Source: Microthyrium microscopicum
Taxonomy: Eukaryota > Ascomycota > Dothideomycetes > Microthyriales > Microthyriaceae
Assembly (NCBI GenBank): GCA_010405405.1
Contig: MU004231.1
Location: 1,047,736 to 1,111,735, forward strand
Direction of reading: 5' to 3'
DNA length: 64,000 nucleotides
The translations under genes and the position numbers were made by a program. Positions 1-64,000 of this stretch are shown piece by piece. Position 1 is the first letter of the stretch. Every line of letters starts with the position of its first letter. Below the pieces are notes generated by a model. That model was not told the DNA's origin and did not search any database. It saw only the letters and a program-made list of their open reading frames with translations.

Positions 1-11
1 CCCTCTGCGGC

Positions 12-638
12 ATGTATGCACTTACAGCTCTAAGACTTTGTCAGATGGGATGCATCGGCCCGCACCTGCCATTCAACAGCACTGTCGTCAAGAATCTAAT
101 TTGCCTGAATCTAGTGTCATTAGATATCGGAGCCTTCGAGAACAAATTTTTGCTGGTCTTGGCCAACTGTATTGAAATTGTTCACCCTCACAACCAATCC
201 GTCTGGGTCATCTGCGAGGCAGCTGGGCAATTCATGCGGCAACTGAATGATCCAAAAATGCGAAAAAGCGTTTATGAGATCATCACTCATGATCATTTGG
301 CGAGAGACAAAGATAAACTGGAAAAGGTTGAAGTGGAATATGTGACCGAAGATGAATACATCATGGAGGATGAGGACATGGACGAAGATGAGAATAAGAG
401 TGAAAGAAGGGATGAAAAGCGAGAGCTGATCGACAATATTATAGTGCGCATTCCTAAATCGAGTCAAGAGGATACTAACACGTTCAAGGCAAATTTAGAC
501 CAAAACTTCTCCTGTCTCATATCGCACGGACAACGATTTCTGGAGAACGCTGGAGTCAACTGGCAGAACTCGACAATGGTACTCCCATGGCAGTTAGAAG
601 CAGAGCAGAAAGTAGATATGAAGGGCGAGGACGGGTAA
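12..638 (+). CDS. Hypothetical acidic protein, possibly 5'-truncated by window edge
   Basis: An uninterrupted frame of 208 codons. The middle (about residues 105-135) is a run of Asp/Glu with scattered Lys, and the C-terminal third is hydrophilic. There is no signal peptide or membrane segment. I do not recognise a family. The first Met lies 12 bases from the window edge, so the true protein may begin outside and this may be the last exon of a longer gene. Composition is normal, unlike the AT-rich DNA that follows, so it is probably a retained host gene. Confidence 0.45.
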   Translation: MYALTALRLCQMGCIGPHLPFNSTVVKNLICLNLVSLDIGAFENKFLLVLANCIEIVHPHNQSVWVICEAAGQFMRQLNDPKMRKSVYEIITHDHLARDKDKLEKVEVEYVTEDEYIMEDEDMDEDENKSERRDEKRELIDNIIVRIPKSSQEDTNTFKANLDQNFSCLISHGQRFLENAGVNWQNSTMVLPWQLEAEQKVDMKGEDG

Positions 639-639
639 A

Positions 640-2090
640 AGTAGGACAGGCGCGAGATTCTTGTTCCATTCCAAATACACCTTGATCTAAGTCATCCCCG
701 CCTTGCTTTCTGCGTTCAAGTCTGCACAGTGAAAGCCCCTCTGTAGGATGACCTCGTGGTGAAAGGATCACGGGTACAAACATGTGAGCAGATCTTTTAC
801 AATACCTCTATCTAGCTTATTGGCTGGTCTGCTTCCTATGATCAAAATGACCTGACGGCAGACGGATCGGAAGGTTTCATTCGATTACTTCCTTATCTTC
901 AATTCTCGAAGAACTTTCTTAGCGAATCCACTGCTACTTTCGTCCCCTCCACATCAATGCTCTCTTCTTTAAACAATAAAAAGCGATTGAGATATCTACA
1001 CAACACCTCCAAGTTATAATCAGTCCAGAGCGAGTCCTAAACTAGGTATAGCGAAATTCCGAGCCCAAAAGTACTATAGATAAGTAATACATTCTACTTC
1101 CAGCTCATTTTATCAAGTTTTCGTCCTTATAGGCCGTATCTAGTCTATTAATTAGGGTTCAACATGCCGTCAAAGTTCTTTAAGATATATTACAAATAAT
1201 CTTAAAGATTTATAAAGTCTTTTTATTCGAATCCAAGCTGTTTAATAATATAATACTACAGATGAGCGCTCTCTAGTATAATTTTAATACATCCAAGCCC
1301 TATAGCGTACGCTCTAACTCTAATTTACAAAATCCATTCGCCTTTGTCCCGACCTAGGATCTCTAACAGTATCTTCTTATTAATAGCTATATCTAATATT
1401 AAAAGCAAGACACTTAATAGCAATAAGTTCTAGCAAAGTTTAATATTAGAGGCCTAGAAGAATTAGCTATCGTTCTACACTTTGTCTAGACAATTGAACT
1501 ATAGCTTAATATAGAATATTAGTAAGATAGAATAATTCGTATTAGGAAGTGGCAAGAATATCTAGCACTTATAAGCATCTTAAGTGGCGGCCAAAGCTAC
1601 GCAATAAATAAAACAAGGGTTCTACATATATATATATATATACATGCAGCCTAGGCTGATTTCATTATTTAATTGCATCCTTATAATGTAGCTGAAATCA
1701 ATATTTAAAGGCTAAGCTAAAGATATAGGAAATACAAGTGCACTAACGTCGTCGTTTTCTCTTTTCCTTTGGTCCACCTAAGTTGACGCCCTCCTTACCT
1801 TAATTCTATTCCTTAACTTTCATTTGCGAATTTTCAACCCAGTGAAGCAGGCACTCAACTACGATCCAAAAGGAGCGTACATTAAGCAATAGATACCCAA
1901 ACTGCGTAATCTAGCAATTTTAGATCTAGAAGGGAACGTAGATGCGTAGATACTACTAAAACTATATTAGCCCTATAACTTAAATACAACTAAGAGGAAG
2001 GCGATACACTTAGATAAGGCAGATTTTGTAGTTAACCTACTTATAAAGATTAAATTTTCAATTAATATAAAGCTAAGGACGAACAGCCAT
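640..2090. other. AT-rich, RIP-like intergenic stretch with no supported gene
   Basis: After about position 1000 the sequence becomes rich in TA dinucleotides and poor in CA/TG, with stops in all frames. This is the pattern RIP leaves. A short TA microsatellite lies at about 1628-1642. I see no recognisable protein, RNA gene or terminal repeat. Confidence 0.5.
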
Positions 2091-2094
2091 AGAA

Positions 2095-2650
2095 ATAGAG
2101 TACAAGGGCGTAGTAGATAGAGATCTACAAGAAGCTGGAGAGAAGCAGATACCACTGGTGTAAATGACTCGGAGAGAGGAAGGTAAGGGGGAGGGCAAGG
2201 GCGAGGACGAAGAGGAAGAATAGTTAAGGAAAATGTAACGGAAATGTCAAACGCTCGCCAGAGTAGTGATGAGGTAAGAACAACGGGAAATGAAGCACAA
2301 GATGGTGGGCCTCAACAAGAGGTAGGGAGTCCTAAAGTACTGCAAACTGGATTAGCAATAAAGAGGGCGACATCACGGCTAGCCAGCGCCGAATTCTAAT
2401 CTCTCTCTTTATCGCAACTTCGTATGCCAAGAGTGTCATCTAGTTATTTAAAGAATCCTATATAATCACCTCATGCATAATCCAAAGGCGAACTCTTCAT
2501 TTCATAATTTATCGAAGTGTTCAGATAATCTCCTAGTTATTAAAGTTAGAAATAGGCCAATTAAAGCTCTGAGACGTTACCAAGTAAAGAGTTTGAAATC
2601 TTTTACGCCCCTCCTCATTACCTATATACCTTAAGCGCTTGCAAGTACCC
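2095..2650. repeat. Diverged copy A of a segmental duplication (partner at about 3362-4022)
   Basis: This stretch aligns base by base, with indels, to 3362-4022 in the same orientation. Shared landmarks are a short coding tail ending GEKQIPLV plus stop, the string AAGTACTGCAAACTG, GCCAGCGCCG, and a later block AGATAATCTCCTAGT followed by GAGACGTTACC. Most differences are transitions, with copy A the more AT-rich, as expected if RIP acted on a duplicated segment. The right end corresponds to the last codons of the SET/JmjC-like gene. Confidence 0.7.
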
Positions 2651-3361
2651 TTCATCACGCTGCGCTACTAGCAATCCAAGGTGCGTGGCTGCTCGCTCAT
2701 CATTTAATTCGGACACCTGAACCTCTGTTGTTACGACACATAGGCTTATCAGCAAGCAAGGCTCAGCCAGCCGACAATGGTAGGAAGCATAGCCCACTAC
2801 AAGCCACCAATTACAATTAAGGCTAGGTAGGTCGTGAAGACTTAAGAGAACCAGGTCGGCATAAATTATCTATACTCAAAAACATTCTCCTTCATCTTAA
2901 GATTCTCCTATGTCTAGTCGTCGATCTTCCCAACAAGCACCTACTCTGCTCCGTAAAAGCACCTCTATAAGACAACCTCGTGGTGAAAAACTCACTATTT
3001 AAGTTAGTGAGAGTTCGGAAAACCTAGTCGCCGTATCAACAAGTTCATCCCAAATTCCAGTGGACGCCAACTCCCGCTATAGAGTTTATTTTAAGCACTA
3101 CCAAGAGAGTGAGGAGGTATAACAGGCACAGCCATGTAAATATATATTCCACTTTGCGTACATCGAAAAGGCGAGTATTCCATGCTTCAGGTTTAGACTA
3201 AGCTAATACAAGAAGTAGTAGTACAAAGAGTCCAAAGAGTCTTGTCCTTTATATCGCGGGAATATCGCCATAGGGCTACCCCCAACGGCAAGCACTTAAA
3301 AGGGAGGGCGCAGGTTTTATGGTATACCCGCTTTGAAGATCCGATTGATGGAAAGCCAAGG

Positions 3362-4022
3362 AGGAACTACCAAAGAGGCGTGGTGGATAGAGCTCTGGAA
3401 AAAGCTGGAGAGAAGCAGATACCGCTAGTGTGAATGACTCAGGAAAAGGGGTACGAGAACGAGAACGAGAGCAAGTAAGAGGAGGAAGAGAAAGAAGAAG
3501 AAGAATAGCTAAGGATAGTAGTCGAACGCTCGTGAGAGAAGCGGCGAGAACAGCAGGAAGTGAAGTGTAGAGAGTGCTGAAGTACTGCAAACTGAGTTGG
3601 CGATAAGGAGCGTGACTTCACGGCCTGCCAGCGCCGGATTCTGGGCTTGTCGTGAAATCGTATGTCGATAATTGATCTGATTAGTCATTTGGAGAATTCT
3701 TTGCAGTCGACCTTAAGGTGCCTTCCTGTTCGTTAGTGAGATGAGCAGTTGTATCTTGGAAGAGGGTAAAGCGATGAATTTGGGAAGTCCGATTTCAAAG
3801 TGCTGTGAAACCATTGTAGCGTCTAATGAGGCCCCCTTTTTTCTCCGTTGACTCATGCACGATCTGAACACGAAGGCTCCAGGATTCGTTCAAGTCTTCG
3901 GATAATCTCCTAGTCATTAAGTCAGCAATGGGCCAGTCTGAAGCTCGGAGACGTTACCGAGCAATGAGTCTAAATTCTTTTACGGCCTTCTTCACCGCCT
4001 AGATACTCCAAGCGCTTAAGAC
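3362..4022. repeat. Better-preserved copy B of the segmental duplication
   Basis: Partner of 2095-2650. It holds the end of a plus-strand reading frame (3242-3433, unknown protein ending GEKQIPLV) and, at the right, the 3' end of the minus-strand SET/JmjC-like gene. Copy B keeps more G and C than copy A. A duplication of several hundred bases is in the size range that provokes RIP, which may explain the stop codons in the adjoining gene. Confidence 0.65.
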
Positions 4023-6603
4023 TACTTTCGTTCTCAACTATATTTGCAATTTCTGTCCAGAGGAGGAGATCGGAATTAGTCACATCCTCGTTCGTAATTT
4101 CAGGATGTTTGAGCTGGTTAAGCATCACCTGAGCGGAATTGTGTAGCCCAGACCAACGGAAATTAAAGCCTAAAAAGGCTACCATATGTGGCTCTGATAC
4201 CAAGCGGAAAACGAAGTGGATAGTCCCAGCGTAAAAGAAGACTATCTCACTTCGATTAAGAACGCGGAACCAAGCCTAGGAAGGACAGATCTGTCGTGAT
4301 AGATGCCAAGCTTTGCGGTCATCATCACTTAGATCTGAGAACCAGCCATATCCAATGCGGCTGCGTTGGCAAGTGATGAAAGTGTCTTTTCCTCCCCAGT
4401 CTTCATGGGGCGGACTGAGGGCGCCGCTTTGCCCAACTAGTGCCCAATGCCTTCCGTCGGTCACACGTGTCCGACCTGCTTTGCCTTCAGAGGCGCATCG
4501 GTGGAGAGCGCGGTGATACACCCGAGAATTAACACCACGCAGAAATTCCGGATCGGACGACGGGATGGGATTCGCGAGCTCCAACGCGTTCAAATATTCA
4601 GTACCCTCACACCTGAATCGTTCATAAAGCTGGCCTATGGTCATGCGGCTTGCAGTTTCGTCCGCGTTCGTTCGTAATTTCAGAGGAGTTTGGACGTCCA
4701 CTGTCCATTTCATCTGGTCTGGCGAATATTCCTCGAAAAATGCCGTGAGAGGATCCGAAGCTGTCCAATTCACTAGATTTGGCGTGCTGACAAAGATCGG
4801 ACCGTTGATGGGGGCACCACTTTCGATGAGCTCTTTTGCGTCCTCTTCTGAGAGCATATGTGCCTCATCCTGGCTCGGAGGTCTCATGCTTTTGAAGAAG
4901 TCTTTCATGACCCTGTAGTCGTAACAGAGCTGGGATTCCGGGGATTGCTCCTTCAGAATACGGTCCGTCTGCTTTATGATCGCCTTTTGGAACACCTGCT
5001 CTTCTCGCAGTCGGCCGCTTCTCAGGTCTTTGCATCCTTTTGAACTCAAAGCGGGTGAGCTAGGCTGAGTACTCCCTGTACGAAGAGGCCAGAACCGGCG
5101 CAGATGCCTCACGTTGATCGTACCAGTGGGCTTGCAGGTCGCACAAGAACAGTTCTCGTTACCTCTACCAAAAAAATCAGCAGAGTAGTACACTGTTATC
5201 TCTTCGCCTTCTTCAACGTTTCGAACTGTAGTGAAAACGGTGTGGTCGCCCTTTGCTTCCAGCTTCGAGTTGGGCTTGCAGTCGTGGTCGACAAAACGAG
5301 CAGGTCCAGCAGTGATGTAGCGCTTCCCACATGCTCCGTCTATGCGACCCAGGCTACTGTAGGTTCCCTTAGTTGCATTGGTGACTGTCGCGTTGGCTCC
5401 CTTGAGATATTTGACTTGGGTGCCTTTCTCCATCGTCTTCTTTGCCACTACACACCATTCTTCGTGTTGCGAATATTGTTGAGTTGTTGCCAATTCGAAG
5501 GGACAGTCTGACGACAGCATATCGCAGTATAAAGCGAGTTGCATGCGGAGATCGTGCAGGTCAGGAGAGTCGAGCCCAAGGGGAGTTCGAATACTGGTTA
5601 TGAGCGACGAGAGAGCGGCGACGACTTGTTCATCGTGCGCCTCGCCGGAGAAGAGAGAAATCCTGACAACGGTTGTCGCTTGGAATGTTTGATTGTACTT
5701 TGTGACCTTGCAAATGTCATCGAGCAGTATGTCCGTCACACAATCATCGGCAAGTAGAAGGTCGTCCAGTTCTGCCCCTCTTCTCACTCCCTGCGCTTCG
5801 CCATGGACATCACCGCCGTTCGTTGGTTGCTCCAAGCTCTTCCATGACCTATCAAGAGTCCCAGACGCTTTCAGCCTCCGACCTCGTCGTCGTCGCGGAA
5901 CCTTACTGCACGATCCATCCGCTTTGTATGTGCCCTGCGACGTAATTCCTGACGTGGAGCGCAACTGGCGGATTGGAATAACTTCAGTATCTTTTGTGAC
6001 ACGTCCAGTCTGCGTTCGTTGTTGTAGACTCTTAGTGTTGGATGTGTCATTGGTGTGTCGATTATCTGAAGCCGGTCGAAGTGGTGAGAAAAGAGCGATG
6101 ACTAGATCAGAAATGACCACAAAGCCTTCATGATCGAAATCATAGCCGGAAAGTTCGCTAAAACGAAGTCGAAGTCAAAGTTAAATTTGCTACTTCCACA
6201 CCACCCAATTAAAGTCAGCTTCACCAAGCCATTCCCTCAAGTATTCAACGTGCTGCGTGGAAAAGGTGACGGGGGTTAACCTGTCGCAACTGGCTTTCCG
6301 CCATGGACCTATCGCGGTGATCATTTAGTTCAGCTTGATGCAAGCCTTCTGCCAATCTAGCTCAGCCTTGCATGCTTTATTCGCATATCGAAGCAAATTG
6401 TAGCTCCCAGTGGCAAGGCCCAGACGAGTGACAACCGTTTCACCCCAGGCCTTCAAAACATTATGGTAGGGTGTGATACGATACTTGTACGCCTGGGTGG
6501 ACCTCTTTTGGAGCTCAGAAAATTCGGACGGTAGTAGGACAGCGTCCTCCTTGTCGCAATGCTTCCCAATAAGCTGGAGAAGAAGATATGCCTTCAGATC
6601 CAT
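3970..6603 (-). pseudogene. SET9-like SET domain fused to a C-terminal JmjC-like domain, with two in-frame stops
   Basis: The long open part (6120 to 4276) holds a SET domain at about residues 207-315 of that part: DCPFEL entry, GPARFVDHDC for the cofactor/active-site knot, EEITVYYS at the catalytic Tyr, then post-SET CSCATC. This best fits Set9/Suv4-20 (H4K20 methyltransferase). Near its end GALSPPHEDWGG gives a JmjC-like H-x-D. Past a TAG (4276-4278) the frame continues with AGTIHFVF and FNFRWSGL, the usual second half of fungal JmjC-like domains, to 3970. Upstream, a 92-codon frame (6603-6325) ends in TAA directly followed, in frame, by an ATG (6324-6322); a very short intron about 6158-6193 would join that to the SET part. 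Both stops could be RIP products (CAA to TAA; CAG or TGG to TAG). The N-terminal join is tentative. A nuclear chromatin protein is inferred. Confidence 0.7.
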
Positions 6604-6825
6604 CTAAAAGCTTTCTTCGAGTATGTGGGAGCATTCAATCTTGGCCAGCTCTTTTTTTACTTCAGCACTCTAGCATGAAGCGAAGGCGCTCTCCATCCGC
6701 TGAAACTCGGGGCCGCACACATCGTCAAGTGGCAGTGGAGGTGTTAGTGTCGCCATGGCGGAGAGGAGAACATCGGTTGGGGCAGTGGTTAGCCCGCACA
6801 CGTGGGCAAACCGCGGGAAACGTGT

Positions 6826-6900
6826 TCGTCGTCGTCGTCGTCGCCGCTAAGGTTGTCGAAGTTGTCGAAGTTGTTGAGGTCGTTGAGGTCGCTCGAACGC
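6826..6900. repeat. Trinucleotide and 9-bp simple repeats
   Basis: A GTC/CGTC run is followed by about four imperfect copies of GTTGTCGAA / GTTGAGGTC. The open frames across it on both strands translate to low-complexity VVE or TTS runs and are not supported as genes. Confidence 0.6.
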
Positions 6901-6952
6901 GATTGAAGAAAGTGAAACGCTTCCGGACGCGTTCACAAAGAATGACGGAGCG

Positions 6953-6999
6953 CGAGCGCACGGGCCACACAAGACAGTTTTGTGTGGTCCGTGCGCTCG
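6953..6999. other. 20-bp inverted repeat with 7-nt loop (stable hairpin)
   Basis: The left arm 6953-6972 (CGAGCGCACGGGCCACACAA) pairs with 6980-6999 with one mismatch that would be a G:U pair in RNA. The loop is GACAGTT. A smaller hairpin, ACTCTG with CAGAGT, follows at 7004-7020. No adjacent T-run marks a polymerase III terminator. The function is unknown; a transposon end or cruciform element are options. Confidence 0.6.
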
Positions 7000-7259
7000 T
7001 GGAACTCTGAGAGGCAGAGTCTGACCGACATGGGCAATCTGAGCACGATATAATGTTAGGCTACAAAGCTATGAGATCATACTGATTTTTAGGGGAGTTG
7101 TCCAGTTCACGTGCAGCGGAAAGTATATTAAAACAAGTAGCAGTCAGTCTTAATTGCTAGTGCCTAAAAACGCCTTCGTTTCGTCCCTAGAAAGTCAAAT
7201 TCGTCAGAAACTTTCCTCTTTTGATAATCAGGGCTGCCGAAGAACGATTTCAGACGTTG

Positions 7260-9536
7260 TTACTTAATCAGCGTGTTGACCAAGAACGGAGAGGCGCTAA
7301 TATTCCAAGTTTCAGCCTGTCCCCTCTTCAATAATATGGCAAATAAGTCGGTGGTGTTTATCTCAATACTCTTTCGAAAATTGCCATCTTTATCCCAGTA
7401 GGAAGGGTCATCAATCGAATAGATTGGGCAGCCATCCAGTAGAAATTGCGCTGATTCTGCCGAGAGCCGTTCCATTAGCTTTAGAAAGGCTTAATCTGTA
7501 ACTGGTACGGAGTATAAAATGCGTCCTAAACCTACAAACTTTCCTTTATACCTATCTAAATCTCTATCTAGTTTGAAATAGAACAAGGATGCAACTAAGC
7601 TATACGCTACGTTATCTATAGGCTTAGACATCGAGCCATCTCTATTAGCTTGCTCTTTTATTATTAGCATACTCGCCATATTATCTAGTCTTAACCTAAA
7701 TCCATTAAGCGTAGTGTCAATTCGATGATACCACTCTAGAATACACTAAGTTTGGATCGCTTCTCTAATCTGCTTATTCTATAGCTTCTCCCAGAAGGCT
7801 TCACCTAGCTTACACAAAATGCTTTTATATCGTATATTGTTAGATACCCTATTAGGCACGTTAGCATGGTACGGTTCGCTAGTCCCTAAAGAGATAATAA
7901 AGTTAGGCTTGCTACTTAAAGGGAACAAAGCTGCTGCCTCAGAGAGCGCTAAAATTAATAGATTATTTACGAATGGTCCTACATCTTAAAACGTGCTAAC
8001 ATTACGGATGTGTTTCAGAGGAAAAAATCTGTAGCTTATTAATTAGTTACAGAACACCGGGATAAGAGTTAACGTACCCAAGTGCAGTAGAAGCTAAACG
8101 TGCTCTACATTCAGGTTGTTAGCATAGTTTTAAGCTTTCTCTACGAACTTACATTTCCTATAGCGGAACATTTCCTGATCCGTCCTTTGGCTTTATAACG
8201 CGTTCTTCTGCTCTAGTTAGGTCTTAGTCTATTTAAAGCGCGTAAGACGTACCTTAACCTTCAACTCGGTCGCCTACACCATTATAGTTCGTGAAGATAC
8301 GGCGAGACGGCGTACCGCTAACAGTTACTACGGGAAGGCCGACACGTGTTCCTGTAGTTATTACATAAGAGATATCTAAGATACTCCTATCATCTCCAAA
8401 GACCTGTTTCAGCGCCAATTCAATGTTCTTAGGCGCATAAAGTCCGTTAGCAAAGTACGATATCAAAAGTTTAATAAAGTTACAGAAGATTGGAATTTTA
8501 GACACTATCCAAGGCGTAAAAGCAACTTTAGCAAGTCGTTTAAAAGTATTAGTAGACTCCTTAATGCCCTATCCGTTAACAAACATAGCTAAACAAATAA
8601 GGCCTCCTAGAAAAGGTCAGCTATAGCTGGAGAGTCAATAAGCTAATATAGAAGAACGTACCTGAACTAATCCCAAAAGCGACTTTAAAGAATTACTAGA
8701 AGGGAATTGGTAAGCCGATTCGATCCTATATACGCTTCATCATCCTAAGAGAAGAGGCGCCGCGAATGCTACTACTATTAAGACAAAGAATTCCCACTCT
8801 CGCTATAGGAGGATGAATTTTGATCTTTACTTCCTTAGGCATTTCTTCTCCGCAAAGGAAACAGCGTTATATTTTATACACCTATAGGTCATGCTCGTTA
8901 ACGTCCCTAAAGACTAGAACGTAGTTCTTACATAGGGTATATCTACAAAATAAGCTATACTGTAGTCTTTAACATAGACAGTAGAGACAAGTACTGCTAC
9001 TTTAGATGCCGTACTAATGCTATTTAAAGCGGTTCAAATTATTGCAGTAAATCTCTGCGGCTAATAAAGGACTATGTATTAGCTACTTAAAGAAGCTAAT
9101 TAGATATTTACGGACTAGATTAATAAATCCACTACAAAGGATAATATCGTCCGAATCTAGGAAGGAAATAACCCTCTCTTTCGAAAATGCATCTTTATAG
9201 AGAGAATCTAGTACTTGCTCTAAAGTAAACACTATCGACTTATTAGATATTCCTGCACTAGTTAGGGCATTATAACCTATAGTATAAATTAGGAGGGTAG
9301 CTATCTAGCAGAAGACTAGATGTAATAGTAGAAGCTACAAAGGCGGTAAAGTTCCCAAAACTCCTAATATGCTTCATTAGGTTAGCCAAGTGCTCGTCTA
9401 AATCTTGCAGTGCCGGATTGTCCACTCGTAAAGCCTAGATAAAGTCGAACGGCTCATATATAATTTATAAGAAGTGCTCACATGCACTCGCAAGGAACGC
9501 AGTAAAGTAAGTCATAAAGAAAAGACATCTAAACTA
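7260..9536 (-). pseudogene. Patatin-like phospholipase relict, 3' part (interrupted by LTR element)
   Basis: Minus-strand reading shows the patatin fold in order: the oxyanion loop DGGGxRG degraded to NSSSIRG followed by MMKRI and DRIGLPIPF (about 8.8 kb), the nucleophile elbow GISSG within FFKVAFGISSG (about 8.67 kb), TGTRVGLPVV and FTNYNGVGDRV (8.3 kb), then DVGPFVNN and FIISLGTSEP (8.0-7.9 kb), the Asp-Gly-Gly region and following strand. The C-terminal tail runs to a stop at 7260. A CxxC (CFLCGEE) precedes the domain. The G-to-A losses in the oxyanion loop and the many TAA/TAG codons are typical of RIP. The 5' part lies beyond the LTR insertion at 17188-17975. Patatin-like proteins hydrolyse lipid acyl chains and in fungi often act in non-self recognition. 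Confidence 0.75.
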
Positions 9537-9761
9537 TGACGAGCTGCGGAACTTGGAGCGAGCAGATAATCAGATTATATTCTAGAATCTACGAACAGGA
9601 GAGAGAGAGAAGAAGATCTAGAAGAGCTATAGATCTACGAGGGAAGTAAGTCTGCTTAGCAGATCCTTAGGCGCGCTAACCCCCTTAGGTCTAGCGCGTG
9701 ATTTTATAATAAGATCTCTCTTATAATATCACTATAAAGCCTATAAAGAGAAATTATTATA
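9537..9761 (-). repeat. LTR, left copy (3' LTR of the minus-strand element)
   Basis: 225 bp, matching 16963-17187 along its length, with TG...CA type ends read on the element strand. Differences from the partner are almost all transitions. The outer edge is better preserved than the inner edge. Confidence 0.88.
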
Positions 9762-12700
9762 TAACCTTTTCCTTTAGTATAGCTCTCTAGGCTATAGACT
9801 ACTAATTATATTTACTTTCCTAATCTATTTTATTCTAATCTAGTCTAGTTTGGTCTAGTCTAGTCTAGTCTAGTCTAGTCCTATAAACTTTTAGTAATAA
9901 ATAATATTTTAATCCTTCTATAGTATAATACTAACCTTATTAGTCTTTTAAAGCATCTTAACCTTTGGCTTATTAAGGTAACTATTAAGAAGCATTAACG
10001 AACCCTAAGATATTTTTAAAATACTCTAGTTCTTAAGTCCTAGTAGTCTAATAGTTAGTAATCTTATTAATATAAAGGAATTAGTAATATAATTATTTAC
10101 TCTACTTAATTAGTAAGAACGCTATTAGAGTCATAATTAATATTATTATTAGTAGGCTCTAGTATTAGTAGTATCTAGGTAGGATATAGGCTTAGCTTAC
10201 TAGGGTACTAAGCGTAAAACTTAGCAATAAGCTTTAGTATGTTCTTAGTAGCTGTCTAATTATGCTATTTAGCTTTATTATAACTAGTATACTTAATCTT
10301 ATATTGTAGCTTCTTATATTAACTAGTAAAGCAGCTATTAATAATAGCGTTAATAGACTATTTATTGTTATTTATAGTTTCTCTAACGACTATTAGTAGT
10401 AAATTAGCATGCTTAAGTAGCTTAGTATCATCTATAATATAGTAAAAGACCTAGGCGTAGAAGATATTATATATCTTTATAGAAAAGGAGAGATTAAGTT
10501 TATAGGTAATAGTATTAATTTTCTTAATTATATAAAAGGAACTTGTATTCTTATTATCTAGAGTCTTTAAGAGACGTAAAGTAGGGTAGTTCTATATATC
10601 TAAGCAAACCTAGTTACCTAGTAGCAAATCTAGAGCTATATAGTAATAATAGTTAGTATATTCTGCTTACTAAGCTTATACCTAGATTAATTACTTTATT
10701 AAGTAATTATATATCTTAGCATAACCTTTCTATATTATATCTATATTAATAGCTTCCTTATTAGTAGCTATAGAAGCATTTATAGGTTTTGGGAGGCAAT
10801 ATAAGGACTTAAGGCCTAAATAAGGGTTAAATCTATTTTAAGCTTTAAAGGATATAACTCTTATAGTAGCGTTTATAGCAGAATTAACTATAAATTTAGT
10901 AAAGGGCAGAAGGGCTATCTAGTTATCTTAATCCTAGTTAATAAACGCGTATAAGAACTACTTAAGTACAGCGACTAAGATTTCCATTATATTATTAGTT
11001 TTAGAGTAAAATGCTATACTAAGACAGAGTATTATACCTACGCATTTATATAAGTACTTCTAAAACGTAGAGGTGAATTAGCTACTATAGTCTAAAAAAA
11101 TTATTAATAGCTAGCTAATAAGCTTCTATACGTAGTTAATAAAGGCTAGTACTATTAAGTCTATAAATAGGTCTAGTAGCAAGATAAAATGTTAGGTCTA
11201 TATATATTAGTTAATAACTACTATAATATGTTAGTAGATTATACCTTAGTATAAATAGTAAGGTAGTAAGATAACAAAGTTAATAAAGATATTAGACTAT
11301 ACGTACTTAGAGAGAAGGAATTAACGTAGGAAGCTTTACTTCTTTTAGTAAATAAGTTTAGCGAATACGTATTTATAGCCTTTAATAAAGCTTTTAACGT
11401 TCTATAATATCTTAGGCTACTAGTAATCTTCCTATAAGTAGTAGTAAGTTGTTACTACTCCGCCATAGCTTATAGCTTTATAGTTATATATACTCTATAT
11501 AGCGCAACGCTAAAGCTTACCTTAAGGAATAAAGATTTAGTTATAGTAGAGGATTGTCTTATTAGTAGCTACTACGTAGTCTCTAAGCTTAATCTACTCT
11601 TATTCTAGAATACTAAAGAGTAAAAAGAGCTAATAGTTAGTTTTAGCGTAGCGAATAGTAATTATTATTTTGTCGTACTTTACTATATTTATAATATCCT
11701 ATAAGAACTAGTTACTATTAAAATCTAGGGATAGATTATCTCTTAAGGGATTAAGTAGCTTACCCTTAGGCGTCTTATTATTACTAAAAGACTCTCCTAT
11801 AGAATTAAGTAGCTTACCTATAGGATTAGAAATATCTAACTTATCTTAGGCAATAGTAGTTAAGTATAGTATTAAGAGGTAGGCAAGTTTAATGAGTAAT
11901 ATAGCTAGCTTTATTACGTACTCTATGTTAAATTAGTATAGGAATAGTAAAGGTTAAACTTATTAAGAGACGTAAGGGTTATTATTACTTTATAGGATAT
12001 CTTATAACTAATAAGTAAGGGTATCTACCTTTCTATTAGCTATACTTAGGTAGTACTTTATTTTAAAGTAAAATTAGGAGAGGAACTTAGCCTATCTAGC
12101 TTATCGTTAAGAGAGACGTTTTATTATTATAAATATCTAAAGGTTATAGTAATTAAAGAATACTTAAATAGGGTTAATAGAGCTAAATAGCTCTAGTTCC
12201 TATTCTTTAAATATATAGATAATAGCTAGAAGCTCTTTATCGTAAATATTATAATTATATTCTACTAGGGTTATCTTCTTTAAGAGGTACGTAACTAGGT
12301 AAAGCTTCTTATCGTTACCTTTTTAAGAAAGGACTGTAGCATAGACCTAATCTAAGGTATCTATCTCTAGCCATATTTCTTTTATATAGTTAAAGTAATA
12401 TAATATCTTAGTAAATATAAAGTCTTACTTTAGCTTCTTAAATATATATTCCTTTAGCTTATTAGAATCCTAAAGGAAGATTACCATAGCGTCCTTCTTT
12501 ATAAGTACTATTAATAGTACTATAGTCTTTGAATATTTAAGAATAAATTAGTAATAAAAGTTAGTAAAGCTAAGGAAAGCTTAAACGTCTTTTATTAAAG
12601 AGGGACGTTACTAGTTAACTACGCTTTAAACCTTTTTTAGGTCTATCTTAATGCCTTTAGTAGTAATAATTAGGCTAAGGTATTTAACTTATTAAGTATT

Positions 12701-15700
12701 AAATTCATACTTCTAGATATCTAAGTATAATCCTACTTTGCCTATTGCTTTTAAGACTAGGTAAGTATAAGTAATATAGCTAGCTTTAGTATTGTTAAAG
12801 ACTAATAGATCGTCTATATAGCCTATAATAAAGTCGTCTAGGTAATTAATTAGGATATAGTTAAGATAAGCTTAAAAGGTCCTTAGGGCTTTAGTAAGGC
12901 TAAAGGGTATAACTTTAAATTTGTATAACCTATAACGAGTTAAGAATATAGTTTTATATTCGTCACTAGGTTTAATATAAATATGTATAAAGGCGGTAAT
13001 AATATCAAATTTAGAGAAGTATTTTATATAATAGATATAGGTTAAAGTTTCTAGTAGCTATAAAGAAACGTTATAATTCTTCTACGTAATCTTATTAAGT
13101 CTATAGTAGTTAATACAAACTCAAATTCCTCCTCTTAGCTTATATATATATAGCATTAGTGTAGTATAATACGATTTGCTAGCTTAAACTTAGTCTTAGC
13201 TAAGTATCTAATTAATATATTATTTAATAATAAGGAATTCCTAGTAACCTAGGCTATTATAGCAACGTTTAGAAATTATAGTATTTAGGATAATGTTAAT
13301 AGAGTAATCCTATTCGCTATAGTATAGTGTAAGTTTATTGCCTAGCTTAAGATTAAAGACGTTTATATAATAGTAATATTCTTTTAGTAGGTGTTTAAGA
13401 ATCTCTTCTTATAAGAGAAAAGGCTTATTATATTTCTCTTACTACTTTTTAAAGTCCTTAGGTAAGATTTTGCCTAAGTTAATAGCGACATCTTCTTTAA
13501 GCACTAGGTCTAGGTCTAGAAGTTTCTTATCCTTCTTATCTTTAAAATCGTCAAGCTAGATTTTGCTAAATTACTAGCCTTATTTAAGTAACTTAATAAA
13601 AGTAGTAGCGCTAACTATAGTAACGTTCTTAAAGTGAGGATTAGTTAGGTTAACTAAATAGCCTTTATAATCTACTAAGATTAGATAACTAGCTAGTAAG
13701 TAGTATACTAGGTAGTAGTCTAAATTAAAGAGGATTTGTTTCTTTCCTTCTTTAAGAGTAACCTCGTAGAGGTTAATCTATAGGTTGCTAAGAATAAGGT
13801 TATAGCTAGTGACGTTTATAATAAAGTAGCAGATCTATTTAATGTACCCTCTTAAATAAACGTTGACTATAGTAGCTTTATTAACCTTTATAATAGCCTT
13901 ATTGTTAGCTAATTATATAATTTAGGGGGCGGAGAGATTAATAGTAAGGATCCTATATTATTTAATAAAGTTAGAGTAGATAATTCCTATCGCTCTACTC
14001 TTAGTGTCTATAAGGATATTAATTTTTAAGTAGTAGCCTTACTTTAGAGAGAATATAATACTATAAGTAGTCTATTAATTACTTACTATAAGTGTAGTAG
14101 CTACTTCTTAAAAATAGAAATTATATACTATAGAGGTAAAGAATATCTTAATAATAGCTAGTTTAGTATTATTAAATATAATAAGCTCTAGAAATAATGC
14201 TTATTAGAGATTACCTTCTAGGTATTAGATAGTCTTATTAACCTTATGTTAGATTTATTCTTTAGAGAGAACTAGCTTAGGGTTAGGTTTATCCTTCTTC
14301 TATTACTAATTATATACTTCTTACTTATTTAGCTCCTTTATACGTCTTTATAAAGGAGCTTTTAGTTTTCTATATCGTTACTATAATTATACTTATTGTA
14401 ATTATCCTTTATAGTTAAAGACTAAGGAAATTAAGCAACAATTTAATTATAGATAGTAGTGAATTCTATAATAATAGCTATAATCTTTAGTTATATTTTA
14501 GTGTCTAATAAGGCGTCTCTATCTTTACATAGTACTTTATTTTGCTAGTAACTATAACCCTTTTTACTGTATTTTATATAGCGGTTGTCTGCCTTTAACG
14601 CATTATAAATTTCTAAAAGATAATTATGTTTAGGCTTTTATCTACTACCTTTAGCTACTAGGTAATTATTATTATTATAGCTACGTAGATTTATAGAGGA
14701 GACATATTTAATATAATAAGCTATAGTATATAGGCTTTCTAAGAAGTTAGTAAAGGTCTTTAATTCTATAAAGAGTACTCTCTTTATAAACTTTAAAAGT
14801 AAGAGGGGTTACATTTTAATAATTTTATCTTAATTGCTTAGTTTAGCTTCGCGTAAATTCTTTAAGAAGCAAACTAGGAACTCTTTAAGTTTCTTAGTAG
14901 GCTTTATTATAGCTTCTTAACTCTTAAGCTAAGTTTTAGTAATAATATAACTATCCTTAATACTATATTTACGATCTAAATTAGACTATATTTCTATAAT
15001 AAATAAATATAGGTTAGTTAACTCGCAGTTACTCTACTTATTAATAGTACTAAATACCTAGTCCTTTATTACTTCTTAGATAACTTAGATCTTAGAGGCT
15101 TTAATAAAGTAAACTTAAGTATTATTATCTAAGTAGTTTAGTACCTTACTTTTTTAAGCGTAATACTTTTATTTATCCTTTTTAGAGAAGAGTAAAGGCT
15201 TATTACCTTATACTTTAAGAAGGGAGGCACTACTAATTAAGTTAAGGTTAGAAAAGGGAGTAGTTTAACGTAAGTCTAGTACCCCTAGAGGTATATTTAA
15301 GTTAGGTTAATCTATGTCTTAAGCTAAGAAGGTTTAGCGAAATAGATTATTATCTATTAACTTGTTACGATTAAGATAAGGATTAGCTACTTTAGTAGCT
15401 AAGGGTTTCTTTTAAAGGGTATTAACTTAGGCTTAAAGAATAGTAGCTTTGTCTACCTTCTCCTATAGAGCTTTATAGTATTTACTAATTTTATTAACGT
15501 AGGTAGTGAAAGCTTCCTTAAGTAGATTATTATTATATTATAGTTTCTATACCTTTTAGTAAGCAGTTACCACTTCCTTAAGGGTAATAGTACTATCTTA
15601 AATTTACGCTTTTAGGTAAATAATCTACTTTACGCGTTTATTGTTAGTTTTAGCCAAGTCCTATATCTTTTCCTAAGCTTCTAAAGCTTCTTCCTAGAGA

Positions 15701-16962
15701 GTATAGATTAAGTCTATATTATAAGCGTTTATATTCTACTTAATTTCAAAGAGGTAAGCTATAGTTTAGGAGGCTAATAATAAGGCGTAGAGCTATATAA
15801 CTAAGTTATCTAGCATAAACTCTTCTTTTAATAAACGTTCTAGGTTTGTACTTAATTTAATTAGGTAGTAAGAGTAGTAGTAAAGGTCTAATTGCTTTTT
15901 TTTATAATAGAGGTATACTCTTATGTCTTTTAGCTTATTACCTTCTTTACTAGGCATCTTTTATACTTAAGTAGCTTAGAAGATTAGAAGGTTCTTATTA
16001 ATAGTTAGAGTAACTAGTTAATTAAGGTTTATTACTATAGAGTAGTAAAATATTAATATAGGTAATACTCTAGGGCTTTTAGCTTACTAACGTAGTTCTA
16101 TTAGCTATTTATGTATTCTAGGAAAAAGTCTAGTATTATCGTTAGGTTAAAAAAGAGCTAGTAGTTAGTTATCTCTTATGTTTATTTGGTTTAGTAAAGT
16201 TATTTAACTAGTATTTTAAGGGGCGTCTTCTAATGTTTTAGTCTTTTTACCTTTATAGCCTTATTCTAATAGATAATTATCTTTTAACTTATCTTTATCT
16301 TCTAATAACGCTCTTAAGTCTAGTTCTAGCGATTTTAATAGTCCTAAGACGTTCTCTACTAAATCTACTACTTTTTAGGTAGTATCTAGTTACACTATAT
16401 CCTAGGTGTTAGGTCTACTTTAATACTTAGTACATATAGTAGAGGGGTAACGTGATAGAGATAAATAATGTAAGCATATAGGAGATAAGAATTAATACTA
16501 ATTATAAGGCTAAGTATAAGCAACTAGGGATAGTAAGTAAGCTATATAGCTATTAACTTAAGTCTATTAAGTAGAAGCCTTATTAGCTATGGTCATAAAT
16601 AATAAAGAAGGGTATTAAGAGAGAATACTTATTTATTTAGCGCGTTTTAATAGTAAGTATATTAAGTATAATTGTAGATATTTAGTAGTAGTATAGAAGA
16701 TAAACTTTAGTATTCTATAGAACTAAGGATAAGAAGTAATTAACGCTTAGACTATTAATAGGTTAAAGAGTGTTAGGAAATCCTAACGCTCTAATTAGAT
16801 AAAGGGTTAGTAGGGCTAATAGATTTAGTAAATCTATAAAGGATCTTTAATAGGGTCTAAGACTACGTGTGTGGGATGCTAATCTACATGGACGCTTCTT
16901 TAGAAGTAAATTCTAGGATACGTAGTATAAGCGCGTAGTAGTTGAATAGTTCGTAGATTATA

Positions 16963-17187
16963 TAACGAGCTACGGAACTCAGAGCGAGCAGATAATTAGA
17001 TTGTATTCTAGAATCTACGAACGAGAGAGAGAGAGAAGAAGATTTAGAAGAGCTACAGATCTACGAGGGAAGTAAGTCCGCTCGGCAGATCCTTGGGCGC
17101 GCTAACCCCCTTGGGTCTAGCGCGTGATCTTGCAACAAGATCTCTCTCACAATACCGCTATGAAGCCTGTGAAGAGGAATCATTACA
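16963..17187 (-). repeat. LTR, right copy (5' LTR of the minus-strand element)
   Basis: 225 bp partner of the left LTR. Its outer (right) half is the least altered part of the element, including GCGCGCTAACCCCC and CAATACCGC. It is followed by TAAACTA, the string that also precedes the left LTR. Confidence 0.88.
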
Positions 17188-17975
17188 TAAACTACTCCCT
17201 ATGCTTTCGCACTTAGTCTAATCTACTTATAATACGTTCCTTAAGCAGTCTATGGCGAGCATTAACAAAGAGTACGCCGGCGGAGAAAAGGGCAAGTATC
17301 TTAATTACCAAAACCTACTCAAACAGGTCTCTTTTCGTTTCCTTACTCAACAGCTATAGGAAGGCCTTCCTTACCTCTTTCTCATTTTCTAAGCCTAAGG
17401 GGATTTTCTCAGTCACTATAACTACCCGTAGGCAAGTACTCCTAAGAATTGTCGGCTCATAAACCTACTTAAGCCACATAGCAAGATGGCGGGCAACTTG
17501 CTTAAAACCACCTAGGTTATCTAAAAAGAAACAGAACACGTTAATAAAGGGATGAAGCAGCTAAGAGTAGATAGTACTAGATATCTCGCCAAGTGAGCCA
17601 GGTCTCTAGACTATCCGCTTCGTAGTTTCATGACACTTAATAGAGGGAATTTTGACCCTTAAAGTCTTTACTAGGATATCACTATTGGTAACAAGCAGAG
17701 GTCTTTCGTTAAAGATACTAAATACTTTAACATAAAGGTGTATTTCTCCTAGAACTCGCTTTATAAGAAAACGTTAGTTTCTCTTCGCTTTAAAGAGCTT
17801 GCGCAGCGCGACTAATTTCGCTCTATTACTAATCAGTACAAAAAAGCTTAATATTTGAGAATCTAGCTCTAGAATATGAGTTTTAATGGTATTAAGGCGG
17901 TTAGAGATCACTAGATAGGTATCGTGGCCTTCAGAGCAAAGGCTTAGCTAGCTCGTGTGCTAACAGTACTTCATA
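17188..17975 (-). pseudogene. Patatin-like phospholipase relict, 5' part
   Basis: Minus-strand translation across this stretch gives LGEIHLYVKVFSIFNERP, VTNSDILVKTLRVKIPSIK, NLGGFKQVARHLAMWLK and VVIVTEKIPLGLENEKE, in order. These fit the N-terminal extension I associate with large fungal patatin-like proteins, and they run toward the 9536 boundary in the correct orientation. With the 7260-9536 part the coding length would be about 3 kb. The start codon is not secure; the region near 17.95-17.98 kb is likely. RIP-type stops are frequent. The GGTCC-type dyads at 18041-18125 lie just upstream, as at other genes here. Confidence 0.6.
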
Positions 17976-18040
17976 ATTAACGTTGATAATAATAAACTTT
18001 CGAGAGCTAGCAAATAAACTCGAACTTATATACGTACTTA

Positions 18041-18125
18041 GGTCTAGAATTAGGCCCTCTGTTAAGACTGAGGCCCGATTTCAGTATTTACTATTACTAA
18101 GAGAGGGGGTCAAAATCTAGACCCT
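18041..18125. promoter_or_regulatory. Cluster of GGTCC dyad motifs between divergent relict genes
   Basis: Contains GGTCTAGAATTAGGCCC (18041-18057), AGGCCCGATTTCAG (about 18071-18084) and GGGTCAAAATCTAGACCC (18107-18124). The third is the standard motif with transitions in both half-sites. It lies between the minus-strand patatin relict and the plus-strand gene at 18307. Confidence 0.55.
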
Positions 18126-18306
18126 CTTATATTCCATTTACGCTTCCATAAAGAAATAGAGTTCACAATGTTTCGACATAACTAGAACTTACATACATAC
18201 TAGAATACAAAATCTGACAGCAATCCGAGATTGCGTTTCTATCGCAAGCAGAATGAGCCGAAAAAGCCGTTCATCTACCTCGTACTATTAAGATTATCCT
18301 CTACTA

Positions 18307-18795
18307 GTGCTAAAAGAGAAAGTAAAAGATGCTAAAAAGCACCAAGAAAGCGAACAACTTGTGTACTTACCGGCATGCTCTCGCTGCGGCAAAAGCAGAA
18401 GACTGCGTACACGCATGGACGTAGTTGAAGCTTTAGATCAAATCATTTGCCGGAGACCAGGGTGCGAAAGACTCAAAGTTCTTATTAAGGATATGTCTAA
18501 GCTAGAAAATCTTATCATAAACGTGAACCATTATCACTATGGCGAGTCTGTTCTAAAGGCAGTACCCTAGATTAAAGTCGCTAAGCTACCTAAAGGTAGC
18601 TCAGCCATGGGTCGGATCGAATTACCTAACAAGCTGGCGAAATACGAGTACTTTAGAACGGAAAGGCCGTATCGACTTCGTACTATCCTTAAAGAGCCAC
18701 CTCGGGTTAATCTTTCTACGAAGCCGACACTGACAGAAATGATGTATACGATACAGCTAAAGAAGCGAGGGGCATACACGAAGGGTGCAATCTAG
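18307..18795 (+). pseudogene. Hypothetical zinc-binding protein with one in-frame TAG
   Basis: The first part (18307-18570) contains CSRCGK and later CRRPGCE, four cysteines placed as in a small zinc ribbon. A TAG at 18568-18570 interrupts, and the same frame then runs on to 18795 with 75 further codons rich in Arg/Lys. A CAG to TAG transition explains the stop. No ATG is obvious at the 5' end; the frame opens after a TAA at about 18289, so a first exon may lie upstream. I do not recognise the family. Confidence 0.4.
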
Positions 18796-18927
18796 GTTAT
18801 TGTTAGTCTTCTACAATTACTAAGTAAAGAAATGAAAACTATTAAGAGATATTCGCAGGACATTCTTGCGTGTTTAAATACTTATATAATTACATGCATT
18901 AATGCTAGTCTTTTAGAATCTAGTAAG

Positions 18928-19423
18928 CTAAAATAACATAATATCGCAAATCAAGTTAAGATCAAGATTAGGTAGAGGAGGAAATACTAGTCCAGCTCTA
19001 GTTGAGCTCCGCAAATCCAGGTATCGGCTACCTACAATAAGGCTATTCTTCTCATCCCCTTCCATTTTATTATCTCTCTCTTTATAAGGCATCTCGATAT
19101 CGCTCCCCATCTTATCCAGTAACTCGTTCTTGTTCAAGTCGTCCGATAGCTGCACCAGTCAGCCAAGGTAACGGCAACGGCGATGATGTATTACTTACAA
19201 TGCTATCTATGTTCCTTAACCAGGGAATGTTACGCTTAGATCGAAGGGAATAAAACTCTTTTCTCGTTTGGTTGTTCCTGTCCACCTTCTCGAAAGCAAT
19301 GAAGAGCGCTAGCTCAACTCCAGGAAGCTCTGCGTACTCTCGGCATTTGCCTCTTAAAGGTCCGAATCGCCTTTTCTTCTTTTTGTTTAGTCTTTTACGA
19401 AGGCTGGGCTTTTGAGAAGGCAT
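18928..19423 (-). CDS. MADS-box-like small protein (two exons)
   Basis: Exon 1 is 19423-19199 and exon 2 is 19149-18928, joined by a phase-0 intron of 49 bp (GTAAGT donor, GTGCAG acceptor), giving 148 aa. Residues about 8-60 read KKKKRRFGPLRGKCREYAEL then PGVELALFIAF and FYSLRSKRNIPW. This resembles the SRF/MADS DNA-binding pattern (basic helix, 'LxGVEVAL' strand, then a W at the end), as seen in small fungal MADS-like proteins. The remainder is acidic. The start MPSQKP was chosen because the upstream in-frame residues look like leader sequence. A GGACC dyad lies 100 bp upstream. A nuclear DNA-binding role is inferred. Confidence 0.5.
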
Positions 19424-19522
19424 ATCTGTTTGGGCGGTTAGCCATGTCAATGACTGCTTCAGTGAACTTATACTCCAAAGGGCCTTCGATTTCTTTAACC
19501 ATCTGGAAGGAAGCACCGCCTC

Positions 19523-19547
19523 GAGGGACCATTTTCGGGACCCTCCC
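19523..19547. promoter_or_regulatory. GGACC dyad motif upstream of the MADS-like gene
   Basis: GGGACCATTTTCGGGACCC, with extra GA and TCCC on the edges. It lies 100 bp upstream of the minus-strand ATG at 19423 and 230 bp upstream of a possible plus-strand ORF at 19776. Confidence 0.6.
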
Positions 19548-19775
19548 TTCCGAATGATGAAACGCCGGGAGCTGTCTGACTGCAGAAATTATTAATACGC
19601 AGTCCCTTGCTCTTCCTCTTCAACACTTTCGGGTGCAAATCCAGGTCACAATAGAGACTCTAGAAGGAATTACAGTGTCTGTTGGAATTATGGTTGCTCT
19701 TTCGACTCTCTAGAAGATCATGTTATTCCTACCAGCTGAGTACGTATCTGCGGATAATCTTACTCTCTCGAGTTT

Positions 19776-20111
19776 ATGTTCGAACCCCCACGCTTCATAC
19801 CGGGCAGACAACAGGCAGCACGCGTCAATCCATTCGTTCAATTAACACTAGGAACCTTTCTTTCCATGACTCTTTTTGGTCAGAAGCGCGGAGAGTTCAG
19901 CCAATCTAAAAGCATCTCTTCGTCTAGCAAGACAGTTCTAGTCGGGTATGTGCCAGGCAGTTTGAGAGATCCATTCATCAAAAAAACTGACCATACCGCA
20001 AGGGTCGCGGACAGAAATGCAGGAGTCATTGAAAATGCTAGACCGGTACGTTTGAGTAGATTCTCAATACATATATCTTCGCCGCGTCAAGACCTACAAA
20101 GAGCGCTCTGA
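19776..20111 (+). CDS. Hypothetical 111-aa ORF
   Basis: An open frame beginning MFEPPRFIPG and ending DLQRAL, Ser/Arg-rich in the middle, in DNA of normal composition. No domain, signal peptide or membrane segment is visible. The only support beyond length is the divergent dyad motif about 230 bp upstream. It may be one exon of a longer gene or spurious. Confidence 0.22.
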   Translation: MFEPPRFIPGRQQAARVNPFVQLTLGTFLSMTLFGQKRGEFSQSKSISSSSKTVLVGYVPGSLRDPFIKKTDHTARVADRNAGVIENARPVRLSRFSIHISSPRQDLQRAL

Positions 20112-20119
20112 TACTCTTG

Positions 20120-20660
20120 GGGGGCGCATGGCATCCTCTAGTACAGAGAACAGTCTGTACAGGCAAGAAACGAGCATCAAGATCCGCAGAGCTGACAGAA
20201 AAATACTAGGTAAGAACATTGTTGGAGAGATAGACCTTCGTCCTGGACGAGAAACAACTTAGGATGGCGCTACAGCGAGATTGAACCCCGGCAAAGCAGC
20301 GGGCGCTAAACTTGAGAGTTTCATTGGATAGTTAATTGTTCCTGTCCCAAATTTAGCAAGTTCTAGCCGTTTTCCATGCATTCTGTAGATCCAACGAGTG
20401 TGGCTTAGCCGTTTTGCGGGGGTGATGCGGATCTGAAAGTTCCCGATGCACGAACCACTGGCCCTGCGACGATCGTGGCTTACAGGTCCACGTTTTGTTT
20501 CAAACATGTTTGGCTAATGCGCGCGGAGTCTTACAAACCTTAATGCAACCACCAACGTCTGCACGCTCAACAATGTGGTGAGAACAATGACATTCGAAGC
20601 AGAAGCCTCTCTATCTATTATTTAGACATCAAAGTGGTATTCCAAATACTCTTTGAATTT
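20120..20660. other. Intergenic, nothing recognised
   Basis: Normal composition, short overlapping frames only. One short stretch near 20275 resembles a tRNA B-box but has no matching arms. Confidence 0.4.
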
Positions 20661-21155
20661 CTACCTCTTCACGCTTCGCTCCCTGCCTGTTGCTCTCTGC
20701 TTCAGCCTGGTTTTGCGAATACCAGCCCTCTTCTTCTGAGCTGGCAACGCAATGCAACTTGCTAGCACTGTGGTGGCATCCGTCAGTTCAGCCAGACTTC
20801 GAGCTGATTCGTCATCGCCAAATTGACACTCTTGCTCGAGTAGCTTGAGTTGTTGTTTATACGCTTCATTTTCTCTCCGCACCTCAGCAAGCTCACTACG
20901 CAACATGGAGTTAATCATCAACACTTCTTGATTCCTTTCCTGCAGAATAAGATAAGTCCGTTGAGCATTGTCAGCCTGTTCTTGCAAGGCTTGCGAATTC
21001 TGGTCTACTCTCTGCTCGCAAGAGGCCCTCACAGAGAACATGGAGTGCCGAATTTCCCCTTCCGCTTCTTCAACTACAGCTCGCAATCCGTTTATGATTG
21101 CAGCCACAGGAGACAGGAAATGTGCTGCTGCTTGCCTAGAGATTTCCTATGCCAT
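20661..21155 (-). pseudogene. Small coiled-coil protein, probable TAG at codon 3
   Basis: From about 21107 the frame reads AAIINGLRAVVEEAEGEIRH and continues through long heptad-rich helices (QALQEQADNAQRTYLILQE, LRSELAEVRRENEAYKQQL) to a basic tail at 20661. It is predicted to be a helical coiled coil of about 145-165 aa. The only nearby in-frame ATG (21155) is followed by GCA then TAG, which a CAG to TAG change would explain; otherwise a start in an upstream exon is needed. It belongs with the other small coiled-coil genes at 21.7-24.2 and 28.8 kb. A dyad motif lies 200 bp upstream. Confidence 0.45.
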
Positions 21156-21355
21156 ATTAGTAGTGCTCTTCCCTGCGCTGCGCTTGAAGCCGTACATTGT
21201 GCATGTCTTCCTCAACAGGCGAGTTGGCTATGGTCACAGTTTTTGCAGTCGGAGCTGCCGTGAAAGGAAAAGATTCGTAACTAAGTTACACTTCTTTCTT
21301 ACCAGAGGGATCCATAATAAGTTCAAAACGAATGGATGCTATAGTCAGTTGGAAA

Positions 21356-21372
21356 GTCCCAATTTTGGCCCC
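21356..21372. promoter_or_regulatory. Dyad motif, degenerate
   Basis: GTCCCAATTTTGGCCCC, about 200 bp upstream of the minus-strand coiled-coil gene start at 21155. Confidence 0.5.
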
Positions 21373-21695
21373 CCCCCTCAACCCTAGGCTTCCTTCCCAC
21401 TGACATAACCATTCCAAGAGCGAATTTCTGAAACCTACTGCGCCATCATGGCAATTCGGTTTCCGTCCATGCAAATATTACTCCGTTCACCGCTTCAGAA
21501 TGTGAAATCATATGCTCTAACTTGAATCATGATCCTAGCGATCGAAGCGCTTCGCGCCAATGATTTGCAAGAGAGCCCAAAGACTCGAAGAGTGCATCTA
21601 CGGGTAGTCTCACGTGTTTATGAATTATTCATGGGCATTATTGACGCGGGATAATGATATTGAAAGAGATCTAACAACGTAACAAAAAACACGCC

Positions 21696-22220
21696 TCAAG
21701 CCTCTTTACTCTTATTCATCTCATGGCTTTGATCGCTAACTTGAGATTCGCCCTTCGCCTCAAGCTCGGCTATTTTGCTTGCACCGGCAGCAACCAAAGC
21801 ACTTGCGTGCGTCAGTGCTTCCTCATACTTTCGGGTGATTTCAGTTATTCCAGCCATTTCAACCTCATGTTCGCGTTCAACTCTGCGGCTTTCCGCTTTA
21901 AGATAGGATATTTCCTCTTGTTAGTCCTTCATCATTTCTTCAGTAGAGCTTTCAGAAGAGGATTCCGTGTAACCATCGCTTACATCGTTACCGCTATTAT
22001 ACAGTAGAGACTTAAGCGACGTGATTTCCTATTCTATAAGATTATATATCTAGCGTAGCAGTTCGTGAGAGGCTGAGATGTTGGTAATATTATCCTTCAA
22101 CGTCTTATTGATGCGCATCTGTTCATAATATATGGCAAATATCCAAACAAAGTCGGCTCTAATCGAGTTGAGTTTTTGGAGAACATCCTGCACCATCGGA
22201 CTAGGTGAAGGGAGAGCCAT
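21696..22220 (-). pseudogene. Small coiled-coil protein with two in-frame TAG codons
   Basis: The ATG at 22220 opens MALPSPSPMVQDVLQKLNS. The frame continues through a helical stretch, two TAG codons near 22.04 kb (CAG/TGG-type losses), then EITSLKSLLY, SSESSTEEMMKDYQEEISYL and a long charged coiled coil ending HEMNKSKEA. Total is about 174 codons. No known domain. Either a lightly RIP-damaged gene or, less likely, one with an unseen intron removing both stops. Confidence 0.5.
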
Positions 22221-22477
22221 AGACTACCAGTGTATATTAGTACGCTGTTCCTGACCCCACAGAATATTATCTTACCTGTTGCCTATGCATGAGATTCGCC
22301 ATTACTTGTGACTGCGATGAATGATCTTGTACGCTATGAGGTAATTAGATATTTTGTTTAAGAATCGAATTTTCTCGCGTTGAGGCCTGGACATAAATAA
22401 ACCGATTTTCATGAGATATAGAATTGATGTGCCCAATCGTGATCGACTACCGGCAAGGGAAGCTTCCGTTCTAAATG

Positions 22478-22514
22478 TACCCCGATTTTGGTCTCAAGGT
22501 CCTGATTGTGGGCC
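22478..22514. promoter_or_regulatory. Two adjacent dyad motifs
   Basis: ACCCCGATTTTGGTC (about 22479-22493) and GGTCCTGATTGTGGGCC (22498-22514), the second with the full GGTCC-N7-GGGCC layout. They lie about 260-290 bp upstream of the minus-strand start at 22220. Confidence 0.55.
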
Positions 22515-22875
22515 TAGACGCGCTCTAGATTGGAAATGGATGTGAACTCTTCCATCCGACCAGGGCAGATAGCCTGTGGTCAGCCCAACAATAGAAAGGG
22601 GCTGTGGATGTAAATACATTGCTTTCATTCGCCAGAAGAATGGACTACGTAAGCGATCGACAAAACCTGGGTCCCTGGCTTGTTGCGGCTCAGCCCCTGT
22701 TTCCTGTCGCGGGGTCCCTGTCTGCGGGTCAACTGCTAGATCGTCTATGTTTCGAAACAACGCCTCCCGTGTAGGCTTAATTCAACTTCAAAGTAAAACC
22801 AAGATATAAGTTATATTTTTTGTACGTGGACTGAACAGTTGCACGAATTTATTTGATGCACTATCTTCTCTAAGG

Positions 22876-23330
22876 TCACTCATCCGCCACTTCGTCTTCA
22901 AATTCTGAGTTCAGCTTCTTAAAATTAACGAGTGCTTCCTAAAGAGTTTTAACCACAAGTCGAACTTCTTTAAGTAAATACATGCTAGCACTATACTTTC
23001 TTTATTAGTACTAAAGTTCTTTGCTAAGCTGAGTATTCTCCCATTCCCTTTGTTATTATATAATGGAAATATCTAGGGTAGGCATTTTCTTTGCCGACTC
23101 TATTCTTCTTAAAGGTGGATCGCTCGCCGGGTGAGTGCCCTGCTTGCAGGGAGCTTAATTAACATTGTTCTTTAGGGGCGTGTCAGTATTAGCAATAGGG
23201 CGAATCTTAAGCTTATTGTAACTTAGCATAATGTTGTAAAGATTTTCTAGTTCTAATAGTGAACAATCTTTAGGCGCAAGAATTGTAAATATTCGTAAAT
23301 CAAGGGCAAGTTCAATCTCGAAGAGTTATA
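22876..23330 (-). pseudogene. RIP-degraded small coiled-coil gene
   Basis: Minus-strand frame: LLELENLYNIMLSYNKLKIR, then THPASDPPLRRIESAKKMPT, then REWENTQLSKEL and VRLVVKTL with a final EALVNFKKLNSEFEDEVADE before the stop. It is interrupted by several TAA/TAG codons of RIP type. Helical and charged like its neighbours. The start is uncertain, about 23.3 kb. Dyad motifs sit just upstream at 23362-23418. Confidence 0.4.
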
Positions 23331-23361
23331 CTATTACACACTACTTCATACTATAAAGGTT

Positions 23362-23418
23362 ACCTGATTCTGGACCCTCGAGCCACTCTGCAAGCATTTT
23401 GTCCCGTTTTTAGGGCCC
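23362..23418. promoter_or_regulatory. Two dyad motifs
   Basis: CCTGATTCTGGACCC (about 23363-23377) and GTCCCGTTTTTAGGGCCC (23401-23418), upstream of the minus-strand coiled-coil relict. Confidence 0.5.
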
Positions 23419-23639
23419 TGAGCCACGCTGTCCTGCTTAGATGTTGAACTAAGAAGAGAGAAAATATAGAGTTTCGTTCGACATAGAAGAAATAGAGGTG
23501 TCATTGCAATGATTTACACAGCTAAACCAACCCAAATTCTATGTAATTACATAAATACATTAAGGAATATTACCTAAGCTTATTTGACTGGCCTAACTAA
23601 TTGTTTAGCGGTCAAGTTCATAAGAGTGTAATACTTACA

Positions 23640-24159
23640 AATGTTATTAAGTAATTTCTTTAACTCTTCCTAAATTTGCTCCTTACGTTATTGCATTCTT
23701 TTACATTATTAGCTAGAACTTACGTGTACAGAAGGTAGTGTCAACATACTTAATATCCTATATCTCTTTAGCGTCTTCGACTTTTATTAGTCTCTGACAC
23801 ATAGCCCCTAGGCTATCTTCTATCTGCGCTAGCCTTGCTTCCATGCTATGTCTAAGCTATAGTACAGTCTCTTTGAGGCTTTCTCCGTTGGCTGCAGGTT
23901 TGCTGGAAAGATTGTCATCCCCTAGGAGTGTTTCGATAACGAAATCATTTGGTTTAGATAGTAATAGGAAGGTAGGATTAACGCCGCTAGACTAGTCGAA
24001 GGTTGTATCGCTTAGCATACTGAGTGCGCCAGGCGTAGTATTAAGTACAGGCTCTACTGGATCGAGAAGATCAAGAAGATTAAATGATAAGTAGCTAGGC
24101 AGAGTTGAATCTAGCGGGTTTTTAATTAGTTATGTGGAGGTTGTCCATGGACTAGACAT
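23640..24159 (-). pseudogene. RIP-degraded small coiled-coil gene
   Basis: The ATG at 24159 opens MSSPWTTST. The frame then shows LDSTLPSYLSFNLLDLLDPV, PTFLLLSKPNDFVIETLLG and HSMEARLAQIEDSLGAMCQR followed by LIKVEDAKEI, with RIP-type stops between. The helical segment near the end is a likely coiled coil. The 3' end is approximate. No family recognised. The dyad motif at 24321 is about 160 bp upstream. Confidence 0.4.
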
Positions 24160-24320
24160 AGTTGCGGTGAAATGTAGGTTAAATCCTAGAGTAAAGATAA
24201 AGAAACAAGTATATCAATGAAGAAGTATAGACACGTGCTCTTAAGGTATAAGTATGCCAATACTAGAGCTCTCTCAATAAGCTTATTTATTGGATGCGTA
24301 CCATCCGTTGCTTAGCCTTT

Positions 24321-24340
24321 AGGACCAAAATCTGCCCCCT
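24321..24340. promoter_or_regulatory. Dyad motif, degenerate
   Basis: AGGACCAAAATCTGCCCCCT; the right half-site has lost one position. It lies 160 bp upstream of the minus-strand start at 24159. Confidence 0.45.
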
Positions 24341-25165
24341 AATTCAGGAAGCCTAACGCCTTTAAGTGCCCTTTTTCAAACCCCCTTCTAGCTTAAGATA
24401 TAGTTGAAGACGAACGCTGCTATACTATACTAATACTACTGTAATAAGTATGTAGGAGTAAATTCAACTAAGGTTACGGCTCCATTGCTCTACTCTTAGA
24501 ACCTCTCGACAAAACGCTTATATAATAAGATACTCTTTAGTATGTAGTTAAGTATATTGCATGGCTACAATAGCTGTAATTATTCCAAATTGAGAGTTTT
24601 TAGCCTTAACGATAGGTAGGCTACATCGTTTAAAACAAAAGAGATAGGGTTATTAACGTTTGCAGCCTTAACCTTGCATTGATAACGTTCGCTAAGAGTT
24701 AATAGATTACAGGGATTATATAAACTATTAATAGCCTAGCTACGTCACCCATTAATTACAGTAAGCTTAAACTATAATTTTCAATCGAATTCTATATTCC
24801 TTAACTTAAGTAGCTATGTTTTGGAGTCTCTAAGATCTAGAGGATTAACTAATAGGGGTCGACGCTCCTATATAAATAATTCCACTCTCGCAATACTACT
24901 AAAAGCTAAAATAGTAATAACTAATTAAATTAGAATTAGTTACTAGAATGTAACGACTTAAAACTTAACTTACGTTTTAAAATACAAGCTTAGTAAGTAA
25001 TTCTTATTACGTAATTATTTAGTTCTAAATGCTATATATATACTCATTACTTCGTCTATATAAATATAACTTCACAAGGAATGCAGCGGAGACTCTCCTA
25101 TTCCACAATACTATTACTTAGCTAAATTGCATACTTTTATCTCTAATAACCCTCTTAGACTATAA
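24341..25165. other. AT-rich RIP-like intergenic stretch
   Basis: Rich in TA, with stops in all frames and no recognisable coding remnant. It may include the promoter and 5' end of the plus-strand relict that follows. Confidence 0.4.
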
Positions 25166-25169
25166 CTTT

Positions 25170-26010
25170 GCACCTCATCCTAACAACTACGATACCTCTC
25201 CCACCGTCTCAGGTTACTAAGGATAACTAAGTAGGAATAGTACCTTACTTACCAAACAACTCTAGGCGCTCTCTAAAGCCTTACGTTATAGTTATTCTTA
25301 ATAGCATCGTTACTATAGATTGTCTTATACAAACTGTATATAACTAGGTTCTTACTTATAACGCCTTCCTTACCTCTAGTGTAGAGAAATTTGAAAAAGC
25401 ATACTTTGCGGAATATTATAAATTACTATAATCGTCTAACGCAAATAAAGCTATAGGCCGAGATATTAATATTCTTCGTTAGGAGAATGCTAAATACAAA
25501 AACCTTAAAGGGCATTCGCAACAGTTAAAGGAGGATCTACTCGCATACTAAGCTAGATATCGAGAGCTCGACGAATTGAACATCTAGATTAAGAAGGAGA
25601 ACAAAAAACTCTTAGATATTAATACAGAAATAGGGAAGATGATTGTAAGCCTCTAAGATTAGATTTCAAACTTAGAAGCTAAGCTTAACGAGGTTGGATG
25701 TTAGCTATTATATACTACTAATAACCTAGAGCCAGCTATATAAACGCAGGCTAATGTTAAGGACGAGAGTAATCTCTCTAGCATTAGTCCTCCAAAAGTG
25801 CAATTACTAGAAACTCTTCCATTACCATTCCTAAAGAGGAAGCATAGCGCGATTAAAGATAAAGATAAAGTTAAAAATAGGCAAGGATAGCGAAAAGCTT
25901 AGCGGCACAAGTAGTTAATAACTACCGAACGTTAGTACGTTATGCAGGGTTATATAGGATTTAGAAAGAATATATTTAGCGTATAGATTATTAAACACTA
26001 TTATAATTTG
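25170..26010 (+). pseudogene. RIP-degraded coiled-coil protein gene
   Basis: The plus-strand frame reads VEKFEKAYFAEYYKLL, ENAKYKNLKGHSQQLKEDLL, RYRELDELNI, KKENKKLLDINTEIGKMIVS and SNLEAKLNEVG, a long coiled coil, then a Lys-rich basic stretch (KRKHSAIKDKDKVKNRQG). TAA/TAG codons interrupt it at positions expected for CAG, CAA and TGG. No domain beyond the coiled coil. Ends are approximate. Confidence 0.4.
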
Positions 26011-26210
26011 CTTTTTGTAATCTATCGTTATTTACTATAATTTGAAGTTAGTCTAAAGCCTTGCTGCTCCGACCTAAGGGTCTGGAACTAATCTAACTAC
26101 TTACCTTAGTCGTTGTACAAGACCGAAACTAGACTACCTCCCTAGGCTAGCTTATAAGGAGATAGCTAGTACTCTTAATAAGTCTTTTCCTATAGAGCCT
26201 AACTTAAATA

Positions 26211-27237
26211 TTATATTAAAATAAATCGAAAGATAGCTACAGTTCTGGGCCTTATTGCCCTTACAAGCGCACATACTGTAATGGACATTCCTAAGCCTTA
26301 TAACTACAAGAAAGGCTTAACGAATAGTCCTATGATACAATCCGTATTCCTATATAAGAAGAATGAAGCTCCATTTACTAACAATTATACAGGTAGTATA
26401 TAGTCTAGTAACTCACCTCAGCCTCTTCATCTTGCTACCGCTGCAACCCACGGCGGAGGGTAAGTTTTTCGACACTGTGGCCATACTTGTCTAATATTTC
26501 ACAGGGCCTGCTTCATCGCCATGACATACGCTTCGCCTAGCTCCCAAGAGTTCAAAGATCCCTTAAACTAGCGAAACGTATATACTATCCCTAGCGATTG
26601 TCCTACGACTACTACGCTGAATCTCGACACTATAAACAATAATAGCGACGACTATCCCTCTAAAGTACAGTATTCGTCTTCCAACTCTAACTAGATAGAT
26701 TATGTACACTCCTATACTATACCTATGCTAGACGAGTTAATGGATGGCCCTACGACTTTCACGTAGGTCTAGCTTTCTCATCTCACAGACGAGACGTATA
26801 TGAATTGCGCTCCTATCACTATCACGGAAGCAAAGAACAACGGTGGATTTAACTTACTACCGGATCTAAAGGGTTTAAGCTTCACCGGCCTTAGCGGCGG
26901 TGGCCCTCCAGAAACTCCTACTAAGAACGATGGCAGCAGTACTCCTCCTAGCCAGACGACGGCGATTCCCACTACGCTGACAAAGTCCTATCTAAATATC
27001 ACAGCCACAGCCATTTCAGAAGTAAGCAACGTCGTCGTCAACGCAAATCGCCCTTCTGTGTGCCGAGAAGGGACTATACCATGCTCGTCCTTAGGATTCT
27101 TCTGCGTTAACCAGACTACTTTTGGCGAATGCGCGCTCGGGTATGCGGTTCCGATGCAGATGTCAGCAGGAACTTAGTGCTTGGACGATGCAGTTGCATT
27201 TGCTCACCCTAAAAGCATCAGGCGTCGCACCGACTAG
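26211..27237 (+). pseudogene. AA11-like lytic polysaccharide monooxygenase relict with C-terminal Cys module
   Basis: A signal-like segment ATVLGLIALTSA is followed by the mature-type HTVMDIPKPY; in LPMOs this first His forms the copper brace. Then come a second His at THGGG, ACFIAMTY, YTIPSDCPTT, YTIPMLDELMDGP, and TDETYMNCAPITITEA with FNLLPDL, all in the order seen in AA11 enzymes. A 45-bp intron (26460-26504, GTAAGT...ACAG) fits the frame HGG|GACF. The tail CREGTIPCSSLGFFCVNQ then FGECALGYAVPMQ resembles the Cys-rich X278-type module found after some AA11 domains. Several RIP-type stops, including TAG at 27175-27177, kill the frame; the 3' part is better kept. Ancestral role: oxidative chitin cleavage outside the cell. 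Confidence 0.62.
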
Positions 27238-27426
27238 GGACATGGAGACCTTGTTCTTACCACACACGAGCTAATTAGGATTGTTGGTCACAGAAATGCA
27301 AGTAGCTTTGGCGTAAACTATGAATAATTATTTTAAGAAAATATTGCTTTGCACTAAGTAAGCTAAGGTCTTGGTCCAGGAGCGGCACCGCCTCCATAGC
27401 AAGCTACTCCGCACTGCCCCCGCAGA

Positions 27427-27447
27427 CAGGGTTCCCAGAACCAGGCC
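27427..27447. promoter_or_regulatory. Weak dyad-like site upstream of the cupredoxin gene
   Basis: GGGTTCCCAGAACCAGGCCCC has the half-site spacing but a poor core. It lies about 140 bp upstream of the ATG at 27587. Listed only because the position matches other genes here. Confidence 0.25.
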
Positions 27448-27586
27448 CCACCTGACCCATGCAAACCTCACAGCATTCTATGCAGAACAAAAGGCGTTAC
27501 TTTCCTCTCCACTTTGCTGTCGTTGGCATCAACAAACTTGCAAAAATCTCAAGTCACACGTTTTTTCACCTCTTCACCTCTTCACC

Positions 27587-28616
27587 ATGACTCATTCTTG
27601 TCACCTGTTTTTACTTCTTCTTCTTCAGGCTACAATGCTTGTCAACGCAGCCCAGATCCATACGATAAGAGTCGGATTTGCGGGAGGTCATGTTTTTGAT
27701 CCGACAACGACAACTGCGGATGTTGGAGACCTAGTTATCTTTGAGTTCTTCCCAACCAACCATTCGGTAGTTCGCGGCGAATATACGGAATCCAAGGCCT
27801 GCGGGAGCAGTCAATGCAATCCTTGCGTACCCTACGAGTTGATCCATCCCGGGCAAACTAGGTTCCATTCTGAAAATTTTCTCACGCAAATAGTCTTAAC
27901 TAACGGAGATGTATATACCCTATAGTCCCGCTCACAGGAGATAACTAACGCCGACATAGGTCCCAACTTTCAATATCACTATTGGAGACAACTTTCCAAT
28001 ATGGTTCTATTATACAGCACTCGATTCATGCCATCCGAACGGAATGGTTAGTATGATCAATCCTGCCGAAGGCCAGTCCATCGACACACAGAAGTCTGCA
28101 GCAATCAACGCAGATTATCAGCTTATTCCAGGCCAGTCTTGGCCGGCAGAAGGCTCTAGTCCAAGCTCGCAGCCAAACTCAACATCCCCCCCGTCTAAGA
28201 ATTCGAAGAGCCAAAAGGTATCAGGTAGTGCCATTGCCGGTATAGTCATCGGCATCTTACTGGCAACAGTGCTCACCGCTGCCTTAGTCTTCTTTGTGAG
28301 GCGAACCAGACAGAGAAATGCCCCAAAGAACCTAGAGGATTCCCTATCTTTGACTAAACGCGATGCTGAAGAACAAACGGTCCCCGTCCCAATGGAATTT
28401 GAGCCGGCCACGCCCCGCACCCAGAATGATCTCGTCAGCCCAATCTCTCCTCCGCCTCAGCGCAAGAAATCTATACTACACTTTTACAAATACCCGTTCG
28501 CGGAAAAGCCACTAGTGGCTCCAAAAGGCCATCCTGCATTGAGGTCAGGAGGAGGCCGGAACACCACAAGTGAGTTCGAGGGGGAAGAGGAATATATCGG
28601 CAGAAGCTCAAGATGA
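27587..28616 (+). CDS. Secreted cupredoxin-domain protein with single C-terminal transmembrane segment
   Basis: Exon 1 is 27587-27910 and exon 2 is 27960-28616, with a 49-bp phase-0 intron (GTATAT...CATAG), giving 326 aa. A Leu-rich signal peptide (MTHSCHLFLLLLLQ) precedes a cupredoxin-like domain: VGFAGGHVFDP, GDLVIFEFFPTNHSVVRGEY, CNPCVPYELIHPGQ, then NVPTFNIT-type sequence and WFYYTALDSCHPNGMVSMIN. The conserved His, Cys and Met positions of the blue-copper fold are visible. A Ser/Pro linker is followed by a hydrophobic helix (SAIAGIVIGILLATVLTAAL) and a basic cytoplasmic tail. These extracellular cupredoxin-like proteins are common in ascomycetes; the role is unproven. There are no in-frame stops and composition is normal. 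Confidence 0.82.
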
Positions 28617-28817
28617 ACATTCAAATTGTCGTTTCTCAGATTCGCCCACTATTGTAATGCATATTTCATACGTAGAGTTTTAGTTCAAAAAGCTGATTTC
28701 TTATATCCAACCTGCAGGACTGTATTGCTGACTCTGCTCTTCCTTTCTAATGCCCCAAAATCTCAACCAATCTTCTTCAGCAGCAATATCTTCGTTGAAG
28801 CAGTGTTCAAGTGCTTT

Positions 28818-29066
28818 CTATAACGATTGTAAAGCTTCAAGAGCTTGTTCAAGCAATTCAAGAATTGAACACCAAAGCTTTTGATATTGCACAATGGCGT
28901 TCTGCATTGTGTTATTTTCGATTGTAAGCCTCTCTATTGTCTCAAGCTGGTGCATTCGCTGAAACTCCTCCACCCTTTAAGTTAGTAAATCAAAAGTACC
29001 AGCCTCGATCGGGGTTGGCGGATCTGAGTCTGGAAGCTCTCTGTCGTAGTCTGAATCCGAATCCAT
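28818..29066 (-). pseudogene. Small coiled-coil protein with one in-frame TAA
   Basis: 83 codons starting MDSDSDYDRELPDSDPPTPI, then a TAA that a CAA to TAA change explains, then RVEEFQRMHQLETIERLTIE and a Leu-rich helix ending EALQSL. Same general build as the coiled-coil genes at 20.7-24.2 kb: acidic N-terminus and helical C-terminus. The dyad pair at 29147-29190 lies 80-120 bp upstream and is shared with the gene at 29259. Confidence 0.42.
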
Positions 29067-29146
29067 GTCAAATGTTTTGATAAGTTTGATTTGAAAGACG
29101 AAGCAGTTCTATCCCAGCTTTTACAGTGTTGACTGTAAGCCGGTGG

Positions 29147-29190
29147 TGCCCGATTTTGGGCCCTCCCTGTGAGACCGATTCCAGGCCCTC
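29147..29190. promoter_or_regulatory. Two dyad motifs in a divergent promoter
   Basis: GTGCCCGATTTTGGGCCCTC (29147-29166) and GAGACCGATTCCAGGCCCTC (29171-29190). They are centred between the minus-strand ATG at 29066 and the plus-strand ATG at 29259. Confidence 0.65.
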
Positions 29191-29258
29191 TTCGCAGATT
29201 ACATCTACATCACTCGTCTCAAACCTCTCATAGTCTTCGTTGCAAATTTACAGTGAAC

Positions 29259-30017
29259 ATGATGTTTGTCACAATGTTTCCTCTTTTCTTCGCCCTCGGC
29301 TTAAGCCTGCTACTCGAGCACGTAGCTTGTGCTGATATGCCGTCCAAAGCAACTCTCGCTACTTTTGGACCATCCATCGAACAGATTTCCAAGACCAACA
29401 GCAGCGAGACGAGTTTTCAACCATCTTCAACTGTATCAATAAATGAATCGAATATCAGAACGACGACCAATGCTATGAGTGTCAGCCCAGCTTCCGCGCC
29501 GACCGTGTTTGGAACGGTAATGGGACAGAGTTCGGTGTCGGGTAATAGACTGACTGTTCCAACGAGCCCGACAGCGCTGGCTTGCCCAGGCCCGACCCAG
29601 ATTATAAACAGTTCCAGTACCATCGAAGCCATCGTACAAATTCAGGTTAACAATTTTGTCAGAACAGTAACTGTATTCCTCACGCAGACTGGCTCTTCCG
29701 CAATGCCGTTCGGTATGGAGTCTGTTGCTACATCTATTGCAACAACTACTACGGAAGAGGATTGTTCGCATAGCACATCCGCAAGGAGAGTCCCAGCCAT
29801 CCCAAGTCAGAGCAATGGTACATCGAGCGGCTTCGCCCCTCGATCAAACTGGACTGCTAGCCATAACATAACCAATGGCTCTTCCGCCAATTCGCCCCCA
29901 CCTCAAACGGCATTCACAGTCCTTACGGCGGCTGACAGTAAATCACATAGTCACACCAACGTACCTGAAATGCTTCCGTTTTTCGCGTTCAATGTTGCTA
30001 TTCTTCTCCTCCTCTAG
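29259..30017 (+). CDS. Ser/Thr-rich secreted protein, probably GPI-anchored
   Basis: A signal peptide MMFVTMFPLFFALGLSLLLE ends near HVACA, followed by about 200 residues rich in Ser, Thr and Asn with several N-glycosylation sequons (NSS, NGTSS, NWTAS, NITNGS). The protein closes with a short hydrophobic tail (MLPFFAFNVAILLLL), the layout of a GPI-attachment signal. The upstream in-frame Met at 29169 would bury the signal peptide, so 29259 (or 29262) is preferred. 252 aa, no introns or stops. Cell-wall or surface role inferred; no catalytic domain seen. Confidence 0.7.
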   Translation: MMFVTMFPLFFALGLSLLLEHVACADMPSKATLATFGPSIEQISKTNSSETSFQPSSTVSINESNIRTTTNAMSVSPASAPTVFGTVMGQSSVSGNRLTVPTSPTALACPGPTQIINSSSTIEAIVQIQVNNFVRTVTVFLTQTGSSAMPFGMESVATSIATTTTEEDCSHSTSARRVPAIPSQSNGTSSGFAPRSNWTASHNITNGSSANSPPPQTAFTVLTAADSKSHSHTNVPEMLPFFAFNVAILLLL

Positions 30018-30226
30018 GAGGAATGCTACCGTATGATGCTAGATTGGCAAGTCCCTTGAGGGCTAGGGTGCAAGCAGTTTGTAATTAGACGCTCCTCAAT
30101 AGTCAATTTTAAAACGTTCCCAAACGAAAGATTTATCATCACGATAAAGGAGCCACATTGTTGCGACGTTCAAGGACAAATCACCCTTTGGCTTGAGAGA
30201 GAAGGATTTGTAATGCAATACTCTCC

Positions 30227-30246
30227 GTGTCCCGATTTTAGGATTC
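30227..30246. promoter_or_regulatory. Single dyad-like motif with no clear target gene
   Basis: GTGTCCCGATTTTAGGATTC; the right half-site is lost. It lies 3' of the gene ending at 30017, with no convincing ORF beside it. Confidence 0.35.
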
Positions 30247-30249
30247 AGC

Positions 30250-31050
30250 AATGCCATTACCTAGCCGGATCTTGTGCCATCCGCCGCTTGCTTATAAGAG
30301 GCTTTACGCAAGGCTGCCAACAACAATATCTCCCTCTTTATTAATGATTAATCCTGCACCGTCAGCGGAACGGCTTGCATCTAATATCTTACGGTAGATC
30401 ACAGGAAGAGGCTAACAAAGGCTAATGGAGCAATTGGCCAATCGGAAGATAGAATGGAAAATGTGGAGGTGGCGCTATTTAAGGTTTGGCCCCTGCGTTT
30501 TGAGGCTGTGCGTCGTATCTGCAGCGCGATCAAGGGCGCCCTAGCCCCACGAGGATCAGGAAGGAAGGCACTAAATGAGGCTGTGAACCAAACAAACTGA
30601 GATCCAAATTTGGAGATATTCACTTCCCATCCCCTAGCAAAACTTGAAACGTATAGTTCTCGGTGACTTGTTGCCCGGATTGGCAACATGCATTTGATTA
30701 GATAGCCTTGCATAGCTGAACACTCGGACGAGCGCGGCTCTGCAGAGTTAGCAAAGAACTGTAGATGTACTAGTATTTCATATCGACTAGGGTGGCATAT
30801 TCTTACCGTAAGTTGCCTTACACACCATACACAGCTAGACGGCTATATTTATAACTAAGGCAAGACTGGATTATCTATAAAGTTGCAAGGTAAGTTAGGC
30901 GATACTCTATATAAGCAAAACAAACTACAAACTTTATAAAGAAAAACTATCTCTTTTAACTCAAAAACCTTTCTAAACACTTTACTATAGAAATTATACC
31001 TCTGCTACAATTACCTTAAGAAGAGAAAATGCACAATACTTGCGTAATAA
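30250..31050. other. Intergenic, becoming AT-rich; no supported gene
   Basis: Up to about 30740 composition is normal but I find no recognisable coding sequence; the antisense frame at 30399-30713 shows no domain. From 30840 the sequence becomes AT-rich. An ATG at about 31029 (MHNTCVITPNVAKIYNVF) opens the reading frame that enters the tandem repeat. Confidence 0.4.
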
Positions 31051-34000
31051 CGCCTAATGTCGCTAAGATATATAATGTCTTTCTTAATAGTAATAATAGT
31101 TTAACTACTAATAAGGAAGCTATAATTAAAGTTTAGAAGGCTATACCTAACGTTTTAAAGGTTATAGAAGAGAATTGCTTATTCCTTTATTATTACATAA
31201 GGTATATACTTAAATATAGAATTAAGTAATTTATTAATATTAGTTCTAGTTATATTACTAAGGATAATATCTATGAACTTACTTAAGTAATTAAACTAGT
31301 AGTAAAGATTATATATATAGACTAAAACTTAATAGTAGTTAAGAAAGAAAATAAGCTTCTTACTATAAATAGAGTAGCTATTATTATCTATACTAATATT
31401 TATAAGCCTAATAATATTTTTAAGTATTTTAATCTTAGTAGTTTAATTAACTTTATAGAGCCTATTAGAATCTTAATAATATATATTGCCTATTTCTTAA
31501 TAAATATAGAGCTTATATATATTATATTATTAATTTAATTTATAATATATAATAATAGTTATATTATATTAATATATAATATACTTAATAGTTATCTAAT
31601 AAAGAAAGAAAATATTATTAACATTTAGGAAATCTATAATAAGACCTCTATTTTACTTATTTTTTATAACTATTAAGAAGTCTTATAAATTTTTTAAAGC
31701 TTATATCTTATAGAACTTAGAGTTATCTATTTTTATAACTAGTATATTAAATTAAATTTACTAATACTAGCTATAGTAGAATAACTTTATAATAAACTAG
31801 TAAAAAAGACCTTAATATTAGTAGTTCTTAAAGTTAGTCTATAGATATATATAAACTTTATATAGTTCTAAAAATATTTTAATACTATTATGCTTACTTC
31901 TACTTTACTTTTCTTTATTATTTAGTATATTATTATATATCTAGCTTAGTTATTCTTAGATAATAGAGCTATTTTATTTTAGTAACTAAAAGATATAGTA
32001 CTAAAATAGAATTAAGAGCTAGTTTTAAGTTTAAGAGTTTTATTATTTCTTTAAGAATAAAATACTTTATATTAACTATTATAGTAGGTAGAGTTAATAC
32101 GCTCTAGATAAATACTTAGTAACTTTTAATAAATTAGATATAGGTTATACTTATTTAATATATTTTAGATATTTAATAAAGAAGATTTATTTTCTTTTAT
32201 TATATAGTAACTATAAAAAGATTTTTATTTAGTTAGATTATCTATATGTAATTAAGCTTTTTTTTTTTTTAGAACTAATAAGTATTTTAGACTTTTATTT
32301 AGAGTAAGAAAAAGAAAAAGAATAATCTTATTATAAGTAGCTAATTTAAGTATTTAATTAAATATTTAAGTTATTACTATACTTTAAACTTAACTTTTTT
32401 TATATCTTTATATATTTTTATTATATTATAGCTAAGTTATTAAGTATATATAGCTAAATATAAGAGAATTAATAGCTATATATAAACTATAATCTTAGTT
32501 ATAATTATAGCTTATTTACTTAGGTACTTCTATATTTTATTTTATATAAAGAAATATTTATAACTAATATAGCTAGAGTTTTAGTATAAACCTTAAATTA
32601 ATTATTATAGCTATTTATAAATCTCTTAATATTTATAATTACTAAGTAGAGAAAATAATTAATAATACTTAAGATAAAGAATTTTAATATCTAAATATAT
32701 ATTAAAATTACTACTTATTAACTAAAGTAACTCTAAGGTTAAACTTCCTACTTATTTACTATTTATATCTTTTTTTTCTTTAGAGTCTATTTTTAGTTCT
32801 CTCTTTTTTTAGCTTTTTTTATATTAGTAAAATCTAAAATAAATCTAAATTACTTTACTATTAGTAACTTTAAGTTCTATCTATATTCTTATAACTTTAT
32901 TAGTAACTTTATTTAGTATTATAAAGATAAAGTAAAGTTAAGCTTAAATATTTAATAACCTACGCTAATAAAAAACTTTTTAAATATAGTATATATAAAT
33001 AGAGTAAAGTAAAAAGCTTAATTCTTAGTAGAAATTATTTAATAAGTTTTACTTATATAACTTAGTTTTTATTTTAGTTATACTTAAGTTTTATTTTATA
33101 TTTTCTTTAACTAACTCTATATCTATAAAGAAGTAAATATAAAGATAAGTTTTAATTCTCTTTATATTTATTTACTAATAGTTTAATTTTATTTTTTTTT
33201 ATATATAATAATAATATATAACTATATAAATATATATCTAAATAATATATTAATTAAAAAGAATTAATATAGTTCTAATTAAGTTAAACTATAAAATATC
33301 TACTCTTTACTTTTTTAAGATATTAATAAAAAAGTTTATATTTATAATCTAAATATTAATTTACTTTTAGAGTAGGCTAGGTAAGTTAGAAACTCTTAGA
33401 ATCTTTATAAATTAATTAGTAATTATAATAGCTTCTATAAAGAAGTAAAGAATAATTATTTTTTATTCTTACTTAGGTACTTATATATTAAAACTAGAAA
33501 TATTTCTAAAAGTAAAGATATTAAGAATAAAGGAATAAATTAGAAATACTTAGTATAAGTTAGAAATATATAATACTTAGTATATACTAAAAATAGTAAA
33601 TATATAATATTTAAAATATATTAATTTATTTTATAATTTAAAGAAGAAAAAGAAGAATAAATTAGATTAAGACTTATAAGTACTATTACTTATATTTTTA
33701 CTTTATTTAACTAAAAGACCTAAGTATAGTTTATAGACTTTAATAAATAATACTATTATATTTTTTAGTATATAAATAAAAAAGAAAAGCTTAAGAATAG
33801 TATAGTATTTAGTATCTAAGATATTAATAAAGCTTATAATAAACTTATATTCTATATTTTAGTAAAATATAAAAGCTTTAATTAGATTTATTACTTTTAG
33901 AATAAAAAATTAGAGTACTTAATATAGTTATTTAAGAATAAAGAAATATATATAGTAAGTATAAAGAAAGTAGAGTATACTTTATAGTAATAGCTAAAAG

Positions 34001-35617
34001 CTTTTAGTAAACTATAATAAAAAATATATAAAAAATAGAAGTTTCTAAGAGGCATTTTCTTTTTAAAGAATAGTCTTTATACTATTTATATAGTATACTA
34101 TAATATATTAGTAAGTAAATATTATAAAGAGATCTTTAAAGTAAGAAAGTTAATTCTTAAGCTATTTAAATATAAAGATAAGAAGTATTAAGTAAGCTTA
34201 TTATACTATACTTCTAGACTAATATTTAATATATTTAATCTAGATTTTTATTTATAAAATTAGTATTTAACTATAAAGTAAAAGTATATTTATATTCTTT
34301 AGTAAAAGTTATAATAGTAATTTATAATTCCTTAAAATAGATAAGATATATATAAACTTTATATTATACCTTACTTATACTAGCTAATTACTTAATATAA
34401 TTAATAAGGTCTAATATAGTAAGTTTTATAAGCTTAATTTTATAAGTAATACTAATAAATAAAAAATATATTCTAAAATAGATAATAAATAATCTAAAAA
34501 AAGAATAAATATAAATACTATAGGTTTTAAGCTAATTAATTAACTATATAGTATTATAAAGATATATAAAGCTCTAAGTAGTATAGTAACTCTATAGAGT
34601 AATAGTAAATAGTAAAAATAGCTTATTCTAGTAGACTTATTTAGTAGTAATACTAAAAGTTTTACTTCTAAAAATCTTTTAAAAGACTTAGGAGGGTTAA
34701 GATAGAAGAAGCTTTTACTTAGAGTTATTTAATAAGTTAATAGTAGTAGTAGTTACTTAATATTAAGATAATATATTAAAAAGATAAGTAGTTTATAAAG
34801 TCTTATTTAATCCTTATTAAACCTTCTTATTAGTAAATTAGGCTTCTACTATATATTTTAATAATAATGAAATTATATCTTAATATAGTATTATTTAGCT
34901 TTTCTTCTAAAGAATTAAGAAATCCTTTATATAAATAGCTAGCTAGAATAATTATTATATAGAGACTAATTAAGAAATAAAGAATAATAAATAGAAAGCT
35001 TAAATTAAAAAGAGTAAGAAAGTAAGAATAATTCTTAGTAAGTTTATTAAATCTCTTTTACTAATATATGCTTATTAAATTTAGAAACTAGAAAGGGCTA
35101 TAAAAAAGGATATAAGGTAAATATAAGAAGTATTTAATTATAAGTATCTTAAACGTTTATAAGAAGAGGCTAAAGTAAAGTAACTAAATAAATAAATAAT
35201 TAAATTAAGATAGCTATTTCTAGCTAACGTATTAGCTAATAATAGCTCTTAAATTATATAAATAAGTAGCTATAAGAGCTATATAAAGTTACTTTAGCTT
35301 CTTAGTAATTAAAATAGTATAAATTCTTAATTTATAAGGTTAATATACCTAAATAGCTATAGGTTATTAAAGTATCTATACTAGCTATACTTATAAGTAG
35401 TATACTACTTTTCTTTTTAGAGTTAATATTATTAGCTATTACTTATTAATAAGAGGCTTATATATATTAATTAATAAAGAGTTTATTTAATTAAATTTAT
35501 ACTATTTATATCTAGATATATTAAGCTTTCTTCTTTATCCTTACTCTTTTATCTTAAAGTTAAATTCTTTTCTTTCTTAATTATTAGGAATAAATAATAG
35601 TAATATACTAAGATATC
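31051..35617. repeat. Tandem repeat unit 1, extremely AT-rich (RIP)
   Basis: This block of about 4.55 kb recurs immediately downstream in the same orientation: TATAATG-TCTTTCTTAATAG at 31071 corresponds to 35625. AT content is extreme and nearly all differences between copies are transitions. Plus-strand translation shows scattered hydrophobic and Arg/Lys-rich runs (NLSSLINFIEPIRILIIYIA, LYLIELRVIYFYNQYIKLNL) but no family I can name. It may be a RIP-destroyed gene or DNA element. No terminal repeats were identified. Confidence 0.7.
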
Positions 35618-38600
35618 TAGGATATATAATACCTTTCTTAATAGTAATAATAGTTTAACTATTAATAAGGAAGCTATAATTAAAGTTTAGAAAGCTATGC
35701 TTAATGTTTTAAAAGTTATAANNNNNNNNNNTAATCTTAGTAGTTTAATTAACTTTATAGAGCCTATTAGAATCTTAATAATATATATTACCTATTTCTT
35801 AATAAATATAAAGCTTATGTATATTATATTATTAATTTAATTTATAATATATAATAATAGCTATATTATATTAATATATAATATACTTAATAGTTATTTA
35901 ATAAAGAAAGAAAATATTACTAATATTTAGAAAATCTATAGTAAAACCTTTATTTTATTTATCTTTTATAATTACTAAGAAGTCTTATAAATTTTTTAAA
36001 GCTTACGTCTTATAGAACTTAGAGTTATCTACCTCTATAACTAGTATATTAAATTAGATTTACTAGTACTAGCTATAGTAAAATAGCTTTATAGTAAACT
36101 AATAAAGAAGATTTTAATATTAGTAGTTCTTAAAGTTAGTCTATAAATATATATAAATCTTATATAGCTCTAAAAATATCTTAATATTACTATACTTACT
36201 TTTACTTTATTTTTCTTTATTATTTAGTATATTATTATATATTTAGCTTAGTTATTCTTAGATAATAAAGCTATTTTATTTTAGTAACTAAAAGATATAG
36301 TACTAAAATAAGATTAAAAGCTAGTTTTAAGTTTAAGAGTTTTATTATTTCTTTAAGAATAAAATACTTTATATTAATTATTATAGTAAGTAGAGTTAAT
36401 ATGCTCTAAGTAGATATTTAGTAATTTTTAATAAATTAGATATAGGTTATATTTATTTAATATATTTTAAATATTTAATAGAGAAGATCTATCTTTTTTT
36501 ATTATATAGTAACTATAAGAAGATTTTTATTTAGTTAGATTGTCTATATATAATTAAGCTTTTTTTTCTTTAGAATTAATAAGCGCTTTAGACTTCTATT
36601 TAGAGTAAGGAAAAAGAAAAGAATAATTTTATTATAAGTAGCTAATTTAAGTATTTAATTAAATATTTAAGTTATTATTATACTTTAAACTTAGCTCTTT
36701 CTATATCTTTATATATTTTTGCTATATTATAGCTAAATTATTAAGTATATATAGCTAAATATAGAAAAGTTAATAACTATATATAAACTATAGTCTTAGC
36801 TATAATTATAGCTTACTTACTTAAGTACTTCTATATTTTATTTTATATAAAGAAATATTTATAGCTAATATAGCTAGAATTTTAGTATAAACCTTAAACT
36901 AACTACTATAACTATCTATAAGTCTTTTAATATTTATAATTACTAAGTAAAGAAGATAATTAATAATACTTAAGATAAAGGACTTTAATATCTAAATATA
37001 TATTAAAACTATTATTTATTAACTAAAGTAACTCTAAAGTTAAACTTTTTATTTATTTATTATTTACGTCTTTTTTTTCTCTAGGGTTTATTTTTAGTCT
37101 CCTTCTTTTTTAACTCTTTTTATATTAGTAAGATCTAAAATAAATCTAAATTACTTTACTATTAATAACTTTAAGTTTTACTTATATTCTTATAACTTTA
37201 TTAGTAACTTTATCTAGTACTATAAAAATAAAGTAGAGCTAAGCTTAAATATCTAATAGTCTATACTAATAAAAAACTTTTTAAATATAGTATATATAAA
37301 TAAAATAAAGTAGAAGGCCTAATTCTTAGTAAAAATTATTTAATAAATTCTATTTATATAATTTAGTTTCTATTTTAATTATACTTAAGTCTTATTTTAT
37401 ATTTTTTTTAATTAACTCTATATTTATAAAGAAATAAATATAAAGGTAAGTTTTAATTCTCTTTATATCTATCTATTAATAGTCTAATTTTATTTTTCTT
37501 TATATATAATAATAATATATAACTATATAAATATATATCTAAATAATATATTAACTAAGAAGAATTAATATAGTTCTAATTAAGTTAAACTATAAAATAC
37601 TTACTCTTTACTTCTTTAAGATATTAATAAAAAAGTTTATATTTATAATCTAAATATTAACTTACTTCTAAAGTAGGCTAAGTAGGTTAGAAACTCTTAG
37701 AACCTTTATAAGTTAGTTAGTAATTATAATAGCTTTTATAAAGAAGTAAAGAATAATTATTTTCTATTCTTACTTAGGCGTTTATATATTAAAACTAGAG
37801 ATATCTTTAAGAATAAAGATACTAAAGATAAAGAAATAAACTAGGAATACTTAATATAAGTTAAAAATATATAATGTCTAATATATGCTAAAAATAGTAA
37901 ATATATAGTATTTAAAATATATTAATCTATTTTATAATTTAAAAAAAGAAAGAAAGAGTAAATTAAACTAAGACTTATAAGTACTATTACTTATATTTCT
38001 ACTTTACTTAATTAAAAGACTTAAGTATAATTTATAGACTTTAATAAATAGTATTACTATATTCTTTAGTATATAGATAAAGAAGAAAAGCTTAAAGATA
38101 GTATAGTATTTAGTATTTAGAGTATTAGTAAAGCTTATAATAAACTTATATTTTATATCTTAATAAAATATAAAAGCTCTAATTAAATCTATTACCTTTA
38201 GAATAAGAAATTAAAGTACTTAATATAGTTACTTAAAAATAAAAGAGTATATATAGTAAGTATAAAGGAAGTAGAGTATACTCTATAGTAATAACTAAAA
38301 GCTTTTAATAAACTATAATAGGAAATATATAAAAGGTAGAAGTTCTTAAGAAGTATCTTCTTTTTAAGAAATAGTCTTTATACTATTTATGTAGTATATT
38401 ATAATATATTAGTAAGTAAATATTATAAAGAGATCTTTAAAGTAAGAAAGTTAATTTTTAAGCTATTTAAATATAAAGATAAAGAGTATTAAGTAAGCTT
38501 ATTATACTATACTTTTAAACTAATATTTAATATATTTAATCTAAATCTTTATCTATAGAATTAGTACTTAACTATAGAGTAAGAGTATATTTATATTCTT

Positions 38601-39921
38601 TAGTAAGAGTTATAATAGTAATTTATAATTTCTTAAGATAGATAAAATATATATAGACCTTATATTATATCTTACTTATACTAGTTAATTACTTAATATA
38701 ACTAATAAGGTTTAATATAGTAAGTTTTATAAGCTTAATTTTATAAGTAATATTAGTAAGTAGAAGATATATTCTAGAATAAATAATAAATAACCTAAAA
38801 AAAGAATAAATATAAATATTATAAGTTTTAAGCTAATTAATTAACTATATAGTATTATAAAGATATATAAAGCTCTAGGTAGCGTAGTATCTTATAGAGT
38901 AATAATAAATAGTAAGAATAGCTTATTTTAGTAAACTTATTTAATAGTAATACTAAAAGTTTTACTCTTAAAAATCTTTTAAAAAACTTAGAAAGATTAA
39001 AGTAAAAGAAGCTTTTACTTAGAGTTATTTAATAAGTTAATAATAGTAGTAGTTACTTAATATTAAGATAATATACTAAAGAGGTAAGTAGTTTATAAAG
39101 TTTTATCTAATTCTTATTAAACCTTTTTATTAGTAAATTAGGCTCTTACTATATATTTTAATAATAATAAAATTATATTTTAATATAGTACTACTTAGTC
39201 TTTTTTCTAAAGAATTAAGAGATTCCTTATATAAATAGCTAGCTAGAATAATTATTATATAGGAACTAATTAAGAAATAGAAAATAATAAATAAAGAGCT
39301 TAAATTAAAAAGAGTAAGAAAGTAAAAGTAATTCTTAGTAAGTTTATTAAACCTTTTCTACTAATATATACTTATTAAATTTAGGAATTAGAAAAGGCTA
39401 TAAAAAAGGATATAAAGTAAATATAAGAAGTATTTAATTATAAGTATCTTAAACGTTTATAAGAAGAAGCTAAAGTAAAGTAACTAAATAAATAGATAAT
39501 TAAACTAAGATAGCTACTTCTAGCTAATATATTAGCTAATAATAGCTCTTAAATTATATAAATAGGTAGCTATAGGAGCTATATAAAGTTACTTTAGCTT
39601 TTTAGTAATTAAAATAGTATAAGTTCCTAATTTATAAAGTTAATATATCTAAATAGCTATAGATTATTAAAGTATCTATATTAGCTATACTTATAAATAG
39701 TATACTACTTTTCTCTTTAGAGTTAATATTATTAGCTATTACTTATTAATAAGAGGCTTATATATATTAATTAATAGAGAGTTTATTTAATTAAATTTAT
39801 ACTATTTATATCTAAATACATTAAGCTTTTTTCTTTATCTTTACCCTTTTATCTTAAAGTTAAATCCTTTTCTCTCCTAATTATTAGGGATAAATAATAG
39901 TAATATGCTAAGATATTATAT
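35618..39921. repeat. Tandem repeat unit 2, with assembly gap
   Basis: Second copy of 31051-35617. It lacks about 250 bp relative to unit 1 at the 10-N gap (35722-35731), which is probably a collapsed or unsized assembly gap. Both units end in the same CTAAGATAT string (35608 and 39908). Confidence 0.7.
35722..35731. other. Assembly gap (10 N)
   Basis: Placeholder Ns inside repeat unit 2; compared with unit 1, about 250 bp are missing here. Confidence 0.95.
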
Positions 39922-39929
39922 AGGGCTAG

Positions 39930-39963
39930 AATGCCCCTAAAGTAGCTAAATAGGAGGGGCATT
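39930..39963. other. Small inverted repeat at the repeat boundary
   Basis: AATGCCCCT (39930-39938) and AGGGGCATT (39955-39963) form a perfect 9-bp stem. It lies 10-20 bp beyond the right end of the tandem repeats, where composition returns to normal. Confidence 0.5.
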
Positions 39964-40195
39964 AAGTAATTTTCGTATCCTTCAAATATTCCTCCTAAAT
40001 TGCGCAAGCTCTGTCCTTATAGCCCTCTGATTTCTAGAAAGCTTCCTTAATCATAGATATATTCGTGATCCATGCTACAACAACCTTCCTCTTTGTTTCA
40101 TTATTGCCACGCCTAAGAAGAGTGTTCTCAAGGCCGTCCAGCAGGCTTTCAAGATTCAAGCCGTGTTCACGGGATCTGTCGTTCTCGCTCTAGTA

Positions 40196-41190
40196 TTAGT
40201 TGTCAAGAAATTTGATTTCCATCTGTAGGCAAGTGATCATGGCGGGAAAATATTCGATAGCTTCGACCTCATAACCGCACATAATGGACCCTCCAATAGA
40301 GAACGTAAGGTGAAGGTTGTACGGTGGAAGAAGCAGTGTCTGGCCGTCCCTAAGCACAACAAATACACCTCCTTTAAGCTGCTTATAGCACCCTAAAAAT
40401 TTGTTTCCCTGACCAAACTGTCCCCGAAACACGCGGAGATTCTCCTCGGTAGGAGGCCATATTGGAATGAGTTTTGGCTTCCCAAAGAGCGTCACAATCG
40501 TGTAACCGGGATCTAGATCAATCAGTTATATGGCTAATAGCTAATCAATAGGGGAGTATACCGTAATGGATATCTATCAATGCGTATTTTGGGGTAACGT
40601 TCGCAGCCACTAGTTTACGGTTATATATAGTAAAGTTGTCATACACTTCTCTGATACGAGCAACTTGGTCCTCCAATGACGGTAGAGGTATTTCCATTAT
40701 ATGCGCCTGCGGAGGATTGTCCTCTGCATCAAATTTGTTCATGATCGTCGCTGCTTTAAAACAGTCATTTGTGAATGTTTCGGCTTCGGGCTCCCATACT
40801 TTGAGCTGTGAATTTATCAGTTGGATCTCAAAAGAGCTAAAAAGAGAGAAATATGAGCGTACTTACAGGATTCTTGCTTTGTATCATTTCGCCAAGTGTA
40901 ATATTTCGCATCTCCTCAAACGAATACGAAAACTTCCAACTTCCGACACTTGAAATGCGCGGAAGGAACTCTCCAAATGCGTCAAATCGTTCAGGATGTG
41001 CTTTGATTGCAGGCAAATGTAAAATATCTGCGCCGCAGAGCGCATTTGTAATGGGGCTTTGGGGAACGCTGTATTCCTCGAAGACCCCAGATATGGTGGG
41101 TTTGGAGTGGTTATGAAGCCGTTCTTGATGCCGTCTCAGATGAGTTCCCCTTGAAAAGGTTCTCTTACATTCCAAGCAGATTCTGTTCAT
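40196..41190 (-). CDS. C2H2 zinc finger plus JmjC-like protein (three exons)
   Basis: Exons 41190-40867, 40826-40562 and 40512-40196 (introns 40 and 49 bp) give 301 aa without stops. The N-terminus has a C2H2 finger, CLECKRTFSRGTHLRRHQER then LH (C-x2-C-x12-H-x4-H). After ITNALCGADILHLPAIKAHP and a helical region comes a cupin-like JmjC core: LIDIHYDPGYTIVTLFGK with H-x-D, IPIWPPTEENL, then LRDGQTLLLPPYNLHLTFS and IMCGYEVE, matching the 'PPGxxHxxF' strand of fungal JmjC-like proteins. PYN in place of PPG is unusual. The first acceptor (TTTGAG) is atypical. Dioxygenase activity is unproven. Exact exon borders are my inference from frame continuity. Confidence 0.62.
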
Positions 41191-41239
41191 TTTTGAGGTG
41201 CTGGTGTTGGTGCCAGCAGCAGGCGTCAGGAGCGAGTTC

Positions 41240-41450
41240 CAGGAGCGAATGTAGCAGTTCTCGGGGCAAGTCGTCGGACGCAGGGGCAATTTGCGGGGCA
41301 TACATGGGGCAAGTCTTGAGGCAGGTGTTGGGCAATTCTCGGGGCCGGCGTTCGGCAATTGTCAGGGCAGGGCTCGGGCAGTTGGCGGGCAGATTGCGGG
41401 GCATACATTCGGCAAATGTTCCGACAGGGGTTGGGCAGTTAACAACATGC
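41240..41450. repeat. Degenerate GC-rich minisatellite upstream of the C2H2/JmjC-like gene
   Basis: About eight imperfect copies of a 22-24 bp unit close to TGGGCAATTCTCGGGGC, alternating with GGGGCATACA. Frames through it translate to CPENCPTPAPRIAP-like repeats on the minus strand. It lies in the 5' leader of the gene starting at 41190. Confidence 0.6.
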
Positions 41451-41591
41451 AGAGGCAATTGACAACCGTCACTTCGTTCTTCTTCTTTATATTCTCCAAT
41501 TTATTAATGGATGTTCAGCACGCAAGACGGTGAGGTATTTCAGTCAAGTAGTTTCTTTGTTGAGAAGGGACTCGAATTAAGCATCCGTCTC

Positions 41592-41663
41592 GGCGGGACC
41601 TTATTTCGGACCCCTCTCCGAAAAAGCGGTTTTAGGCGCGAGTAGTTGGTTTTGGTCCCCTCT
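41592..41663. promoter_or_regulatory. Two dyad motifs
   Basis: GGGACCTTATTTCGGACCCC (about 41595-41614) and TTGGTTTTGGTCCCCTC (about 41646-41662). They are 400-470 bp upstream of the minus-strand start at 41190, with the minisatellite in between. Confidence 0.55.
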
Positions 41664-41669
41664 CAACCT

Positions 41670-42170
41670 GGGTGTTGAACAAGTAATTGTGTTGTTGTCC
41701 ATATAGATGAGATACAGTCTCCTACTAATATCTTTCAAAGGACTGCTATAATATTTCTTCCTCTAGTGACTAACCTAATCACTGTAACTCCCACTCTGAC
41801 GGTAGCGGATCTGATACATTTCCACTTGTAAATTCGAACTCGTAAGCTTGAAGCCCACGAACCATGGAAGCGGTTTTAGTAGCGGTCTTGAGTAAAGCCA
41901 CAAAAGAGGCACGACGCATTCATCATCGAAGACGACAGTAACGGCCCAGTCACGATTCAGCAACACTGACGTGCAACTTTAGATCATATTAGGGTCATCA
42001 CTTAGGGATGCACCAACCACATCCATAGAAGAAGAGCAAAGCTGTGTTGTAGCTTACATTGAGAAGTTATTCAAAACGAGGTCATATCCTATAGAACTTC
42101 TACTTTATATTGTTCAATTGCCATCTGTCAGAATCCGATAGGCATCAGGTCTGCCTTCTGCTCTCCTTCC
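41670..42170. other. Intergenic, nothing recognised
   Basis: Normal composition. The short minus-strand frame at 41775-41966 has no recognisable features. Confidence 0.35.
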
Positions 42171-42177
42171 TGAAAAC

Positions 42178-43077
42178 TCAAAACACGATAGGGGATAGTA
42201 TGCTAGTTATTACCGCAATACCGGCCAAACATAGGCTCCAAATTGTGAGTTTACCCACTTCTCCGTGCTCGACTTGAATCCAAGACGGTAGCTGCTTGGC
42301 TTTGGAGTTTAATATGCTAAGGACAACGACAGGTGCGATGAAAAGAACACAACATATCGTTCCCAGTAGAAGCAGTACACCAAATTTCACAATCTTCAAT
42401 CCCAATATGCTTGACAGACAGATCAATGGAAGAAACATTGAGCATATTGTCATAGCTGCCATGACAAGCATTAGTACCAAACCTAGCAGTAGGGCGCCAT
42501 ATATGGCCATGGGCGTAATCTGCTTCAGGGCACTGCTGAGGGATTCAACATCGTTCCACTCAGGTTGGAAATACTTCTGCACATCAGTTGGGATCAAGCT
42601 AGAAATGTTAAGGGGCAAGCTATAACAAGAAACGTTGTGAGGTAATCCAATACAAAATTCCTTGGTGCCAAGCAACAAGTTTTGAGGGATCAGCTCTTCG
42701 ATTGAGCTTGGAATTACAGTACTCAAGGTACTTGCTGCACTTTGAACTTGGCTTATCGCAGCGGGAACCTCAGTTGCTACGCCAGCAGCGGCACTTTAGA
42801 TACCGCCTTGGAGTGATTGAATGATGTCTAACTCAGAGACACGTTTGACCTTAACCTTCGTTAAATAGGCTGCAGAGGCGATACCCGTAAAGTTGAACTG
42901 TGGATTCCATCACTAGAAGTTCCATAGGTCGAAGGAGCTACTTACTCAAAATGTTGCAATTCCGGCTTTGATATTGCTTTATGAGGTCAAAACTTCCAGG
43001 ACCAAGGCGACAGAACCGATAAACGTGAGTAGAAGGATCCAAAGAATGCCATGTTTGATCCAATATCGCGCAGTCAT
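42178..43077 (-). pseudogene. Four-helix integral membrane protein with in-frame stops
   Basis: The ATG at 43077 opens MTARYWIKHGILWILLLTFI, a first membrane helix. After a probable intron near 42.92 kb the frame gives FNFTGIASAAYLTKVKVKR, an extracellular-type loop with Cys residues, then three helices (AIYGALLLGLVLMLVMAAMT, VKFGVLLLLGTICCVLFIAP, TIWSLCLAGIAVITSILSP). TAA codons lie at 42979-42981 and 42796-42798, and a TGA directly before the donor-like GTAAGT. The two TAAs fit CAA to TAA. The layout (one helix, long loop, three helices) recalls fungal SUR7/PalI-like cortical proteins, but I cannot assign it. The promoter dyads at 43171-43250 are shared with the helicase gene. Confidence 0.5.
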
Positions 43078-43170
43078 TTTGCTTGTGATGGCTTCAATAA
43101 CTTGAAAGAATTTGGACGGCAGAAGCTCATTCAGATGTTCCGGGAAGTGGATTCTGTTTCATTCGTGAGA

Positions 43171-43250
43171 GGGAGGTCCGGATTCAGACCCAGGGGTCCA
43201 AAATCAGGCCCTCTTAACAATGACCACGCCATGCCTGATTTTGGACCCCG
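43171..43250. promoter_or_regulatory. Three dyad motifs in a divergent promoter
   Basis: GGGAGGTCCGGATTCAGACC (43171-43190), GGGGTCCAAAATCAGGCCC (43193-43211) and, inverted relative to the second, GCCTGATTTTGGACCCC (43233-43249). They sit between the membrane-protein ATG at 43077 (minus) and the helicase ATG at 43356 (plus). Confidence 0.7.
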
Positions 43251-43355
43251 CCGCTGCTGAGTGCTCTAGAGGCTTTTTGAAAGTACCATACGGTAGGTTA
43301 TAGGTTTGAGCCGTTCATACTTTTTCAAGTTACTCTGCTAGATCACAAGATCAAA

Positions 43356-46300
43356 ATGTCAAGCTCAGGAGTGGCCCATGAAGCTGCCACAGACCGACAC
43401 GACAATGACAAAAAGAGTATCTCACAGATCGCTATTATTCCAACCGAGGGCGAGATCCGCAGTGAATGGCCAGAGTATCTTCCGGCACCTCTTCACTTTC
43501 CGCAGCATCCACTTCAAGGTGTCCAACATATTTTCGACACCCAATTCCGACTCCATCGGCAAGATGCATTCGCTAACGTCAAGCACACTATTAAGAATCT
43601 GCTCCTAAAATGTCCTGCAGGTGATACCAGGCGGAACGACGACAACGGCCGGACCAACCATCATCAGAGTGCTCGTGCCTAGGTCTATTCCGGTGCTACA
43701 ATCACCCAAATGCGGTGGACAAAGAAGCATGGCCTCGAGGCCCAGATCAGATTCCAACCTCCGGCGGATGTTCAGCGGAAGACTACATCTCAGCGTCGCC
43801 GGTGGTGGAATGCCACGAAACGGCTCGAGGAAGGGGTGCTGCTCTGCTTGATAACATTCTGCGACAAAAAGGGTACGCCCGTGTTCTTCACAGTTTCTAA
43901 GAAGAACACAGACTACCAAATCGGTGATAGCTTGATCACCGAAAACGGACCAGTGATATCGGCAAAATTTACCACAACAACAACAGTCCAAGATTTGATA
44001 GCTCTTGCAGTTAGCTTTCAAAGGGCAAATAACTTGCTCGTAGAGTTTCCAGGCGTTATCCCAACAACATTTGTGCCAGTCCTTGAAAACTTGCAAGAGT
44101 TACTCGTTAGCCGTCGATCAGCTCTGCTGAAGTGGCTCCTCAAACCAGGCTTAGGCTTTTCAAGCTCTATACGGCCTCCTGTCTATGCTCGCCTTCCTGG
44201 ATTCGCATTTGACCTATCGCCTATCATAAGCGATCCCACAATATCTCTTCATTACAAACCAGGAACCAACACTGCACGCATGGAAGAAAGTCTAAAACAT
44301 TTAACAACGCTTAATGAAGGCCAGTGCAAAGCATTACTCTCTGGCCTTAGTCGCGAATTTGCACTCATACAAGGACCGCCAGGGACTAGAAAATCTTATG
44401 TCGGTACTCAGCTCGTCCGTATACTTCTCACCAACAGAGAAAGTGCTGCTCTGGGTCCTATCATTGTGGTCTGCCATACCAACCATGCTCTTGATCAGTT
44501 TCTGGAGCATCTTCTTACTGCTGGCGTCAAGAACATGATCCGCATTGGAGGCAATGGCACATCCAGCTTACTTAAATCAAAGAATTTGCGCACCATCTCC
44601 AGGCAGAGCCTCAAATCCAGGCCACAGGCACACACATTGAGCCTCGCCTACAAGGCAAAAGAGCGTGGCGAACACATCCTGCTCAACCATCTGAAGAGCG
44701 CCTCTCGCATTCAAAATCCAGATCCTAATTAGAACTCTATACGAGACTACTTACATCAAAACTATATTGAGATCTATGAACAATTTTTGTTTTCTGTACG
44801 AACTGGGTCCAAGGCGGGATCGAAAGTTACACCATTCGACCTTTGGTTAGCTGAATGTAGAAAGGGCTCTGTAAAGCCTATGGAGTCATTCACATCATCC
44901 AAGCTCGAAACAGTTTTGTCTTTAGCGAAGAAGAATATCTATCATCTCGAGTTTCAAGATAGAACAGCGTTAGTAAATCATTGGACGAATGAGATCACAG
45001 GTAATATCATGCGTAATATGTCTGATTCGCTTCAAGACATTGAGAATTCGCAGACGACCATTAGTCTCGTGCATGAAGATGTCAATCGGCGGATTTTAGG
45101 TGCTGCCGACGTCATTGGACTCACCACGACTAGCTTAGCCAAGAATGCCTCAGTCTTGCGTAGTGTCAACGCGAAGGTAGTTGTGTGTAAGGAAGCTGCG
45201 GAGGTTTTGGAAGCTCATATGCTTAGCACGTTTATGCCCAGCGTACAGCACCTTATCTTGATCGGAGACCACGAGCAACTGAGACCGCAGATCAGGAGTT
45301 ATGACTTGTTCTCCATTAAGAGCAACCAAGGAAAGCGGTATCAGCTCGATCGTAGTCTCTTTAAGCGGTTGGCTGGACAGTCAACCGGGCAGCATCGGAT
45401 TCCCATTACTCAGCTCAATATTCAACGACGCATGAGACCCAAGATCTCTAGGCTGATTCGAAATACATTATACCCCAAACTGGTGGACCATCCGGATACT
45501 AAAAGCTTACCCAATGTACCGGGCATGAGGAAGAATGTGTTCTGGTACCATCATACGAATCCAGAAGCAAGCCCTCAGGACGGCACCGAAGGAAAGTCGC
45601 ACAGCAATGACTTTGAGGTACAGATGACCTCTGCTCTTGTACGCCATATTATCCAACAGGGCGTTTACAAGAGTAGCGAGATTGTAGTCTTGACTCCTTA
45701 CGCAGGCCAGCTTCGCAAACTTCAAAGGGCGCTCTCCAGATCCTTTGAAGTCATCCTTAGCCAAGCAGACAAGGTCACACGTGCGAGCACTCAGCTAGAA
45801 GAAGCGAGACCCAAACTTCAAAGCAACCATTTACCGCACCAAAGGCGAGACTCGGAGCAATCAATGCAGAGAAAGCATAAACAGGTCCTGCGAATCGCCA
45901 CTATCGACAACTTCCAAGGTGAGGAAGCGAAAGTCGTCATTATATCCCTAGTACGTAGCAACATGATAAAGAGTGTTAGGTTCTTGAAAACGACAAACCG
46001 AATCAATATACTGCTCAGTAGAGCTAAACACAGCATGTACCTTATCGGCAACGCGGATACTTATGCTCACATTCCAATGTGGAGCAAAGTCCTCAACATG
46101 CTTAAAGAGGCAAATGCAATTGGGTCGGCATTTAGCCTATATTGCCCTCAGCATCAGGACACAGACATATTAGTATCTCAACCAGAAGATTTTGAATTCT
46201 ACAGCCCAAATAGGGGGTGCAGAGAAATGTGTGATAGGTAAGCACAAGCATCTCCTATAATTCTGCTATACATTCTCTCAAGGTTGATCTATGCTGCTTT

Positions 46301-46650
46301 TCATTGCACGAATCATTCAAAATAGAGACATTGCTAACCAGCATAGGCCTCTGAACGAGTGTGGACACCGCTGCATGGCCAATTGCCATTCCGAACCATT
46401 GCACACGTCTTCCGAGTGTCATGAGCCGTGCGAGCGGGCTCTTGAGCATTGTGGCCACCCGTGTCGAAAAACATGCGGCGAGCCGTGTGGTCCCTGCACT
46501 GTTACCGTCTCGAACGTGCTCCTTCCTTGTGGCCATATTAAGAACGACCTCCAGTGCTATGCTGCTCAAGACCTGCGCGAAGTCAACCGCATATTCTCCA
46601 CTCAGCGATGCAGTAACATACCATGCTCACACCGTGGATGCTCTCAATAA
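43356..46650 (+). pseudogene. ZNFX1-like superfamily 1 RNA helicase with NFX1 zinc fingers, inactivated
   Basis: One frame from 43356 to 46237, a 109-bp intron (46238-46346) and a second exon to 46650 would give about 1061 aa. The N-terminal part (FDTQFRLHRQDAF, HGLEAQIRF) matches fungal ZNFX1-like proteins. Motif I is GPPGTRKS (AGA at 44388-44390, where GPPGTGKS is expected). CHTNHALDQFL, motif II as VVVCKEAAEVLEAH (AAG at 45189-45191 for the usual Glu), LIGDHEQLRP, RRMRP, TIDNFQGEEAKVVIISLVRS and INILLSRAK follow. The C-terminus has CGHRC, CHEPC and CGHPCRKTC fingers. TAG codons at 43680-43682 (ancestral Gln likely) and 44730-44732 (ancestral Trp likely) interrupt the frame. All four lesions are C-to-T or G-to-A transitions. 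Relatives act on RNA in RNA silencing and antiviral defence. Confidence 0.8.
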
Positions 46651-47450
46651 CGGATTGCGGCACGCTCTGAGCGCATTCGACAGCCACTCGTAAATTGCTT
46701 CGCCTCTATGTCACCCAAATGTTTCTTATGCCGCACCACTCTCTCCACCAAGCTTCCAGACGGCTTCGTGGTTTCGTTGATTGTAGGCGGCGCTCGCTCA
46801 TGAAGGTTATGGCTGTGGTCTAGCATTGCTTCCTCAGGATTCCGTTTCAACTCCTCTCCTGGCAACTCTGTGATACCTCTTGGAATGTCGCTGTGTCTAG
46901 GACGCTCGATGCTTCCATTGGATGAAGAAGGCTTTGAAGGCTGGTTGTAGTAGTAGTTGTGATGGTGTATGTTGATGACTAGGTCTTTAGATGTGAGCGT
47001 GCTCTCTAGCCTAGTGTTGACCAACCGTTCCATTGGTTCGGCCTGTCTCTGTGACGTTCGACAATGGTAACACCTTTCGAATGGAAGGAATTCCTGAAGT
47101 AAGCCGTTCCCTAGATCTTGGACGTCTCTTTTGCTGACGTTATTTTGCCTTTTCCGATGTGACACAGGTCCAATGCACTCGTAATGACGGTTCTTGGTGT
47201 GACGATTCTTTCGGCTCGGTTCATCATCAAGATGTCGCTTTTCATATCGACCATTCTTCTCATTGGGTGTACTCCAGTCCGTCAAGAATCTGAGTTCGTC
47301 GATACCCTCAAGAATTCCCTCGACTCGATCGGCTCGCAAGCCGTGAATGATTTTTCTGACTGATCTTCGAAGAATTCGCAGGTTGCTATCGGCCACGCCG
47401 CGCTTCGGGGCATATTGGTTGTCACGGTTGAAGACCGACGTCCTGCTCAT
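46644..47450 (-). CDS. Hypothetical basic protein, 268 aa
   Basis: A single open frame starting MSRTSVFNRDNQYAPKRGV. The N-terminal third is Arg/Lys-rich (NLRILRRSVRKIIHGL), the centre has HHHNYYYNQP, and the tail is charged. No domain, signal peptide or membrane segment recognised. It converges on, and overlaps by 7 bp, the helicase 3' end. Frame length and normal codon use are the only support. Confidence 0.4.
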   Translation of the reverse strand: MSRTSVFNRDNQYAPKRGVADSNLRILRRSVRKIIHGLRADRVEGILEGIDELRFLTDWSTPNEKNGRYEKRHLDDEPSRKNRHTKNRHYECIGPVSHRKRQNNVSKRDVQDLGNGLLQEFLPFERCYHCRTSQRQAEPMERLVNTRLESTLTSKDLVINIHHHNYYYNQPSKPSSSNGSIERPRHSDIPRGITELPGEELKRNPEEAMLDHSHNLHERAPPTINETTKPSGSLVERVVRHKKHLGDIEAKQFTSGCRMRSERAAIRY

Positions 47451-47453
47451 TTT

Positions 47454-48470
47454 AAGAGAATCGAGTAAGGCTGCCCCAGCTTTCTTTTAGTGCGATGGCC
47501 TATTCATGCCGTGGAGAACACTCACATAAACGCCCGTGGATCAGGCGGCGGATGCTAGCACGACATGATAAATTGGCTAAGGATGCACATATATATCCAC
47601 AGTCAGCAAAGTTCGTCTCGGCTATGTTGGTAAGAGCAGTCCACAAAAGCTCTGCAGGCGTATACCAATATGCCGCGTGTTGATGAGCTGCGCCATCAGC
47701 TCGGCTGGAGGCGTTTGCTTAGATGGATGCATTGAGTGAGAGGTGGATTTCCTGGTAGGCAAAAGGCTCAGAGGGGGCTTGGGCTTCCCAAGACTTCATC
47801 GTGCACGCATCCTGGATTCACCGGTGACAAGACATACAACGCGGCCCTGAAAAGAGCAGTGTACCGCACGAGGGCGATGACCGACTCCAGGATATGCGGC
47901 CTCGTTCGTCCTGGGTTGGGTGTCCTGTGAGAACATATCGTTCAGATGACCTTGGGGCTCCCTTGTTGTGCTACGAGGCTGACGGGTTCATGATGAGCAG
48001 TTGTGGCAGCGACATGAATCACCTGAAGCCCAACGAAGTGCATGAACAGATCAGCGTCAATGACAGTCTCACTTGACCTGAGGCGAAGCAGCGTCTCCTT
48101 GAAAAGCATGACACGTAGTACTAGTATACAAGAGGCGCAATCGCCTCTGCAGCACGGAATGACCCAGGAGTCTGCCACTGGGAGCTGGATATGTGCCAAA
48201 ACCCGGTCATTACACGAAACATCGCCAGCCACTGAACCGTCACGAGAAGGAGGTGTCATCTAGCACTGCCGAGCATCTATGGACTCCAATGATAGTCAGG
48301 CACGTAATGAAGCCTCTGTGCATGTATTGGTATATATGCCTTCTTCTCACCTGTGATGCATGAAGTCCATCTCGTTCACGGAATACTTCAACTACCACTC
48401 TTGATTCCTGCCTTCTTCTTTGTGTGCTGAACTTCCTCGCCAGCGGAACTCTGCCTTCATTCTCGCTGTC
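47454..48470. other. Intergenic, nothing recognised
   Basis: Normal composition with only short frames on both strands, none with a recognisable domain. No dyad motif is present. Confidence 0.35.
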
Positions 48471-48475
48471 TCACT

Positions 48476-49308
48476 ATGTGTCTCGCTACAGTTGCAACTT
48501 GTGGCCATTGCCAGCAAGAATCCTGCTGCGCGGTCAATATCTGCGCTGAAGCGAAACGATTGGGAATGATACATATTGCCAAGTCCATTCCAGAGAATCG
48601 CCCGACCATTGAAATCGCAAATACTCAAACAGATAATCCTTTCCTCAAGGTTTACCCGGTAATGGAACAAGAGCGCATTCAAGTCTCGCGCTGCAGTCAT
48701 TGCGACGGGACGTCTGTTTTGAAGCAAGGACTTTTGCGTGCGGAAGAGGCCCAGCAACAGCCCGCTACAAATGATTTGGCGAACGCTTTGGACGCATTCT
48801 TCGGCTTTGACGTGAACCGTAAGTGGTGTGCCGAGTTGATAAGCAATCTGCTAATAAATCAGTATTGCGCTTGATTCTACCAAAGCTAAATGAGCTTTCA
48901 CATCATACGAACTGGCTGAGGAGAGAGAACATGGCCCTGAAAAAGGACAGTCTGATCCTCAAGAAGTGTCTTGATATCCATAGAAGAGATATCTATCAGC
49001 TCAAAGGTTCTCAGATCTTCCGGCATGTTGGAGAGCATGATGATAGACTTGATGAGGTTGATGAAGAGCTTGACGATTTAAAGGCAATACTTGAGAAGCA
49101 TTCAAAGAGAATTCAACATTATGAGGACTTGGAGAATGCAAAGGAGAACATACGAACTGATGATTGGAAAGCAACACTTGAAAATCACTCAAAGAGGATT
49201 GAACAGCTTGAATGCCTAGAAGGCGCAATGGAGAAGATGAAAATTGATGAGGCCAAGACAGACGCGACCGATGAGGTAGAGTGGGAACATGCTAGTTTCA
49301 TGGAATGA
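48476..49308 (+). CDS. Cys-rich N-terminus plus C-terminal coiled-coil repeat protein
   Basis: Exon 1 is 48476-48818 and exon 2 is 48863-49308, with a 44-bp intron (GTAAGT...ATCAG), giving 262 aa. The N-terminus carries CGHCQQESCC and later CSHCDG, spaced like a zinc-binding module. The C-terminal half is a coiled coil with two copies of an about 33-residue repeat built on KAxLExHSKRIxxxExLExA. No stops, and no family recognised. It lacks an upstream GGTCC dyad. It may act as a scaffold or oligomerising nuclear protein, which is inference only. Confidence 0.6.
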
Positions 49309-49504
49309 CCAGATGCGCGCATCATGTTATTTGAGCTTTGGGAGGCGGAAGATGTTGTCTAGTTACTTATGGGAGTTTGGCATCTAAATGGCAGTTGATT
49401 TGAACAGTACTATGCTTCACCGGGCTCGGCTGCCTCAGGCCATCCCCTCATTCTCTCCTTGCCCAACTTCAGCCGCTCAGGGCCAACACCAACACAAAAT
49501 TTCA

Positions 49505-52500
49505 TCAGCTGAGTTTGAGGAGTTTTCTTGCACTTTGTGGCACCTCAGAATCGTTTTCGTTACTGCCGTTTCCGTTGCTGCCTTTGCCATTGCTATCGTT
49601 GCCATTGTTAAGTTCCCACTTTGGAATCAAGTATAGTGTATTCTCGCCATCTGCAATGGCATCCTCAAAACACGTCCCTACCTTTACCATTCGCTCATCT
49701 TTGGTATATGTGTATATAGGTTCATGCTTCCTCATATATTTTACCACAAATCGCTCAAGCTCACTCGTGTCGGAAGGGTCTACGGAAAGAGTTTGTAGTA
49801 ATCTCCATTTTCCGTGATCCCTAATTTTGAAATGTATATCAACCGGCCGTTGTGTTGGTGTTTTCAGATTCGACGTGGAGGTTGAGGTGTCTCCTGCTGC
49901 TACAGCCTGAAGCTCCTGGGGAATGGCCTGCTCACCTATGTCTTCTTGGATCTGCGGCACCGAAGCTGAACTGCGACTTTCTGCCGTTTGTTGAGTCACC
50001 GATTCCGCGAGCTTGCTGAAATCAATCCTCGTCGCTCGCTTTCGGTTCTTTTGAATCGCGCTAGGAGAACTTGTAGTCTGCTTCTTGTCACTTTTGTCTC
50101 TTGCAGGGTTCGGTTGCTAATTGCCGCGCTCCTCTGCTTTTTTCTTCCTCTTTTGCTCCATCCTTGTGAGCCTCTCCTGTTCGACTTTCTGCCTTTCTTG
50201 TTCAAGTCGCAATAGCTCGAGCCTTTCGTCCTCCTCCTGCCTCTCTTGTTCAAGCCGTACTTGCTCGAGCCTGTCCTGCTCGGCCTGCCTCTCTTGTTCA
50301 AGCCGTACTTGCTCGAGCCTGTCCTGCTCNNNNNNNNNNNNNNNNNNNNNNNNNNNNNNNNNNNNNNNNNNNNNNNNNNNNNNNNNNNNNNNNNNNNNNN
50401 NNNNNNNNNNNNNNNNNNNNNNNNNNNNNNNNNNNNNNNNNNNNNNNNNNNNNNNNNNNNNNNNNNNNNNNNNNNNNNNNNNNNNNNNNNNNNNNNNNNN
50501 NNNNCTCTCTTGTTCAAGCCGTACTTGCTCGAGCCTGTCCTGCTCGGCCTGCCTCTCTTGTTCAAGCCGCAATTGCTCAAGCCTGTCCTGCTCCTTCTGC
50601 TTCTCTTGTTCAAGCCTTACTTGCTCGAGCCTCTCTTCTTCGGCTTTCTGCCTCTCTTGTTCAAGCCGCACTTGCTCAAGCCTCACTTGCTCAAGCCTTT
50701 GCCTTTCTTGCTCTTCACGCCTTTTCTGTTCGAGTCTCCCCTGTTCCTCCCTTGCTAATCGTGCTCTCCATTGCTCCTGCTCTTGTCTATTCTGTTCCAC
50801 CAGTCTTCCCTGCTCTTCCTCAATAAGTTTCTCAAGCTTCTCGCGTAAGGCGCGATTAGGCTTTCCAAAGAAAGCAAAATACACAGATCGTCGGATAAAG
50901 AAAGAGGTTACTTCATCACTTTAATCCTCGCGAATGCTGTATAACTTCTCTAGAAACAGGGACGATTTGTCAGCTCTATATATCCCGGTCTGTAGGATTC
51001 CTTTTCTTTTCAGTGTCTTCAGGTAGCCTTCGAAATCCATCATAGTTTCGTCCTCTCTTTTTTCGGCCGTAGAGAAGAATCTGACCATCTATTCCACGAA
51101 GTTTGCAAAAGCGGCATCATCATATTTATATCGGGTTGGGTCCCGAGCCTTAAGAAGAGCTTTACGAGCAATCTCCTCATCAAGGAAACGCTAAATCTAG
51201 TAACGAATCTCCTCAGACTCAAATCCTAGACGGTAGGCAAGAGAGGCGAACTCGCACCCAATGCGTTCGTTTGGTTAACTCCTCAGTTTTGCTACCAGAC
51301 TGTCATCCTCTTTCTCAAGGAGCATTTCGAGGTAATCACGCATAGCGCTAATCCATATCTGCAAGACTCCCAGTTCAAGTCGATCTAACCTGTTTCCTGG
51401 TATTGATATAAAAGTTGATCCCAATCGCTGAATGATGCACCAGTCAGTCTCTTGATTGCCATCTAAGAAGATCCTTTCCAGGGCAGATGGCACAGTTTCA
51501 TCCGGCCATAGTTCCACCAGGGCTTTCACACAATCGGCTAGACCTTTCAAATAGTAAACATCTACGAAAAAGCTTAAGAGAGACAGAATTAGACGGTCGG
51601 TCGTCTCAGATAGTATATCTGTCCATATTGCTTCGCGTTCTCGCTCGGTAAACGCGCCGAATATTTTACCGTCTCGCAATTAACCGTATAGAGATAGGCG
51701 ATCTGACCTGCAAGCGCCAGGGGCTTTAAGCTCAAGAGCTTTCACGTCAGCCCGACTCACCTTTAGCATCGCTTGCCTATCTCCTCGAAAGATTTTCGTC
51801 CAGAATTCCCTAATGTTGTCATCCAGATAGGATAGCATCAACTAAAAGGTCAGTACATCCACGTAGTCATCCGGAAGAAGTCTTACCTCATGGCATTTCA
51901 TCCCGAAAACCTTGTGCGTTAAGCCCAAGCTCATTCCTCCCCCAAGCCCAGGGACGTCCAGCTGAATGTCGAACGCTGCCCTGAAGTCAGGATTTCGGAT
52001 AATCTGCTTCATATTATCGGATTTATGGCTAGATATTCCATGCAAAAGAGCCCACCATCGGCTTTCAAAGTACGGGTTCCCTCCACCTCCATATCCTTGG
52101 TATTCTCGGATTTTGCGGTATATCTCGCCATCATCCGGTTTTTTTTCACATGAATATTCTTCAATCAGGGTTGTCTTGAGATCGTCACTAAGATCTGTAT
52201 ATACTTGGTGAGATATGTACGCAGGTTCGGAGATGGGAGCATACCTGAATCATACAAGTCGACCGTCCATCGTGTGGTTCCACGAGAAGCTTTAGCCGCA
52301 AGAGCTCGATGCTGGCCACGGAGGCAACTCAGAAGGAATCCAGCTGTGAATTCAAGCTGCAGGTGTCCATCACGCGCTTCAAGCAGTGCTTCCGATGAGA
52401 TATTCGAACGCTCCAGTGCGGCATCTAGCTGGTCCTGTCGTATCACAGCAGGAATGTGGTTGAAAATATCCCAATCACGACAACCTTTCTGCTTTTTGAA

Positions 52501-52677
52501 CAGTTTCTCGAGCCTTTCGGTATTCTTTTCGTCTTCGTCTCTTATCTTTTTGAATGGAAAGTCCAGGACCGCAATATCAACGCTTGCTGTGCCTCTGAAC
52601 TTGGTACTGAGCTCTTCGGCAAGCCTTCGCTCCTGTTCAACAAATCGTCGCCGTGACATCTGGACATCAACGTTCAA
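49505..52677 (-). pseudogene. DUF3723 family protein, RIP-damaged
   Basis: From the 52677 start: SVDIAVLDFPFKKIR, RLEKLFKKQKGCRDWD, NHIPAVIRQDQLDAAL, CLRGQHRALAAKA and RWTVDLYDS, then a 50-bp intron, EEYSCEKKPDDGEIYRKIRE and GGGNPYFESRWWALL, a second intron, FWTKIFRGDRQAMLKV and SVYFAFFGKPN. A long Glu/Gln/Arg repeat region follows, then a C-terminal domain with VDIHFKIRDHGKWR and IADGENTLYLIP. This order is typical of DUF3723 proteins, a family repeatedly found in fungal Starship elements; its function is unknown. About six in-frame TAA/TAG codons between 50.1 and 51.7 kb all fit CAA, CAG or TGG changes. 175 Ns fall in the repeat region. A GGTCC palindrome lies about 75 bp upstream. Confidence 0.78.
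50170..50720. repeat. 45-bp coding minisatellite with assembly gap (Ns 50330-50504)
   Basis: Tandem units of 45 bp encode QDRLEQVRLEQERQA on the minus strand inside the DUF3723 gene. The 175-N gap lies within identical units, so the true copy number is unknown. Plus-strand frames across it (LFKPYLLEPVLL, SCSSRTCSSL) are shadows. Confidence 0.85.
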
Positions 52678-52750
52678 AAGTACAATGACTCCGAGCTACT
52701 CCTTCCATAAGCACGATATAAAGCTCACTCTTCCTACCCAACGACCAGCC

Positions 52751-52782
52751 CTTAGGGGGGTCCAAAACCGGGACCCCCTAAG
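52751..52782. promoter_or_regulatory. Best palindromic copy of the dyad motif, divergent promoter
   Basis: The core GGTCC-AAAACCG-GGACC is flanked by CTTAGGGGG (52751-52759) and CCCCCTAAG (52774-52782), making a near-perfect 32-bp inverted repeat. It lies 75 bp from the DUF3723 start (minus) and 100 bp from the pseudokinase start (plus). Confidence 0.75.
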
Positions 52783-52882
52783 ATGGCTTTTTAGGATCGC
52801 TCGAGCCCAGTTCTCTAAGCCTCTAGCTAGCTATTCTATATTCTCTACCGGTCACGTAGCACCGCCAAATATCAATTTCGCG

Positions 52883-54114
52883 ATGGATTCTCTCTCTGAA
52901 AAACGGCGAACACAGATAGACTTCAGAAGACTAAGACCCGGTCCACGCCCCCAAAACAGCGTGCCCCTCGGGAACATTAAAGAGCTTAGAGATGAAGAGG
53001 AATATCATCGTATTAACGATTCAAGGCTCAAAGAAAGTCCCGTAAACATTTTACACCGGAAGATAACTCAAGAGATTGGAGTAGCTCGTACCACAAACTC
53101 GAAAGAAGTTAAGCTTCCCGAAGTTACCCCATCCGGCGTCAGTGATCATGAGTATTTGAAACCAGCATTTGACTCCCCGTGGCAGAAGTACGAAAAGTTA
53201 CATGACATTCGACTTGGGGCGGATAACCTCTACGTCACAGTGGCCGATCGCAAAGATACACACTGGAAGTCCAAGACGCGAAATGATCCTTTCCTAACCC
53301 TGGCCTTGGTGAGGAGTTTCGTAGGATCGAACTTTGAAAATAAGATTCGGGAGTTTCAGCAGATACAGCACGTGGGCATCGTCTCGGTCCTTGAGATTTT
53401 TAGGTCTCAGAGCTCTGACGAAACTCATCACGTCGTTTTCGAATACATGGCGTATTCCCTCCACTACGTTGCCGGTAATCCTCTCCTTGATGAGAAACGG
53501 CTGGCTGCTATAGTCGCACAGGTAAGATGTCCCTAGCGAGTAGCTATCCTCGAAGTAACTGACAGCAACAGATCATCCATGTGTTCAAATACCTGTCATC
53601 ATTACAGGCATTGGATCATGGTTCGTTGACTTGCGCTAAGCACGGGCTGTTGACCTGCTCAAGCATCCTCATTCATCCATGCGGAGATGTCAAAATTCGT
53701 CACCCACTCCTATCAAATCATTTGTCTCCCGAAGAACGCGCCATTAGCAAGGAATGTTGTGAATTGCGACCTCATAGCAACATAGAATCTCGATACATCA
53801 GAGCATTAGGCATGACTATTATGGAGTTGATGCAAGGCTACCCCAGAGAGGACGGAGCTGTTGGTGTCGAAGATCTATATCGTTGGCCGTCTGACTGCAA
53901 CGCTGTCAGTTTCCTCTCTACAACAGTTACCGCCACTTCATTGCTTGAATTGACAAAGGTAAGTCGATTCTACCAATCAAGCCCCAGTTTGTACCAGTCT
54001 AATGTTCCGTAGCATCCGCTGTTGCGCCTGCCTTGGCGGAAGGAAATGCTCCAAGGGCTGGTGGCTTTCGTGTCCGTAGGGACCCGCATCGGCACCAGGT
54101 ATCCATCTAAATAA
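52883..54114 (+). CDS. Protein kinase-like protein, probable pseudokinase (three exons)
   Basis: Exons 52883-53521, 53572-53958 and 54013-54114 (introns 50 and 54 bp, all phase 0) give 375 aa. The kinase fold is visible as FLTLALVRSF, IQHVGIVSVLEIF, HHVVFEYMAYSLHYVAGNPL (hinge and helix D), LSSLQALDHGSLTCAKHG (where HxDLxxxN is expected), SILIHPCGDVKIR, LGMTIMELMQGY and HPLLRLPW at the end. The catalytic Asp of HRD and the DFG Asp are absent, as in a group of fungal kinase-like proteins with the GxxGVxDLxRW signature seen here. Likely non-catalytic. No in-frame stops. Shares its divergent promoter with the DUF3723 gene. Confidence 0.75.
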
Positions 54115-54220
54115 TAAGACAGAATTGCTTAAACTCAATCGAAGTTTGCCACATTCGTTACGTATCAATATCACGGAACGACTTCTAAAGTGTGCCGCAA
54201 GTCGTTTGGCTAGGTGCGAG

Positions 54221-54279
54221 GGTGTCCAAAACCGGGCCCCTTTACTTCACGGCACTCATGGTCCCAAATCTGGACCCCC
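54221..54279. promoter_or_regulatory. Two dyad motifs upstream of the ferric reductase
   Basis: GGTGTCCAAAACCGGGCCCC (54221-54240) and GGTCCCAAATCTGGACCCCC (54260-54279), 85-145 bp upstream of the ATG at 54366. Confidence 0.7.
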
Positions 54280-54365
54280 TGACATGCCTAAGCTCCAAAG
54301 CGTATATTTCCCATGTCAACCTCTGTTTTCATGTCCTATGATCATACTGACCCTTCCTCTCAATT

Positions 54366-56156
54366 ATGGATGTTACACAGGCGTATGCTATAGCCGCTGG
54401 CTGTGGCCTTTTCTGCCTTCTGCTCTTCAGAACCCGTCATTTGATGAAGTCGCTCTTGAAAACCGTAGAACTCAGAACTTCACAATTTCTCATCTACCCG
54501 CAGCTGGTTCGTCGGCACCGATACCTTGGTCCTTGGAGTTGGGCTGGATTGTTGGTACCGGCCGGTTATATCGCCGTAAACATGTTTTGCGTTGGCTTCA
54601 AAGCCTCATCTCTGCGCGTGGCCAGCTTACGAGCTGCGGATCTGGCCTTGATTAACTTGATACCAGCCTTCGCCAGTCTTCACTTGAACTTTCCAGCGGA
54701 TGTACTTGGGCTGACACTGAAAACATATCGTAGATTCCATCGTGTACTTGGAGCCATGTCATGTTGCCTGCTAGCCTTTCACGTGTTTACCAGCTTAGCC
54801 AGCAGAACACCCTTCCCCTTGGACCAAATGGAGAATCTATGGGGGCTCATTGTAAGCATTTCATCTCCCATTACTCATCAAAATCTAACCTATGACAGGG
54901 AGCTTCATCTGTCGGTCTCCTCTTTCTCCTTTCTACACCTTTTCTTCGCAGATTATTCTACGAAGTTTACCTCCGTATCCATCAGTTACTAGCTGTCCTT
55001 CTCATGTATTCGATTTGGCAGCACTTGCGGCTGAAACTATGGCCTGAACAGTTTCATCCCCCTCAACTGTACGTCTATATTTCAGTATGGACATTTCTCG
55101 TCCTGTCACTTCTCCAATTTGGGGCAATAATCTACAGAAATTGGCCAGTACGCTCGGCATATTCCCGAGCTTATATCTCTCACGTCGATGATACGGTCAA
55201 GATACGCTTGAAACTATCTCGACATTTGAGAGTTGAACCAGGGCAATATATCTCTTTGTGGATGCCGACGATGAGCTTTTGGTCTTTTCTGCAAAGTCAT
55301 CCGTTTACGGTAACTTCGTGGGCAGAAGGAAAGCAGGACTCGTTAGATCTCCTCATAGAACCCCGCGGAGGCTTCACACAAAGACTTCTTCTCAATAGCA
55401 AAGCGGCTCGAAAAGCTGGGGGCAGACTTCAACCACGTCTAGCTCTGTTCACCGGCCCGTATGGGACTAGTGCGTCCGTTAATCGATACGAGACGGTCGT
55501 CATGGTAGCTAGTGGTTTTGGCATAGCTGGGCAGCTACCTTACCTCAAGAAACTGATATACGGGTACAACACTTGCACAACTAGAACTCGACGAGTCCAT
55601 CTGGTGTGGCAATTGGAAACGATTGGTAAGCCTCCAAACTCATCCATTGCGAAAACCTAACTCACATTGGTAGACATTGGAATTGCAGCACAATCCTACC
55701 TGAACGACGCTTTAACAGACGATCTGTTAGATGACGGCAATGTAAGCAACACAGATTATATCGATAACATACGTACTGACGAGAGCTAGATCCTTGGCAT
55801 CTCGATATATATCAAGATTGGGAAACTAGACAGTGCTTCCTGGGGACGCCGTGCTGTGTGGTATAATGGATCTGCAGATCTTCGCGCGATCTTACAAGAT
55901 GAGATGTCAGGGAAGTACATCAATAGGATGCAAGGTGAGGAACGAGGATCAATGCTAGTCATAGGTAAGTGTGCAACCAACTCAATTGACAAACTACTAA
56001 TGCCGTATAGCTTCGGCAACGGATGAAATGAGAGACAATCTACGGGAAATAGTCCGTGGTCATTTGAAAGACAAAGTCCGCCTACTGGAACTAGAATACC
56101 AGCCGGTGACATCGGAAAGCGTAGCATCAAAGGCCACGGAAAAGTCATGGCGGTGA
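54366..56156 (+). CDS. Ferric reductase / NADPH oxidase-like transmembrane oxidoreductase (five exons)
   Basis: Exons 54366-54851, 54899-55625, 55674-55741, 55790-55964 and 56011-56156 give 533 aa with every intron in phase. Two H-x13-H pairs (H125/H139 and H190/H204) are the bis-haem ligands of the FRE/NOX family. The FAD-binding HPFTVTSW is at about 296 and the nucleotide-binding GPYG at about 348, followed by VVMVASGFGIAGQLPYLKKL for NADPH. The enzyme moves electrons from NADPH across the membrane to extracellular ferric chelates. It is shorter than most FREs (600-700 aa). No damage seen. FRE genes are known Starship companions, which fits the DUF3723 gene two genes away. Confidence 0.85.
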
Positions 56157-56378
56157 TTAATGGGAAGGCAATGAACCGCGATAGCTAGCTTGATTGTTTG
56201 ATTTGTCAGTCTTCGTAGGTAACCAATTAGTTCGATCCTAGAATGTAATGTGCAAGTCCATGTTGTTCGCAAACCTTTGTGCTCCAGATACTAGTCTAGC
56301 GATGATGCCGTTTCTACTACCGTGATTCACTGTAACGATAGGATTTCAGATTGATCGTAACTTCTCTACTGTACTGCA

Positions 56379-56482
56379 GGGTCCAGTTTCGGACCACTCG
56401 GGATAAACGTGGTTATGGTGGCGAAGCCAGGCTTGACAGTTCGCGGTCTTGGCATTCAAAAGGGGCCGAAACTGGGACCACC
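56379..56482. promoter_or_regulatory. Two dyad motifs with no assigned downstream gene
   Basis: GGGTCCAGTTTCGGACCA (56379-56396) and GGGGCCGAAACTGGGACC (about 56462-56479). The next plus-strand sequence is the minisatellite at 56.7 kb, whose open frames may belong to an unrecognised gene. Confidence 0.6.
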
Positions 56483-56689
56483 TCCACGATATAAAAAAAT
56501 CCGTGTTCTTTCAATAATGCGGTCAAATCAAATCAAAGCCTTGAAATGCATAGAACAACACATAAGCTAGCCAGATTGCAATAATGCATAAGGAAACTAC
56601 TAGAGGAAGTAAACCAACCGAATGAGTAAACATAGAGATGTGAACGAGATGTGAACGAGTCGACGGAGCTTCGCGAGTTGAAGCTGAGT

Positions 56690-56965
56690 CGGGCTCTCCA
56701 CGGAGCTCCTCTCTCCTCGAAGAGTCTCTCCACAGAGATATTCTCTCCTTGAAGATCATCTCTCCTCGGCTGTTCTCTCCATGGAGAGAGTCTCTCCTTG
56801 GAGAATCTCTCCGCAGAGCTCTTCTCTCCACGGAGAGGTCTCTCCACGGAGAGGATCTCTCCACGAAGACATTCCCTCCTCGGAGACGTCTGTCCACGGA
56901 GAGAGTCTCTCCACGAAGAATCTCTCTCCATGAAGAATCTCTCCACGGACCTCATCCCTCCATGG
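56690..56965. repeat. Minisatellite with self-complementary units
   Basis: About 15 imperfect units of roughly 15-20 bp built on TCTCTCCACGGAGAG, where each unit is itself an inverted repeat (CTCTCC / GGAGAG). Frames stay open on both strands (MENLSAELFSPRRGLSTERI on plus; SVERPLRGEKSSAE on minus), so coding cannot be excluded. Confidence 0.7.
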
Positions 56966-56969
56966 CGAT

Positions 56970-57389
56970 CTATCATGTCATCATTCTCACGAGTACGCTT
57001 GATATCCGCTTATAAACAATCTTTTGCCTTGCACATCTCCAGTCCAATCCGAGTCTCATTTATCTGCTGTTCAGCAAAATTATGACACCGCGCGATCGCG
57101 AGCTTGCTAAGTATGGTGAACCACAGAATCCCTGAATTGGATCAGGTCAAGTCATGCAGCTATTCGGAGTTCTGTAACCTTGAGGCTGCGGAATTAGCTA
57201 GCACTATCTATTTAGCCAGTTGGGGTTCTAATTGTGTCTCTTTTCCAATTGCTTCTTGGGTTTCTGCTTATAACATGCTAAAGCACCGGAGATGGGATTG
57301 CGCACTGAAATGCTAGTATTGATCTCATTGAAAATATTTCGATACACGTGTAACACCTGAAACTCCCACCCTAGCAATTTATCTATAGA
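56970..57389. other. Intergenic, no supported gene
   Basis: A short plus-strand frame (57104-57316, 70 aa) has no recognisable features, and none of the frames links convincingly across the minisatellite. Confidence 0.35.
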
Positions 57390-57998
57390 TTATCCCATAT
57401 TCCTGCAAGTGACGGCTCCCAAAATCCTCCACATGAAGTTCACAATTCCCCATTCGCTGACCTTTCTCGCGCACAGTCTCTCGGCTTCCTGTCTGACTGC
57501 CTTGTCGAATTCGTCTGGCGACTCAATCAGAGTTATGCCGAAGCGTTCGCAAACTATCTGGACGTTGCCCTTCCGAAGAAACCCATCCGGACAGCAAACG
57601 ATCAATTTTCGGTCTTTCGCATGATGACCTAATTCCAGGAGAGTAATCGGGGATAGCTTTTCGGGGTGTGGGTCGAAGTACATAGCAATGATATCACATT
57701 GCTCAAGATGGTCCATTTCCCAGTCGACTTGTTCTTTGAATTTGGGGTTTGAGATATCTTGCTTCAGGTTGGGATCGAATTTGTTGCCTTCTTGGTCACA
57801 GCGTGGATTGTACACCACTATAGGCAAGTCTGAGAGCATCTCTGCCATCTTTCTCTGCCAGGGAGGGGCCGTCCCCATATTTATGCTCCCAGCGAGGAAG
57901 ATGGAACGAAGAGGCTTCTTGGCGAGCCTGGTTGGTGGTTGAACATGCTTGTTGAAAGGCTGTTGTTGGATCTTGGCCGGCATCCTTGGGGTGTGCAA
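57390..57998 (-). CDS. Nucleoside 2-deoxyribosyltransferase-like protein
   Basis: One exon, 202 aa. Key stretches: SIFLAGSINMGTAPPWQRKM, VVYNPRCDQEGN, FKEQVDWEMDHLEQCDIIAM, PITLLELGHHAKDRKLIVCC and CPDGFLRKGNVQIVCERFGI. This is the Nuc_deoxyri_tr2 pattern: the GSI loop, the acidic residues after WE, and the LLELG helix carrying the catalytic-type Glu. Members exchange or cleave the N-glycosidic bond of deoxynucleosides; related domains occur in nucleotide-based defence and in some fungal NLR proteins. About 36 residues precede the domain with no targeting signal. No stops. A dyad lies about 155 bp upstream. Confidence 0.78.
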   Translation of the reverse strand: MHTPRMPAKIQQQPFNKHVQPPTRLAKKPLRSIFLAGSINMGTAPPWQRKMAEMLSDLPIVVYNPRCDQEGNKFDPNLKQDISNPKFKEQVDWEMDHLEQCDIIAMYFDPHPEKLSPITLLELGHHAKDRKLIVCCPDGFLRKGNVQIVCERFGITLIESPDEFDKAVRQEAERLCARKVSEWGIVNFMWRILGAVTCRNMG

Positions 57999-58149
57999 GT
58001 GGATATTTGTAGATGTGATTTTTGACGGTTTGAGCTTCGTAGAGATTTTGGTTCTGAGTAATTATGAAGCTCTTAGATTTCGTCCAGTCCTTGCTCTTCT
58101 TATACTGACTCTGGCCTTCTGAAATCCTCGTCGTCGTGTGGCTTGCCCA

Positions 58150-58178
58150 CAGGGGTCCATTTCTGGGACCCCCTCTGG
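58150..58178. promoter_or_regulatory. Palindromic dyad motif
   Basis: GGGGTCC (58152-58158), spacer ATTTCTG, GGACCCCC, with CA and TCTGG edges. About 155-180 bp upstream of the minus-strand ATG at 57998. Confidence 0.7.
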
Positions 58179-58264
58179 TGATGACTCTCTGGTTCCTAAA
58201 AGGAGGCTGAGCAACACGGTAGCCAAATTAAACATCAGTAATCTTTCATTCATTGGCCTCATGT

Positions 58265-59770
58265 TCCATAGATGCAGCTACTGACTGAGCAGAGCCGATC
58301 CAGGACCAAAGCATAACCGATGGAGGAGACGCAGTTGTTGCCAGTCCAGGCTGTTCAGCAATCCACGGTATACGGCATCAGATTGTAGAACAAGTTTACA
58401 GCCTCAGACTCTGTGGTGGCATAGCAGTCGCCGAGGAAGACAATTCGTTGATGATAGGAAACAACATCAAGCCGGTGACCACATTCGCCCTCCGCCACTC
58501 GAATACCTCCAAGCTCATGATCAAGGGCACAGCAATTGACCTCTCGGTCTCGTATATGCTGAGGGTGCACATGCCGCGCCCGCTGCATTTCTGCGCGCTT
58601 CATCGTCAAGACTCAGACGGAGGCTATTGATGTTGCCTGGCTGGTCCCGAATGCTAATAGCGACTTTACTTTGAACGACCGTTTTTCCAAAAGTGAGATT
58701 TTGTTGAGAAAGCGTTCCAAGGCAGATACGAGAGCTCCATATTGTTGGCAAGTGGCATCATTCTCTGTTGCTGTGCTAGCATCGTGGTTCAAATTGTGGT
58801 CGTTTGATTGCTTGCAGACTTGGATTTGGGGATACAAAGGAGAGCTTTGCCAAGAATGCCAGGCCCAAGCGTCCTTCCGTCTTCTTTGCACTCCATCATC
58901 CTTCCAAAAACGTCAACTGAAATTGAGTACGGAGTTTCAACGAACCACTTATCTAACAAAGGAAGCTCTTATGTGCAATCGTTTTGATTCACTCGTGGAT
59001 GGTACTCCCTTCTGACACAAAGTAAGTTTATGCCGCTGGCAGAGGTATCAACTCGGGTCTACGCAGTTCTATCGTAAATGTGCTCGCCTTTACTCCAGCC
59101 CTCACCTTGGACTTTGAGGAGAACGATGTGATTGAACTTGTGGCGTACGTCCTCTCCTCGAGGAGCCTGCCCTGCCACATATGACTACACTTACCTTATG
59201 GCACCACTATTTCCGAAGCTTAACGCATCTCCATTGGGTCAAAACTAAGGATAACGCTTCAGCATACGATTACCTTTCGACGAAATATCAGATCGAGAGA
59301 CGGAGAGCGTTGATAGTGTCTTCTACGCATCTTCTTTCGTGGTGGGGCCATATCCGGCACCCTCCACGTCAGTCCTTGCTGTGAGGGACCATGCGGATTA
59401 CGAATTGTTCAGCCTCTTTCATGCAAACTGTGCATTGCCTGCACATCTACGAGTTCTGGTCCACCGTGAGATGCTGCGCCCGTATCAGCCGCAGGCATCA
59501 TCGTCATGCCATGATCAGTGGTTGAAACGAAGCAGGCCGTGATGCCCAGTCATCCTCTGTGACCGCTATCGTTGATTGCAGATCAGGAACGCGAGTTGGT
59601 GGCAGTGTCTTCTTCCTGGTCCGGCATGAATGAGAATACGCCTCCCCCTGAGACACGACGCCAGTCTGATCAGATATAAGATGCGGCGTGTCCTAGTCGC
59701 TCCTGGTATTGAGTTACACTTTTCGGTTCGTCCTCAACAGCCTACGGTGCATACTGATTCTCCTCTGGTC
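58265..59770. other. Intergenic, no recognised gene
   Basis: Normal composition with many 60-115 codon frames on both strands, none with a recognisable domain or consistent splicing. It may hold an unrecognised or decayed gene. No dyad motif precedes the sirtuin gene. Confidence 0.35.
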
Positions 59771-59776
59771 TTGAAA

Positions 59777-61499
59777 ATGCCAAAACAACGAAACTCCACA
59801 GTTAGACACTCTGGGCCTTCACTCAGCCCATACCGAAGACCCAGCATACAAGCTCGCACTACAGACGATGCTGAGTTTTCAGAACAGCTCACTGCATTGC
59901 AGCAACTGGCAAGTAAATTGGCTGCCAAGCGAAGGATCGTCATCATCAGCGGAGCTGGCACATCCACGAATGCAGGCAGTAAGTCACAGGAAGTCGATGG
60001 TTCGTGCTCTAACCAGATTCCGTGACAGTTCCTTGCTTTAAGAGTCTCTCGAGGACTAAGATGGCCAGCCGAAACGTATTCGATCTTTCAGCGTATTCTT
60101 CGCTGGAATCTGCCAACTTATTACACGAGAGTGAGCTGCAGATACTCGAATCAGCGTCCAGGAATGAGCCTCAGCCTTTTGAGCTTTTCATGGAACAGTT
60201 GGCTCAATCAGGCCGCCTTCACCGACATTATACTCAGAACATTGATTGCCGCACGAGCAAGCTCCCCGCACTGAGTCAAAGAACGATTAATCTCCATGGT
60301 CGACTGGATAGATTAAGGTGTCACGTATATTCTCAGCACACAGTTTCAGTTCAGCAGCAGTCACTGCGGGAGTTGCTGGGTGCCCGATGCCCGGTATGCG
60401 ACGAGAAGAATGAAGAACGGTCCCGAGAAGGGAAGAGACTTCACAGCGTGGGATTTCTTCGACCCGACGTGTTACTATACAATGAGAGTGACGGAGCCGA
60501 TCCTCAGATCATGAAGGCGTTTGAAGAGGATCTACGTGGAAATATCGATGCGGTCATCATTGTTGGAACGACGCTCCACATTCCTCTTTTGGAAGACTTC
60601 ACAACCAAAGTCTGCCGAAGAATGAAACCTTCCACGGGAAAGACGCATTTACCTAGGACTGAAGGAATGGTTTTATGGATCAGCACCGAGAAACCAAAGG
60701 TAAGAGCAAAACTAAGAGATCTCATCGACTCAAAGTTCCTCCAAGACTGCGACGAATTCGCAGTTCAAATCTCTCCATGGCTTGACAACCTAAAAGGTAA
60801 GATGTCCCTCAGCAAAAAATAATCATTACTAAGTATGCACAGATATCTCATCTAGTGTCATGGCTTCGACAGAACCCGATGTTGGGATTGAAAGAGAACT
60901 TCAGTCCCCACGGAGCAGCACATTTGATCCTCCTAAACCTATCAGATCTATCGTCGATCTTACGGTTGACCAAGAACACTGCTGCCTATGTCCAAATGTC
61001 TTGGGCGAAGGAGGAGACCTTGAAAGCAGAGCCTTTGTCTTCAATGACTGCGGATGTGTAAGCGAACGACGAAATCAACTTTGGCTGTGCTGATCAATAA
61101 CTAGGTCCTTTGCGGCGAATGTGTTGGAAATGACAGCTCCATCGAGCTCACATGCCCAAAATGTGACCATTTTGGCAGCCTTTATTCCCACCCGCAAATC
61201 GTCCGTCAAGACTTTGGGCTCATGTGCCCTATTTGTTTCGAATCAGCAGGAACGGATACGGCGATTGAGCGCGTTTGCACGCCTTGCGGTAAGTGAGTAT
61301 TCAAAAGCTTAGGAAGAACCCGGCTTAATCAAAAAAAGGCCATGCATTCTGTCGTGCATGCATCACGGCGTATCTGGAAAACGGACAAAATGACACGTCT
61401 TCGAAATGTCCGACCTGCAAGGCTAAAATTCCCCGCGATGTAGGTCATTTTGGATGTCTGCAAACTGTCCAGCGAGGGCTTGACATTGTCGAGAATTGA
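59777..61499 (+). CDS. Sirtuin-like domain fused to tandem RING-type zinc fingers (five exons)
   Basis: Exons 59777-59978, 60029-60796, 60843-61057, 61105-61288 and 61339-61499 join in phase to 509 aa. The sirtuin part: RIVIISGAGTSTNAG, GIPCFKSL (canonical GIPDFRS), RLHRHYTQNIDCRTSKLPAL (canonical TQNID-G), INLHGRLDRL keeping the catalytic His, CPVC, FLRPDVLLYNE and DAVIIVGTTL. Only one CxxC of the zinc site is clear, and several NAD-pocket residues differ, so activity is doubtful. From residue about 370: CCLC...CGCVCGEC...CPKC (RING-like), then C436PICFES, CTPCGHAFCRAC and CPTC (480-483), a C3HC4 RING of the ubiquitin E3 type. Alternative: a separate RING gene starting at the ATG near 60.86 kb, but the 46-bp intron has good signals and keeps the frame. 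Confidence 0.72.
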
Positions 61500-61670
61500 A
61501 TGTTGTGGGTAGATGCACTGTAATGGCGTTCGAGGCGGCGGTTTGTACACCTTCATAACCCTGCCTCAGAGGGATATCCATAGCCTTCTTCTACAGTACA
61601 GTACTGTACCGGACTGTATGAATCATACGCTTAGATTTCCTGCGAGAAAACACTAGCATTGCGCGAATGC
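61500..61670. other. Short intergenic stretch
   Basis: 3' flank of the sirtuin-RING gene. Contains the self-complementary TACAGTACAGTACTGTA at about 61595-61611. Confidence 0.4.
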
Positions 61671-61673
61671 TCG

Positions 61674-61782
61674 AAATCAGGCACCCCAGGCTGATTACGG
61701 GCCCATTCGTGCTACAATGAAGTTGATCGTCGACATTCAGCATGGGGCCCGAGACTGGACCCCGGGTTCAAAACTGGGACAC
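61674..61782. promoter_or_regulatory. Three to four dyad motifs
   Basis: A degenerate pair in 61674-61703 (AAATCAGGCACC; GGCTGATTACGGGCCC), then GGGGCCCGAGACTGGACCCC (61744-61763) and GGGTTCAAAACTGGGACAC (61764-61782). They lie 120-225 bp upstream of the ATG at 61902. Confidence 0.65.
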
Positions 61783-61901
61783 TTGGTGTCAGTATACACG
61801 GCACAGCAACGCTATAAATCTGTAAATTCCGCTTCAAAAGACTGCACAAACTCACTACTGTATCAGAAGCAAAGCAGAAGTTCAAGTTATCTTATACCAT
61901 A

Positions 61902-62432
61902 ATGGCAGGAACGAAACGCTCCCGTGCTGATTCGGAAACGGAGGAGGAGAAGTCAAACGCCAAGCGCCATAATGGCGAAGCTCCTGAGCACGAGGCAGAA
62001 AAGGAGAAACCTAAGGAACAACCATCTCAGGACCACAGCAAGCAAGCCAAAAAAGCGGAAGACGGCTCGGAGTCGAAGCAAAAGCGCGCGCGGGAGCCAG
62101 AGAGCACTGACGAACCGGAGGCCAAACGCAGAGCCCCTTCCAGCCAGGGCGAAACTGCATATGATCATGCTCACAGAGTCAAACTTCGCACCCAAGTGAG
62201 GGCTTGTAAAACTCTCGCTGACTGTGGAGGTATCCTCAACAAGATTCCTGCCAGTAATATTATTGCTCTTGCCTTTGCTTTAAACGACGCGAAAGAGAAC
62301 CATCGCCGCGAGTTGTTCGGCATTCTTCCCAAAAGTCTTTCTTCTCAGATTGTTGACATTCTGGCGAATGCCATCATAGACAGAAAGCGGTACGATCCAG
62401 AGTCACTTTATCCTATTAACTTATCGCTTTGA
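61902..62432 (+). CDS. Hypothetical nuclear-type protein, 176 aa
   Basis: Single exon starting MAGTKRSRADSETEEEKSNA. The N-terminal half is highly charged, with basic runs (KRSR, KQKRAR, EAKRR) that look like nuclear localisation signals and an acidic, disordered background. The C-terminal half is a compact helical region (TLADCGGILNKIPASNII and FGILPKSLSSQIVDILANAI). No domain recognised. No introns or stops; normal composition. The dense dyad cluster upstream supports it as a real transcription unit. Confidence 0.6.
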   Translation: MAGTKRSRADSETEEEKSNAKRHNGEAPEHEAEKEKPKEQPSQDHSKQAKKAEDGSESKQKRAREPESTDEPEAKRRAPSSQGETAYDHAHRVKLRTQVRACKTLADCGGILNKIPASNIIALAFALNDAKENHRRELFGILPKSLSSQIVDILANAIIDRKRYDPESLYPINLSL

Positions 62433-62434
62433 AC

Positions 62435-62890
62435 AGGATCTTGCAAGCAATACCATTTTCAGGATATGATTCTAGAAAGCTGCAGAAAGTACTCATTCAC
62501 AAAGGATGCCTGGCGAAACAGCTGGATGGCGATGAGTCGCCATTTTTCGCAATGTGCCCATGTTTCTGAATGGCAAGCAAGCTAGTTGCGGCGTTCGTTT
62601 TGATATCGATTGATTCCTAAATAGCTCAGTTTAAGTTAGTCAATGAAAAATCTTCTGCCACAATCCCCTCATGAATATCAGGACGTCAATACCTTAAATG
62701 AAGTTCAGATATTCTGCATATAACATCCCAAATTGCGAGAACTGGCTTCAGGCCTCTTGCATTACCCCGTAACGTCACCTTTTGTCTCCCCGTGATTGAT
62801 CACTTGAGCATGCACATTACCCTGCGTAAGGCGGTGGTGATGATTTACCCATTGACATCGAGATTTACCAAAGAATCATCAACTGAGAGT
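62435..62890. other. Intergenic, nothing recognised
   Basis: No coding frame of note on either strand; the next recognisable signal is the dyad cluster beginning at 62893. Confidence 0.4.
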
Positions 62891-62892
62891 CG

Positions 62893-63080
62893 TGCCTGAT
62901 TTTGGTCCCTTTCAGTTTCACTCTCTTCGTATGGATGAGCGCCTCCACAAGCCCAGTTCTGGTCCCCCTTCGAGGTCCGAAACTGGACCCCGTCGAACGG
63001 CGACAACTTGCTCTGATAGCGACCACTTTCAGTCTCGATGTGTTTCTCATGATTTAGAGTTCAGTCTTGGGCCCCCCTCA
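62893..63080. promoter_or_regulatory. Four dyad or half-dyad motifs
   Basis: TGCCTGATTTTGGTCCC (62893-62909), GCCCAGTTCTGGTCCCCC (about 62951-62968), GAGGTCCGAAACTGGACCCC (62972-62991) and CAGTCTTGGGCCCCCC (about 63063-63078). All lie 85-275 bp upstream of the ATG at 63165. Confidence 0.7.
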
Positions 63081-63164
63081 AGCTCCTTATAAATCCACTC
63101 GCTAGGACAGCTTGAATCTATCTCGCATCAAATCTCTCACATCTAAGCAATATTATTAGTGAAC

Positions 63165-64000
63165 ATGGATAGCAACATGGAAGGAACTGGGGGTCAACAG
63201 AACCCTCCTCCAGCTAATGGTCAACAGGACCCTCCTCCAGCTAATGGCCAACAGAACCCTCCTCCTGCTAATGGTCAGGATCCTCCTCCATCGAAGGGCC
63301 AACAAGAACCCCCTGAGGCCGGCGGCCAGGGGAGTCCAGATGAGCCAGTTCCAAGCACGGAAGGTGGAGAACAAGGTGGAAACTTTTTTCCAGGCCTCAA
63401 TGGTTCCACAAAGTCTGGCTCCGGTTCAGGCCCATCTAAATCCACGCCGAAAGACAACGACCCAGATAGCGAAGAATACGGACCACCGATAGTCTTTATA
63501 CCTGTGCCGAAAACGACCGAAGGCGATGGCACAGTTGGATGGACCAGTCTCTGGGGGAAACTGTATCTCAATCGGTACGGAAAGAAAAGCCATGCAACAT
63601 ACCGAGTTGAGAAAGACTGCGTTGATGGCTACGACAAGCCAGACGAGGAGAATATTAACAGCCTCCTGAACCGGCGCGGACATCTGAAAGTAAATGAAAA
63701 CAGCACAGAGCGTAAATACACGAGAAGACACATCAATCGCATTCTCGCTGTTGCATGGCAAGGAAAGATTGCTACCACCGCTGACGAGGAATTTGATCGC
63801 TCAGAAGACCTAGATCTGATCAATCCGGCTATCAAACCAGATAAGACCAAGTATCCTCGCACCTATGTTTACGTCCGTTGGCTAATTGACGGAGAATTCG
63901 TTAAGACATGGGAGCCAAGGACCGAGCTTCAGGTTCGATACGGAGCGAAACTCGCGAACGATATCATCTTTACCGCTGCCAAGGAACAAGAAGAGAGATA
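63165..64000 (+). CDS. Hypothetical protein with Pro/Asn/Gln repeats, runs off the window
   Basis: The frame is open from the ATG at 63165 to the window end (278 codons, no stop). It begins MDSNMEGTGG, then four PPPANGQQN-type repeats and a disordered Gly/Ser/Pro stretch. From about residue 100 it becomes ordered: PPIVFIPVPKTTEGDGTVGW, KLYLNRYGKKSHATYRVEKD, then INRILAVAWQGK and YVYVRWLIDGEFVKTWEPR. No family recognised. A strong dyad cluster lies upstream. The 3' end is outside the window. Confidence 0.6.
   Translation, partial: MDSNMEGTGGQQNPPPANGQQDPPPANGQQNPPPANGQDPPPSKGQQEPPEAGGQGSPDEPVPSTEGGEQGGNFFPGLNGSTKSGSGSGPSKSTPKDNDPDSEEYGPPIVFIPVPKTTEGDGTVGWTSLWGKLYLNRYGKKSHATYRVEKDCVDGYDKPDEENINSLLNRRGHLKVNENSTERKYTRRHINRILAVAWQGKIATTADEEFDRSEDLDLINPAIKPDKTKYPRTYVYVRWLIDGEFVKTWEPRTELQVRYGAKLANDIIFTAAKEQEER
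63195..63300 (+). repeat. 27-30 bp coding repeat
   Basis: About four copies of CAACAGAACCCTCCTCCAGC plus TAATGG, coding for QQNPPPANG. The last copies are degenerate. Part of the gene starting at 63165. Confidence 0.75.

Follow-up and report, generated by a model that had tools for sequence, protein, structure and literature searches.

Microthyrium microscopicum carries, in a 64,000-nucleotide stretch of contig MU004231.1 (hereafter the window), a GC-rich interrupted dyad that recurs between genes of very different predicted function, which raises the question of what such a sequence does and why these genes should share it. A preliminary description had read it as a GGTCC/GGACC dyad around an AT-rich core of 6-7 bp, present in at least sixteen intergenic intervals and marking most promoters of the region.

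A self-trained variable-gap matrix gave RGGGTCC-RAAAYC-(N)-GGMCCCY as the consensus of the 17-base dyad. The dyad is real, but the middle base of each arm is free, so that the arms are GGNCC, and strict GGTCC/GGACC pairs at gaps 4-12 number only five. The core is A-rich and asymmetric (RAAAYC), the spacer ranges over 6-8 bp (mostly 7), and the matrix base following CC is A at 0.49 and G at 0.32. A dyad lies within 8 bp of all eleven positions listed previously; ten are exact GGNCC-N6/7-GGNCC, the one listed at 29147 (29146 here) has one arm mismatch, and the copy listed at 52751 starts at 52759. The recurrence stands as well, although the count becomes 21 sites in 14 clusters, five of which hold two or three copies.

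The recurrence of the dyad is far above chance. Between 18 and 64 kb, exact GGNCC pairs occur nine times at gap 7 and three times at gap 6 (0.19 expected for each) and once at gap 8 (0.23 expected), with none at gaps 0-5 and 9-13. Pairs at gap 20 are also in excess (3 vs 0.16), which is unexplained or an effect of neighbouring copies. When 256 half-sites were compared in two orientations and at 41 gaps, GGnCC at gap 7 shared the top score with TGnTC at gap 10, the latter presumably a tandem repeat. In an open trinucleotide-dyad scan restricted to non-coding DNA, whose mask contained three hand-corrected 5' ends that exposed three sites, the motif piece GGGnCCA ranked first (24 vs 4.6); in coding and non-coding DNA together the motif pieces CCG-N5-GGA and GGGnCCA came third and fifth, and CTC-N16-CCA was the top entry. 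An earlier matrix with a loose cut-off was diluted to 97 sites and was replaced by the stricter one, which converged on the 21 sites against a shuffle mean of 0.55 and a maximum of 3 (60 shuffles). With the matrix refitted for each shuffle, 22 sites compared with 4-6 (15 shuffles).

The sites below were located by the matrix unless stated otherwise. Those at 18107..18123 (+; 23.5 bits) and 23360..23376 (-) form the two of the 14 clusters that have no nearby gene model scoring above 5. An exact GGNCC-N7-GGNCC at 19526..19542 (-) was found by arm pair and matrix, and another at 22498..22514 (-), found by arm pair, has a poor core and falls outside the 21 matrix sites. Further copies lie upstream of a coiled-coil gene model at 20661-21204 (-) (dyad 21355..21371, -), of a model at 27635-28616 (+) (27431..27448, +, gap 8) and of a model at 29259-30017 (+) (29146..29162, -, one arm mismatch). 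The dyad at 41596..41612 (-) is upstream of a minus-strand C2H2-bearing gene, whose start may be about 41191 rather than 41404, in which case the distance is about 410 bp. The copy at 43195..43211 (+) is 153 bp upstream of a ZNFX1/AAA helicase model (+) and 477 bp from a claudin-like start (-), and the helicase promoter has a second copy of opposite orientation at 43231..43247 (-).

The best dyad (31.5 bits; 52759..52775, +) occupies the divergent promoter of a DUF3723 gene and a kinase-like gene. The former is a four-exon ab initio model (51275..52659, -) that matches PF12520 as assembled (E 6e-81); the latter (52883..54114, +) has a start hand-chosen inside the ab initio model 52685-54114 and a Pkinase match below the Pfam cut-off (E 0.004). 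Two dyads, 54223..54239 (+) and 54260..54276 (+), lie upstream of a ferric reductase gene (54366..56156, +), modelled from two pieces, the open frame 54366-54992 with its ATG and the 3' part of the ab initio model 54828-56156, in which PF08022 (E 2e-15) and PF08030 are above the Pfam cut-off and PF01794 is below it. The cluster of 56380..56395 (-, gap 6; arm pair and matrix) and 56463..56479 (+; TATA-like run at 56490) has only a doubtful ORF; the start 56638 was picked after the motif had been seen. The dyad at 58154..58170 (-) is upstream of a nucleoside 2-deoxyribosyltransferase-like gene (-) with a hand-chosen start at 57983. Upstream of a model at 61902-62432 (+) lies 61746..61761 (+, gap 6), with weaker dyads at 61668..61684 (+) and 61765..61781 (+; TATA-like at 61813). 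The dyad at 62892..62908 (-) is upstream of a model starting at 63165 (+), and 62974..62989 (+, gap 6; arm pair and matrix) and a weaker dyad at 63058..63073 (-; TATA-like at 63088) follow. A third GGTCC half-site stands at 62961, beside the 62974 copy.

As would be expected of a shared promoter element, the sites are enriched upstream of starts and avoid exons. Relative to untouched starts of the ab initio models made in this analysis, 14 of the 21 sites lie no more than 300 bp upstream, a zone that makes up 13.9% of the region (p=4e-8), which bears out the upstream placement reported before. Predicted exons cover 44% of the region and contain two of the 21 sites (p=7e-4). An earlier promoter test, for which starts had been adjusted with the motif known, placed 9 of 12 exact sites upstream (p=2e-6). 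When only the 13 models scoring above 15 are considered, 9/21 sites (p=1e-4) and 5/14 clusters (p=0.01) are upstream, and five of the 13 starts have a dyad. Of the 18 ab initio starts, 10 have a dyad within 300 bp upstream, which is what the earlier 'most promoters' amounts to. Genes as different as the DUF3723, ferric reductase, helicase and kinase-like genes do share the dyad, and the SET, sirtuin and 48476 genes, named earlier as lacking it, indeed have no site within 300 bp upstream with up to one arm mismatch; the same holds for the starts at 47450, 51088, 42726 (claudin-like) and 45. Orientation is weakly biased among the 14 sites assigned by hand (11/14, p=0.057), the other seven of the 21 being left out.

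The accessory character previously proposed for the locus is supported by its predicted DUF3723 and ferric reductase genes and by RIP-like islands that lie among the motif-bearing genes. DUF3723 is described as a characteristic feature of Starships in the excerpted text of PMC11623301, and ferric reductases (FRE) are named among the genes prevalent in Starships in that of PMC12134995, whose own elements are there said to lack both DUF3723 and FRE. Both of these cargo features are present here by Pfam match. Among the 180 stop-to-stop frames with a length of at least 70 aa, the 62 that were scanned gave no match at E 0.1 to a captain tyrosine recombinase (DUF3435), and a captain may be outside the window or decayed. 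The locus might be Starship-type cargo with a portable promoter dyad, read by a regulator of the element or of the accessory genome, by which cargo of unrelated origin would be switched together wherever the element lands; we regard this extended reading as rather unlikely.

Short inverted arms can look like terminal repeats, and with RIP-like repeat islands at the locus, the dyads could be remnants, ends or target sites of small mobile elements. However, BLASTN of the 200-bp flanks of the 21 sites returned no shared sequence well beyond the motif: matches between distant sites extend to at most 30 bp, nearly all of them at the motif, which largely refutes this reading and confirms that the flanks are unrelated, as had been noted. 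One local match of 45 bp at 80% joins the flank of 41596 to 41293-41337. Moreover, the arms are only 6-8 bp apart, and the copies sit preferentially in promoters and seldom in predicted exons, so that a mobile origin is hardly credible. The best copies could also pair their arms around a loop of 6-7 bases, as would a hairpin formed in the RNA of 5' leaders and acting post-transcriptionally. Arm pairing is not kept, though, since the middle bases are complementary in only 6/21 sites; the GG/CC pairs, which hardly vary, are complementary in 14 to 20 of 21. That the middle base is free agrees with contacts by a protein and not with a hairpin. In addition, four of the 14 promoters with the motif have a TATA-like box downstream of their nearest dyad, and therefore the dyad there is probably not transcribed; such boxes are not commoner with a dyad (5/14, one upstream of the dyad) than without (3/5). 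No Rfam family reached its gathering score within the window, and a hairpin function is very improbable. Given the short flank matches and the few complementary middle bases, a transposon end and a hairpin are both unlikely.

It is also conceivable that the dyad works as a general promoter element in this fungus, bound by a widely used factor at ordinary genes throughout the genome, and looks special only when the window is read alone. The unrelated genes that it serves and its ordinary promoter distances would fit. On the other hand, 8/18 ab initio starts are without a dyad, some of them through wrong 5' ends, and it would be unusual for every second promoter to carry so specific a motif. None of the 21 sites lies in 1-18 kb, about 8 kb of which is not RIP-like, against about three clusters expected by rough arithmetic, so that this argument is weak. 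We consider a general element unlikely. A silencing or boundary signal, in which a chromatin factor recruited by the dyad would hold accessory genes silent or separate them from the RIP-like islands, agrees with the interspersion of those islands and motif-bearing genes, and in a wheat pathogen a Starship is described as lying under H3K27me3 and H3K9me2 marks (excerpted text of PMC11231334). However, the sites concentrate upstream of starts and some promoters of the locus have none, and such a signal appears quite improbable.

The reading that we favour is that the dyad is the putative target of a single DNA-binding protein that is sequence-specific and probably dimeric, and that this site probably serves as a proximal promoter element of an accessory-type gene set. 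One subunit would contact each GGNCC arm, the arms being about one helical turn apart, and the A-rich spacer of 6-8 bp (RAAAYC) would determine spacing and direction. A factor bound upstream of the transcription start would then raise or lower transcription, and at the divergent promoter it would affect both genes. It is a fair inference that the sites share a single regulator. The flexibility of the spacer over 6-8 bp is unusual for a rigid dimer and speaks against the dimer model.

The CArG box of MADS factors is CC(A/T)6GG, and the inner part of the dyad, CC-N6/7-GG with an A-rich core, resembles it. The dyad differs in that its gap is mostly 7, its core contains G/C and its outer GG/CC are conserved too, so that identity with the CArG box was rejected. 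Similar to the CGG-Nx-CCG sites of Zn2Cys6 factors, such as the Gal4 site CGGN11CCG (PMC5140021), the dyad is a promoter sequence whose two short, GC-rich arms stand at a fixed distance around a spacer that is less constrained. Unlike them, it has GGNCC arms and a spacer with an A-rich, asymmetric core that is conserved; conserved CGG/CCG triplets are absent from the matrix, and a Zn2Cys6 site was likewise set aside. According to the excerpted text of the same paper, motifs enriched on Fusarium oxysporum accessory chromosomes (TRCCG of aTf1/cTf1 and the Sge1/Wor1 site) are bound by factors encoded on accessory DNA, which is a precedent for the scheme proposed here, although those motifs are other, shorter sequences and were established by binding arrays and expression data.

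A motif scan of IMG/VR viral contigs gave seven loci. In four of them (L001, L002, L003 and L007), arrays of GGTCCGAAAWCCGGACC have nearly the same 17-mer as the dyad; they differ in being tight arrays on contigs of 70-72% GC, are perhaps iteron-like, and were put aside as coincidence. The gene downstream of the L007 array has an IstB match, and the array region had no match in phage records. The remaining three (L004-L006), examined for motif copies and GC (L005 also for ORFs), have one copy each. Searches of the viral contigs with the DUF3723 exon and the ferric reductase exon gave three and two pattern matches, none confirmed, and of genome contigs with a helicase fragment 189, none confirmed; one match of the DUF3723 exon to a Phenylobacterium MAG in the genome contigs (43% over 37 residues) was taken as chance. 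A fungal relative emerged from none of these four protein searches. Among the open-licence literature matches listed, no paper on the dyad, or on a promoter motif common to Starship cargo, was found.

If the dyad were genome-wide, it would be a general promoter element of the lineage, not found described, less surprising and useful for annotation. To our knowledge, gene regulation in giant transposons and in the accessory regions of fungi is largely an open field. A searchable 17-bp code common to DUF3723, ferric reductase, helicase and orphan genes would provide a direct handle on the gene set and on its factor.

The GGNCC arms of the dyad were found to pair at a preferred distance, as exact pairs at 18-64 kb occurred nine times at gap 7 and three times at gap 6 (0.19 expected at each), and once at gap 8 (0.23 expected). 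No exact pair was present at gaps 0-5 or 9-13 in this region, and none at gaps 6-8 in 1-18 kb. Gaps 14, 15 and 19 each gave a single pair, and gap 20 gave three (0.16 expected), perhaps due to neighbouring copies. Because the motif had been picked in the preliminary description, a choice-free repeat was run over all 256 half-sites NNnNN in both orientations at gaps 0-40, in which GGnCC at gap 7 (nine vs 0.52 expected) shared the largest excess with TGnTC at gap 10, which was taken to be a tandem repeat. In an open dyad scan of the non-coding DNA, GGGnCCA ranked first (24 vs 4.6 expected), and the top 25 included the motif pieces GGG-N12-ACC, GGG-N4-AAA, GGACCC and CCG-N5-GGA as well as low-complexity CTC/AGA dyads; with coding DNA included, motif pieces ranked third and fifth.

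A variable-gap matrix, seeded with six dyads and then retrained over the whole window, converged on 21 sites above the cut-off of 15 bits, compared with a mean of 0.55 and a maximum of 3 in 60 shuffles. When the fit itself was repeated on 15 shuffles, each yielded 4-6 sites, compared with 22 for the actual sequence. The matrix has the consensus RGGGTCC-RAAAYC-(N)-GGMCCCY, with an asymmetric core in which the A-run adjoins the left arm. Thus, of the form GGTCC-N6/7-GGACC claimed earlier, the paired arms at gap 6 or 7 were borne out, and the fixed middle T/A was not, the middle base being loose. The sites form 14 clusters, five of which hold two or three copies. About 9.5 kb between two dense groups (43250-52750), containing the helicase body and the genes 46644, 48476 and 49505, is free of matrix sites.

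Regarding placement, starts were taken from the untouched automatic gene models (18 beyond 18 kb, score over 5). The 300-bp stretches preceding the starts make up 13.9% of the region and hold 14 of the 21 sites (p=4e-8), or 9 of the 14 clusters (p=2e-5), while predicted exons cover 44% and yet hold two sites. Placement upstream of starts agrees with the claim of a dyad at most promoters, "most" amounting to 10 of 18 starts. The five clusters outside the 300-bp test are 18107, 23360, 54223/54260, 56380/56463 and 58154, and the automatic 5' ends of the ferric reductase and deoxyribosyltransferase genes are probably wrong. Restricting the test to the 13 models with scores above 15 weakens the result (9/21 sites, p=1e-4; 5/14 clusters, p=0.01; 5/13 starts), since another four models with the motif lie in the 5-15 score range. 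The best site, 52759, is located in a 223-bp divergent promoter, 108 bp from the start of the DUF3723 gene and 116 bp from that of a kinase-like gene. The latter, initially called a pseudokinase, does match Pkinase (E 0.004), below the Pfam cut-off. A TATA-like box occurs within 350 bp in 5 of 14 motif-bearing promoters; in four (41404, 56638, 61902 and 63165), the nearest dyad lies upstream of the box. Of five promoters lacking the motif, three have one. Even with one arm mismatch allowed, the SET, SIR2, 47450, 48476, 51088, claudin-like and 45 starts have no site in the preceding 300 bp, as had been noted for the SET/JmjC-like, sirtuin and 48476 genes. The A-rich strand is the sense strand in 11 of 14 sites with an assignable gene (p=0.057).

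The dyad is most likely a putative site of a dimeric DNA-binding protein, serving as a proximal promoter element. Such a protein would touch both GGNCC arms, whose centres lie 11-13 bp apart, the A-rich spacer would set direction, and the bound dyad would act on nearby genes; we infer both the binding and a single protein for all sites. The action may go in either direction, activating or silencing. Copies could also be parts of a longer repeat, but when the 200-bp flanks of the 21 sites were compared by BLASTN, no match between distant sites exceeded 30 bp and nearly all fell on the motif, the few off-motif matches spanning 12 to 26 bp (E 0.43). This rejects the longer-repeat reading and upholds the earlier remark that the flanks are unrelated. 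A hairpin RNA is counted against by the middle arm bases, complementary at only 6 of 21 sites, and by Rfam, in which no family attained its gathering score in the window. A standard Zn2Cys6 site was rejected because CGG triplets are not conserved in the matrix, nor does the matrix fit a CArG box.

Scans of viral and genome contigs for relatives gave no match that was demonstrably fungal. Almost the same 17-mer forms tight GGTCCGAAAWCCGGACC-type arrays in four GC-rich IMG/VR viral contigs (70-72% GC; L001:3750-3868, L002:14639-14751, L003:2861-2979 and L007:5888-6006). The L007 array is upstream of an IstB-matching gene; it also lies downstream of a cytosine methylase gene, at a distance of some 1.8 kb. 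These arrays are possibly replication iterons, and the likeness was treated as convergence with an iteron-like repeat.

The non-coding DNA also holds an excess of a second short palindrome, TAC(A/T)GTA (TACnGTA, 13 vs 2.7; ACTGTA, 23 vs 6.4), with copies at 22000, 24437, 24757, 26274, 26666, 42715, 56367, 61592-61608 and 61856; three of these, at 61592-61608, overlap one another and directly precede the dyads of gene 61902. A CTCTCC/GGAGAG low-complexity tract with inverted repeats (56640-56950) follows the 56380/56463 dyads and a TATA-like run, and may be a repetitive orphan ORF or else a non-coding transcript.

The window DNA reads as fungal, given its intron-bearing gene models, gene islands (~44-51% GC) and AT-rich islands. 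The AT-rich islands, at about 8-18 kb, 24-26 kb and 31-40 kb, have RIP-like dinucleotide signatures (minimum GC 15%; minimum (CA+TG)/(AC+GT) 0.01). Strong islands at 8000-18000 and 31000-40000 separate the gene islands, and CpA/TpG is almost absent in 32-40 kb. Domains above the Pfam cut-off were SET, AAA_11/AAA_12 helicase, SIR2, DUF3723 (E 6e-81, assembled gene model), ferric reductase FAD- and NAD-binding, and nucleoside 2-deoxyribosyltransferase-like; ZNFX1, claudin-like and one C2H2 finger fell below it. The finger, the sole transcription-factor-like domain among the frames scanned, belongs to a minus-strand gene (40196-41404) that may start at about 41191 instead, bears a dyad upstream of itself, and has a C-terminal part that is JmjC-like by eye, without Pfam support. 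Another minus-strand model (49505-51088) carries a long EQDRLEQVRLEQERQ-type repeat running across the assembly gap 50330-50504.

The locus is Starship-like. DUF3723 (PMC11623301) and the ferric reductase FRE (PMC12134995) are named as associated with Starships, the giant transposons of fungi; the elements described in the latter paper are reported to carry neither. A section title elsewhere reports that a massive mobile element, a Starship, occupies a Sir2 locus of a wheat pathogen (PMC11231334). The captain, a DUF3435 tyrosine recombinase, was not seen in the 62 of 180 frames of the window that were scanned. No description of the motif appeared among the matches listed from open-licence PMC papers. 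As a putative cis-regulatory site, the dyad belongs to a known kind of element, and what makes it interesting is that an accessory-type gene set has it in common. The genes bearing the motif could be cargo with a common code; alternatively, it could be an element in general use in this species.
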